A stretch of 42,104 bases of DNA, taken from the NCBI GenBank assembly GCA_947624215.1, contig CANQJJ010000011.1, positions 1 to 42,104 of the forward strand, read 5' to 3'. The position numbers and the translations under genes are program-made. This document shows positions 1 through 42,104 of the stretch, piece after piece; position 1 is the first letter of the stretch, and every line of letters starts with the position of its first letter. This stretch comes from an uncultured Clostridia bacterium. GTDB lineage: Bacteria; Bacillota; Clostridia; Christensenellales; Borkfalkiaceae. Below the pieces are notes generated by a model that made no database searches, was not told the DNA's origin, and saw nothing but the letters and a program-made list of their open reading frames with translations.

Positions 1-70
1 GGAGTTGAACCTGCACGGTCATCCCACAAGATCCTTAGTCTTGCGCGTCTGCCAATTCCGCCACGACCGC
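1..70 (-). tRNA. tRNA-Leu (anticodon AAG), 3' part cut by window edge
   Basis: Read on the minus strand, the sequence starts GCGGTCGTGGCGGAATTGGC, typical of the acceptor stem and D arm of a bacterial tRNA-Leu. The anticodon stem is CAAGA/TCTTG around the loop CTAAGGA, which gives anticodon AAG. A long class II variable arm follows, then the T arm begins (GCAGGTTCAA) and runs off the window at base 1, so the 3' T stem, acceptor strand and any CCA are not visible. It decodes CUU and perhaps other CUN leucine codons. An unmodified-looking A at position 34 is uncommon in bacteria, where GAG is usual. A strong promoter lies just upstream at 90-118. Confidence 0.9.
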
Positions 71-89
71 ATCACCTGACAGCTTTGTT

Positions 90-118
90 ATTGTACCGCA
101 TTTCAAGAGAAATGTCAA
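90..118 (-). promoter_or_regulatory. Sigma-A promoter of tRNA-Leu
   Basis: On the minus strand TTGACA (113-118) is followed by a 17-base spacer and TACAAT (90-95). The predicted transcript begins about 12 bases before the tRNA 5' end at 70, as expected for a stable RNA promoter. Confidence 0.75.
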
Positions 119-124
119 CAAGAA

Positions 125-646
125 TCAATAGAAAAAATCATAGAATTTTTTTATTTTCGTAATTTTTTTCAGATAGCGCGCCGTTTCGGGATAGGGGATC
201 TTCTTCAACGTGCGGCCATCCGCGGAATACGCGGCGTCGGCAAGCCATTCCCGCACCGCGCCCTCCCCCGCATTGTATGCCACAATCGCCGTCTCCTCGA
301 CGGGGAACCTTTCAAGGAGGTATTTGAGATACAGAAGGCCCAATTTCAGATTATACGCGCCCTCCGTCAGCCTGCTTTCCTCATATACGATCCCCTCGCG
401 CGCACAGATAAACTGAGCCGTGGCGGGCATGAGCTGCATGAGCCCGACTGCCCCAGCACTGCTCACGGCACGTTCGTCGAACCCGCTCTCCGCCCGCATC
501 ACCGCATAGACGAGGGAAGGATGCAGGCCGCTTGCCCGCACTTCCTCCAAAAATGGCCGCGGGAAACTGCTCCGTACGCCGAAAAATGCAACGATGAGGA
601 GCAGAACGGCAAGTGCCGCGCCGAGAAAAATTCTTCGTATCTTCAT
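125..646 (-). CDS. Membrane-anchored lytic transglycosylase (SLT domain)
   Basis: A 173-residue protein that should cleave the MurNAc-GlcNAc bond of peptidoglycan outside the membrane, forming a 1,6-anhydro end. Residues about 7-24 form one hydrophobic segment (signal anchor). The SLT domain follows with the catalytic Glu in RAESGF (Glu53), GLMQLMPAT (68-76) and AYNAG (123-127), all hallmarks of the Slt70-type goose-lysozyme fold. It is short and has no LysM or other wall-binding domain. It stands alone between the tRNA and the divergent GH51 gene. I see no clear Shine-Dalgarno sequence before the ATG at 646. It could serve general wall turnover or a sporulation step; the sequence does not decide this. 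Confidence 0.85.
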   Translation of the reverse strand: MKIRRIFLGAALAVLLLIVAFFGVRSSFPRPFLEEVRASGLHPSLVYAVMRAESGFDERAVSSAGAVGLMQLMPATAQFICAREGIVYEESRLTEGAYNLKLGLLYLKYLLERFPVEETAIVAYNAGEGAVREWLADAAYSADGRTLKKIPYPETARYLKKITKIKKFYDFFY

Positions 647-734
647 TTATTTTAGAGTATGCGCAATCGTCCCCGTTCTTTCCGCAAAATACTTGTTCAC
701 GTCAAAGTAAAATGGTTTATGTTTCATCAAACCG

Positions 735-763
735 TTGACGAAAGCGGGAGCGATTGTTATAAT
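735..763 (+). promoter_or_regulatory. Sigma-A promoter of the GH51 gene
   Basis: TTGACG (735-740), 17-base spacer, TATAAT (758-763). An in-frame ATG at 764 abuts the -10 box and lies before the expected transcription start near 770, so it cannot be the start on this transcript. This favours the ATG at 809. Confidence 0.75.
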
Positions 764-808
764 ATGGATAACAAAATCAAGCCGCTCAAAGCGGTGGGGG
801 TGGAAGCA

Positions 809-3412
809 ATGCTGAACTACAAACTCGATGCGTCCAAGAGAGGGGTGGATATTTCCGAACATCTCTACGGACTCTTTTTTGAAGATATCAACCAGGCGGC
901 CGACGGCGGGCTCAATGCCGAAATGGTCATCAACAATTCCTTCGAATTCGAGTATTTTTCCTATGACGATTACAACTGCGAGAGCACGGTAGAGGTCCGC
1001 AAGGCCAATGGTTTCTATTGGGATATCTATGGTGCGGGGCCCAAAAAAATCGTCAAGAAGGGGGGATTGCACGAGAACAATCCTTCCTATCTCTCCCTCG
1101 ATGTGGGCGGGATCTATCATCTCGAAAATCCCGGCTACTATACGAACGGCGGATACGACATCTACGGCATGCCCATCGAAAAGGGCAAGCGGTATCTCTT
1201 CTCCATGTGGGTCAGGCGGCTCGGCTACAAGGGCATCGCGAAGGTCTTCATCCGCGGCGCACACGGCAGACACACCGACATCGGCGAGATCAAGATCCCC
1301 GCGGGAACGGACGGGGAATGGATCAAGGTGACAACGAGCGTCGTCGCCGAGAAGGACTTCATGGGGCGCCTCTGCATCAATCTCGAGGGCAACGGCAAGA
1401 TCGGCATCGACTACGTCTCCCTGCTCCCCGAGGATGTTTGGGGAGATCCCGCAAAATACAAGAACGGCAAGCTCTCCAAGCGCATCGTGCAAGTGCTCAA
1501 AGACTGCCATCCTTCCTTCATGCGCTTCCCCGGCGGATGCGTTGTGGAGGGGGACGTCGACTTCGATCATCAATACAAGTGGCGCAATACCGTCGGCCCG
1601 CTCGAACAGCGCAAGCAGATCTGCAACGTCTGGCGCTACATGCAGTCTTACGGCATCGGCTTCTATGAATACTTCGCGCTCTGTGAAGACATCGGCGCCA
1701 CGCCCTTGCCCGTCCTCCACTGCGGCCTGCTCTGCCAGATCCGCATGGGGGAACAGCGCAAAACGGGCTATCAGCGCATCATGCCGGGGACGAGGAGATT
1801 CCAGGAAGAGGTCATCGACAACGTCGCCGACCTCATCTACTTCGCCAAGGGTGACATTTCCTCCACCGATAAGAACGAGGCGTATTGGGCAAAAGTGCGC
1901 TCGGATATGGGGCATCCCGCGCCCTTCGAGCTCAAATACATCGGCATCGGCAATGAAAATTGGGGGTATGAATACTTCGATAACTTTGCCTCCTGTCTGC
2001 TCGGCGTGCGCCAATATATGTACAAGGGCCGCGTGACCGATCTCCTCAAAAAATTCAACATCACCGTTGTGACGACGTGCGGGGTAGACATCCGTCCCTC
2101 CGATTCCAACGAGAGCTGGAAGATCATCAACGAGAAATACCGCGACATGATCGTCGACGAGCACGTCTATAATTCCTACCAATGGTTCATCGACAACACA
2201 AAACGCTACGACTGCTACGACAGAACCGGCGCAAAGGTCTTCATGGGCGAATACGCGATGCACACCATGTCCGACGGACGCGGACGGCTCAACGGGGACA
2301 ACAATCTTCGTTCGGCGCTTGCCGAGGCGGCCTTCCTCACGGGCTGCGAGCGCAATTCCGACGTGGTAAGAATGACGTGCTATGCGCCCTTGTTCGCCTC
2401 CACATATAACTATCGCTGGACCCCCAACATGATCTGGTTCAACGCGCGCGACGTCATGCTCACGCCCAACTACTATGTACAGCAGATGTTTGCCGCCAAC
2501 ACGGGCAAATTCACGCTCACCGATGTCGCTCCCGTCAACGACGACAACGCAGGCGGCCTGCTCATCGGGGGACACCGCACCGCGAGCGCGGTCTCATCCG
2601 TCAAAGTCTTTGACCGCAAGACGGGCAAGTGCCTCTATTCGCACGACTTCAAAAACGGTCTCGGCGGGTGGAAAGTCTATCCCAACTGCCGCGGCGGGCA
2701 CATCGAGGGGAATGCGCTCATCATCGAGGAGAGCGACGCATTCAACGGCTACTACTATGACGCACAGGACTTCTCGGAGTGCAACGTGGAGATCGAATTC
2801 CGCCGTCTTTCGGGCGAACAGAGTTTTATCGCGGGAGTCGGCGTCAAGGATGTGCGCGATGCGGGGACGATGGACTGCGCAGGGTTCTCCATCAGTTGCC
2901 AATACGGCAAAAACCATAAGGGCTACGACGTCTCCTTTGACAAGCGCGTGGATTTCATGCGCACCGTCTGCGAAATGATGGGGAAGGATAAGTTCCTCGG
3001 CTATTCTCCCGAGGGGAACACCATGCGCCTCGAATACACGAAACGCACCTTCACAGCGTCCATCTTTAAGGACGGCGAATGGCACGAAGTGCTCTACAAA
3101 AACATCTGGAAAGTCAACGAGCGCGTCTTCGAGAGCGCAACGGTCGGCGAAGACGGCAAGATCTATCTGAAAGTCGTCAATGTGTCGGGGAAGGATGAGG
3201 AGCTCAATGCGGTGCTCGAAAACTTCCCGCCCATGAAGAAGGCGTCCGTGACGACGCTTTGGCACGAGGATCCAACCGTCATCAACGAGATCGGCATCAA
3301 GGCGGGCAAGGCCACGCACATCGAGCCCGTTTGCACGGAGATCGCAGTCGAGGGGAATGTCCTCAAAGCGACGGTCAAGAACAACAGTGTCAACGTATTC
3401 GTGATCTCCTGA
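809..3412 (+). CDS. GH51 alpha-L-arabinofuranosidase with an extra beta-sandwich-like region
   Basis: An 867-residue predicted intracellular enzyme (no signal peptide) that should release arabinose from arabinan, arabinoxylan or their oligosaccharides. GH51 marks include GLFFEDIN near the N-terminus, FPGGCVVEG (about 240-248), GNENWG with the acid/base Glu383, and the nucleophile Glu481 in GEYA. A carbohydrate-binding-like segment precedes the barrel core (about 90-205). After the barrel, about residues 630-770 (from LYSHDFKNGLGGW on) look like a concanavalin-type or DUF1080-like sandwich placed before the usual C-terminal all-beta domain. The frame is open up to 659, but the promoter at 735-763 and the purine-rich GGGGGTGGAAG before 809 favour the ATG at 809. 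It is monocistronic, with its own terminator. Substrate is inferred only from the family. Confidence 0.88.
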   Translation: MLNYKLDASKRGVDISEHLYGLFFEDINQAADGGLNAEMVINNSFEFEYFSYDDYNCESTVEVRKANGFYWDIYGAGPKKIVKKGGLHENNPSYLSLDVGGIYHLENPGYYTNGGYDIYGMPIEKGKRYLFSMWVRRLGYKGIAKVFIRGAHGRHTDIGEIKIPAGTDGEWIKVTTSVVAEKDFMGRLCINLEGNGKIGIDYVSLLPEDVWGDPAKYKNGKLSKRIVQVLKDCHPSFMRFPGGCVVEGDVDFDHQYKWRNTVGPLEQRKQICNVWRYMQSYGIGFYEYFALCEDIGATPLPVLHCGLLCQIRMGEQRKTGYQRIMPGTRRFQEEVIDNVADLIYFAKGDISSTDKNEAYWAKVRSDMGHPAPFELKYIGIGNENWGYEYFDNFASCLLGVRQYMYKGRVTDLLKKFNITVVTTCGVDIRPSDSNESWKIINEKYRDMIVDEHVYNSYQWFIDNTKRYDCYDRTGAKVFMGEYAMHTMSDGRGRLNGDNNLRSALAEAAFLTGCERNSDVVRMTCYAPLFASTYNYRWTPNMIWFNARDVMLTPNYYVQQMFAANTGKFTLTDVAPVNDDNAGGLLIGGHRTASAVSSVKVFDRKTGKCLYSHDFKNGLGGWKVYPNCRGGHIEGNALIIEESDAFNGYYYDAQDFSECNVEIEFRRLSGEQSFIAGVGVKDVRDAGTMDCAGFSISCQYGKNHKGYDVSFDKRVDFMRTVCEMMGKDKFLGYSPEGNTMRLEYTKRTFTASIFKDGEWHEVLYKNIWKVNERVFESATVGEDGKIYLKVVNVSGKDEELNAVLENFPPMKKASVTTLWHEDPTVINEIGIKAGKATHIEPVCTEIAVEGNVLKATVKNNSVNVFVIS

Positions 3413-3463
3413 GCGCGCTTAGAGCTCCGCAGAACATGCGGGAACAATTGAAAAATTTCATGC

Positions 3464-3489
3464 AAACAGCGGGCGTGCCCGCTGTTTTT
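3464..3489 (+). terminator. Intrinsic terminator after GH51
   Basis: An 11-bp stem AAACAGCGGGC/GCCCGCTGTTT with a 2-base apparent loop (effectively a 4-base loop) is followed by a T run. It lies about 50 bases after the GH51 stop and before the spoIIIA operon. Confidence 0.85.
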
Positions 3490-3536
3490 CTGTGCTGTTT
3501 TTCTATGGGCGATATGCTTGTGCGACGGACAGGCTT

Positions 3537-3566
3537 GTCATTTTTACAGGGAGCAGCGCATAGGAT
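3537..3566 (+). promoter_or_regulatory. Candidate sigma-E promoter of spoIIIA operon
   Basis: GTCATTTT (3537-3544), 14-base spacer, CATAGGAT (3559-3566). These resemble the mother-cell sigma-E boxes (about GTCATATT and CATACAAT). spoIIIA is a known sigma-E operon in Bacillus. The -10 box ends only five bases before the GTG start, so this is tentative. Confidence 0.4.
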
Positions 3567-3571
3567 AGGGT

Positions 3572-4414
3572 GTGCTCGAATTCCTTCCGCCACGCATTTC
3601 GTCGTGCGTGCAGTGCCTCAATCTCAACAAGCTCTATGAATTGCGCGTGCGCGCGGACAAGCCGCTCCATGTCAACTACGGCGGAGAATTCCATTTTTTG
3701 GGCACATCGGGGCTCTGCTCGGCGGCACATGCACTCCGCCCGACGCTCCATGAAATCGAGGAGATCCTGCTCGCCGCCTGTGAGCACTCCGTCTATGCCG
3801 TGGAAAACCAATTGAAGGAGGGATTTCTCACGGCCGCACACGGAGAACGGCTCGGGGTCGCCGGCACCTTTGTCTATGAACGTGGGAGCGTACAGGCAGT
3901 CCGCGATATCACGTCGCTCTGCATCCGCATCCCGCACGACGTCATCGGCTGTGCGGCGGAAATTTACAGGCGCTGCCTCGAAAGCGGGCTCTGTTCGCTC
4001 ATCCTCCTCGGCCCGCCCGGGGACGGGAAGACGACCCTTCTGAGAGACCTCACGAGAACGGTGTGCGAAAAACGCTCCTCCAACATCCTCGTCAGCGACG
4101 AGAGGGGAGAGCTGTCGGCGGGCCAACTCGGGGAGACGGCCGACGTCATCCGCTTCGCAGACAAATCCACGGCATTTACCTCGGCCATCCGCGCCCTCAG
4201 GCCGGACGTCATCGTGACGGACGAGCTTGTCGGAGACGATTATGCCGCCGTGCGCCGCGCCGTCGCGAGCGGGATCTTTGTCTTTGCATCGGCACATCTC
4301 ACGCGCTTCGAGGACGTTCCCGACAAGATCTTCGACCGCTATATTCTGCTCGACGGGCTCGGCGGCGTCCGCGAGATCCTCGGAGGGAAGGAGGAACCAT
4401 GTGGCTTAGGCTGA
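3572..4414 (+). CDS. spoIIIAA: Stage III sporulation protein AA, secretion-type ATPase
   Basis: A 280-residue mother-cell ATPase thought to power the SpoIIIA-SpoIIQ channel across the engulfed forespore membranes, related to type II/IV secretion ATPases. The N-terminal half has the family pattern (LPPRIS, then ELRVRADKPL). Walker A is GPPGDGKTT (147-155), Walker B is PDVIVTDEL (211-219). The start is the GTG at 3572, since LPPRIS right after it is conserved. AGGATAGGG lies just upstream, though a candidate sigma-E -10 box overlaps it. The 3' end overlaps spoIIIAB by 16 bases, indicating translational coupling. Confidence 0.95.
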   Translation: MLEFLPPRISSCVQCLNLNKLYELRVRADKPLHVNYGGEFHFLGTSGLCSAAHALRPTLHEIEEILLAACEHSVYAVENQLKEGFLTAAHGERLGVAGTFVYERGSVQAVRDITSLCIRIPHDVIGCAAEIYRRCLESGLCSLILLGPPGDGKTTLLRDLTRTVCEKRSSNILVSDERGELSAGQLGETADVIRFADKSTAFTSAIRALRPDVIVTDELVGDDYAAVRRAVASGIFVFASAHLTRFEDVPDKIFDRYILLDGLGGVREILGGKEEPCGLG

Positions 4415-4866
4415 TCCTGTGTGCGCTCATCGTGGCCTTTTGCACGGCCATCGGCTATCTTGCCGCCGAAAAGTACCGCGCGCGGAGAAGTTATTTCTCC
4501 CAGCTTTCAGATTTTGTCGAGCGGTATATCGCCGAACTCGGCTATGCGAAAAAGCCGCTCCCCGCCTTTCTCGGGAGCTGTCATTTCAACGGCGACTTCG
4601 GGAAAACAATGGAGCGGGTCGCCCGCCACGAGGAGATCGTCTGCCGCGAAAGCTATTTGACGGAAGCGGAGAGAGCAGATTGCGAGGGACTGTATTCCAT
4701 GCTCGGCAAGGGGGATTCTATCTCCCAACGGGAGTATTTTCAATCGAAAAAACAGCCGATCGCGGAGAAAAAAGCGGCGGCTGAGCGGGAAGCCAAGTCG
4801 CATAGCGACCTCTATCTCAAATTGGGCCTGCTCGCGGGGCTTGCCTTTGTCATCCTCATCCTATGA
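4399..4866 (+). CDS. spoIIIAB: Stage III sporulation protein AB
   Basis: A 155-residue protein with an N-terminal membrane segment (about 2-18), a soluble charged helical middle part (FSQLSDFVERYIAELGY and later KKAAAEREAKSHSD) and a C-terminal hydrophobic segment (LYLKLGLLAGLAFVILIL). This topology recalls the GspF-like layout of the family. It is a structural part of the SpoIIIA channel. The frame is open further upstream, but the ATG at 4399, preceded by GGAGGAACC, is the right start: the Shine-Dalgarno site is good and the protein length fits. Its stop overlaps the spoIIIAC start (ATGA). Confidence 0.92.
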   Translation: MWLRLILCALIVAFCTAIGYLAAEKYRARRSYFSQLSDFVERYIAELGYAKKPLPAFLGSCHFNGDFGKTMERVARHEEIVCRESYLTEAERADCEGLYSMLGKGDSISQREYFQSKKQPIAEKKAAAEREAKSHSDLYLKLGLLAGLAFVILIL

Positions 4867-5063
4867 TAGATATCTCCATCATCTTCAAACTTGCCGCCAT
4901 CGGCATCATCATCACCATCGTCTGCCAGGTCCTCAAAAAATCCGACCGCGACGATGTGGCGACTGTCGTCTCCATCGTGGGGCTCGTCATCGCGCTCACG
5001 GTCGCCGCAACCATGATCGGGGACCTCTTCTCCCTGATACAGGATCTCTTCGGGGGATACTGA
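4863..5063 (+). CDS. spoIIIAC: Stage III sporulation protein AC
   Basis: A 66-residue protein with two membrane helices, about 5-23 (IIFKLAAIGIIITIVCQVL) and 33-60, joined by the charged loop KKSDRDD, which matches the family exactly in length and layout. It is a membrane component of the forespore feeding channel. Its ATG overlaps the spoIIIAB stop and its own TGA overlaps the spoIIIAD start (TGATG), so the three genes are translated in a coupled way. Confidence 0.94.
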   Translation: MIDISIIFKLAAIGIIITIVCQVLKKSDRDDVATVVSIVGLVIALTVAATMIGDLFSLIQDLFGGY

Positions 5064-5455
5064 TGATCTTTCAGCTCGTCGGCATTGCTTTTGTGACGGC
5101 GGTGGCCGCCATCCTGCTCAAAGAGACCAAACCCGAGCTCGCATTCGCCGTCACGGTCGCCGGCAGTATCATTCTGCTGCTCGTCGCATTCGAGACATTC
5201 CGCGGAAGCATCCAGATCTTTCAGGACATCGCGGATACGACGGGGATCGACCCATCCCTCATCAAGATCCTCCTCAAAATGATCGGCATCGGATATATCG
5301 TGGAGTTCAGCGCGGGCGTACTTTCCGACTTCGGCCAAAATTCTCTCGCGGACAAGCTCATCTTTGCGGGGAAGATCGTGATCCTCGTTCTCGCCGTTCC
5401 GATCATCGAGAGCGTTCTCACGCTCATCCTGCATCTATTGGAGCTCATGGGATGA
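5063..5455 (+). CDS. spoIIIAD: Stage III sporulation protein AD
   Basis: A 130-residue membrane protein with about four hydrophobic segments: MIFQLVGIAFVTAVAAILL at the start, AVTVAGSIILLLVAF, the middle region around IGYIVEFSAG, and LIFAGKIVILVLAVPIIESVLTLILHLLEL at the end. The motif KMIGIGYIVEFSAGVLSDFG is diagnostic for SpoIIIAD. The ATG at 5063 overlaps the spoIIIAC stop. The frame extends upstream but that part lies entirely over spoIIIAC in another frame. It acts with SpoIIIAC and AE in the channel's membrane base. Confidence 0.94.
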   Translation: MIFQLVGIAFVTAVAAILLKETKPELAFAVTVAGSIILLLVAFETFRGSIQIFQDIADTTGIDPSLIKILLKMIGIGYIVEFSAGVLSDFGQNSLADKLIFAGKIVILVLAVPIIESVLTLILHLLELMG

Positions 5456-6630
5456 AAAAATTTATCATGTTGGCCTTGTTTCTCTGCTGCATCCTGTGCG
5501 CATGGGGGAGTATGGGAAGGACAGTGAACGTCTCGGCGGCCACACAGGAGGAGGCAATGGGAGAGCTTGAGGATACCATTGACGATCTTCTCACCTCCCT
5601 CGATACGGAAGAATTGCAAAACTTTCTCGATACGCTCTCGGATTTCGGAGGGGTGTCCGTCAAGAACAAATTGCGCGACCTCATCACGGGGGACCTCTCC
5701 CTCGATTACGGGGATCTCTTCCATGCCGTCCTATCGCTCGTATGGGAAGAGGGGCAGAAGATGCTCCCCGCCTTTACCGTGATCTTGGCCGTAGCACTGC
5801 TCTGTGGAGTGTTGAATAGCGTCAAAAACAGCTTTTTGCACAGTACTACGTCAGACATAATACATTTTGTTTCCTACATTTCCGTGGGTGCCGTCGTGCT
5901 TGCGAGCCTTATCGGCGTCCTGCAAGCGGGATATGACGCCATATCCTCCATGCAGAGACAGATGGAGCTCGTCTACCCGATCCTGCTCACGCTGATGGCG
6001 GCGAGCGGGGGAGCCGTCTCTGCCGGCATCTTCAGGCCCGCGGTCGCCTTCTTCGGCGGGGCGCTCGCGTCGCTCTTCTCCTCCGTCATTCTACCCTCCG
6101 CGATCATCGTCATCGTGCTCACCTTTGTCTCGCATCTGACGGAAAATCTCCGCGTCGAAAAGCTCGGGGAACTGTTCAAGGGGATCTCCAAATGGCTGCT
6201 CGGGCTGACGCTCGGCATCTTCGGGTTGTTCATTTCCGTGCAGGGCATCGCCGCGGCCCAGTATGACGGGATGTCCCTGCGCGCGGTGAAATATCTGATC
6301 GCGGGTTCCGTGCCCTTCGTGGGGGGATTTCTCTCGGGCGGCGTCGAGCTCGTCGTAGCCGGGAGCGTGCTCATCAAGAACGCCGTGGGGACGTTTGCCA
6401 TCATTCTGCTTGCCGGCACCGTCCTGCGCCCGCTCATCCTGTTCCTCGTCTTCCGCCTTCTCCTGCGCGTCAGTGCGGCCGCGACCGAGCCCGTCGGGGG
6501 GAGCATCTCCTCCTTCCTCTCCTGCCTTGCGCGGGACAGCGGATATTTTCTCGCCGCGCTGCTTTCCATGGCATTCCTCTATTTTCTCACAATTCTTCTG
6601 CTCATTTGTTCCACGGGGGCGATCTTCTGA
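5452..6630 (+). CDS. spoIIIAE: Stage III sporulation protein AE, with repeat-encoded peptide
   Basis: A 392-residue polytopic protein with a signal-like N-terminus (MKKFIMLALFLCCILC), an extracytoplasmic acidic stretch (about 30-100), then about seven or eight hydrophobic segments. The family core IAAAQYDGMSLRAVKYLIAGSVPFVG is present. It starts inside the spoIIIAD stop region (ATGA overlap) and ends in TGATG with spoIIIAF. Residues about 129-139 (LHSTTSDIIHF) are encoded by a copy of a dispersed palindromic element (5843-5863). The same peptide occurs in Dxs, so this piece is probably an acquired insertion or replacement in a loop or helix end. Confidence 0.94.
   Translation: MKKFIMLALFLCCILCAWGSMGRTVNVSAATQEEAMGELEDTIDDLLTSLDTEELQNFLDTLSDFGGVSVKNKLRDLITGDLSLDYGDLFHAVLSLVWEEGQKMLPAFTVILAVALLCGVLNSVKNSFLHSTTSDIIHFVSYISVGAVVLASLIGVLQAGYDAISSMQRQMELVYPILLTLMAASGGAVSAGIFRPAVAFFGGALASLFSSVILPSAIIVIVLTFVSHLTENLRVEKLGELFKGISKWLLGLTLGIFGLFISVQGIAAAQYDGMSLRAVKYLIAGSVPFVGGFLSGGVELVVAGSVLIKNAVGTFAIILLAGTVLRPLILFLVFRLLLRVSAAATEPVGGSISSFLSCLARDSGYFLAALLSMAFLYFLTILLLICSTGAIF
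5843..5863 (+). repeat. Dispersed palindromic element, family A, copy 1 (in spoIIIAE)
   Basis: GTACTACGTC, A, GACATAATAC, preceded by TTTTTGCACA. It is an imperfect 10+1+10 palindrome read in frame as S-T-T-S-D-I-I. It matches copy 2 in dxs at 17 contiguous core positions on the left and centre, and most of the right arm. Confidence 0.85.
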
Positions 6631-7085
6631 TGAAGGCATACATTCTGAGCATCGCGGGCATCATCCTCATTGCCTCCGTCGTCACGGTCATCGCTCCCGG
6701 CGGCAAGATGGGGCAGTTCATCAAGGGTACGACGCGCCTGTTTCTCCTCATCGTCATGATCTCGCCTGTGTTGGGATTGACGAAAAAAGATCTTTCCGAC
6801 GTTCCCTCGGCGCAATATGAGGAGGACGCGGGGTATTATCTCGCCTGCGCGGAACTGCTTGAACGGCGGGACGAGGAGGCGATCTGCGCTCGTATTTCAG
6901 AGAACTACGGGCTTTCGGCACAAGTCGAGGTAAAGCGGAAACAAACGGCAAACTTCGACCCCGAAAAAATCTCCGTGACCCTCGCATTTCAAGGCATAAT
7001 CGGCGAAGATGAGCGTATAAATATCATGACCAACATCCGAGAGGAGCTCTCCGGCGCCTACGGGTGCGACGTGGAGGTCTCGTGA
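6630..7085 (+). CDS. spoIIIAF: Stage III sporulation protein AF
   Basis: A 151-residue protein with two N-terminal membrane segments (about 2-18 and 32-48, the latter LFLLIVMISPVLGL) followed by a soluble domain with the beta-alpha pattern of SpoIIIAF (YGLSAQVEVKRKQTANFDPEKISVTLAF). SpoIIIAF is thought to form rings within the intermembrane part of the channel. The ATG at 6630 overlaps the spoIIIAE stop; an in-frame ATG at 6606 lies within spoIIIAE and is not favoured. The 3' end overlaps the proposed spoIIIAG start. Confidence 0.9.
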   Translation: MKAYILSIAGIILIASVVTVIAPGGKMGQFIKGTTRLFLLIVMISPVLGLTKKDLSDVPSAQYEEDAGYYLACAELLERRDEEAICARISENYGLSAQVEVKRKQTANFDPEKISVTLAFQGIIGEDERINIMTNIREELSGAYGCDVEVS

Positions 7086-7438
7086 GATCCGAATCGCTCA
7101 AACGGTTTTTTGAAAATAAGACCGTGCGCATCATCGCCGTACTGCTCCTTGCGCTCGTCTTGCTCATCGTCGTGTTCCGCGTATTTGCCGTTTCGGACGA
7201 CAGCGGGGGATATGCCCCCACGGAGCGGGAATCACGGCTCATCCGCCTCATCGAGACGCTCGACGAAGTCACCGAGGCAACGGTCATGGTCACGGAAGAG
7301 GAGGGCATGCCTGTAGGCGCAGTCGTAATCTTCCGCGGTGAAGATGGGATCCTCACGCGGATGCACATCCTCGAGATCGCCGCAGGGGCGCTGAATATCC
7401 CCAAACAGGCCGTGCTCGTGTATCCCGCGGAGAGCTGA
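7082..7438 (+). CDS. spoIIIAG: Stage III sporulation protein AG, short form
   Basis: A 118-residue protein with one membrane helix (about 15-35, VRIIAVLLLALVLLIVVF) and a small ring-forming domain (RLIRLIETLDEVTEATVMVTEE, then LEIAAGALNIPKQAVLVYP). SpoIIIAG forms a large ring in the space between mother cell and forespore. Family members are usually 180-230 residues; the linker and beta-triangle region normally inserted in the middle is missing or very short here. I chose the GTG at 7082, which overlaps the spoIIIAF stop (GTGA) and has GGAGG four bases upstream. A GTG at 7064 is the alternative. Confidence 0.82.
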   Translation: MRSESLKRFFENKTVRIIAVLLLALVLLIVVFRVFAVSDDSGGYAPTERESRLIRLIETLDEVTEATVMVTEEEGMPVGAVVIFRGEDGILTRMHILEIAAGALNIPKQAVLVYPAES

Positions 7439-7469
7439 AAAAAGAAATTTTTATTTGAAGGAGATAGCT

Positions 7470-7955
7470 ATGTCAAACACCAAGAAAATCGCACTTATGT
7501 CCACACTCGTTCTACTGCTCGCCGTCACTGCGATCTTCAACTTCGTGCTCGCAGGCACGAGAGGGTCCACGGTCGACGGCAGCGCCAGCGTCGAAGTCAA
7601 CTACTTCACGACGTACCGCGACACCAGAAGTTCCACACGGAGCGAGGAGTTCGTCCAGCTCGACAGCGTCATTGCGGCCTACGCCAAGGATTCCGCCGAG
7701 TACGCCGAAGCCGTCGCCCAAAAGCAGGCGCTCGTGGACATCATGGAGGATGAACTCGTGCTCGAATCCGTCATCAAGGCGCTTGGGTTCTCTGACGCCG
7801 CCGTCTCCATCGGGGACCACGAAAACATCAACATCTTCATCAATTCCTCCGAATTGACCGCCGAAACCGTCACCAAAATCTTCTATGCCATCGAAGTGGA
7901 GCACAATATCCGCAACGGAAATATCATAATTATGCCCGTTTATGCGGAAAGTTGA
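7470..7955 (+). CDS. spoIIIAH: Stage III sporulation protein AH
   Basis: A 161-residue single-pass protein: membrane helix about 7-28 (IALMSTLVLLLAVTAIFNFVLA), a helical linker rich in Ala and Glu (YFTTYRDTRSSTRSEEF onward), and a C-terminal YscJ/FliF-like domain (VIKALGFSDAAVSIGDHENINIFI). In Bacillus this domain binds SpoIIQ from the forespore. I see no spoIIQ in the window. The start is the ATG at 7470 with AAGGAG six bases upstream; a TTG at 7455 precedes the Shine-Dalgarno site and is rejected. It closes the operon. Confidence 0.92.
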   Translation: MSNTKKIALMSTLVLLLAVTAIFNFVLAGTRGSTVDGSASVEVNYFTTYRDTRSSTRSEEFVQLDSVIAAYAKDSAEYAEAVAQKQALVDIMEDELVLESVIKALGFSDAAVSIGDHENINIFINSSELTAETVTKIFYAIEVEHNIRNGNIIIMPVYAES

Positions 7956-7985
7956 GAAAAAACAGTAGTAAAATCTGAAAATATG

Positions 7986-7994
7986 TGCTATAAT
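7986..7994 (+). promoter_or_regulatory. Extended -10 promoter of asp23-like gene
   Basis: TGC followed by TATAAT (7989-7994) forms an extended -10 element. No good -35 box sits 17 bases upstream (TAGTAA at 7966-7971). The expected start of transcription is near 8001, giving a leader of about 27 bases with GGAG before the ATG at 8028. Confidence 0.6.
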
Positions 7995-8027
7995 GATTCC
8001 ATACTACCATCGTATCGGAGTAAAATT

Positions 8028-8417
8028 ATGGCAAGCATCAAATACAATCCCAACGGCCAAAAGGGAAAGATCACCTACAATTCGGACATCGTAAGCGGCA
8101 TCGTTGCGCTGAGCTTGCAGGAGACAGAGGGCATCGAGCTCATCCCGTCCAAGAGCAAGGGCATCAAGGTGAGCTTTGAGAAGGAGGGTGTCTTCGTCGA
8201 CATTTCGGTGATCGCCCACTACGGCTACAATGTCCCCGAGCTCGCATACCGCATCCAGCAGACCATCAAGCAGATGGTCGAGTCGATGACGAAATACAAG
8301 ATCGCCGAGGTAGACGTTCACGTCCAGAGCGTCATCTTCCCCGATCCCGAACAGCCGGCCATGGCCGAATTCCAACAGCACGACCAGGACGAACAGGAAG
8401 ACAAAAAGAATGTCTGA
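8028..8417 (+). CDS. Asp23/Gls24 family protein (YqhY-like)
   Basis: A 129-residue protein of the Asp23/Gls24 family, recognised from GKITYNSDIVSGIVALSLQETEGI, the central VDISVIAHYGYNVPELAYRIQQTIKQMVESMT, and EVDVHVQSVIFP. The acidic tail (QQHDQDEQEDKKNV) is typical. In Bacillus, YqhY sits at the same position, after spoIIIA-accBC and before nusB, and affects fatty-acid synthesis through acetyl-CoA carboxylase. Here accB and accC are absent from the neighbourhood. The start is the ATG at 8028, with GGAG seven bases upstream and its own promoter at 7986-7994. Confidence 0.9.
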   Translation: MASIKYNPNGQKGKITYNSDIVSGIVALSLQETEGIELIPSKSKGIKVSFEKEGVFVDISVIAHYGYNVPELAYRIQQTIKQMVESMTKYKIAEVDVHVQSVIFPDPEQPAMAEFQQHDQDEQEDKKNV

Positions 8418-8422
8418 CGCCT

Positions 8423-8445
8423 CCCTTCCCCGCACCGGGGAAGGG
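8423..8445 (+). other. Intergenic hairpin between asp23-like gene and nusB
   Basis: A perfect 9-bp stem CCCTTCCCC/GGGGAAGGG with a 5-base loop. AAAACC follows instead of a T run, so it is not an ordinary terminator. It may separate or stabilise parts of the message. Confidence 0.5.
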
Positions 8446-8472
8446 AAAACCATGACAGTCTGAGGAGATACC

Positions 8473-8865
8473 ATGAGAAGCATTGCAAGAGAGGCGGCCT
8501 TTCAGGCAGTCTTTGCGCGTCTGCTCGGCGGGGATCTGACGGCCCCAGAGCGCGCGAAGGTCTACCTGAAGCTCAAACTCGGGGAAGACGACAAGGCGTT
8601 CGCAGAGCGTCTTGTTTCCACCGTCCGTGAACACTTCGAAGAGCTTTCGGCCACGATCGCCGCGGCCGTGAAACGGTTTGCGGATTACCGTATCTATACC
8701 GCCGATAAGGCCATTCTTCTCATCGCATTGGCCGAGATCGTGTATTTTGACGACATCCCGCCCGTGGTATCGGTAAACGAAGCCGTTGCGCTCGCCAAAA
8801 AATATTCCACCGAAAATTCCGCCGACTTTGTCAATGGCGTTTTAGGGGGGATCATCAACGTATGA
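8473..8865 (+). CDS. nusB: Transcription antitermination factor NusB
   Basis: A 130-residue all-helical RNA-binding protein that acts with NusE (S10) in rRNA antitermination. N-terminal RSIAREAAFQAVFARLL corresponds to the family's Arg-rich first helix (R-x-x-A-x-Q-x-L), and the C-terminal signature PPVVSVNEAVALAKKYSTENSADFVNGVLGGI is unmistakable. The start is the ATG at 8473 with GAGGAGA upstream. Its stop overlaps the folD start by four bases, as in the usual nusB-folD pairing. Confidence 0.95.
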   Translation: MRSIAREAAFQAVFARLLGGDLTAPERAKVYLKLKLGEDDKAFAERLVSTVREHFEELSATIAAAVKRFADYRIYTADKAILLIALAEIVYFDDIPPVVSVNEAVALAKKYSTENSADFVNGVLGGIINV

Positions 8866-9704
8866 AGATCATAGACGGAAAACAGATCGCGGCTGACATC
8901 CGTGCCGACCTCAAAGCGCGGGCGGCCGCCTTTTTGTCGAAAAAGGGGATCCCCGTCGGGCTCGCAGTGGTGCAGATCGGCGACGATCCCGCATCGGAAG
9001 TATACATAAGAAATAAAATCAAAGCGTGCGGGGAAACGGGCATCCGCTCTGTTTTAAGGATCTTGCCCGCCGATATCTTGCAGGAGGAGGCCGAATATGT
9101 GGTGGAAACGCTTGCCTCGGACCCTGCGATCCACGGCGTACTCGTCCAGCTTCCGCTTCCAAACGGGCTCAACGCCTCCCGCCTCCTTGCCTGCATCCCC
9201 GCGTCCAAGGACGTTGACGGCTTCTCCGCAGAGAATATCGGCGCACTCGCCAAAGGGGAGCCGGGAACAGTCGCATGCACGCCGCTCGGCATCATGGAAC
9301 TTTTGCAACGCTACGGCATCCGTCCGTCGGGCAAACGCGCCGTCGTGCTCGGCAGGAGCAATATCGTGGGCAAGCCTCTTGCCATGCTGCTCAACAATGC
9401 GGATGCCACGGTCACGCTGTGCCATTCCAAGACCAACGGACTAAGGGAAATTTCCAGAAGAGCGGATATCCTCGTTGCCGCGGTGGGGCGTCCCCGGTTT
9501 GTCACGGCCGAAATGGTCAAGGAGGGGGCCGTCGTCATCGACGTCGGGATCCACCGCGCGGACGGAAAACTTTGCGGGGACGTCGATTTCGAAAGCGTCT
9601 CTAAAAAGGCATCCTACATCACGCCCGTCCCGGGCGGCGTGGGACCGATGACGGTCGCCATGCTCCTCAGAAATACGATCGAGGCCGCGGAGAGACAGGC
9701 ATGA
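8862..9704 (+). CDS. folD: Bifunctional methylene-THF dehydrogenase/cyclohydrolase
   Basis: A 280-residue cytosolic enzyme that interconverts methylene-, methenyl- and 10-formyl-tetrahydrofolate, for purine and formyl-Met synthesis. Visible motifs: EVYIRNKIKACGETGI with the catalytic Lys, VLVQLPLP, DVDGFSAEN, the NADP-binding GRSNIVGKPLAMLL, and PVPGGVGPMTVAMLL at the C-terminus. It overlaps nusB (ATGA) and ispA (ATGA). The genes xseA and xseB, which commonly lie between folD and ispA, are absent. Confidence 0.97.
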   Translation: MKIIDGKQIAADIRADLKARAAAFLSKKGIPVGLAVVQIGDDPASEVYIRNKIKACGETGIRSVLRILPADILQEEAEYVVETLASDPAIHGVLVQLPLPNGLNASRLLACIPASKDVDGFSAENIGALAKGEPGTVACTPLGIMELLQRYGIRPSGKRAVVLGRSNIVGKPLAMLLNNADATVTLCHSKTNGLREISRRADILVAAVGRPRFVTAEMVKEGAVVIDVGIHRADGKLCGDVDFESVSKKASYITPVPGGVGPMTVAMLLRNTIEAAERQA

Positions 9705-10564
9705 ATTTCCAAGTCCGCTATGAATTGTACCGCGCCTTCTTTGAGCGCGAGCTCGGCAACTTCTGTGCCGGGATGGAGATCGCTCCGCCCGTTCTCCGCG
9801 AGAGCATGCAGTATTCCCTGCTCGCGGGGGGAAAGCGCATCCGTCCCGTACTGTTTCTCTCCTCGCTCGACATGCTCGGCCGCGAATACGAACAGGAGCT
9901 TTTGTTCGCGGTCGCCATCGAATGTATCCATACCTATTCGCTCATCCACGACGATCTGCCCGCAATGGACAACGACGACCTCAGACGGGGGAAACCCTCC
10001 AACCATGTCGTCTTCGGGGAGGCCAACGCCATCCTCGCGGGGGACGGACTGCTCTCCTGTGCGATGGAGCTGTTGCTCTCCGAGGCAGGGAGGGATGCCC
10101 TACACTGCAAGGCCGCCCAAATTCTTGCGCATGCGGCGGGAGTACAGGGCATGGTGGCGGGACAATCGGCCGATCTTCTCTTTGAGGACAGGGAGGGAAC
10201 GCAGGAAGATCTGCGCTTCATCCACATTCATAAAACGGGCAAAATGATCGCCGCACCCCTCATCATGGCCGCCACGCTTGCCGGCCGCGAAGGGGATCGT
10301 TTGGCGCGGTTCGGGGAAACCCTCGGGCTGCTCTTTCAGCTGACGGACGACTTGCTCGACGAAACGGCCACAAAACTCGGAAAAACTCCGGGAAAAGACC
10401 GCGAAGAGGGGAAGTTCACGGCAGTCAGGCTGTACGGAAAAACGCGTGCCGCGGAGCTGTGCGAGCAATACCGCGCAAACTGCCACGAGCTTCTCGGCGG
10501 CATCGGCGTTGATGCGGAATTTTTACACGGCATCGTGGAAATGGTCGCAATGCGGGCACTATGA
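9701..10564 (+). CDS. ispA: Farnesyl/geranyl diphosphate synthase
   Basis: A 287-residue short-chain trans-prenyltransferase that condenses IPP with DMAPP and GPP. Motifs: GKRIRP (44-49), first Asp-rich motif DDLPAMDNDD (84-93), second DDLLD (216-220) followed by a Lys/Gly loop (LGKTPGKD). The two-residue insertion in the first motif is typical of bacterial type II FPP synthases. Product length cannot be fixed from sequence alone. The ATG at 9701 overlaps the folD stop. Dxs, which feeds the same pathway, follows after 31 bases. Confidence 0.93.
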   Translation: MNFQVRYELYRAFFERELGNFCAGMEIAPPVLRESMQYSLLAGGKRIRPVLFLSSLDMLGREYEQELLFAVAIECIHTYSLIHDDLPAMDNDDLRRGKPSNHVVFGEANAILAGDGLLSCAMELLLSEAGRDALHCKAAQILAHAAGVQGMVAGQSADLLFEDREGTQEDLRFIHIHKTGKMIAAPLIMAATLAGREGDRLARFGETLGLLFQLTDDLLDETATKLGKTPGKDREEGKFTAVRLYGKTRAAELCEQYRANCHELLGGIGVDAEFLHGIVEMVAMRAL

Positions 10565-10595
10565 CGGCGGAACGGCGTGTTCGCCGGTTTTATAT

Positions 10596-12299
10596 ATGAT
10601 GAAAAACATCTCCCGGGCACAACTCAAAAATGCCTCCCTTGAACAACTGAATGCGCTGTGCGAGCAACTGCGGGAGGAGATCTTCCGCACCGTTTCGGCT
10701 TGCGGCGGGCATCTCTCGTCCAACCTCGGTGCCGTAGAGCTTACCGTAGCCCTGCACCGCGTCTTTGATTTCCCGCGCGATAAGTTGGTCTTCGACGTCG
10801 GGCATCAGTGCTACGCCCATAAATTGCTCTCCGACAGGGCGGCGCTCTTTCACACTTTGAGGCAGGAGGGGGGGATCTCTGGATTTCCCAAGCGCGGGGA
10901 GAGCGTCTACGATTGCTACGGCGCAGGCCATGCGGGCACTGCCATCTCCGCGGCCCTCGGCATCGCAAAGGCACGGGATCTCAAACAAGAGGATTTTTCC
11001 GTCGTGGCACTCGTCGGCGACGGTTCCTTCCAGAACGGCCTCATCTTCGAAGCCCTCAACAGCCTTGCCGTCCTGAAAACAAACATCCTGATCGTTCTGA
11101 ACGACAACGGTATGTCCATTTCTCCCACGGAAGGAGCCACGCAGGATATCCTCGACGGGCTCAAAACAGGCGAACGCGATGCCCGTCTCTTCGAGCAATT
11201 CGGCCTGACCTACATGGGCGGCGTCAACGGGAACGAGCTCGGCAGTTTGCTCCCCGCCCTCGAAGAGGCAAAAACAAAACTGAAAGCGGGGAGCGTACTC
11301 CTGCACGTCACCACGCGAAAGGGGCTCGGGTATCCGTTCAGTGAAAACGCCCCCACGGAAACGCACGGGTTCAGCCCCAAGCCTGCCCCGCAGAGCAAAT
11401 ATCCCGCGGCACTCGGCGAAGAACTCATCCGCCTCGCCGAAAAAGACAGCCGCGTCGTCGTCGTGACGGCCGCCATGACGGACAGCCTCGGGTTAAGACC
11501 CTTCTTCGAACGCTTTCCCGACAGGGCTTTTGACGTCGGGATCTGCGAGGAGCATGGTTGCGTCCTCGCTGCCGCACTCGCCGCGGAGGGGATGCGCCCA
11601 TACTATGCCATCTATTCCACCTTCCTGCAACGCGCCTTCGATGAAGTCATCCACGACGTCTGCGGACAAAATCTGCCCGTGACGTTCTGCATCGACCATG
11701 CGGGGATCACGGGTCCCGATGGCGAGACGCACCAGGGCGTCTTCGATCTCTCCTATCTCTCCTTCATCCCCAACCTCACGGTGGGGATCCCCAAAGACAT
11801 CGGCGAGATGCGCGCGATGCTCCGCATGGGGGCAAACTATGGCGGCCCGTTCGCCATAAGATACCCGCTTCTCGGTTCAGAGGGGCCCGTTTGCCCTGTC
11901 GAAAGGGGGAAATTCGAAATTTTACATAGTACTACGTCAGACATAATCGTTCTTGCGGCTGGGGAGAGATGCATCAAACTCGCAGAGGAAGCCGCAGAGA
12001 TCCTGCGGGGAGAGGCGGAGTTTACGCTCGTCAATGCACGCTTTTTGAAGCCGCTCGACGCCGAGCTCCTTGCCTCGCGCGCGGAGAAGTATGTCGTGAC
12101 CATCGAGGACAACGTCGTCACGGGAGGACTGGGGGATGCCGTCGCGCGCTTCTACCGGGACAGCGGAAAATTCGTGAAATGCTTCGGCTATGCCGACGCC
12201 TTCATCCCGCACGGAGAAGCGGGATCGCTCGCCGCCAAATACGGATTGGACCGCGACGAAATCGTGTCCTGCCTGAGGGAACTTCATGCGCGCGGATAA
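10596..12299 (+). CDS. dxs: 1-deoxy-D-xylulose-5-phosphate synthase, short form with repeat-encoded peptide
   Basis: A 567-residue thiamine-diphosphate enzyme that condenses pyruvate and glyceraldehyde 3-phosphate, the first step of the MEP pathway. Signatures: HLSSNLGAVELTVALH, FDVGHQCYAHKLL, SGFPKRGES, GDGSFQNGLIFEALN (141-155), the catalytic Glu region ICEEHGCVLAAALA (316-329) and DGETHQGVFDLSYL (375-388). Usual length is about 620-640, so this is a compact form. Residues 442-451 (ILHSTTSDII) are encoded by a dispersed palindrome (11929-11949) at the strand where Dxs normally has a short polar turn. ATG at 10596 or 10599; no strong Shine-Dalgarno site. It overlaps tlyA by 14 bases. Confidence 0.93.
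   Translation: MMKNISRAQLKNASLEQLNALCEQLREEIFRTVSACGGHLSSNLGAVELTVALHRVFDFPRDKLVFDVGHQCYAHKLLSDRAALFHTLRQEGGISGFPKRGESVYDCYGAGHAGTAISAALGIAKARDLKQEDFSVVALVGDGSFQNGLIFEALNSLAVLKTNILIVLNDNGMSISPTEGATQDILDGLKTGERDARLFEQFGLTYMGGVNGNELGSLLPALEEAKTKLKAGSVLLHVTTRKGLGYPFSENAPTETHGFSPKPAPQSKYPAALGEELIRLAEKDSRVVVVTAAMTDSLGLRPFFERFPDRAFDVGICEEHGCVLAAALAAEGMRPYYAIYSTFLQRAFDEVIHDVCGQNLPVTFCIDHAGITGPDGETHQGVFDLSYLSFIPNLTVGIPKDIGEMRAMLRMGANYGGPFAIRYPLLGSEGPVCPVERGKFEILHSTTSDIIVLAAGERCIKLAEEAAEILRGEAEFTLVNARFLKPLDAELLASRAEKYVVTIEDNVVTGGLGDAVARFYRDSGKFVKCFGYADAFIPHGEAGSLAAKYGLDRDEIVSCLRELHARG
11929..11949 (+). repeat. Dispersed palindromic element, family A, copy 2 (in dxs)
   Basis: GTACTACGTC, A, GACATAATCG, preceded by GAAATTTTACATA. 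It is read in the same frame as copy 1 and gives the same peptide HSTTSDII. The upstream GAAATTTT is shared with copy 3. Confidence 0.85.
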
Positions 12300-13053
12300 A
12301 TTGCTCGCGGGCCGCTTCGGTTCGCGCACAAAAGCAAAGGAGGCGCTCATGCAAGGGCGCGTCCTCCTGCACGGAAGACCCGTCCGCCCCGACGACGATC
12401 TCCTCTCGGAGATGGGCCTCGAGATCGCAGAGGGCGCAGATTTTGCCTCGGCGGGCGCCAAAAAGCTTGACCGTGCCCTCGGACTCTTTCCCGTTCCCGT
12501 GGAAAACCGTACGTTCGCCGATTTAGGAGCGAGCACGGGCGGGTTCACGGATGTGCTCCTCCGCCGCGGTGCGGCGCGGGTGTATGCCGTGGACGTCGGA
12601 CATGGCCAGCTCGACGCACGCATTGCCTCGGACGGGCGGGTCGTCGTCATGGACGGCGTCAATGCCCGTTACTTGAAAAGTTCGGATTTTCCCGAACGGC
12701 CCGACGGGGTCGTATCCGATCTGAGTTTCATCTCGCTGAGGTTGGTCCTGCCTGCCGTCCGCGAGATCTTACCTGAGGGCGCCCATGCGCTCGTGCTCTT
12801 CAAACCGCAATTCGAATGCGGCGGGAAGGGGCTGACGAAGAGCGGCATCCTTCCCCGCATCCATCACAGTGCGCTCCTCGCGGATTTCTATAAATTTTGC
12901 GTTGAAATGGGGCTCGCGCCGCAGGATATCGTCAATGCGCCCGTGCTTCCTGGGAAGAATATTGAGTATATTGTCTGGCTCCTGCGGGGCGGACAAGCCA
13001 TCGCTGAGAACGTTTTTTTGGACCACGCCAAAAAAATTTTCGAAGAAAGGTGA
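12286..13053 (+). CDS. TlyA family rRNA 2'-O-methyltransferase
   Basis: A 255-residue protein with an S4 RNA-binding domain (about 1-60: RADKLLAGRFGSRTKAKEALMQGRVLLHG) and an FtsJ-like methyltransferase domain with the SAM site DLGASTGGFTDVLL (about 83-96), ending in LFKPQFECGGKGLTKSGI. Family members methylate the 2'-O of cytidines in 16S and/or 23S rRNA; the older label is hemolysin A. The ATG at 12286 lies within the dxs end. The position between dxs and nadK/argR/recN is standard for Firmicutes. Confidence 0.92.
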   Translation: MRADKLLAGRFGSRTKAKEALMQGRVLLHGRPVRPDDDLLSEMGLEIAEGADFASAGAKKLDRALGLFPVPVENRTFADLGASTGGFTDVLLRRGAARVYAVDVGHGQLDARIASDGRVVVMDGVNARYLKSSDFPERPDGVVSDLSFISLRLVLPAVREILPEGAHALVLFKPQFECGGKGLTKSGILPRIHHSALLADFYKFCVEMGLAPQDIVNAPVLPGKNIEYIVWLLRGGQAIAENVFLDHAKKIFEER

Positions 13054-13070
13054 AAATATCCGAAAAATAC

Positions 13071-13099
13071 TTGCAATTATGCAAAAATGATACTATAAT
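13071..13099 (+). promoter_or_regulatory. Sigma-A promoter of nadK, abutting the start codon
   Basis: TTGCAA (13071-13076), 17-base spacer, TATAAT (13094-13099). The ATG of nadK is at 13110, so the transcript should have a leader of only about 3-5 bases. Confidence 0.72.
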
Positions 13100-13109
13100 A
13101 TTTACAGAT

Positions 13110-13892
13110 ATGCAAATCGGCATCTACTACAACGTAGCGCAGGAGACGGCGGAGGAATACCTTAGCCTATTGCAGGCGCGGGGCATCGGCGCCAAGCTCA
13201 TCGCCTCGGACGACGATATCTGCGAATGCGACAGGCTGATCGTGCTCGGCGGCGACGGTACCATGCTCCACGCGGCAAAGCGTGCGGCACAGTGCGATGT
13301 CCCGCTCGTCGGGGTCAACTACGGGCGGCTCGGGTTCCTCACGGAATTCGAACGCGATGAAAGAGATGCGCTTGCCGCGCTCATTCTCGATGAGGCCTGC
13401 CCCGTCGTCGAACGCAGTATGCTCGAGATCTGCCTGAACGGAAACACTTCGCTCTGCCTCAACGAGCTGACGCTCTTGCGCGAAGTTTCCCCCGGGCACG
13501 CCAACCGCGTACAGAGCATCGCCGTCCGCATGAACGGCGAAAAGACGGGGGATTTTGTTGCCGACGGTCTCATCGTCGCCACGCCGACGGGCTCCACGGC
13601 CTATTCGCTCTCGGCGGGGGGGAGCATCGCAACTCCCGACTGCAACGTCTTCTTGCTGACGCCCGTGTGCGCCTTTTCGCTCAAAAGCCGCCCCGTCATC
13701 TGTGCGGACAGCGCCGTCCTCACTTTCGGGATCTCCGAGGGGGATTCCCTCATGGCCTACGGCGACGGCGTTTTTTTGGGGAAAGTCGGCGTGGAGGACA
13801 AGATCACGGTCACCAAGGCGACGCGCGTTGCACGGTTCCTCACACGGGACCGCCGCAGCTTTTTTGCAAGACTTACAAAAAAAATCAATTAA
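13110..13892 (+). CDS. nadK: NAD kinase
   Basis: A 260-residue cytosolic enzyme that phosphorylates NAD to NADP. Motifs: LIVLGGDGTMLHAAK (GGDG at 47-50), NYGRLGFLTEF, LNELTLLRE (Asn118-Glu119), and the glycine-rich TPTGSTAYSLSAGG (158-171). The frame is open from a GTG at 13050, but MQIGIYYN at 13110 matches where family members begin, and the promoter at 13071-13099 lies between the two candidates. No Shine-Dalgarno sequence precedes the ATG. This suggests a leaderless or nearly leaderless message. Confidence 0.94.
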   Translation: MQIGIYYNVAQETAEEYLSLLQARGIGAKLIASDDDICECDRLIVLGGDGTMLHAAKRAAQCDVPLVGVNYGRLGFLTEFERDERDALAALILDEACPVVERSMLEICLNGNTSLCLNELTLLREVSPGHANRVQSIAVRMNGEKTGDFVADGLIVATPTGSTAYSLSAGGSIATPDCNVFLLTPVCAFSLKSRPVICADSAVLTFGISEGDSLMAYGDGVFLGKVGVEDKITVTKATRVARFLTRDRRSFFARLTKKIN

Positions 13893-13915
13893 AAATACAA
13901 AGGGGAATATGAACA

Positions 13916-14374
13916 ATGCTCAGAAATGCACGCCACAGTAAGATCCTTGAAATCATTTCGGAGAAAGAGATCGAGACGCAGGAAGAGCTTTGCGCCGAGC
14001 TCGCCGCATGCAACTTCTCAGTGACGCAGGCGACGGTCTCCCGCGACATCAAGGAACTGCGCCTCTTCAAGGTCAAGGGAAACAACAAGCGCTTCCGCTA
14101 TGCCTCCGTCAACGAAAACGAAGACGGCATCTCCGATAAGATGCGCTCGCTCTTCCAGACCTGTGTGGAGAACATCCGCGCCGTCGGCAATCTCATCATC
14201 ATCAAGACGCTCAACGGCAACGGCGCAAATGCGGGCGTCGTCGTCGACCATCTCGCCTACCGCGAAGTCGCGGGAACGATTTCGGGCGACGATACCGTAC
14301 TCATCGTCTGCGAGACCACCGCGGACGCACATACCGTCTGCGGAAAACTCGAAACGCTCCTGAAAACATGCTGA
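13916..14374 (+). CDS. argR: Arginine repressor ArgR/AhrC
   Basis: A 152-residue hexameric regulator. The N-terminal winged helix contains TQATVSRDIKELRL (about 37-50). The C-terminal oligomerisation and arginine-binding domain has NGNGANAGVVVDHLAYREVAGTISGDDTVLIV, with the GDDT loop. The ATG at 13916 has AAAGGGG ten bases upstream. An out-of-frame ATG at 13909 would encode only ten residues. The 3' end overlaps recN by seven bases. The argR-recN pair is very common in Firmicutes. No arginine biosynthesis genes are in the window. Confidence 0.94.
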   Translation: MLRNARHSKILEIISEKEIETQEELCAELAACNFSVTQATVSRDIKELRLFKVKGNNKRFRYASVNENEDGISDKMRSLFQTCVENIRAVGNLIIIKTLNGNGANAGVVVDHLAYREVAGTISGDDTVLIVCETTADAHTVCGKLETLLKTC

Positions 14375-16053
14375 AACGGCTTACCATCAAAAATGTTGCC
14401 CTCATCGACCGCGCGGAGATCGAATTCTCCGAGGGACTGAACGTCCTCACGGGCGAGACGGGCGCGGGAAAATCCGTCATATTGGATTCCATCGACTTTG
14501 TCCTCGGCGCGAAAGCGGACAAGGGCATGGTACGTTCGGGGGAAGCGGCCTGTCTCGTACAGGCCGAGTTTTCCGTTTCCGACGAAACAAAGGCTATTCT
14601 CGAAGAATACGACATCGAGCCCGAGGAGAGCATCCTCATCTCGCGCAAACTGACTTCCGACGGCAAGGGCACGCTGAAAGTAAACGGCGTCACCGTCACC
14701 GCCTCCATGCTCCGCCGCATCACGGCGCTCCTCGTGGACGTTCACGGACAGAGCGAGCATTTCTTCCTGCTCAAAGAGAGCAACCAGCTCCGCATGCTCG
14801 ATTCGATCGCGGGAGAGGAGGTCGCAAAACGGAAGGAAACGGTGCGCACGCTGCTCGCCGCACGCAAAGAGCTCTTACAGGAGATCTCGAAGTTAGGCGG
14901 AGACGAGGGGGAGCGCAACCGCAGGATCGATGTTCTGAGGTATCAGATCGAAGAGATCGAGCGCGTATCCCCCAAGGAAGGGGAGGAAGAAGAACTGCGA
15001 GCCTTGCAGACGCGTTGCCGCAATGCCGAACGCATTTTGGAGGGGCTCTCTGCCGCACGGGACGGGCTCATGTCCGACGGCGGGGGAACGGACGCGGTCA
15101 GAAGCGCACGCCGCGCGCTCAACTCCATTCTCAAATATGAACCTAAATGCGAGGCACTCTCCGAACGCTTGGATGCCGCGGCGGGGGAGCTCGAAGACAT
15201 CGCCGCCACCATCGAGGACTTGCTCTCGGAGACGGATGTTGACGAACGGGAGGCGGAACGCATCGAAGCGCGGCTGGATGAGCTCAAAGCCATCAAGAAG
15301 AAATACGGCGCAACGTACGCCGAAGTCATGGCGTTTCTCTCGCGTGCCAAGGAGGAGTGTGAACTTCTCTCGGACAGCGAAGCGCGCTTGGAGGAGCTTT
15401 CCAAACAGCTTGAAAGCACTGAAAATAAGCTCTTTGCCGCCTGCGTCCGGCTGACAGAGGCAAGACAAAAGGCCGCAGAGGTCTTTACCGCGCAGGTCGT
15501 CGGCGAGCTCAGATCGTTGGCGATCCCTTCTGCCCGCTTCGAAGTCCAATTCGACGCCTACTCCCGTGAAGATATCGGCAAGGCGACCTCCGAGGGCATG
15601 GGAGGGCTGCGCTTTCTCTTCTCCGCTAATGCGGGGGAGCCCTTGAAAGAGCTCGGAAAGATCATCAGCGGCGGCGAAATGAGCCGTTTCATGCTGGCGG
15701 TCAAGGCGAGCTGTTCCTCGGCGGGCGGCATCGGCACATACATCTTTGACGAGATCGACGCGGGGATCGGCGGCAAGACCGCCCGCGCCGTGGCAGAAAA
15801 ATTTGCCAAGATCTCAAGGAGCGTACAGCTCATTGCCGTCACGCACCTCGCGCGCATCGCCTCTTTTGCCGAAAAGGAATTTCTCATCGAGAAGCACGAA
15901 GAGGACGGAAAGACCTTTACGCGCATCCGTGAGGTCCGCGATGAGGCTCGCCTCGGTGAATTGGCCCGTCTCATCGGGGGAGAGGGGGAAGAGGTCACCG
16001 CGTATGCCCGCACCCTGCTCGCGGAGGCCGCGGCTTACAAAAAATCCCTGTAA
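14368..16053 (+). CDS. recN: DNA repair protein RecN
   Basis: A 561-residue SMC-like ATPase involved in double-strand break repair. Walker A is GETGAGKSVILD (about 29-40). A long coiled coil with Glu/Lys/Arg-rich heptads spans about 150-365. The C-terminal half has the ABC signature LGKIISGGEMSRFMLAVK, Walker B YIFDEIDAGIGGKTA and the His switch VTHLARIASFA. It starts in the end of argR. Length matches the family. Bacterial recN is often LexA-controlled, but there is no separate promoter here. Confidence 0.96.
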   Translation: MLKRLTIKNVALIDRAEIEFSEGLNVLTGETGAGKSVILDSIDFVLGAKADKGMVRSGEAACLVQAEFSVSDETKAILEEYDIEPEESILISRKLTSDGKGTLKVNGVTVTASMLRRITALLVDVHGQSEHFFLLKESNQLRMLDSIAGEEVAKRKETVRTLLAARKELLQEISKLGGDEGERNRRIDVLRYQIEEIERVSPKEGEEEELRALQTRCRNAERILEGLSAARDGLMSDGGGTDAVRSARRALNSILKYEPKCEALSERLDAAAGELEDIAATIEDLLSETDVDEREAERIEARLDELKAIKKKYGATYAEVMAFLSRAKEECELLSDSEARLEELSKQLESTENKLFAACVRLTEARQKAAEVFTAQVVGELRSLAIPSARFEVQFDAYSREDIGKATSEGMGGLRFLFSANAGEPLKELGKIISGGEMSRFMLAVKASCSSAGGIGTYIFDEIDAGIGGKTARAVAEKFAKISRSVQLIAVTHLARIASFAEKEFLIEKHEEDGKTFTRIREVRDEARLGELARLIGGEGEEVTAYARTLLAEAAAYKKSL

Positions 16054-16068
16054 AGGCGGCGACGTTTC

Positions 16069-16098
16069 CGAATAGAAATTTTCAGCTTACGCAAAATA
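16069..16098 (+). promoter_or_regulatory. Candidate forespore (sigma-G/F type) promoter of spoIVB
   Basis: CGAATA (16069-16074), 17-base spacer, CAAAATA (16092-16098). This resembles the sigma-G pattern GHATR-N17/18-CATHHTA, with one mismatch in the -10 box. spoIVB is a known forespore gene in Bacillus. Confidence 0.45.
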
Positions 16099-16135
16099 CC
16101 TTCTGCAAACGGAGGTTCCCATGCATAAGCTGAAA
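16080..16135 (+). promoter_or_regulatory. Long-range hairpin enclosing the spoIVB ribosome binding site
   Basis: TTTCAGCTTA (16080-16089) is the exact reverse complement of TAAGCTGAAA (16126-16135). The 36-base loop contains the Shine-Dalgarno GGAGG (16112-16116) and the ATG at 16121; the right arm is codons 2-5 of the gene. It could affect translation. Confidence 0.5.
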
Positions 16136-17131
16136 TTTTTTATAGTTTTATTTCTCGCGGCATGTCTGGCGATCATCCCCGTCGAGCAGCTTTGCGCGTC
16201 CGCCGCAGAGACGGAAAAATATTATATCGGCGGCATGACGGCAGGTTTCATGCTGGCCGCAGACGGCGCGGAGGTGATAGGGCTGACGGAAGTCGCAGCC
16301 GAAGACGGCTTGCACCGCCCCGCCGAAGAGGCCGGGATCCGCATCGGGGATACCCTCGTGGCCGCAGACGGGATCCGCGTGAAGACCATCTCCGACCTCA
16401 ATGCCGCACTCGAGCGGAGCGGCGGAAGAACCGTCGTCTTCACCGTGCGGAGAAAAGGGGACACGGCACAGGCGGAGATCGCGCCCGTCAGGGATAAAAA
16501 GAGCGGAAAATACAAGATCGGGGTGCTCATCCGCGATACGCTCGCGGGGATCGGTACCGTGACTTATATCAATAAACAGACCTACCGTTTCGGTGCGCTC
16601 GGCCATGACGTATGCGATGAAAACAAGAATTCCCTCGGGATCGCAGAGGCAAAAGTCTATCTCTGCAGCGTCATCGGAGTCAACCGCGGCATCCGCGGCA
16701 AGGCGGGGGAGCTAAGGGGGCTCTTCATGAACGACGTCCCGCTCGGAAAGGCCGAAAAAGTGTGCAAGACCGGGCTCTACGGCAATTTTGACCGCAACTA
16801 TGATTTCTCGCACTGCAAACTCGCGGAGATCGCGCCGCTCGCGGAGGCCACCATCGGCAAGGCAGTCATTTACTCCACGGTAGACGGCACCTGCCCGCAG
16901 GAATATGAGATCAATATCGTCAAAGTGGACGCGGCAAACCGCGAAAACAAGAATTTTGTCATCAAGGTCACGGACGAACGGCTCATCGCGGAGACGGGCG
17001 GCATCGTGCAAGGGATGAGCGGAAGTCCCATCGTACAGGAGGGAAAACTCATCGGCGCCGTCACCCATGTCTTTCTCAACGACCCGACGCGGGGATACGG
17101 GATCGGCATCGAAAACATGTTGGCCGAATGA
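16121..17131 (+). CDS. spoIVB: SpoIVB serine peptidase (S55), sigma-K checkpoint
   Basis: A 336-residue forespore-secreted peptidase which, in Bacillus, cleaves SpoIVFA and so starts pro-sigma-K processing. An N-terminal signal or anchor segment (about 5-28) is followed by a PDZ domain (about 40-115, with GLHRPAEEAGIRIGDTLVAADG) and the peptidase domain. Catalytic positions: His162 in FGALGH and the Ser in GGIVQGMSGSPI (about 294-304). Length is shorter than the 426 residues of B. subtilis but the domains are complete. The start has GGAGG upstream. spo0A, its usual neighbour, is not here; a SpoIIM-like gene follows. Confidence 0.94.
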   Translation: MHKLKFFIVLFLAACLAIIPVEQLCASAAETEKYYIGGMTAGFMLAADGAEVIGLTEVAAEDGLHRPAEEAGIRIGDTLVAADGIRVKTISDLNAALERSGGRTVVFTVRRKGDTAQAEIAPVRDKKSGKYKIGVLIRDTLAGIGTVTYINKQTYRFGALGHDVCDENKNSLGIAEAKVYLCSVIGVNRGIRGKAGELRGLFMNDVPLGKAEKVCKTGLYGNFDRNYDFSHCKLAEIAPLAEATIGKAVIYSTVDGTCPQEYEINIVKVDAANRENKNFVIKVTDERLIAETGGIVQGMSGSPIVQEGKLIGAVTHVFLNDPTRGYGIGIENMLAE

Positions 17132-17171
17132 TCGATAATAAAGATGATAGTAAGGTTCATATTCTTAGGAT

Positions 17172-17768
17172 ATGGACCTTTCGTTTTTTTCGGGCTGTCT
17201 CGAACGCATCCGCGAGCACAAGCGCATGTTACTTCTCTTCGGCATTTTATATCTGCTCGGCATTGTTCTCGGTTTTCTCTTTATCACCACCCCGACGGCA
17301 TATGAGTATCATCTCACGCTGTGTGAACGGTATCTGGACCGCGTCTGCTTTTCCGACCGCAACGTCTTCGTCATCTTTCTGGAACGCTCGGCGGGAAGAA
17401 CGCTTCTGCTCGTCCTCATTTTGCTGTCGGGGGTCCACCTCGCCGCGCTCTTCGTGCCGTCCGCCGTGCTTCTCTACCGCGCCTACACATTCGGGGGGAG
17501 CATCGTCATCCTCTTTTCCGTTTATCGCGTAACGGGCGTGCTCGTCGTCTTCGTCCTGTATCTGCCCGTTCACCTGCTCATCGACGCCGTCCTCATCTGC
17601 GCGACGGCGCTCTCCTGCGTCCGCGCACCGCATTTTTGCTTTTGCAAGAAGGACTTCACGGGCATCGGGGGCGATCTCATTGCGCTGTCCATCTTTATCC
17701 TCCTCGTTTGCCTTATTGAAATGCTCCTGCTTCTCGCCGTATTTCACCCGATCGGCACACTGCTTTGA
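17172..17768 (+). CDS. SpoIIM-like membrane protein
   Basis: A 198-residue protein with a short cytoplasmic start (MDLSFFSGCLERIREHKR) and about five hydrophobic segments: 19-38, about 78-98, 102-125, 128-148 and a C-terminal one (LIALSIFILLVCLIEMLLLLAVF). The size and pattern, with LLFGILYLLGIVLGFLF near the start and a central Gly/Pro turn, resemble stage II sporulation protein M, part of the SpoIID-M-P engulfment complex. It lies directly upstream of dacF; in many Clostridia spoIIM is close to dacF. No diagnostic motif proves the call. The Shine-Dalgarno site is weak (TAAGG far upstream). Confidence 0.5.
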   Translation: MDLSFFSGCLERIREHKRMLLLFGILYLLGIVLGFLFITTPTAYEYHLTLCERYLDRVCFSDRNVFVIFLERSAGRTLLLVLILLSGVHLAALFVPSAVLLYRAYTFGGSIVILFSVYRVTGVLVVFVLYLPVHLLIDAVLICATALSCVRAPHFCFCKKDFTGIGGDLIALSIFILLVCLIEMLLLLAVFHPIGTLL

Positions 17769-17794
17769 TATTTTTTTGCAGAGTGCGCAAACTA
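17765..17794 (+). promoter_or_regulatory. Candidate forespore promoter of dacF
   Basis: TTGATA (17765-17770), 17-base spacer, CAAACTA (17788-17794). The -10 box is like the one before spoIVB (CAAAATA); the -35 box is weaker. The ATG follows after five bases. Confidence 0.35.
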
Positions 17795-17799
17795 TCGGT

Positions 17800-18951
17800 A
17801 TGAAAAAATTATTGATCGGTGCAACAGCCGCGTTGCTTGCGGCATCGCTCGTTTTTCCCGCATGCGGCATTGTCCGTGCGTCCGCCGAAGAGACGGCCGG
17901 GAAGGCGGCATATCTATGCGAATACGAAAGCGGGACGGTCGTCAGCCAAAGAGAGGAAACCAAACATCTGCCCATTGCCAGCATGTGCAAGATCATGACC
18001 TTGCTTCTGTCCTTTGAAGCGGTCGAAAGCGGGGGGCTCTCCTACGAAGAGGAGATCACCGTGAGCCAAAATGCGGCGGGAATGGGGGGCTCGCAGGTCT
18101 TTCTCGCGGCAGGGCTTTCCTACCGGGCGGAGGAGCTCATGAAGACGGTGGCCGTCTGCTCCGCAAACGATTCCTGTGTGGCGCTCGCAGAGAGGATCGC
18201 GGGAAGCGAAGAGGACTTCGTGGCCAAAATGAATGCGCGTGCCCGCGAACTCGGCGCCGAGGACACTCTCTTCGCAAATTGCACGGGGCTTCCCAAGGAG
18301 CCGCAATATTCCTGCGCGAAAGATGTCGCCCTCATGCTGAGAGCGCTCCTCGGACATCGGAAATATTTCGAATTCGCCAAGGTCTGGTATGAAGATTTTG
18401 TCCATCCCGACGGGAGGACGACCCGCATCACCAATACCAACAAGCTCATCCGCAGCTACACGGGGTGCGACGGCGGCAAGACAGGCTTTACGAATGAAGC
18501 GGGATTTTGCCTCGCTGCGACAGCCAAGAGGGGAGAGACGCGCCTCATCTCCGTCATCATCGGTGCAGACAGCTCCGCCTCCCGTTTCGATGCGACAAAG
18601 GAGATGCTCGATGGGTGCTTTCAGAGCTATGAAACGCGCGTGCTCATCCCCGAGGGCGAAGAGCTTTCCGAAAGAGTTCCCGTGCGCGGGAGCATAGAGG
18701 GGGAGATCGGCGTTGCGGCAGAGCGTTCGCTGAAAGAATTCGTAAGGCGCGGCGAAGAGGAAAAGGCATCCGTCTCCATAGAACTTTGCAAGGACCTCAG
18801 AGCGCCCGTCCCCGCGGGGACCGTCGCCGGGTGTGCCACGGCATACCGAAACGGAGTGGAGATCGGCAAAGTAGATCTCATCACCGTGCATGATGCGGAC
18901 AAAATGGGCTGGTGGGACGCCCTCCGCGAGACCGCGCGAAAGTGGCAATGA
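17800..18951 (+). CDS. dacF: D-alanyl-D-alanine carboxypeptidase, DacF type
   Basis: A 383-residue penicillin-binding protein that trims the terminal D-Ala of peptidoglycan stem peptides. A signal peptide (about 1-29, ending in ASA) precedes the S11 peptidase domain: S61-x-x-K64 in IASMCKIMT, S121-A-N123 in VCSANDSC, and KTG at 227-229 in GGKTGFT. A C-terminal beta domain (about 265-350) ends in an amphipathic tail (WWDALRETARKW) that should hold it on the membrane. The SAND variant and the spo neighbours suggest the forespore DacF that controls cortex cross-linking. The ATG at 17800 has no Shine-Dalgarno site. Confidence 0.87.
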   Translation: MKKLLIGATAALLAASLVFPACGIVRASAEETAGKAAYLCEYESGTVVSQREETKHLPIASMCKIMTLLLSFEAVESGGLSYEEEITVSQNAAGMGGSQVFLAAGLSYRAEELMKTVAVCSANDSCVALAERIAGSEEDFVAKMNARARELGAEDTLFANCTGLPKEPQYSCAKDVALMLRALLGHRKYFEFAKVWYEDFVHPDGRTTRITNTNKLIRSYTGCDGGKTGFTNEAGFCLAATAKRGETRLISVIIGADSSASRFDATKEMLDGCFQSYETRVLIPEGEELSERVPVRGSIEGEIGVAAERSLKEFVRRGEEEKASVSIELCKDLRAPVPAGTVAGCATAYRNGVEIGKVDLITVHDADKMGWWDALRETARKWQ

Positions 18952-18964
18952 GAAATTTTGCGAT

Positions 18965-18985
18965 GTACTATGTGTGACATAATAT
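18965..18985 (+). repeat. Dispersed palindromic element, family A, copy 3 (after dacF)
   Basis: GTACTATGTG, T, GACATAATAT, preceded by GAAATTTTGCGAT. It lies 13 bases after the dacF stop. The left flank GAAATTTTGCG matches copy 2 and the TGCGA of copies 6 and 7. A T-rich stretch follows, so it may also help end transcription. Confidence 0.8.
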
Positions 18986-19089
18986 TCATTTTTCCCGAAA
19001 AATTCAGGCCATCGCGTAAAAAGCTCACGGTTTGAACGATCGCGGAAAGAAAAGATGTCAAAAAGAGGAGTTTATTCCTTTGACGAAGC

Positions 19090-19123
19090 AATCGGATTTT
19101 TTTCAAAATATCCGATTTTTTCT
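19090..19123 (+). terminator. Terminator upstream of the M50 protease gene
   Basis: An 8-bp stem AATCGGAT/ATCCGATT (19090-19097, 19110-19117) with a 12-base T/A-rich loop is followed by a T run. The T run leads directly into the -35 box of the next promoter. It would end read-through from dacF. Confidence 0.7.
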
Positions 19124-19151
19124 TGCTTTTTTTTCCCATATGTTGTATAAT
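19123..19151 (+). promoter_or_regulatory. Sigma-A promoter of the M50-scpA-scpB operon, abutting the start codon
   Basis: TTGCTT (19123-19128), 17-base spacer, TATAAT (19146-19151). The ATG at 19161 is nine bases further on, so the leader is about 2-4 bases at most. Confidence 0.72.
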
Positions 19152-19160
19152 TGTACTTGT

Positions 19161-19853
19161 ATGGCAAATTACCTCATCGGCCTTCTCGCAAGTTTCTTCG
19201 CGGTGGCCATCGTGTTGACCCTGCATGAGTTCTCCCATGCCGCTGTGGCCTATCGTTGCGGGGATCTCACGCCGAAGTTCTACGGCAGGCTCACGCTAAA
19301 TCCGCTGAGGCACTTCGATCTCGTAGGCCTGCTCTGCTTCACGCTCGTCGGCTTCGGTTGGGCCAAGCCCGTTCCCATCAATCCCGGGAATTTCAGGCGG
19401 TATCGGATGGGGCTCTTTCTGACCGCGATCGCGGGCATCGTGATGAACCTGATCACGGCGGCGCTCATCTTCTATCCGCTCTATCTCGTTGTCGTCTACT
19501 ATCTTCCGCGCGTGATCTTCGTCTATGACGTTCTGACGGAATTTACTTATCGGCTGTTTGCTTACAGCCTGAGCTTTGCGGTCTTCAACCTTCTGCCGTT
19601 CTATCCGCTCGACGGGTTCCGCATCGTGGACGCACTGAACAAAAAAAGAGGGCCCGTCTACCGCTTCCTCCGCAACTACGGACAGTGGATCCTGCTCGGG
19701 CTCATCGCGGAAAGTTTTCTCTGCAACATGCTCGTCAGAGGAACAGGACTCTATTTTATTTCCAACTTTGACGTTCTCGGCTGGGTCATGCAGTTTGCGA
19801 CAGGCATTCTCGGCTGGCCCATCACAACACTTTGGGGGTTGATCCCGTGGTAA
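19161..19853 (+). CDS. Site-2 protease family (M50) membrane metalloprotease
   Basis: A 230-residue polytopic protein with the zinc motif HEFSH (22-26) in the first helix and NLLPFYPLDGFRI (142-154) carrying the third ligand Asp150. This is the compact M50B class often called YwhC-like or Rip-like. No PDZ domain is present. It has six hydrophobic segments. This class commonly sits upstream of scpA-scpB in Clostridia. The substrate is unknown. The ATG at 19161 follows its -10 box by nine bases and has no Shine-Dalgarno site. The stop overlaps scpA (TAATG). Confidence 0.9.
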   Translation: MANYLIGLLASFFAVAIVLTLHEFSHAAVAYRCGDLTPKFYGRLTLNPLRHFDLVGLLCFTLVGFGWAKPVPINPGNFRRYRMGLFLTAIAGIVMNLITAALIFYPLYLVVVYYLPRVIFVYDVLTEFTYRLFAYSLSFAVFNLLPFYPLDGFRIVDALNKKRGPVYRFLRNYGQWILLGLIAESFLCNMLVRGTGLYFISNFDVLGWVMQFATGILGWPITTLWGLIPW

Positions 19854-20902
19854 TGAATTCAGAACAAGAGGGCGCACGCATGCATCCTACCGACGATATC
19901 GAAGTCTCCGAGACAGGACCTGCCGCGGAAGTTTCTCCTGCGGAGAGCATCGCAGAGGATCCCGCGGCCTCTTCTTTCACGCCTATCGAAGCCGAAGAGG
20001 GGACAATGGCCGACGCGGAGATCGAAAAAGAGCTTGCCCAGCGTGCACAGCGCGCAAAAGCCGCCGAAACGGCCGCGGCACGGGAAGCCCGCATCAAAAA
20101 TATCAGCGAACGGTTCGATTCCAACGTTGACTATACGACGGTCCTCGACGGGTTTGAGGGCCCGCTCGACCTTCTTCTCTACCTCATCGACAAGGAAGAG
20201 ATCGAGATCAAAGATATCTTCATATCACAGGTCACCGAGCAATTCCTCGCCTACATGCGCGGGCTCCCTTACCTCGACGTGGACAAAGTCACGGACTATC
20301 TGAACATCGCCGCGACCATCCTCCGCATCAAGGCGCAGTCGCTCGTGCCCGTTCTCGGGCAAATGGCCGACTATTGGGACGACACGGATGTGGAGGAGGA
20401 TAAGCAGGAGCTCATCCGCGCCATCGAGGAATACAAGCGTATCAAAGAGGAAGTCGATGAGCTGAAAAAGCGGGAAACGCTCGGGATGTATTTCCGCCCG
20501 CCGGACAAGGAGATCGGCGCGACGAAGACGGTGTATTCCCTCGATGAACTCACGCTAGAAAACCTCGTCCATGCCATCTCCTCCCTTCTTTTGAAGCGGG
20601 GCGACGAGATCTACGAGGAAGAGGATGTGCGCGAGATCCCCCAAGACGAATATACGGTCGCGCAGAAGATCCAGTCCATCCTCGCCGTGTTCGAGGCGCA
20701 GGAGGAGGTCCGCTTCGAGGAACTCTTCGGGCGGGATAGTTCCCGTTCCGAGATCGTGACGACCTTCCAGGCTGTGCTCGAACTTTTGAAACACCAATAT
20801 TTGCGTGTACGCCAGCCCGATCCCTTCGGACAGATCTTTATCACTTTCAACTCGGAGTCGAGCCATGTGTGGTTAGGCGAAGAGATCGACGAATACGAAT
20901 AA
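19853..20902 (+). CDS. scpA: Segregation and condensation protein A, with acidic N-terminal extension
   Basis: A 349-residue kleisin that bridges SMC heads in the SMC-ScpAB condensin. The family core starts at about residue 93 (YTTVLDGFEGPLDLLLYLIDKEEIEIKDIFISQVTEQFLAYM) and ends in the winged helix (EEVRFEELFGRDSSRSEIVTTFQAVLELLKHQYLRVRQPDPFGQIFI). The first 90 or so residues are an acidic, Ala/Glu-rich, low-complexity extension with a helical stretch (EIEKELAQRAQRAKAAETAAAREARI) absent from standard ScpA (about 250 residues). I chose the ATG at 19853 overlapping the upstream stop; a downstream start would leave the extension untranslated, but its codon bias looks coding. Confidence 0.92.
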   Translation: MNSEQEGARMHPTDDIEVSETGPAAEVSPAESIAEDPAASSFTPIEAEEGTMADAEIEKELAQRAQRAKAAETAAAREARIKNISERFDSNVDYTTVLDGFEGPLDLLLYLIDKEEIEIKDIFISQVTEQFLAYMRGLPYLDVDKVTDYLNIAATILRIKAQSLVPVLGQMADYWDDTDVEEDKQELIRAIEEYKRIKEEVDELKKRETLGMYFRPPDKEIGATKTVYSLDELTLENLVHAISSLLLKRGDEIYEEEDVREIPQDEYTVAQKIQSILAVFEAQEEVRFEELFGRDSSRSEIVTTFQAVLELLKHQYLRVRQPDPFGQIFITFNSESSHVWLGEEIDEYE

Positions 20903-20914
20903 GGGAGATCCATC

Positions 20915-21640
20915 GTGGAAAATTTAGTGAATATCGTCGAGGCCATCCTGTTTGCCTCGGGAAAGAGCATAAAACTTACAGACATTGCCGAAAAACTCGG
21001 CGTCACGGAAGGGGAGATCAAGGAAGTTCTGGATGTTCTGAAAGAACGCTACGGGGAAAACGGCGGCATCCGGCTTCTTGAATTCAATAAGAAGGCGCAA
21101 CTCGGAACAAATCCCGCCTATAAGGACTCCGTCGCCGCCGTTCTCACTCCAATCCGCGAGAAGGAACTCACGCGCACCATCCTCGAATGCGCCGCCATCA
21201 TTGCCTACAAACAGCCCATCACGCGTGCCGAGATCGAACAGCTGCGCGGCGTGAGCAGCGATTACGGCGTCAATGCGCTTCTCGAGCTCGGGCTCATCTA
21301 TGCGTGCGGCCGCAAGGATGCCATCGGCCATCCCGTCCTCTATGCCACGACGGACGAATTCTTAAAGCGGTTCAAGCTGCGCTCGCTCGAAGAACTCCCC
21401 GACTACGACGATCTCATGGATGCGATCGCCCGTCCCGAGGGAGAGCACGACAGCTATCTCTATGCCCGCGGCGAGTGGGAGACCATCGACGCAGACAGTT
21501 CCTCGACGCTTGGCTCGGCCGATGCGGAGTCCGAAGAGCCGCCGAGGAAGAACAGTCCCAAGCAAAAAGAGGATGGCGACTACGGCATCCCTGACTTTTT
21601 GCGCGGATTGGACGACACGGATATCGTCAAAATCACCTGA
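20915..21640 (+). CDS. scpB: Segregation and condensation protein B
   Basis: A 241-residue partner of ScpA with two winged-helix domains: VNIVEAILFASGKSIKLTDIAEKLGVTEGEI at the start and RTILECAAIIAYKQPITRAEIEQLRGVSSDYGVNALLELGLIYACGRKDAIGHPVLYATTDEFLKRF in the middle. The last 60 residues are acidic, Ser- and Lys-rich and probably disordered (SSTLGSADAESEEPPRKNSPKQKEDGD). The start is the GTG at 20915 with AAGGGAG about eight bases upstream. It follows scpA after 12 bases. Confidence 0.94.
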   Translation: MENLVNIVEAILFASGKSIKLTDIAEKLGVTEGEIKEVLDVLKERYGENGGIRLLEFNKKAQLGTNPAYKDSVAAVLTPIREKELTRTILECAAIIAYKQPITRAEIEQLRGVSSDYGVNALLELGLIYACGRKDAIGHPVLYATTDEFLKRFKLRSLEELPDYDDLMDAIARPEGEHDSYLYARGEWETIDADSSSTLGSADAESEEPPRKNSPKQKEDGDYGIPDFLRGLDDTDIVKIT

Positions 21641-21657
21641 TCCGCATTTTCGGTCTT

Positions 21658-21686
21658 GCATAAATCACATGAATTCGCGCATGATA
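21658..21686 (+). promoter_or_regulatory. Candidate forespore (sigma-F/G type) promoter of ytfI-ytfJ-dacB
   Basis: GCATA (21658-21662), 17-base spacer, CATGATA (21680-21686). It fits GHATR-N17-CATHHTA with one mismatch. ytfI-ytfJ is a forespore operon in Bacillus, which supports the call. Confidence 0.5.
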
Positions 21687-21691
21687 TGGTC

Positions 21692-22273
21692 ATGGGCGAA
21701 TTTTTTGTGTGGTCGGCTTTTCTTGGCACACTGCTCTTTCTCTTTCCCGTCTTTGTCGGGTTCGATACCTACATCAACGTGCGGGAAAATAAGGCCTATT
21801 TCGCCCTGAGTGTCTTCGGGCTTCGGGTCTTGGGCGGATACGGCGAACTATACCGCGACGGGGCTGCCATCCATCTCACGAAGAAATTCGCGATATTCCT
21901 TCCCTACGATAAGATGAGGGATACGCGAAAATACTTCGAGATCACAGACGGCTTCCAGCTCTATAAGTTCCACCAGATCGTGGAGACGGGGGGCGCAGAT
22001 TCCATTTACGGGATCCTGCTCGCCACGCTCTTGCAGGCGGGCGGAGGTGCCGCGTTTGCGTATCTACGCACGAAGCATCCGTTTTTGTCCCTCAAAAACG
22101 GGACCGTGCTCGCCGACGAAACCTGTCTCAAACTTACGGTGGAGACGGTCACCGTCTTCAACGGGCTCGTTCTGACACTCGCGATTGCAAAAAAAGCATT
22201 GGAGGCATTGTTAAATTGGATAAGAAGCAAAAAGTTGACGGCATCATGGAAAAAACAGCAGAGCAACTCGTAA
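21692..22273 (+). CDS. ytfI: DUF2953 membrane protein (YtfI-like)
   Basis: A 193-residue protein with an N-terminal hydrophobic segment (GEFFVWSAFLGTLLFLFPVFVGF) and a beta-rich DUF2953-type body (GFDTYINVRENKAYFALSVFGLRVLGGYGEL). It ends in a hydrophobic, Lys-rich tail. DUF2953 proteins sit upstream of ytfJ in sporulating Firmicutes; their function is not known to me beyond that link. Starts at 21686 (inside the candidate -10 box) and 21692 are both possible; the promoter favours 21692. No Shine-Dalgarno site is visible. It overlaps ytfJ by 58 bases. Confidence 0.7.
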   Translation: MGEFFVWSAFLGTLLFLFPVFVGFDTYINVRENKAYFALSVFGLRVLGGYGELYRDGAAIHLTKKFAIFLPYDKMRDTRKYFEITDGFQLYKFHQIVETGGADSIYGILLATLLQAGGGAAFAYLRTKHPFLSLKNGTVLADETCLKLTVETVTVFNGLVLTLAIAKKALEALLNWIRSKKLTASWKKQQSNS

Positions 22274-22593
22274 AGCTCGTCGATGTCAACACTGTCATCG
22301 GCAATCCCGTCTTCTCGGCAAGCGGGGCGGAGATCATTCCCTTCACCAAGGTGACGATGGGATACCTCTCCGGGGGCGGCGAATACGGCGAGGTGAAGGC
22401 AGTCAAGGACGATGAGAGCTTTCCCTTTGCGGGCGGCGCGGGGACGGTCGTCCACATCAAACCGGCGGGCTTTCTCATCGACGACGGACACGGTTGCCGC
22501 GTCGTGAAAGTCACCGACGATCCGCTCGACGGCATCATAGAAAAGGCGGGGGAACTGCTGGAAAATTTGGTAAAGAAGAATGAAGAAAATTAG
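22216..22593 (+). CDS. gerW: GerW family sporulation protein (YtfJ)
   Basis: A 125-residue protein of the GerW family, recognised by VDVNTVIGNPVFSASGAEIIPFTKVTMGYLSGGGEYG and the Gly-rich GGAGTVVHIKPAGFLI. In Bacillus, GerW (YtfJ) is a spore protein needed for L-alanine germination. The start is the TTG at 22216: GGAGG lies ten bases upstream, and the extra residues (MDKKQKVDGIMEKTAEQLVKL) match the helical family N-terminus. The ATG at 22246 is the alternative. Its stop overlaps dacB by 14 bases. Confidence 0.88.
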   Translation: MDKKQKVDGIMEKTAEQLVKLVDVNTVIGNPVFSASGAEIIPFTKVTMGYLSGGGEYGEVKAVKDDESFPFAGGAGTVVHIKPAGFLIDDGHGCRVVKVTDDPLDGIIEKAGELLENLVKKNEEN

Positions 22594-23572
22594 CTTTTTT
22601 CTTGCGCTATCCCTGCTTTTCGCACTTCCCGTGCGCTTGATCCCCGTGAATGCGGAGGCGGCGACGAAGGGACGCGCGGAGTGCGTCGTGGAGGTCACCT
22701 CGCGGCGCTTTCTGCACGAGGAGAACGCCGAGGCACACCTTCCCATGGCAAGCACGACCAAGATCCTCACGGCGATCATGATCATCGAGGACTGCACGCT
22801 CTCGGACGTCGTCACGGTCCCGCCTGAGGCCGCCGGCGTGGAGGGATCGAGCGTCTATCTGAAAGCAGGGGAGGAATACACCGTGCAGGATCTTCTCTAC
22901 GGGCTCATGCTCCGCTCGGGAAATGACTGCGCCGTGACGCTCGCCCTGCACCACAGCGGGAGCATCGGGGCCTTTGCGCACGAGATGACGCGCCGCGCCG
23001 AAAAAATGGGGGCGGAGCACAGCCGCTTTGAGAACCCGCACGGCCTTCCCGATGACAGGCACTACACCACGGCCCGCGATCTTGCCCTCATTGCCGCCTA
23101 CGCCATGCAAAACGAGACATTCCGCGAGATCGTCTCGACAAGCTACTATGAGCCGCGCGGATGGAAGAACAAGAATAAATTTCTCTCCTCATACGAGGGC
23201 GCGAACGGCATCAAGACGGGATTCACCACCGCGGCAGGCAGGTGCCTCGTTACGAGCGCGGAACGGCAGGGGATGACGCTCGTCTCCGTCCTTCTCAATT
23301 GTCCGCAGACATACGAACGCACGGAGGAACTCTTCGACGATCTCTATGCGCGCTACCGTATGATCCCGCTCCTCGATCGTTCCATGCCCTTTGATGGCTA
23401 TGAGATCAAGCGGAGTTTTTCCTACCCGCTCACGCAGGACGAGCTCTCCGAGATCCGCATCGAGGGGCTTACGACGATGCCTCTTCCCGAAAACAAGGGG
23501 GAAGTTGCGGGGCAAGTGCTCATTTCCCTCGGGAATCGCTTGATTTTTTCCGAAAATTTGTATATCATGTAA
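22580..23572 (+). CDS. dacB: D-alanyl-D-alanine carboxypeptidase, DacB (spore PBP5*) type
   Basis: A 330-residue S11 family penicillin-binding protein with a signal peptide (about 1-27). Active-site motifs: S58-T-T-K61 in MASTTKILT, S113-G-N115 and K212-T-G. The C-terminal beta domain is short and there is no clear membrane-anchoring helix. The position directly after ytfJ is that of spore dacB in Firmicutes, where it sets cortex cross-linking from the mother cell. The spmA and spmB genes that often follow are absent. It is shorter than, and distinct from, the dacF-like protein at 17800. Confidence 0.88.
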   Translation: MKKISFFLALSLLFALPVRLIPVNAEAATKGRAECVVEVTSRRFLHEENAEAHLPMASTTKILTAIMIIEDCTLSDVVTVPPEAAGVEGSSVYLKAGEEYTVQDLLYGLMLRSGNDCAVTLALHHSGSIGAFAHEMTRRAEKMGAEHSRFENPHGLPDDRHYTTARDLALIAAYAMQNETFREIVSTSYYEPRGWKNKNKFLSSYEGANGIKTGFTTAAGRCLVTSAERQGMTLVSVLLNCPQTYERTEELFDDLYARYRMIPLLDRSMPFDGYEIKRSFSYPLTQDELSEIRIEGLTTMPLPENKGEVAGQVLISLGNRLIFSENLYIM

Positions 23573-23575
23573 ATA

Positions 23576-23593
23576 TGCCCATGGATATGGGCA
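23576..23593 (+). other. Hairpin in the dacB-rluB gap
   Basis: A 7-bp stem TGCCCAT/ATGGGCA with loop GGAT, nine bases before AAGGAG (23602-23607). No T run follows, so it is not a terminator. Confidence 0.45.
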
Positions 23594-23613
23594 CAGAAAC
23601 GAAGGAGTGCAGA

Positions 23614-23634
23614 GTACTCTGCGTGACATGATAT
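23614..23634 (+). repeat. Dispersed palindromic element, family A, copy 4 (at rluB start)
   Basis: GTACTCTGCG, T, GACATGATAT, preceded by AGTGCAGA. The rluB ATG at 23633 lies on its right end. A local perfect palindrome GCAGAGTACTCTGC (23609-23622) overlaps it. The element separates AAGGAG (23602-23607) from the start codon. Confidence 0.7.
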
Positions 23635-24346
23635 GCGCATCAACAAGTTTTTAGCCGAGCAGGGGATCGCTTCGCGGCGCGGGGCGGATGAGATCGTTGC
23701 CGAGGGCAGGATCACCGTAAACGGCAAGCCCGCAACGCCCGGGATGGACATCGGAGAGAACGATACCGTCATGCTCGACGGAAAGATCCTCTCCCACAAG
23801 GTCAAATACGAATACTATATCCTCAACAAACCCAAGGGCTGCGTGTGCACTGTCTCGGACGAAAAGACAGAGCGCCCGAGAAAAACGGTCATGGATCTCT
23901 TGCCCCCGGGTGCAGGGAAAGTGTTTCCCGTCGGAAGGTTAGACTACAACACCGAGGGGCTGCTCATTCTCACCAACGACGGGGAACTCGCATTCCGCCT
24001 CACGGCGCCCCGCAACGAGATCCCGAAGACGTACGTCGTGCGCGTAGAGGGCCCGATCACGCCCGTCCAGCTCAACCGTGTCAGGGCAGGCGTCGAGATC
24101 GAAAAGGGGGTCGTGACAAAGAAGTGCAAAGTGAACGTCATTGAGACGGACAAGGCATATACAAAGATGACCGTCGTGCTCACGGAGGGGAAGAACCGTG
24201 AGATCAGGAAGATGTTTGAAGCCGTCGGAAAGCATGTGGACTTTCTGAAACGCACCAAGCTGGGCGACCTCACGCTGACGGGGCTCGACCGCGGCGCATG
24301 CAGAAAGCTCACCCCCGAAGAAGTGTTTTATCTCAAAAATCTGTAA
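23633..24346 (+). CDS. rluB: RsuA/RluB family 23S rRNA pseudouridine synthase
   Basis: A 237-residue enzyme with an N-terminal S4 domain (about 1-50, RINKFLAEQGIASRRGADEIVAEGRITVNG) and a pseudouridine synthase domain with the catalytic Asp104 in GRLDYNTEGLLILTNDGEL. The final ILTEGKNREIRKMFEAVG-like segment (VVLTEGKNREIRKMF) is typical. By analogy with B. subtilis RluB, which lies in the same cluster, it probably modifies 23S rRNA. The upstream in-frame codon TGA at 23624 fixes the start at 23633. The nearest Shine-Dalgarno sequence is 25 bases away, beyond repeat copy 4. Confidence 0.93.
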   Translation: MRINKFLAEQGIASRRGADEIVAEGRITVNGKPATPGMDIGENDTVMLDGKILSHKVKYEYYILNKPKGCVCTVSDEKTERPRKTVMDLLPPGAGKVFPVGRLDYNTEGLLILTNDGELAFRLTAPRNEIPKTYVVRVEGPITPVQLNRVRAGVEIEKGVVTKKCKVNVIETDKAYTKMTVVLTEGKNREIRKMFEAVGKHVDFLKRTKLGDLTLTGLDRGACRKLTPEEVFYLKNL

Positions 24347-24352
24347 GCAAAA

Positions 24353-24377
24353 GGCCGCCCGCGGGCGGCCATCATTG
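24353..24377. terminator. Shared terminator between convergent rluB and lexA
   Basis: A perfect 18-bp palindrome GGCCGCCCGCGGGCGGCC (24353-24370). On the minus strand TTTTGC follows directly; on the plus strand a T-rich stretch starts a few bases later. Confidence 0.7.
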
Positions 24378-24399
24378 TTTTCTGCAATTTTTTTTATGC

Positions 24400-25008
24400 T
24401 CACATCGTTCTCATGAGGCCGACGACCTTGCCGATGATCATGGCGTCGCTCTCGGCGTCGAGCACGAAATCCGACATTGTCTCGTTCTCGGGGTGCAGGA
24501 TCACTTTCCCGTCACGGCGGAAAAAGCGCTTGACGGTCGCGCCCTGCCCGTTTCCGTCGGGATCGAAGAGGGCCACCACGATGTCGCCGTCGTCTGCGGT
24601 CTCCTGTTTGCGGACGATGATCTTGTCTCCGTCGAAGATGCCCGCCTCGATCATGCTTTCGCCCTTCACGCGCAACATATACAGCTCTTCCCCGCGAAAT
24701 TCCGAAGCGGGAAGCGGATAATACCCCTCAAAGTTCTCTGCCGCCAAAATAGGCTGGCCGGCGGTGACCATACCGAGAAGGGGAACGCGCACAGAGCTCT
24801 CGCTCTTGATGGACACCGCGCGCTTTTTGTTTTGCGCCTTCTCTAAATAGCCCATATCCCTGAGACGGTTGATGTAGTCGTATGCCGTTGCCGTCGACTT
24901 GATGTTCAGATCGCGGCACATATCGCGCACCGTGGGCGGGAACCCGTTCTCCTCCATATAGCCTTTGATATAGTTGAGCGCCTCCATCAGCCTGTTTTTA
25001 TCGAGCAT
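24400..25008 (-). CDS. lexA: LexA repressor
   Basis: A 202-residue SOS repressor. The N-terminal winged helix (MLDKNRLMEALNYIKGYMEENGFPPTVRDMCRDLNI) is followed by the self-cleavage site Ala83-Gly84 in VTAGQPI, the catalytic Ser118 in RVKGESM and Lys160 in ATVKRF. The frame is open to 25335, but the ATG at 25008 has GGAGGT upstream and matches the family start; the extra part covers the promoter. Its promoter has a degenerate AAAC-N4-GTTT site, possibly autoregulatory. It is divergent from the cysteine-rich gene. Confidence 0.95.
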   Translation of the reverse strand: MLDKNRLMEALNYIKGYMEENGFPPTVRDMCRDLNIKSTATAYDYINRLRDMGYLEKAQNKKRAVSIKSESSVRVPLLGMVTAGQPILAAENFEGYYPLPASEFRGEELYMLRVKGESMIEAGIFDGDKIIVRKQETADDGDIVVALFDPDGNGQGATVKRFFRRDGKVILHPENETMSDFVLDAESDAMIIGKVVGLMRTM

Positions 25009-25026
25009 AGTGCACCTCCGATTTTT

Positions 25027-25055
25027 ATTATAGACGATTTCGTGAAAATTTGCAA
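25027..25055 (-). promoter_or_regulatory. Sigma-A promoter of lexA
   Basis: On the minus strand: TTGCAA (25050-25055), 17-base spacer, TATAAT (25027-25032), leading to GGAGGT and the ATG at 25008. Confidence 0.75.
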
Positions 25056-25066
25056 ACGTTTGTTTC
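25053..25066. promoter_or_regulatory. Possible LexA operator at the lexA promoter
   Basis: AAACGTTTGTTTC overlaps the lexA -35 box. AAAC-N4-GTTT matches six of eight positions of the Firmicutes SOS box GAAC-N4-GTTC. The position suits autorepression, but the match is weak. Confidence 0.3.
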
Positions 25067-25096
25067 AAGGTTTTGGAAAATTTTTTTATTTTTTTC

Positions 25097-25125
25097 TTGA
25101 TTTTTTTCGCAAGGCAGACTATAAT
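25097..25125 (+). promoter_or_regulatory. Sigma-A promoter of the cysteine-rich gene
   Basis: TTGATT (25097-25102), 17-base spacer, TATAAT (25120-25125). The predicted leader of about 53 bases holds a family B hairpin (25154-25173). Confidence 0.7.
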
Positions 25126-25153
25126 GGTAATCAAATCGGCCAAGGAGGGGAGA

Positions 25154-25173
25154 GCGACCCATTTTCGGGTTGT
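25154..25173. repeat. Short palindrome, family B, copy 1
   Basis: GCGACCC, loop ATTTTC, GGGTTGT: 7-bp arms (two G-T pairs) and a 6-base loop. It lies in the leader of the cysteine-rich gene. Copy 2 inside hflX has identical arms. Confidence 0.6.
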
Positions 25174-25183
25174 TACGAGAAAT

Positions 25184-25363
25184 ATGGAACTCGGAAGAGA
25201 ATGCGTACTGTATGAGGGCAAGGAGTGCGACGGGTGCATGGAATGCGAGGTCTGCGATCTGGATCCGTCCAAGCCGTGCACCAATTGCGGAAAATGTTTA
25301 GACATCAAAGACTTCGCCACCATCAAGATCGACAAAATTATCCGCGACCCGAAAGGGGAATAA
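25184..25363 (+). CDS. Small cysteine-rich protein with CxxC motifs
   Basis: A 59-residue protein with eight or nine cysteines: CVLYEGKECDGCMECEVC, then CTNCGKC. Pairs of CxxC suggest bound zinc or an iron-sulfur cluster, but the spacing is not that of a standard 2[4Fe-4S] ferredoxin. The C-terminal part (FATIKIDKIIRDPKGE) is charged. Similar small proteins occur in Clostridia, to my recollection; no function is assigned. I chose the ATG at 25184; the ATG at 25124 overlaps the -10 box. The Shine-Dalgarno site is poor (ACGAGAAAT). It is divergent from lexA. Confidence 0.72.
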   Translation: MELGRECVLYEGKECDGCMECEVCDLDPSKPCTNCGKCLDIKDFATIKIDKIIRDPKGE

Positions 25364-25400
25364 AAAAGAGTTGCCGTTTAAGCTGTCGGCAACTTTTTCT
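25364..25400. terminator. Bidirectional terminator between cysteine-rich gene and membrane protein
   Basis: Stem AGTTGCCG (25369-25376) and CGGCAACT (25387-25394), with A run on the left and TTTTTCTTTT on the right. The stop codon of the minus-strand membrane gene lies in the loop. Confidence 0.78.
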
Positions 25401-26271
25401 TTTCCACCAGAGCACAGATAAAGGAATCGGCGTTGGCGTCCGCAATGTTCAAGGTATAAATGAGAAGAGGGACCATCATCAGAATGGCGAGGATGGGGGA
25501 GAGGAGAAAGAGCAGGGCTACCGCAACGCCGTCGATGAGCAGCAAGATGAGCGATGATGCGAGGTGCCCGAGCACATTTTTCGACGTCACGACTTCTTGA
25601 TAAGTGAGCTTGTCGTCGCGGTGGATGATCCACGCATTGATCAGGGAGGCGCCGCTCAAAATCAGCAGAACGACAAAGATAAGTAGAAGGCCGTATAGCT
25701 TGGTGACGGCAAGCAAGCCGAATGCGACCGTCAAGAAGACAGACTGCACGAGCGGAACGACCGTGTGGGCGATGATAAACTTCTTGATGCCGCCCTTGAC
25801 GATGTTTTTTCTTACGGCAAACCGCGTCGCATAGTTGGCGCACACGATCCCGAGCCCGAGTACGGTGACGGCGACCGCAATGATCGCCCCGACCGAATCC
25901 TTAAATTCCGTGACAACGGCAAGCACCTGTTCTTCAAAGCCCTCCGTCGACGCGCTGAGCGTCTCAAAAAATCCCTTCACGGTCGTCTGCAACCAGCCCG
26001 TGCTCAGGATCTGCCGCGCTACGTCGAGAAGGCTGCCGTTCCAATTGAGCTGTTCGAGAGAGTATGCGAGAAATTGGTTGACGGATGCAGACGACGTTTC
26101 GGAGGAGAGATGGATGAGTTCCGCGAGTTCCGTGATCATGCGTTGCAGGCTCTCGACCGTCGCAGAAAAGAGCCCGAAGATGGCAAAAATGATGAACATA
26201 TAGAAAATGCCCATCGGAATAAAGAGAAGAACGAGATTCTTCGCAAAGTTTTTCAGGGAGTTTTTTATCAT
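25378..26271 (-). CDS. Multi-pass membrane protein of unknown function
   Basis: A 297-residue protein not recognised as a named family. The N-terminus is short and Lys-rich, then a hydrophobic segment (NLVLLFIPMGIFYMFIIFAIFGLF). An amphipathic region with Ser/Thr/Glu follows (about 45-125), which should be outside the cytoplasm or at the membrane. At least four more hydrophobic segments come after (AIIAVAVTVLGLGIVCANYA, VPLVQSVFLTVAFGLLAV, LLIFVVLLILSGASLI, SLILLLIDGVAVALLFLLSPILAILMMVPLLIYTL). Its ATG follows the hflX stop directly (TAAATG) with AAGGAG inside the hflX end, so it is cotranslated with hflX. Confidence 0.75.
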   Translation of the reverse strand: MIKNSLKNFAKNLVLLFIPMGIFYMFIIFAIFGLFSATVESLQRMITELAELIHLSSETSSASVNQFLAYSLEQLNWNGSLLDVARQILSTGWLQTTVKGFFETLSASTEGFEEQVLAVVTEFKDSVGAIIAVAVTVLGLGIVCANYATRFAVRKNIVKGGIKKFIIAHTVVPLVQSVFLTVAFGLLAVTKLYGLLLIFVVLLILSGASLINAWIIHRDDKLTYQEVVTSKNVLGHLASSLILLLIDGVAVALLFLLSPILAILMMVPLLIYTLNIADANADSFICALVEKKKLPTA

Positions 26272-27546
26272 TTATTTCTCCTTTTTGAAGTACGGACGAA
26301 ATTTTTCTGCATAGATCGCGGGGACGATCGCCTCCACCGAGATACCGTCGTCGGTATACTGCACGTCTTGCTCGGTCAAAAGAGAGCGCAGGGCAGAATA
26401 TACGGCTGTCTGCGCATAGGGGAAAAAGAGCTTTACGCGCAGAAAATCATCCTTCACCGCGTCGAAAATACGCCTTTTGAGCTCGTCCAGCCCCATGCCC
26501 GTCTTCGCGGAGATGCGGACGCAGTCTTTGGGCAGGTGCACATCCCCCGCAATATCGCATTTGTTCATCACCACGAGATAGGGGGCGTCAAAGCCGAGTT
26601 CTTTCAGCGTGTCGAGCGTGGTCTGAAGCTGGACTTCGTAAGCCCCCGCCGCATCGCATACGATGAGCGCCAGATCGCAGGAGAGGGCACTTTCGAGGGT
26701 AGAGCGGAAGGCCTCGATGAGCGATGTGGGAAGCTCCTGCAAAAAGCCGACGGTATCCACCATCAAAAAGGGCACCATGTCGATCTCAAAGGCCCGCGCG
26801 GTGGGGTCGAGTGTGGCGAAAAGGGCATCTTGGACAAATACATCGGCGCCTGTCATGGCATTGAGGAGCGTGGATTTTCCCGTGTTGGTATATCCGACAA
26901 GCGCTACGGTCTTGACGCGCTGTTTTTTCCTGCGGCTCGTGAGCAATGCACGGCGCTGTTCCGTCTCCTTGAGCTTCTCTTCAAGGGCATGGATACGGGC
27001 GCGGATGTGCCTGCGGTCTGTTTCAAGCTGGCTTTCCCCGGGACCGCGCGTCCCGATCCCGCCTCCGAGACGGGAGAGCGCACCGCCCTTGCCTTTGAGA
27101 CGCGGATAGAGATATTTGTACTGCGCGAGCTCGACTTGCAGTTTCCCCTCGCTGCTCGCGGCACGCAGGGCAAAGATGTCGAGAATGAGCGTTGTGCGGT
27201 CGATGACCTTCTTCCCGCCGAGCGCCTTGGAAATATTCAGCGTCTGGGAGGGGGAGAGATCGCCGTTGAAGAGCACCGTGAGCTCCAACCCTTCGAGCCG
27301 CGCATTCAGCTCGCGCAATTTTCCTTCGCCGATGTAGGTCGCGGGGTCGATCTTGCGGATGGTTTGGTAGATCGTACCAGCATACCGTGCCCCCGCGCTT
27401 CCGATGAGCGCCACCGCTTCCTCGTGCAACACTTTTGATTGCGACCCAAAAATGGGTTGTATGATATAGACGCGTTCGCCTTGAAAGCCGTCTTCATCCG
27501 AAAGGGGCGCGCTTTCCGCCTGCATAAGGGTATCGTAAGAGTTCAT
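26272..27546 (-). CDS. hflX: Ribosome-associated GTPase HflX
   Basis: A 424-residue GTPase that, in other bacteria, splits stalled or hibernating ribosomes. The N-terminal HflX domain has GTIYQTIRKIDPATYIGEGKLREL and the linker IGTRGPGESQLE (164-175) followed by a coiled coil. The G domain has G1 GYTNTGKSTLLN (218-229; usually GYTNAGKS), G3 DTVGF and G4 NKCD. Residues 30-36 (QPIFGSQ) are encoded by a family B palindrome (27441-27460). The ATG at 27546 overlaps the recombinase stop by four bases. Confidence 0.93.
   Translation of the reverse strand: MNSYDTLMQAESAPLSDEDGFQGERVYIIQPIFGSQSKVLHEEAVALIGSAGARYAGTIYQTIRKIDPATYIGEGKLRELNARLEGLELTVLFNGDLSPSQTLNISKALGGKKVIDRTTLILDIFALRAASSEGKLQVELAQYKYLYPRLKGKGGALSRLGGGIGTRGPGESQLETDRRHIRARIHALEEKLKETEQRRALLTSRRKKQRVKTVALVGYTNTGKSTLLNAMTGADVFVQDALFATLDPTARAFEIDMVPFLMVDTVGFLQELPTSLIEAFRSTLESALSCDLALIVCDAAGAYEVQLQTTLDTLKELGFDAPYLVVMNKCDIAGDVHLPKDCVRISAKTGMGLDELKRRIFDAVKDDFLRVKLFFPYAQTAVYSALRSLLTEQDVQYTDDGISVEAIVPAIYAEKFRPYFKKEK
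27441..27460. repeat. Short palindrome, family B, copy 2 (in hflX)
   Basis: GCGACCC, loop AAAAAT, GGGTTGT, within the 5' part of hflX. It has the same arms as copy 1. Confidence 0.6.
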
Positions 27547-28610
27547 TCGTCCTCCCCGCAGTGCAATTTAACGCGTCCCGCGACCTTCTTCCGGTTGTCC
27601 TCCGTGATCGCGGCATAGTGCTTTCGGGTCGTGTTGACGTCGCGATGCCCGAGCACGTCGGCCACGATATAGATGTCGCCCGTCTCGCGGTACAGCGCGG
27701 TGCCATACGTCGAGCGCAGTTTATGCGGCGTGATATGTTTGAGCGGGGTGACGAGGGAGGCGTATTTTTTGACGAGATTTTCCACGGCGCGCACCGTAAT
27801 GCGCCGGTATTGGAGGGAGAGAAAGAGGGCAGTTTCCCCGCGCGGGATCTTGGGATCGCTCTTTTTTTGTTCCATATAGGCTACCAGCGCGTCCGCCACT
27901 TCCTCTGAAAAATACAGAATGGCCTTGTTGCCGCCCTTGCGCGTGACGATAAAGGAATTGTTGGCGAAATCAATGCTCTCGTTGTTGAGCCCGACGAGCT
28001 CGGAGACGCGGATGCCCGTGCCGAGAAGAAGGGTCAGGATGGCACAATCGCGCACCTTCGTGCGTTCATGGTATCCCTCCATGTGGCGGGAGATCCCGTT
28101 GCCGAGTTCGGCGGTGTCGAGCAGGTCGGTGACTTCATCCCGTTCGAGGCGGATGATCTCTTTCTCGTGCAATTTCGGCGTCGCGACCTTGGCCGTATTG
28201 TTGACGGAGATGAGCCCTTTGTTGAAGAAATATTTGAACAACGACCGCACGGTGGAGAGCTTGCGGGCCTTTGCCCGTTCATCGCACGAGAGCATTTTTC
28301 CCGCATACTCATAGCGGGAGAGATAGGAAAGGAAAATTTCGATGTCGGTATCCGTGACCGCGTCGAGGTGTTCCAAGGTAAAGTCGTGCACATCGTTCAC
28401 CTTGCCGCGGAACTTCTTTTTCATGAGAAAATCAAAGAAGATCCTGAGGTCATAGGCATAATTGAGCCGCGTCAGCGTACTCGTACGCGGTTCAACGCCG
28501 CGGAAAAAGTCCTCGCAGAAGTAGGGGAGATCGTCGAGAAGCTCGGAAATTTTATCCAAATTGCGGTTGTTCCGCTCCTGATAGTAATCGTCGCTGCGTT
28601 TCTTTTCCAT
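27543..28610 (-). CDS. Tyrosine recombinase, XerC/XerD-like
   Basis: A 355-residue tyrosine recombinase. All catalytic residues are visible: Arg201 (GTGIRVSEL), Lys225 (RKGGNK), His296 and Arg299 (HKLRSTYG), His322 (LGHRD) and Tyr332 (RKHYA). The N-terminal SAM-like domain (about 40-130) has an extra 35-residue N-terminal part, so the protein is longer than typical XerC/D (about 300). It is cotranscribed with hflX and close to lexA, a clostridial arrangement. It could resolve chromosome dimers or be a house-keeping paralogue; no integrated element is seen around it. The ATG follows the -10 box by six bases with no Shine-Dalgarno site. Confidence 0.9.
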   Translation of the reverse strand: MEKKRSDDYYQERNNRNLDKISELLDDLPYFCEDFFRGVEPRTSTLTRLNYAYDLRIFFDFLMKKKFRGKVNDVHDFTLEHLDAVTDTDIEIFLSYLSRYEYAGKMLSCDERAKARKLSTVRSLFKYFFNKGLISVNNTAKVATPKLHEKEIIRLERDEVTDLLDTAELGNGISRHMEGYHERTKVRDCAILTLLLGTGIRVSELVGLNNESIDFANNSFIVTRKGGNKAILYFSEEVADALVAYMEQKKSDPKIPRGETALFLSLQYRRITVRAVENLVKKYASLVTPLKHITPHKLRSTYGTALYRETGDIYIVADVLGHRDVNTTRKHYAAITEDNRKKVAGRVKLHCGEDE

Positions 28611-28616
28611 AAATTT

Positions 28617-28645
28617 ATTATATCATCCCGTGAAGGATATGTCAA
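28617..28645 (-). promoter_or_regulatory. Consensus sigma-A promoter of recombinase-hflX operon, abutting the start codon
   Basis: On the minus strand: TTGACA (28640-28645), 17-base spacer, TATAAT (28617-28622), both perfect. Only AAATTT separates the -10 box from the ATG at 28610, so the transcript should be leaderless. Confidence 0.82.
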
Positions 28646-28674
28646 TTTTACGAAGAGTTGAGAGGGGAGTTTTC

Positions 28675-28944
28675 TCAAAATTTATCCCGCCGCATGTGCG
28701 AATCATGGGCGGCGATGGAGGGATCGGGCGACTCGGCATCCGAAACGATCCCGAGAAGTTCGTCTGCGGAGATCCGATAATAACGGCAGAGGATGACGAT
28801 CTCCGACGCACACGGCTCAGACTGCCCGAGTTCCCAGCGGGCAAGGGAAGATTGGCTGATCCCCGTGAGCTTGGAAAGCGTCATCTGGGAAATACAGCCA
28901 TTGGTGATGCGAAGGTCATGCAATTTTTTTGCGAGCGGTTTCAT
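28675..28944 (-). CDS. XRE family helix-turn-helix regulator
   Basis: An 89-residue protein with a Cro/C1-type HTH at about 4-60: LAKKLHDLRITNGCISQMTLSKLTGISQSSLARWELGQSEP, then ILCRYYRISADELLGI. The C-terminal 25 residues are polar and end in DSHMRRDKF. The ATG at 28944 has GGAGGTGGCG upstream; an earlier in-frame ATG at 28977 has none. It is a stand-alone gene between two operons. The target is unknown, perhaps its own region. Variants of this kind are often chromosomal regulators rather than phage repressors; nothing phage-like is nearby. Confidence 0.82.
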   Translation of the reverse strand: MKPLAKKLHDLRITNGCISQMTLSKLTGISQSSLARWELGQSEPCASEIVILCRYYRISADELLGIVSDAESPDPSIAAHDSHMRRDKF

Positions 28945-29022
28945 CGCCACCTCCATAAACTCGCGCGTTCCGAACAAAGCCGACGCGGCGTCCGTACGGA
29001 AACCTTTTCACGTTTGTTTGCT

Positions 29023-29042
29023 ACAACCCGTTTTCGGGTTGC
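29023..29042. repeat. Short palindrome, family B, copy 3
   Basis: ACAACCC, loop GTTTTC, GGGTTGC, 79 bases upstream of the XRE start. It has 7-bp arms and a 6-base loop, like the other three copies. Confidence 0.6.
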
Positions 29043-29051
29043 ATGAGCGGG

Positions 29052-29082
29052 AAAGAAAAATGTTCTTTGGCGGAGAACATTT
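29052..29082 (-). terminator. Minus-strand terminator upstream of the XRE gene
   Basis: A perfect 9-bp stem AAATGTTCT/AGAACATTT (29058-29066, 29074-29082) with a 7-base loop. On the minus strand TTCTTTC follows. It would stop read-through from the glg operon into the XRE gene. Confidence 0.6.
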
Positions 29083-29154
29083 CCGAAAAACAGGGGCTAC
29101 GGGAGCAAAAACCGTCCTCCCGCCCGTCTGATTTTGCAGAGGGGACACACACTG

Positions 29155-29188
29155 AACTATTCGCAAAATCACGCTTTTACGAATAGTT
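29155..29188. repeat. 34-base imperfect inverted repeat
   Basis: AACTATTCG (29155-29163) and CGAATAGTT (29180-29188) are perfect complements. After one mismatch AAAA/TTTT pair further inwards, leaving a 6-base centre. No T run follows on either strand. Confidence 0.65.
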
Positions 29189-29203
29189 ATGGGTCAAAAA
29201 GGG

Positions 29204-29225
29204 CAAAAATGCGGATTTTTCCGCA
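29204..29225 (-). terminator. Terminator of the glycogen operon
   Basis: On the minus strand: stem TGCGGA, loop AAAA, TCCGCA, then TTTTTG. It lies about 210 bases after the amylase stop, the last gene of the operon. Confidence 0.7.
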
Positions 29226-29420
29226 AAATCCCGACATTTCCGGCCAAGGCCCGTGTTTGCCAAATTCTGACATCTGCGGATTTCTTCCTTGTAATCTTAT
29301 ATGGATCTCTGTCTGCGTCCATAGCCGGGTTCCGTGATTTTGCCGCTTATTTTCGGCAGAATGATGGGCCAGCGAAGGAATTTGCCTGCAGAAGGATGCA
29401 CAGAACGCTGAGAAATAAGC

Positions 29421-29441
29421 GAACTATGTCTGGCATACTAT
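29421..29441 (+). repeat. Dispersed palindromic element, family A, copy 5 (end of amylase gene)
   Basis: GAACTATGTC, T, GGCATACTAT, preceded by AATAAGC. The TAG stop of the minus-strand amylase (29438-29440) lies inside it. Outer arms AGAAATA (29411-29417) and TATTTCT (29439-29445) extend the dyad. Confidence 0.65.
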
Positions 29442-31261
29442 TTCTTTCCGAGGACGAGAAATGAATCGGGGGACAGTTCGCAATCCTTGGAGACGGGCTC
29501 TCCCGTGAAGGCGTTTATAAAGCCAGCCTCCGAAAAATGCATCAGATAGCGCGCGGTGGAACGGTTGCAGCAGACGATGACGCGCTCGTCCTTCTTTTTG
29601 CGTTCATAGATGAGACAGCCGGAGTCCGCATAGATCTCGCGGTATCCGCCGTCCGCAAAGACTTCGGGATACAACTCCGTGCGGATCTTTCCCAAATCCT
29701 CATAAAACGCATGAAGCGACGCGTCAATGTTGTCCCAGGGAAAACACCCGCGGCAGAAGGGATCCTGATAGCCCTCAACACCCGCCTCGTCGCCATAGTA
29801 GATGCAGGGCACGCCGAAGAGCGTAAACTGCAAGACGGCGGCCATCCGCACAAGTTTGAGCGCCCGCGTCCGCTCTTCGTCCGATAGAAACGTACGGGAC
29901 ATTTCCTCCTTGTCCGCAGGGTGGCGGTTGCCGAAGACGGTCAGGATGCGCGGCGTGTCGTGCGTGCCGAGGATATTCATGAGAACGTCAAGCGTTTGCT
30001 TGGGGTAATTGTCGCGCAACATGGCGATCGTTTCCCGCAATTGTACGGTGTTGCCCGAGAGCACGAAGTTGATGATCGCGTTCTTCAAGGGATAATTCAT
30101 CACCGAATCGAGCTCACCGCCCTGCAAATATTCCCGCCTGACGTCATAGGAGATCTTGTTGGAAGCGTCCTCCCAAACTTCGCCGATGATGAGCGCCTCC
30201 GGATCCTGCTCCTTGACGGATGCGCGCAACTTTTTCAAGAAAAAATCCGGGAGTTCATCGGCCACGTCGAGCCGATAGCCGGACGCGCCGCGCCGTAACC
30301 ATGTCCGAAGAACACCGTCCTTCCCGAAGATAAAATTCTGATAGGAAGGCGAACTTTCGTTGACGGCGGGAAGCGTTTCGATCCCCCACCAGCTCTCGTA
30401 TGTGTCGGGATAGCTACGGAAATGGTACCAATCGGCATACGGAGACGACAGGGATTGATAGGCTCCAACGCTATCGTAGCGCCCAAATTTGTTGAAATAA
30501 CGGCTGTCGTCGCCCGTATGGTTGAAGACGCCGTCCAAAACCACGCGGATGCCGAGCGACGCCGCCTCCGAAATGAGCGCAGCAAAGTCCTCGTCCGTCC
30601 CCAAGAGCGCGTCGATCTTCATGTAATCGCCCGTATCATAGCGATGGTTAGAATAGGCGTCAAAGATGGGATTGAGATAGATCGTCTTGACGTGCAATGC
30701 GGAGAGATACCCGAGTTTTGCGCGGATCCCATTGAGATTTCCGCCAAAAAAATCGTTGTTGAGCACCTTGCCGAAATCGTTCGGACGGAAATACGGCTGG
30801 CCGCCCCAATCCTCACGCAAGATCTTATACGGTTTCACGGGATACTCCCCGACCTTATAGAAACGGTCGGGGAAAATTTGGTACATGATACCGCCTTTGA
30901 ACCAATCGGGGGTGTGGAAACCCTGCTCGAAGACGGTTATCTGCCAGCAGGCGGGATGTTGCGTTTGCTCGGCCTGTCTGAGAAAACCGCGTCCGAGAAA
31001 TCTGTCCTGTCCGAGCGAGAAGTAGTAGAAATACAGCCCGACACGGCGGAATCGCACGCAGGCACGGAAACATCCGTCCTCGCGTTTCATCGGGAAACTG
31101 AATTTCGTCCCGTCGTCACGGAAGAACTCCAACGTGCAGGTGAGCTCACTCCCCTCTTCATTTTGATCAAAGTATGTCTGAAATAGTACCTCGCACCCGC
31201 GCTCAATTGCGCCTTCTACCGACTTACACCGCGGGTCGAGCGGATCGTAGTAAAAGCGCAT
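29438..31261 (-). CDS. GH13 alpha-amylase family glycosidase (cyclomaltodextrinase/neopullulanase-like)
   Basis: A 607-residue predicted cytoplasmic enzyme (no signal peptide) acting on alpha-1,4 (possibly alpha-1,6) glucans, likely glycogen-derived maltodextrins. An N-terminal beta domain (about 1-115) precedes the barrel: MYQIFPDRF, region I DGVFNHTG, region II GYRLDVADE with nucleophile Asp332, region III GEVWED with Glu361, region IV LGTHDTPR. Region IV has THDT where NHD is usual. Residues 22-32 (GCEVLFQTYFD) are encoded by family A copy 6, and the gene ends within copy 5. It follows glgP after three bases and is last in the operon. Confidence 0.9.
   Translation of the reverse strand: MRFYYDPLDPRCKSVEGAIERGCEVLFQTYFDQNEEGSELTCTLEFFRDDGTKFSFPMKREDGCFRACVRFRRVGLYFYYFSLGQDRFLGRGFLRQAEQTQHPACWQITVFEQGFHTPDWFKGGIMYQIFPDRFYKVGEYPVKPYKILREDWGGQPYFRPNDFGKVLNNDFFGGNLNGIRAKLGYLSALHVKTIYLNPIFDAYSNHRYDTGDYMKIDALLGTDEDFAALISEAASLGIRVVLDGVFNHTGDDSRYFNKFGRYDSVGAYQSLSSPYADWYHFRSYPDTYESWWGIETLPAVNESSPSYQNFIFGKDGVLRTWLRRGASGYRLDVADELPDFFLKKLRASVKEQDPEALIIGEVWEDASNKISYDVRREYLQGGELDSVMNYPLKNAIINFVLSGNTVQLRETIAMLRDNYPKQTLDVLMNILGTHDTPRILTVFGNRHPADKEEMSRTFLSDEERTRALKLVRMAAVLQFTLFGVPCIYYGDEAGVEGYQDPFCRGCFPWDNIDASLHAFYEDLGKIRTELYPEVFADGGYREIYADSGCLIYERKKKDERVIVCCNRSTARYLMHFSEAGFINAFTGEPVSKDCELSPDSFLVLGKK
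31169..31189 (-). repeat. Dispersed palindromic element, family A, copy 6 (in amylase)
   Basis: On the minus strand: GTACTATTTC, A, GACATACTTT, preceded by GGGTGCGAG. It is read in frame as V-L-F-Q-T-Y-F. TAC replaces the TAA that the core would put in this frame. Confidence 0.75.
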
Positions 31262-31264
31262 CGG

Positions 31265-33688
31265 TTATTTGACGGGTTTGATATGCCAGATATTGTTTGC
31301 GTAATCGCGGATGCTTCTGTCTGCCGAGAAATATCCCGCAGAGGCGATGTTCAAAAGTGACTTCTTGTTCCAGCTCTTCTTGTCTTTGCGGTAGAGCTCC
31401 CCCATCCGTGCCTGCGTCTGCGTGTAGGATTGATAGTCCGCAAAGCACATATACGGGTCCGCCACGCGTCCGTTCCTCAGGAGGTAGTTCCCGATATCCG
31501 CGAAGGAGTAGCCGTTGAACCCGACGATGAGCGATTCGACGATCTGGCGGAGCGCGGGATCCTGGTTATAGTAGACGCTCGAATTGTAGCCTTGGTTCCA
31601 GATCTCCTTGACTTCGTCCGCTTTGAGCCCGAAGATGAAGATGTTGTCCTCCCCTACCCGCTGGGCCATTTCCACGTTGGCACCGTCGAGCGTTCCGATC
31701 GTCAAGGCGCCGTTGATCATGAATTTCATGTTGCCCGTGCCGCTCGCCTCCTTGCCCGCGAGAGAGATCTGCTCGGAGATCTCCGAGGCAGGCATGAGTT
31801 TCTCCGACATGGTTACATTGTAATTCTCCATGTAGACGACGCTGAGTTTCTCGCTGATGCGGGGATTTTTCTTGATGTCCTCCGCGAGGAAACAGATGAG
31901 CTTCATGATCTGCTTGGCCATTTCGTAGCCGGCCGCAGCCTTTGCGCCGAAGATGTACGTCTTGGGAAGCACGTCCAAATCGGGATTTTCGCGCAGGGCA
32001 TTGTATTCCCCGATGATGTGGAGGACGTTGAGCAATTGGCGCTTATACTCGTGCATGCGCTTGGCCTGCACATCGAAGACGGTATCGGGGTCGATCACGA
32101 TGCCCTGCGTCTTCTTTGCATACTCCGCAAACTGCACTTTCTTGATGTGTTTGATCTCGTCGAGCCGTTTCAATACGCTCACGTCCTTGGCAAACTTTTT
32201 GAGCCCGAGCAATTTTTCCGCATCCTTGGCGTATCCCGTTCCGATGCAGTCGTCAATGAGTGCGCAGAGCTCGGGGTTGGACTGGTTGAGCCAACGCCTG
32301 TGCGCGATCCCGTTGGTGACATTGGTGAATTTTGCGGGTGTGTAGTCATAGAAATCGCGGAAAATGCTCTCCTTGATGATCTCGCTGTGCAGGGCCGAGA
32401 CGCCGTTGACGGAATTCGAGCCTACGATGCAGAGATTTGCCATGCGCACGGTGTCGTGAGAAAGGATGGCCATGCGGGAGATCTTGTTCCAATCCCCGGG
32501 GTATCTGTGCCAGAGATCGTCGCAGAAGCGGCGGTTGATCTCCTTCAAGATCCCATAGATACGGGGCAGGCGGCGCGCCACAAGGCTCTCGTTCCACGTT
32601 TCGAGTGCTTCTGCAAGCACGGTATGGTTGGTGTAAGCACAGGTGGACGTCGTAATGTTCCACGCCGTTTCCCAATTGAAATAGTTCTCATCCACGAGGA
32701 TGCGCATGAGTTCGGGGATCGCAAGCGCGGGGTGCGTGTCGTTGATGTGGATCGCCGCGAGTTGGGGAAGAAGGGCGAGCGATCCGTAGCGCCGCTTGTG
32801 GTCGGAAACGATGCACTGCAACGATGCGGAGACGAGGAAATACTGCTGTTTCAACCGCAAAGACTTGCCCTCGTTGTGGTTATCCGAAGGATAGAGGACC
32901 TTGGAGATGAGCTGGGCGTCCGAGTCGTCCCGCATCACAACGTCGTAATTCCCCTGCGAAAAGGCCTGCATGTCGAATTCCTGCACAGCACGCGAGCGCC
33001 AGAGCCTGAGCACGCTGACTGCCTCGGAATCTGCTCCCGAGACCATCATATCATAGGCAACTGCCTCCACTTCCTTGGCGTTATGGTATACCGTCTCCAT
33101 GCCGTGGGAGGTCCACTTTTCCTCCAACGTCCCGTCAAAGCGGACGATGAAGGTCTTATCGGTGCGCATGGTGAGCCATGCCTCCCCGCCCGGAAGCCAG
33201 ACATCGGGCAATTCGATCTGCCAGCCGTCCACGATCTTCTGCTTGAAGAGGCCGTATTGATAACAGATGGAGAATCCCATCGCAGGGTAGTTTTGGGTGG
33301 CGAGCCCGTCTAAAAAACATGCCGCAAGACGGCCGAGCCCCCCATTCCCGAGCCCGGCATCAGGCTCTTCCTCATAGAGGTCTTCCAGCGTCGTCTTATA
33401 GCGTTTGAGCGCTCCCTCCAATGCTTCCCCGATCCCGAGATTGTAGACGCTGTTTTTGAGGGAACGTCCCATCAAAAATTCCATGCAGAGGTAGTAAACG
33501 CGCTTGGCACGCGCAGCCTTGGTCTTCAAGTGGAATTTTTGCCGTTTTTCGAGCATGATATCTCTCACGCTCATCACGACTGCCTTGTAGATCTGCTCGC
33601 GGCTTGCCTCGCCGGGGGCCACCCCGAAATAGCGGGAAAGTTTGCCTGCGATCAGTTGTTCTGCTTCCTGCTGTGTCAAATTCTCCAT
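31265..33688 (-). CDS. glgP: Glycogen phosphorylase
   Basis: An 807-residue PLP enzyme that releases glucose 1-phosphate from glycogen ends. The family's PLP-lysine segment EASGTGNMKFMINGALTIGTLDGANVEM lies near residue 650. Other marks are YYLCMEFLMGRSL near the N-terminus, GLGNGGLGRLAACFLDGLAT, THPALAIPELMRIL and VAGRRHE-like KRMHEYKRQLLN. Full family length. The ATG at 33688 has AAAGGGA upstream. A large hairpin separates it from glgA, which may lower or protect this part of the message. Confidence 0.97.
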   Translation of the reverse strand: MENLTQQEAEQLIAGKLSRYFGVAPGEASREQIYKAVVMSVRDIMLEKRQKFHLKTKAARAKRVYYLCMEFLMGRSLKNSVYNLGIGEALEGALKRYKTTLEDLYEEEPDAGLGNGGLGRLAACFLDGLATQNYPAMGFSICYQYGLFKQKIVDGWQIELPDVWLPGGEAWLTMRTDKTFIVRFDGTLEEKWTSHGMETVYHNAKEVEAVAYDMMVSGADSEAVSVLRLWRSRAVQEFDMQAFSQGNYDVVMRDDSDAQLISKVLYPSDNHNEGKSLRLKQQYFLVSASLQCIVSDHKRRYGSLALLPQLAAIHINDTHPALAIPELMRILVDENYFNWETAWNITTSTCAYTNHTVLAEALETWNESLVARRLPRIYGILKEINRRFCDDLWHRYPGDWNKISRMAILSHDTVRMANLCIVGSNSVNGVSALHSEIIKESIFRDFYDYTPAKFTNVTNGIAHRRWLNQSNPELCALIDDCIGTGYAKDAEKLLGLKKFAKDVSVLKRLDEIKHIKKVQFAEYAKKTQGIVIDPDTVFDVQAKRMHEYKRQLLNVLHIIGEYNALRENPDLDVLPKTYIFGAKAAAGYEMAKQIMKLICFLAEDIKKNPRISEKLSVVYMENYNVTMSEKLMPASEISEQISLAGKEASGTGNMKFMINGALTIGTLDGANVEMAQRVGEDNIFIFGLKADEVKEIWNQGYNSSVYYNQDPALRQIVESLIVGFNGYSFADIGNYLLRNGRVADPYMCFADYQSYTQTQARMGELYRKDKKSWNKKSLLNIASAGYFSADRSIRDYANNIWHIKPVK

Positions 33689-33724
33689 ACTTTTTGTCCC
33701 TTTTTATTGTGTTCTATGCGTTCT

Positions 33725-33753
33725 ATACGGCGCTGCCGGCGGCAACGCCGTAT
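33725..33753. other. Intercistronic hairpin between glgA and glgP
   Basis: ATACGGCG/CGCCGTAT (8 bp), one mismatch, then TGCC/GGCA (4 bp) around a GGC loop. No T run follows directly on the minus strand, so an RNA stability or processing element is more likely than a terminator. Confidence 0.6.
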
Positions 33754-33764
33754 GAATGACTTTT

Positions 33765-35309
33765 TTATTTTAAGAGATCGAGATACATTTGCTCGTAGTA
33801 TTTGGCCGAAGTCGACCAAGTGAAATCTGTTTCCATGGCCTTCTTGACGAGCCTCGCCCACTCATCCTTCATGCGGTACACGCCGAGCGCCTCGTTGATG
33901 ACATAGAGCATGTCGTAGGCGTCGTAATTCGAGAACGTAAAGCCGTTGCCGCCCGCGCCGTACGGCGAGATGCTGTCTTTGAGGCCGCCCGTCTCGCGGA
34001 CGAGCGCGACTGTTCCGTAGCGGCTGGCGATCATCTGGGAAAGCCCGCACGGTTCGCTCTTGGAGGGCATCAGGAAGATGTCTGCACCCGCATAAATTTT
34101 CCGCGACAGATCGGAGTTGAAGGAAATGATGGAAACCACCTTGCCTTGATAGCGCCGTGCAAGATCGGAAAAATACCCCTCGTAGAAGGAATCGCCCGTG
34201 CCGAGAAGGATGAATTGCACATCCTGCCGCAGCACCTGTTCGATGACCTCTCTGACGAGGTCAAGCCCCTTGTGGGAGACGAGGCGGGAGATCATGGCAA
34301 TGATGGGCGTATTGGGCTTGACGGGAAGCCCGAGCATCTTTTGCAGTTCTTCCTTGCAGACAGCCTTGTTTTCGGGATGTTCCGCACTGTAATTGGCAAA
34401 GATCGCCTCGTCCGTGGACGGATCGTAGTAATCGGGGTCGATCCCGTTGAGAATGCCGCGGAGCTTGAACTCGTTCCTCCGCACGATGCCGTCGAGCCCG
34501 TGGGCATAATACGGGTCCTTGATCTCGGAGGCATAGGTGGGCGAGACCGTCGAGAAGCACTCGCAGCACTCGATCGCCCCCTTCATGAGATTGATACAGC
34601 GGTCGAATTCCACAAGATATTGGTAATGATAGGAGATCCCGAAGAGATCTTCGAGGATGTCGAGCGAATACTTGCCCTGGTACTCGATATTATGGATGGT
34701 GAAGACGGCGCGGATGAACTGGTACTCCGGCCTGAAACAATAGATGGTTTTCAGATACAGTGCTGCCAACGCTGCCTGCCAATCGTGGCAGTGCAGAATA
34801 TCGGGATAGAATCCCACAAAGCCGAGGATCTCCATCACACTGCGGCAGAAGAATGCAAACCGCTCGCCGTCATCATAGTAGCCGTAGCAACCGGGACGCT
34901 TGAAATAATATTCGTTATCGACGAAATAGAAGGTCACGTTGTCCTTTTTGTATTCGAAGATGCCGCAATATTGGTTGCGCCACGACAGCGGGACGAAGAT
35001 ATTTCCGATAAAGCGGAAATCCTTGCGATACTCCTTGCGGATATCCTGGTAGAGCGGAATGATGACGCGCACGTCATAGCGGTCGCTCCTTGCAAGAGCC
35101 TTGGACAGAGAGCCGATGACCTCGGCAAGTCCCCCCGTCGCGATAAAAGGCGCCGCCTCGGACGCAACAAATAGGATCTTTTTCTTGGCTTCGACTTCTA
35201 CGACGGGCGCTTCTGCCTGTTCGGGCGCCGCCACGGGAAGTTCCACCTGTTCGATCTCGGGTGCCGTTTTCATAACTGTATTCTTGCTTTCTTTTTTTGC
35301 GGTGCTCAT
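33765..35309 (-). CDS. glgA: Glycogen synthase (GT5)
   Basis: A 514-residue ADP-glucose-dependent synthase adding alpha-1,4 glucose to glycogen. A 45-residue acidic, Pro/Val/Glu-rich N-terminal extension (VELPVAAPEQAEAPVVEVEA) precedes the family start KKKILFVASEAAPFIATGGLAEVIGSL. The nucleotide-sugar loop reads ATGGL where KTGGL is usual, so the Lys that contacts ADP-glucose in E. coli is replaced by Ala. The C-terminal Rossmann half has SRLVSHKGLDLV and MPSKSEPCGLSQM, which match the E-x7-E-like site. The ATG at 35309 has AGGGGG upstream. A second Met at residue 13 is possible. Confidence 0.94.
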   Translation of the reverse strand: MSTAKKESKNTVMKTAPEIEQVELPVAAPEQAEAPVVEVEAKKKILFVASEAAPFIATGGLAEVIGSLSKALARSDRYDVRVIIPLYQDIRKEYRKDFRFIGNIFVPLSWRNQYCGIFEYKKDNVTFYFVDNEYYFKRPGCYGYYDDGERFAFFCRSVMEILGFVGFYPDILHCHDWQAALAALYLKTIYCFRPEYQFIRAVFTIHNIEYQGKYSLDILEDLFGISYHYQYLVEFDRCINLMKGAIECCECFSTVSPTYASEIKDPYYAHGLDGIVRRNEFKLRGILNGIDPDYYDPSTDEAIFANYSAEHPENKAVCKEELQKMLGLPVKPNTPIIAMISRLVSHKGLDLVREVIEQVLRQDVQFILLGTGDSFYEGYFSDLARRYQGKVVSIISFNSDLSRKIYAGADIFLMPSKSEPCGLSQMIASRYGTVALVRETGGLKDSISPYGAGGNGFTFSNYDAYDMLYVINEALGVYRMKDEWARLVKKAMETDFTWSTSAKYYEQMYLDLLK

Positions 35310-35393
35310 ATTTTCCCCCTTATTTACACCTTTGATTTTTTATTTGACTTCATACGGCGCCTTGCCCTGGAAGACAAAGCGCCGCAGCCGTTC

Positions 35394-36518
35394 TTATAGC
35401 ATCCTGCCCTTGGAAATAAAGTAAGGCAGCTCTGCGCATCCTGCAAGATTTCTCTTGTCGCGGATGACGACGTTCTTGTCGGTGATGACGCAATCGAGCG
35501 TGACATTTTCACCGATGACGGAATCCTGCATGATCACGGAGTTGCGGATCACGCTCCCCTTTCCGACTTTGACTCCGCGGAAGAGGATACAGTTTTCCAC
35601 CGTCCCCTCGACGACGCACCCGTCGGAAACGAGGGTATTGCGCACGACAGCCCCTTCGAGATACTTGGAAGGCGCACTGTCGCGGACTTTCGTATAGATA
35701 TCGCGGTTGCCGAACAGCTCGTCGCGGACCTTGCGGTCAAGGAGTTCCATGCTGTGGCGGTAGTAATCCTCCATGGAATTGACGCCCGCATAGTAGCCCT
35801 TGAAATCATAGCCGTAAATTTTGAGCGTGTCCACATTCTTGGTGAGGATATCCCTGCCGAAGCTGGAAAATCCGCGCGTGACGGCATCCTGTATGGTCCC
35901 GACGAGGAATTCCCTGCTCATCACCATCACGTTGACGTAGAGGTTGTATTTCTTTCCCTTGCGGAGGTCGTTGGGGTTGATCTTGAGCCCCTTTACGCGG
36001 CCGCTCCGCTTGTCGGGCTCGAGCGTGATGAAATAGGAAGATTCGCACGGGATCTTTTCCTCATGGTAGACCATCGTGATGTCCGCGCCCTTCTCCTCGT
36101 GGAAACGGACGATATCGGCGATGTCCATGTGGGCGATCCCGTCACAGTCGGAAATGACGACGTAATCCTCTTTGCGGTGGTTGAGAAAACCCGTGATGCT
36201 CATGAGCGCTTCGAGGCGGGTGGTATACGGTTTATCCGTTTCGTCGGAATAGGGCGGGAGAAGGATGATGCCGCCGTCCTTTCTCGCGAGGTCCCACTCC
36301 TTCCCGCTGCCGAGATGGTCGATGAGCGATTGATAATTGTTTTTCGTGACGATGCCTACGGTGGTGATCCCGGAGTTCACCATGTTGGAGAGCGCAAAGT
36401 CGATGAGGCGGTATCTGCCCCCGAAGGGTACGGATGCCATAGTGCGGTGACGGGAAAGTTCGGGAATATTCTCGTCGTGTACGTTGGAAAAAATAACGCC
36501 TACCGTCGAATGTGCCAT
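35394..36518 (-). CDS. glgD: Glucose-1-phosphate adenylyltransferase-like subunit GlgD
   Basis: A 374-residue ADP-glucose pyrophosphorylase paralogue, usually a regulatory partner of GlgC in Firmicutes. It starts MAHSTVGVIFSNVHDENIPELSRHRTMASVPFGGRYRLIDFALSNMVNSGI, where the GGxGxRL nucleotide-binding loop of GlgC is lost (GVIFSN). The C-terminal half is a left-handed beta-helix (VVRNTLVSDGCVVEGTVENCILFRGVKVGKGSVIRNSVIM). The ATG at 36518 lies four bases after the glgC stop with AAGGGGG upstream; an open frame to 36674 runs over glgC and is rejected. Confidence 0.95.
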   Translation of the reverse strand: MAHSTVGVIFSNVHDENIPELSRHRTMASVPFGGRYRLIDFALSNMVNSGITTVGIVTKNNYQSLIDHLGSGKEWDLARKDGGIILLPPYSDETDKPYTTRLEALMSITGFLNHRKEDYVVISDCDGIAHMDIADIVRFHEEKGADITMVYHEEKIPCESSYFITLEPDKRSGRVKGLKINPNDLRKGKKYNLYVNVMVMSREFLVGTIQDAVTRGFSSFGRDILTKNVDTLKIYGYDFKGYYAGVNSMEDYYRHSMELLDRKVRDELFGNRDIYTKVRDSAPSKYLEGAVVRNTLVSDGCVVEGTVENCILFRGVKVGKGSVIRNSVIMQDSVIGENVTLDCVITDKNVVIRDKRNLAGCAELPYFISKGRML

Positions 36519-36522
36519 GATT

Positions 36523-37719
36523 TTATTCCCCCTTGTAATCCTTATCGATGATGTTGCCGCCCTTGACCTTGGCCCCTGCGGCAACCGTGATGTTTCTTCC
36601 GAGTACAGCAATGCCCGTATCCGCTTCCCTCGGCTCGCCGACGTGCGCGCCCTCTTCGATGACGACATTTTCATCGACGACGCAGTATTCCACGACAGCT
36701 CCCCTCTTCACGACCGTCCCTGCCATCAGGACTGCATCGCGGACAGTCGCGCCCTCTTCCACCACGACATTGGAGGAGAGAACGGAGTGCACGACGGTCC
36801 CCTCGATCTCACAGCCGAGCGCGATCATGGAGTTTTCGACCACCGCCGTCGGCCCGATATATTCGGGAGGTGCGAGCGGATTGCGGGAATGGATCTTCCA
36901 ATCGTGATCGCCGACGTCAAAGACGGGGTCGCGGCCGAGGAGGTCCATGTTGGATTCCCAAAGCGACGCGATCGTGCCGACGTCTTTCCAATATCCCTTA
37001 AAGCGGTAGGAGAACATCTTCTCACCTGCGTTCAACATGGCAGGAAGGATGTTTTTGCCGAAATCCTTCTCGGAATTGGGGTCGGCGTCATCGGCTTCGA
37101 GATATTTGAACAGCTTTTCGGCCGTGAAGATATAGATCCCCATGGAGGCAAGGTTGCTCTTCGGGACCTTGGGCTTTTCCTCGAACTGGTAGATGGAACC
37201 GTCCGGGTTGGTATTGAGAATGCCGAAGCGGGAGGCGTCCGAAAGCGGGACCTCGAGCGCCGCGATCGTGCAATCCGCCCCCGTCGCCTTGTGTGCGCGG
37301 AGCATTTCGGCATAATCCATTTTATAGATGTGGTCGCCGCCGAGAATGAGCACATAGTCGGGGTCGTAGCGCTTCATGAACGACATGTTCTGATAGATCG
37401 CGTTTGCAGTCCCCTCGAACCACGATTGCTTCTTCTTGGCCTGGTAGGGCGAGAGGATGTGCACGCCGCCGAAGGCACGGTCGAGATCCCACGGCTGGCC
37501 GTTCCCGATATACTCGTTGAGTTCGAGCGGTTCATACTGCGTGAGGACGCCGACGGTGTCGATCCCCGAGTTGATGCAATTGCTGAGCGGAAAATCAATG
37601 ATGCGATATTTCGCGCCGAAAGCGACTGCAGGTTTTGCGATGTTGTTGGTCAAGGCATACAGCCTCGACCCCTGCCCGCCGGCAAGAAGCATCGCAACAC
37701 ATTCTTTCTTTCTGAGCAT
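36523..37719 (-). CDS. glgC: Glucose-1-phosphate adenylyltransferase GlgC
   Basis: A 398-residue catalytic subunit that makes ADP-glucose from ATP and glucose 1-phosphate, the committed step of glycogen synthesis. The nucleotide loop is [16 protein letters not shown] (about 9-24); further sites are [26 protein letters not shown] and [18 protein letters not shown] with the Lys that contacts glucose 1-phosphate. A left-handed beta-helix forms the C-terminus. The ATG at 37719 has AAGGGGG upstream. It is second in the operon, before its GlgD partner. Confidence 0.97.
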
Positions 37720-37748
37720 TTTTTCATTACCCCCTTGAAGGTTTTCCC

Positions 37749-39701
37749 TTAGTTTTTTACCGGCTTTTGCGCCGTCTGTTCCCTGTGCTTTACGGGCGCA
37801 TCTGGTTCACGGACGAGATAAATCGTCGTGAACTTCGGCACGTCGATGCGGAGCGAATACTGTTTCCCGTGGCTGGGCTTCTTCACCGTCGTCAGCGTCT
37901 TGCGCTTCAACTTCCCTTCGCCGCCGTATTTTTTATCGTCCGTGCAGAAAATTATCTTGTATTTTCCCTTTTGATTGACCCCCATGAGGTAGTCAACGGC
38001 GTCCGTACCCGAGAAACATGACAGACATAGTACTTCGCACCCGTGCTTATCACGGCGGATAAAGGAGACGATATTGCGGTCTGCATCGTCAGCGGCCAGC
38101 CATTCGAAGCCTGCCCACGAGTCTTCGACTTCATAGAATGCGGGCGTATTTTTGTAGAACTCATTGAGCTCGCGCACGAGAACGGACAATTTTCCATGCA
38201 GTTCATAGTTGTCCCGCAGGAAAAATTCCAGCCCTTCGTGGTAATCCCACTCCTTGAACTGCCCGAATTCGTACCCCATAAAGTTCAGCTTCTTGCCGGG
38301 ATGCGCCATCATATAGCCGAGGAAGGTGCGTACGCCCGCGAATTTGTCCTCATAGCTCCCGGGCATTTTGTTGATGAGCGAGCACTTGCCATGCACCACT
38401 TCGTCGTGCGAGATCGGAAGCACATAGTTTTCCGAAAATGCATACATCATGGAGAAGGTGAGCTTGTTGTGGCTCCCCATGCGGAAGAAAGGATTGAGGG
38501 AAAGATAGGAAAGCATATCGTTCATCCATCCCATATTCCATTTGAAATTGAAGCCGAGTCCCCCCACGCTCGCGGGCTTTGTGACGAGCCCCCACGCGGT
38601 CGATTCCTCTGCGATCATCAGTGCATGCGGGAAACGCTTGAACACGGCCTCATTGAGCCTCCGCAGGAAGGCGATCGCCTCGAGGTTCTTGTTTTCGCCG
38701 TAGATATTCGGCACCCATTCACCGGGGCGTTTATCGTAGTCAAGGTAGAGCATGGAGGCAACGGCGTCCACGCGCAACCCGTCCACATGGAATTTATCGA
38801 AGAAAAAGCAAGCGCTCGAGATCAGGAAGGAGACGACCTCGTCCCTGCCGTAATCAAAGCGGCGTGTCCCCCAGCTCTTGTGCTCCATTCTGTCCCATTG
38901 GCTACTCTCATAGAGGGGCTGTCCGTCAAACTCATACAGCCCGTGGGCATCCTTGGGGAAATGCGCGGGGACCCAATCGACGATGACGCCGATCCCCGCC
39001 TTGTGGAAGCAATCGATGAGATACATGAGGTCTTTCGGCGTTCCGAGGCGGGAGGTCGCCGCAAAATACCCCGTCACCTGATAGCCCCACGACCCGTCGT
39101 AGGGATACTCCGTCACGGGCATGAACTCGACATGGGTGTATCCCATCTCTTTTACATACCCGACGAGCTCCGCCGCAAGATCGCGATAGGAGAGATAATT
39201 CCCGTCCGCATGCCTTTTCCACGAGAGAAGATTGACCTCGTAGATGTTCATGGGCGAGGTGAAGATATTCCTATGATAGATGCCGTTCAGATAGGCTTCG
39301 TCCCCCCACCGATACCCTTCGAGATCATAGAGTTTGGAGGCCGTCTCGGGCGGCGTCTCGGTATGAAATCCGACGGGATCCGCCTTTAAGACCGTCTTCC
39401 CGTCCTGCGTGCGGATCGCATACTTATAGATATCATACTCTTTCAGACCGGGGATGAAGAGCTCGAAGCTCTCGTTGTCCACCATGCGTTGCATGATGTT
39501 GCGGGAGGCATCCCAGCCGTTGAAATCTCCGACGACGGAGACGCCGGCGGCATGAGGCGCCCAAACGCGGAACATATACCCCTCCTGTCCGTCTGCACAC
39601 ATCTTGTGTGCGCCGAAGATCTCATAGATGCGATCGTTGTTCCCGTGATGATAAAGATGAAGCGGAAAATCCGTCTCCCGGTCCCCCACGCGTTGCTCCA
39701 T
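37749..39701 (-). CDS. glgB: 1,4-alpha-glucan branching enzyme (GH13)
   Basis: A 650-residue enzyme that moves short alpha-1,4 chains to alpha-1,6 positions. The CBM48 N-domain ([22 protein letters not shown]) is followed by the barrel: DWVPAHFP (242-249), [16 protein letters not shown] with nucleophile Asp312, AEEST with Glu365 and [11 protein letters not shown] (429-439). The C-terminal beta domain contains [11 protein letters not shown] (554-564), encoded by family A copy 7 where the family usually has a strand like EVLVVCNF. The tail is Lys-rich. The ATG at 39701 has AAAGGAGGG upstream. First gene of the glg operon. Confidence 0.97.
38013..38033 (-). repeat. Dispersed palindromic element, family A, copy 7 (in glgB)
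   Basis: On the minus strand: GTACTATGTC, T, GTCATGTTTC, preceded by GGGTGCGAA. It is read in the same frame as copy 6, as V-L-C-L-S-C-F. TGT replaces the TAA of the core. Confidence 0.75.
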
Positions 39702-39739
39702 GGCACGCCCTCCTTTGTCTACCCTTTTCTACCTCTCCT

Positions 39740-39768
39740 ATTATACTATATTTTGCCGCGACTTTCAA
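39740..39768 (-). promoter_or_regulatory. Sigma-A promoter of the glycogen operon
   Basis: On the minus strand: TTGAAA (39763-39768), 17-base spacer, TATAAT (39740-39745). The expected leader is about 30 bases, with AAAGGAGGG before the glgB ATG. Confidence 0.78.
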
Positions 39769-39859
39769 GACCAAATCCCAAATTTTTCTCTCAAACGGAA
39801 AATTTTTTATCCTTTTTTTCCGCTTACCGCACGACCGTACGATATGCCGAACACATCGG

Positions 39860-39885
39860 AAAAAAGCAACCCAAAATTGGGTTGC
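39860..39885 (-). terminator. Terminator of murC; also family B palindrome, copy 4
   Basis: GCAACCC (39866-39872), loop, GGGTTGC (39879-39885); on the minus strand the stem is followed by TTTTTT. It ends murC transcription before the glgB promoter. The arms and 6-base loop match family B. Confidence 0.82.
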
Positions 39886-39907
39886 TTTCCCTCTCAATTA
39901 TGTTTTA

Positions 39908-41233
39908 TCAGCGGTCGGCAATGCCCTGCGCCACTGAATAGATATCTCCTGCGCCAAGGACTAAAATGAGGTCTTTCTCCGAGAGATTTGCCCTCAATTG
40001 GCATACGAGCCGCGCGGGATTCTGCACATAGCGCGCCCCCGGGATGAGGCTTGCAAGCCGCACGGCGCTTCCCGCGTAATCATACGGTTCCCGTGCAGAG
40101 TAGGTGCGGTAGATGATGGGCGCCTCGGCATGGCGGAGTACTTCGATAAAATCGTCGAGAAAATCCCGCGTCCGCGTATAGGTGTGTGGCTGAAAAACAA
40201 GCCGCACCGTCCCCATTGTGATACGCTCGGCCGTTTTGAGCGTCGCCGCAATCTCGCGGGGGTGGTGTGCGTAGTCACAGATGACGGGCACCCCGTCAAA
40301 AGTGCCGATATGTTCGAAGCGCCTCTTGACGCCGCGGAAACATTCCAACCCGCGCTTGATCTCCTCTCCCGAGAAGCCGCAGAGCCGCGCGGCACAGTAG
40401 GCCGCAAGCGCATTGTAGACATGCACCTTCCCCACGGCATTGAGACAGACCCGCACGACGGGCATCCCCGCCTCCATGATGGTGAACGCGTAGCGCTCGC
40501 CCGTGCTGCGGAGTTTTTCGGCGCGCACCGTTCCCGCATAGAGTCCGAAATCCAGCGCATGCGGGAGCGTTCTCGCGCGCACGTCATCGGCATTCACGAC
40601 GACCTTTTCCGCCTGCGAGGCAAACTGTGCGTAGGCCCGCATGAGGTCCTCCTCGTCGCGGTAACAATCGCTGTGGTCGAGGTCACAATTGAGAATGACC
40701 GCGACCGTGCTTTTGAGGGACAGAAAACTGCGTTGGAATTCACAGGCCTCGGTCACAAAGATATCGCCCGTTCCGCCGTAAAAATTTCCGAGATCGAGGT
40801 CCTCCCCGCCGATATGGGCCGTAAAAGAGACGCCGTTTCCGTGAAAGATATGCGAAAGCATACAGGTGGTCGTCGTCTTTCCGTGGCATCCCGCGACCGA
40901 GAGCACACACGGATATTCCCCCGCGATGTGCCCGAGAAGCTCCGCGCGCGTTATCAGACGTTTTCCCGCCCCTTTCGCCGCGTCATACAGCGGATGCCCT
41001 TCGCCGATCGCCCCCGTATAGACGACGGTATCCTCGCGGATCTCATCCTCTCTTCCGATGGTGACGGGGATCCCTTCGGCCTGCAATTTTTCCGTAAATA
41101 TACCGGCGCAGTCGTCGCTTCCGCGGACGGGGATCCCCCGCCTCGAAAGACACTCGGCGAGCGCGCTCATGCTCACACCGCCGATCCCGAGAAAGTAGAC
41201 CCCCTTCCCGCCGTCATTTGCCCCAAAAAACAT
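39908..41233 (-). CDS. murC: UDP-N-acetylmuramate--L-alanine ligase
   Basis: A 441-residue cytosolic Mur ligase that adds L-Ala to UDP-MurNAc. The N-terminal UDP-binding domain has YFLGIGGVSMSALAECL. The ATP loop is GCHGKTTTT (115-123), with Cys where Thr or Ser is usual. The central region EACEFQRSFLSLKSTVAVILNCDLDHSD is a clostridial-type variant, and GVKRRFEHIG and DYAHHPREI complete the family signatures. It stands apart from the usual dcw cluster. The ATG at 41233 has no Shine-Dalgarno site and lies five bases after a candidate -10 box. Confidence 0.95.
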   Translation of the reverse strand: MFFGANDGGKGVYFLGIGGVSMSALAECLSRRGIPVRGSDDCAGIFTEKLQAEGIPVTIGREDEIREDTVVYTGAIGEGHPLYDAAKGAGKRLITRAELLGHIAGEYPCVLSVAGCHGKTTTTCMLSHIFHGNGVSFTAHIGGEDLDLGNFYGGTGDIFVTEACEFQRSFLSLKSTVAVILNCDLDHSDCYRDEEDLMRAYAQFASQAEKVVVNADDVRARTLPHALDFGLYAGTVRAEKLRSTGERYAFTIMEAGMPVVRVCLNAVGKVHVYNALAAYCAARLCGFSGEEIKRGLECFRGVKRRFEHIGTFDGVPVICDYAHHPREIAATLKTAERITMGTVRLVFQPHTYTRTRDFLDDFIEVLRHAEAPIIYRTYSAREPYDYAGSAVRLASLIPGARYVQNPARLVCQLRANLSEKDLILVLGAGDIYSVAQGIADR

Positions 41234-41238
41234 ACTAT

Positions 41239-41268
41239 ATTTTATGCAAAATTAGGTCGAATTGTGAA
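41239..41268 (-). promoter_or_regulatory. Candidate sigma-A promoter of murC, abutting the start codon
   Basis: On the minus strand: TTCACA (41263-41268), 18-base spacer, TAAAAT (41239-41244). Five bases remain before the ATG at 41233. Both boxes match five of six consensus positions. Confidence 0.5.
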
Positions 41269-41305
41269 ATTTTTTTATAAATGTCAGAAAATTTATCGAA
41301 AATTA

Positions 41306-41334
41306 TTGTTTTTCAAAATAAATTGTGGTAACAT
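41306..41334 (+). promoter_or_regulatory. Possible promoter of spoVG
   Basis: TTGTTT (41306-41311), 17-base spacer, TAACAT (41329-41334). spoVG is sigma-H dependent in Bacillus; I do not see a clear sigma-H site here. Confidence 0.4.
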
Positions 41335-41367
41335 TGTGAACAAGAAATCCATCGGGAGGGGAAATCT

Positions 41368-41637
41368 ATGACTATCAATGATGTCAGAATAAGGTTGGTC
41401 CGCAAAGAAGGCATTCTGCGCGCCATCGCTTCGATCACCATCGACGATTGTTTTGTCGTACACGACATCAAAATCTTCGAGCGGGACGGCGAGCGCTTCA
41501 TCGGCATGCCGAGCAGAAGGACCTCGGATGGAGAGTACAAGGATATTGCACACCCCATCAACACGGAGACGCGCGCCCGTCTGCAAGAGGCGATCCTCAG
41601 TCGCTACGACGAGGTCCTTGCAGAAGAGACTGAATAA
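41368..41637 (+). CDS. spoVG: Septation regulator and RNA/DNA-binding protein SpoVG
   Basis: An 89-residue protein of full family length. Signatures: DVRIRLVRKEGILRAIASITIDDCFVVHDIKI and GMPSRRTSDGEYKDIAHPINTETR. SpoVG binds nucleic acids and affects asymmetric division and spore cortex formation in Bacillus. The ATG at 41368 has GGGAGGGG upstream. It is monocistronic and convergent with the cold-shock gene, with a shared terminator. Confidence 0.96.
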   Translation: MTINDVRIRLVRKEGILRAIASITIDDCFVVHDIKIFERDGERFIGMPSRRTSDGEYKDIAHPINTETRARLQEAILSRYDEVLAEETE

Positions 41638-41650
41638 GCCCGAACACAGA

Positions 41651-41682
41651 AAAACGCACCACGGTATCGCGGTGCGTTTTTT
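41651..41682. terminator. Shared terminator between spoVG and cold-shock gene
   Basis: AAAACGCACC (41651-41660) pairs with GGTGCGTTTT (41671-41680), with extra pairs in the loop, and TT follows. Flanking A and T runs make it work in both directions. Confidence 0.85.
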
Positions 41683-41702
41683 ACTTGCTTTTCCAACTCT
41701 TC

Positions 41703-41915
41703 TCAGGCAAGGGGCACGACATTGACAGCACGGAGTTTGCCGCTGTCTTTGGGGTCGGGCTCTGTCTCAAAGGAGACCTTCTGCCCTTCTTTCAACGTGC
41801 GAAAACCTTCTGTCTGAATGGCGGAGAAGTGCACAAACACGTCGTCGCCACCCTCATCGCACGAAATGAAGCCGTATCCTTTCCCATCATTGAACCATTT
41901 AACAGTTCCTACCAC
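41703..41915 (-). CDS. Cold-shock protein (CspA family)
   Basis: A 70-residue single cold-shock domain: [17 protein letters not shown] with RNP1 KGYGFIS (12-18), and RNP2 DVFVHFS (25-31). It binds single-stranded RNA/DNA and acts as an RNA chaperone. The start is the GTG at 41915: GGAGGT lies six bases upstream and the protein then begins M-V-G-T-V-K-W-F, as in the family. No in-frame ATG is close. A consensus promoter gives a leader of nearly 50 bases with a hairpin. Confidence 0.94.
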
Positions 41916-41937
41916 AATGTTACCTCCTATAGTGTTT

Positions 41938-41954
41938 CGGACATGCCCCGTCCG
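41938..41954 (-). promoter_or_regulatory. Hairpin in the cold-shock gene leader
   Basis: CGGAC/GTCCG with a 7-base loop, between the transcription start and GGAGGT. Leaders of csp genes often fold in a temperature-dependent way; here this is only a possibility. Confidence 0.4.
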
Positions 41955-41969
41955 TTTCACACATCTCTT

Positions 41970-41998
41970 ATTATAACATCGTGTGCGGGGAATGTCAA
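41970..41998 (-). promoter_or_regulatory. Consensus sigma-A promoter of the cold-shock gene
   Basis: On the minus strand: TTGACA (41993-41998), 17-base spacer, TATAAT (41970-41975). Both boxes are perfect. Confidence 0.85.
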
Positions 41999-42104
41999 TA
42001 GTATCTTCGGAAAATTTTTACAAAGTTTGTAGGTTTGTCAAACATATGAGACGGGGTTGGGAAAAAAATCAGTGCAAGAGGCCGTCATGGAGATAGTCTA
42101 AGAT

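Follow-up and report, generated by a model that had tools for sequence, protein, structure and literature searches.

Polar palindromic sites around the replication terminus of a group of gut Clostridia, and a predicted membrane-anchored PadR protein that may bind them

Seven copies of a palindromic sequence lie in the window, the 42,104 nucleotide stretch of DNA analysed here, and they belong to a larger set of sites that surrounds the replication terminus and reverses its orientation at a dif-like site. The sites, each one-directional, form an array around the end of chromosome copying in a group of gut Clostridia, the genus of the host appearing to be Candidatus Gallimonas. Palindromes of this kind are probably polar terminus sites bound by a dimeric PadR protein with a predicted membrane anchor. 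On our best reading the arrangement would be a terminus-site system with the layout of RTP/Ter in Bacillus, in which a PadR protein anchored in the membrane would tether the terminus and might also create a polar fork trap. Four things lie beyond what the first-pass annotation of this DNA had in view: that the sites are at the terminus, that they are polar, that their flanks are phased, and which protein is the candidate binder.

The palindromes in the window

Matrix and pattern scans found all seven palindromes where the first-pass annotation had placed them (Table 1). The weight matrix was trained on 168 sites, all from other genomes. With up to 3 mismatches, the 21-mer originally proposed matches the window only at 5843, 11929 and 18965, against 0.01 matches expected from shuffled sequence. 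When the ~808 kb scanned with the matrix was read in reverse, 2 scores exceeded 4 and none exceeded 6; in a further 306 kb two reversed scores exceeded 7, one of them being 10.1. Because of this last value, the copy at 23614 is unproven on score alone.

Six of the seven strands had been called correctly. The copy at 29421, taken at first for plus, reads minus, if weakly, and the order becomes + + + + - - -. The copies were said to occupy unrelated genes and gene borders, and they do: spoIIIAE, dxs, an alpha-amylase gene, glgB and several borders. A spacing of about 5-7 kb holds for five of the six gaps in the window (4.6-7.0 kb). It is not a general rule, because gaps on other contigs range from ~20 bp to >50 kb.

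Table 1. Positions of the palindromic sites, the dif-like site and the associated genes
Feature	Position	Core	Strand	Matrix score (bits)	Flanks	Orientation	Context
Terminus site 1	5834..5863	5843-5863	+	32.3	phased	+23.8	in spoIIIAE
Terminus site 2	11920..11949	11929-11949	+	20.0	unphased	+27.4	in dxs
Terminus site 3	18956..18985	18965-18985	+	30.0		+18.2	between ORFs 17680-18951 and 19032-19853
Terminus site 4	23605..23634	23614-23634	+	9.0		+15.3	weakest, about equal to best background match; overlaps start of pseudouridine synthase gene (23633-24346)
Terminus site 5	29421..29450	29421-29441	-	21.1	unphased	-5.4 (weak)	end of alpha-amylase gene (29438-31261)
Terminus site 6	31169..31198	31169-31189	-	17.6	unphased	-7.5	in alpha-amylase gene
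Terminus site 7	38013..38042	38013-38033	-	12.6	unphased	-8.4	in glgB
dif-like site	29155..29188		none				14-bp arms, 6-bp centre; polarity reverses here
Single tyrosine recombinase gene	27543..28610		-				355 aa; nearest NCBIfam model XerS
PadR protein gene, host genome	G000:C1:67378-69738		-				outside the window

Site structure and phased flanks

The element had been described as an imperfect palindrome of 28-34 bp. The palindrome stands and the extent does not: the core is an odd palindrome of 21 bp, and a 9-bp extension, present on one flank only, brings the site to 30 bp. Each site contains two overlapping palindromes, CATAGTACTATG and TATGTCWGACATA. ATGT and ACAT occur within it, 3 nt apart. 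A recombinase or gyrase cleavage site was set aside by reasoning as the nature of the palindrome, because its dyad falls on a base.

Across 223 sites, A/T bands with a period of ~10.4 bp extend through the flanks to ~90 bp on each side. The flank sequences differ from site to site and the phasing is common to them; phased flanks are absent from four or five of the seven window copies. Before counting, sites that shared their 61-bp core with another or lay within 150 bp of a locus end were left out, as were loci L001-L006, L028 and L137, which are copies of other sources. The arms of the DNA gyrase motif of Escherichia coli likewise have a helical GC periodicity, of 10.75 bp, described as a sign of wrapping (PMC6379681), but the sites here differ from it in their conserved 21-bp odd palindrome, in phasing that reaches so far and in their clustering at the terminus.

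Might these be mobile palindromic mini-elements within genes, like the Rickettsia palindromic elements, as was first suggested? A repeated palindrome within coding DNA would agree with this. In spoIIIAE, which holds the one copy tested, the site lies at homologous codons in the window and in 4/4 other members of the genus, and 4/4 orthologues from the nearest other genus found have a gap-free protein alignment over the stretch and are without the site. The copy in spoIIIAE goes with no change of length. The flanks, with their shared phasing on differing sequence, and the clustered, polar distribution also argue against a mini-element, which we consider extremely improbable.

Distribution and polarity

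The motif is present in all 25 genomes of the genus that were searched, with 5 to 27 matches each at up to 3 mismatches. This number, together with the clustering and polarity of the matches, gives no support to an uptake sequence, another early proposal. In the host genome there are 17 forward and 15 reverse matches, again at up to 3 mismatches, against 0 in the control. The backward pattern matched in 2 of 41 genomes (G018 and G033). Single matches in a Staphylococcus and in a Lachnospiraceae MAG are among those listed by taxon, and the strict motif had 0 matches in viral contigs.

On mapped contigs the sites encircle the replication terminus, and none lies in the 297 kb around dnaA. At the dif-like site of the window the orientation reverses, all four copies to the left being plus and all three to the right minus; exceptions to the polarity amount to 8 of 49 sites. 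Orientations called from the core alone and from core plus flank agree in only 61% of sites. Strand composition is an unlikely cause, as the polarity survives a composition-proof GTAC test. For sites in host genes that oppose the local strand bias the effect was not significant (n=15, p=0.6). Of the options raised at the outset, the one that fits is a site at which a dimeric, chromosome-organising protein binds. Contigs without a known map position hold 11 of 34 matches in genome G007 and 3 of 17 in G356; some matches on such contigs form intergenic tandem clusters, and one lies upstream of a likely dGTPase-primase operon.

The dif-like site and its recombinase

The dif-like site was detected by comparison of intergenic DNA, and G007 and G356 keep it next to their recombinase gene. 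Its backward-pattern control matched in 1 of 41 genomes (G036). The canonical Firmicutes dif consensus has at least 9 mismatches everywhere in the seven contig stretches scanned. The single Xer gene adjoins this intergenic inverted repeat, with its 6-nt centre, at the skew peak. XerS/difSL of streptococci and lactococci is described with the same layout: one recombinase, of 355 aa, and close to the skew peak an inverted repeat in intergenic DNA whose centre is 6 nt long (PMC2731167). It is unlike that system in that the recombinase here scores 195.1 bits with the XerS model, under the cut-off of 267.

A candidate binding protein

The candidate binder has a PadR winged helix, which scores over the Pfam cut-off, then probably a long coiled coil, and at the C-terminal end four membrane helices by prediction, in a length of 430-1000 aa. 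The motif lies upstream of its gene in 14 of 14 loci of the genus and in 47 of 90 across the order, the 90 loci being the best 30 matches and 60 hand-picked from the same match list. In 15 of the 90, chiefly from families without the motif, a dif-like site lies at most about 1.1 kb from the gene. The gene is adjacent to dif in 0 of 14 Gallimonas loci (the distance is 124 kb in G007 and 67 kb in G356), and it is away from the replichore boundary in 1 of 6 genomes tested. Families f3, f6, f24 and f16 have the protein and lack the motif. No consistent promoter palindromes were found in the motif-less families, and 400 kb around one f6 terminus held no strong repeated dyad and one weak one (TTATTA, 5 against 0.06). 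In 391 Clostridia genomes, no long PadR form turned up beyond the order. An earlier candidate, ORF 25378-26271, was dropped: neither Pfam nor NCBIfam gave a match to it at the limits applied, and in G007 only ~350 bp separate lexA from hflX.

Could the sites instead make up an ordinary regulon, with a membrane-bound PadR protein as its transcription factor? The site that precedes the PadR gene itself, the intergenic tandem clusters and the 110 of 223 sites that are intergenic would suit a regulon, but the other 113 are inside ORFs, and clustering at the terminus, polarity by replichore and the unrelated genes involved all weigh against it. We think this improbable. PadR regulators such as LmrR and Bacillus cereus PadR share the domain, the fold and probable autoregulation. 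Their operators have an ATGT/ACAT inverted repeat described with a spacer of 8-10 nt (PMC3506622); in the putative operator here, ATGT and ACAT stand 3 nt apart. They also differ from the present protein in its length, coiled coil and predicted membrane helices, and in the regional placement of its sites on the chromosome.

Comparison with known terminus systems

How, then, might the preferred system of PadR protein and polar sites work? The dimeric winged-helix protein would occupy the palindromes and control its own promoter through the one site there. Two dimers could sit side by side on a site, where CATAGTACTATG overlaps TATGTCWGACATA, an arrangement that would make the site directional. 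The phased DNA that flanks many sites would bend towards the complex. By its predicted anchor the protein would fix the terminus region to the membrane, probably close to the division site, and the Xer recombinase would have dif within its reach. To judge by the polarity, the complexes may have a directional action as well, for which a barrier to forks is the simplest form.

A strict fork trap, with a secondary membrane part, would halt forks that run past the terminus, in the manner of RTP/Ter of Bacillus subtilis. Like the present sites, those of RTP/Ter are described as two opposed groups about the terminus, of ~30 bp, each with two imperfect inverted repeats. The protein that binds them there is described as a winged-helix protein whose fold and dimer closely resemble those of PadR; rtp itself is placed in the terminus region (PMC13220808, PMC3506622). 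One published comparison reports strong structural similarity between PadR and RTP (PMC3506622). Forks are described as arrested when the B site faces them (PMC13220808); on both arms here it is the better-conserved odd palindrome that faces dif, and by analogy with the RTP rule forks would enter and be held. The differences are tens of sites rather than nine, phased flanks, another site sequence, the coiled coil and the predicted membrane helices. In addition, an RTP homologue (PF02334) is over the cut-off in 0 of 41 genomes, with one sub-threshold match in another family, and the polarity is not strict. The RTP model matched 2 of 5 PadR proteins under the cut-off (E 0.01 and 0.17), and in structure comparison PadR chains occupy the 50 matches listed, among which RTP does not appear; this does not speak against an RTP-like fold. 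The predicted membrane anchor also counts against a strict trap, as to our knowledge it is without counterpart in Tus or RTP. A strict trap is a possibility that we hold tentatively.

The same tentative standing is given to a non-directional link between a terminus macrodomain and the divisome, as in MatP-matS with ZapB-ZapA, the polarity being a by-product. Tens of sites surround the terminus, as MatP sites are described to do over 800 kb (PMC7188993), and the coiled coil and predicted membrane helices would suit a connection to the septum. However, the polarity survives the composition-proof test, and a role that is symmetric throughout would not call for it. The MatP system of enterics and vibrios is similar in its many palindromic terminus sites and in a possible link to the division site, and dissimilar in that matS is described as a 13-mer (PMC7188993), against polar 30-bp sites, a PadR fold and predicted membrane helices here. 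ZapT of Caulobacter is a terminus binder proposed to connect the terminus with the division machinery, in a description that mentions neither membrane helices nor such an array of sites (PMC7188993). That a PadR-fold protein, close to the RTP fold, does both, holding the terminus at the division membrane by way of directional, DNA-wrapping sites arrayed about dif and stopping forks from leaving, we regard as rather doubtful.

Conclusion

Fork traps are confined to a small group of bacteria according to one review (PMC13220808), and MatP and ZapB are described in another account only from enterics, with MatP also in vibrios (PMC7188993). The array gives terminus handling one candidate protein, a 30-bp site and a clear polarity, and the gene that adjoins a dif-like site in several families is part of the candidate system. 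Phased A/T across nearly 200 bp inside genes would amount to selection for DNA shape on protein-coding sequence. If the proposal is true, termination, terminus anchoring and dimer resolution would be joined in one module in an order of largely uncultured Clostridia.

Occurrence of the motif

All seven copies of an imperfect palindrome claimed for the window by the first-pass annotation were recovered in a scan with a weight matrix trained on 168 sites from other genomes. The window is one entire contig. Across about 808 kb the scan passed 4 bits 46 times; in the same DNA read backwards it did so twice, neither time above 6. The weakest window copy, at 23614, scored 9.0 bits; a backward reading of a further 306 kb gave two scores above 7, one of them 10.1, so the case for this copy draws on its orientation and location as well. 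At three mismatches or fewer, the motif was present in 25/25 genomes searched from the genus, probably Candidatus Gallimonas, and in 1/16 genomes from other families in the same draw, the backward control matching in 2 of 41. At one mismatch or fewer it was found in 45 of 396 genomes of the order, including members of the window's own family and of f32, f19 and f18. Among the matches listed, most are Clostridia MAGs, and the genus names given are mainly Candidatus Gallimonas.

Features of the window and of two further loci
Feature	Sequence	Position	Remarks
Motif copies	window	5843, 11929, 18965, 23614, 29421, 31169, 38013	
ORF, 297 aa	window	25378-26271	between lexA and hflX
Single XerS-like recombinase gene	window	27543-28610	
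Small ORF region	window	28660-28970	between recombinase gene and dif-like site; reads like a helix-turn-helix protein
dif-like inverted repeat	window	29155-29188	34 bp, 6-bp centre; adjoins XerS-like recombinase gene
Tandem motif cluster	L412	1936-2032	four sites, spaced by 23, 23 and then 30 bp
Tandem motif cluster	L413	1961-2049	three sites, spaced by 20 and 48 bp; lies upstream of a likely dGTPase-primase operon (gene names assigned by eye)

The 297-aa ORF had no match in Pfam or NCBIfam at the limits used, and the lexA-hflX gap of genome G007 is only about 350 bp.

Are the copies inserted elements? A mini-element that tolerates insertion in genes had been named as one possibility. The spoIIIAE site is present in the window and in 4/4 other genus members retrieved, at homologous codons and with scores of 24.0 to 31.0 bits. 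None of 25 spoIIIAE orthologues from other genera has the site; 21 are gapless at its position and 4 have a gap there. The four from genus g145 (47-50% identity) align without a gap across the surrounding 35 residues, and their scores there are -13 to -30. By this comparison the spoIIIAE copy is not an insertion.

Architecture of the sites

Unsupervised orientation of 217 sites gave the consensus TTTTGCATAGTACTATGTCWGACATAATAC, in which an even palindrome, CATAGTACTATG, overlaps an odd palindrome, TATGTCWGACATA. A motif-blind count of dyads on G007:C1, a contig of G007, found both enriched (11 against 0.002 expected and 9 against 0.003). The same contig carries about 30 copies of a GC-rich, hairpin-like dyad, CCCCTCC-N3-GGAGGGG, at loci L152-L171 (29 against 0.003 expected). 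Site doublets recur at a spacing of 19-23 bp, two helical turns.

In the flanks of 223 sites, A/T bands recur on either side with a period of 10.4 bp, out to about 90 bp. The amplitude of this periodicity is 0.069, against at most 0.0087 across 500 shifted sets; split by position, it is 0.072 within ORFs (113 sites) and 0.067 between them (110 sites). Among the window copies phasing is clear at 5843, weak at most at 18965 and 23614, and absent from the other four. Bending or wrapping of DNA round a complex would produce such flanks, and the E. coli gyrase motif, in the available text of PMC6379681, has similar periodic flanking arms.

Clustering and polarity about the terminus

On G007:C1 a cumulative skew peak and a flip in coding strand lie near 118-120 kb, and the sites span 11 to 301 kb, with none from there to the contig end at 388 kb. 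On G356:C1, a contig of a second genome, the peak is near 221 kb and the sites span 89 to 299 of 306 kb. Some matches lie on contigs that have no place on this map: 11 of 34 for G007, 3 of 17 for G356. Pattern matches in the window's genome fall on 6 of 87 contigs, or 15.5% of bases. Its contigs C3, C4 and C5 are free of sites over their first 60 kb, as are the dnaA-containing stretches, totalling 296.6 kb, of five genomes.

The sites are also polar. In the window 4/4 are in plus orientation left of the dif-like site and 3/3 in minus orientation to its right; with G007:C1 and G356:C1 included, the counts are 18 plus and 2 minus on the left and 6 plus and 23 minus on the right (p = 1.6e-6). Orientation follows local skew over 223 sites (74, 27; 26, 96). 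The outer GTAC is self-complementary and therefore free of strand composition. Orientation taken from it alone still followed skew (38, 19; 9, 52; p = 7e-9) and coding bias (36, 7; 10, 39; p = 1e-9), and the effect held on leaving out G007 and the window's genome, G000 (28, 16; 7, 39; p = 3e-6).

The dif-like repeat is kept beside the recombinase gene in G007 and G356, and occurs in 22/25 genus genomes (two copies in G008) and 9/16 genomes of other families, the backward control matching in one genome. The systems difSL and difH are likewise described, in the portion of PMC2731167 consulted, as a repeat of this kind that lies at the skew peak and adjoins a single recombinase. The repeat and the XerS-like gene are apparently an undescribed single-recombinase dimer-resolution module of this order.

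A candidate binding protein

A putative binder of the sites is encoded outside the window, with a PadR winged helix, a probable coiled coil and four predicted membrane helices. Upstream of its gene the motif exceeds 9 bits at 47/90 loci, against 0/90 in the same stretches read backwards. The counts are 14/14 loci of the genus, 11/11 of genera g18 and g21, 2/3 of g20 and 0/1 of g19, and by family 4/4 in f18, 11/14 in f32 and 5/8 in f19; at this threshold it was absent from all 35 loci of f3, f6, f24, f16, f10, f14, f29 and f8. In G145 (f18) and G383 (own family) the sole genomic match at one mismatch or fewer is in front of the PadR gene.

A dif-like site precedes the PadR domain by 166-1101 bp at 15/90 loci (reversed control, 0): 7/10 in f6, 3/3 in f16, 1/1 in f8, 1/1 in g19, 2/8 in f19 and 1/14 in f32. 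The Gallimonas gene is farther from dif, 124 kb in G007 and 67 kb in G356. In G318 (f6) gene and skew peak coincide within about 10 kb. Among six further genomes, coding bias at 25-33 kb is opposed on the two sides of the gene in five and skew in four.

Discussion

We consider it likely that the motif copies are polar terminus sites of the PadR protein. The layout of protein and sites resembles RTP/Ter, the fork trap of Bacillus subtilis: PadR is like RTP in fold and in dimer, according to the available text of PMC3506622, and Ter sites, as the consulted part of PMC13220808 describes them, each consist of two imperfect inverted repeats and stand in opposed groups. No such system is described in the titles and opening abstract lines of open-licence papers linking PadR to a terminus, a fork trap or a membrane, or dealing with MatP-like systems, the Gallimonas terminus or XerS, which does not prove that it is absent from the literature. 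The odd palindrome is the better conserved of the two and faces dif on both arms; by analogy with the RTP rule, this arrangement would admit forks and then hold them. The predicted membrane helices point to a tether, by analogy with the MatP-ZapB-ZapA link known in enterics (PMC7188993, in part). The sites may tether, trap forks, or both.
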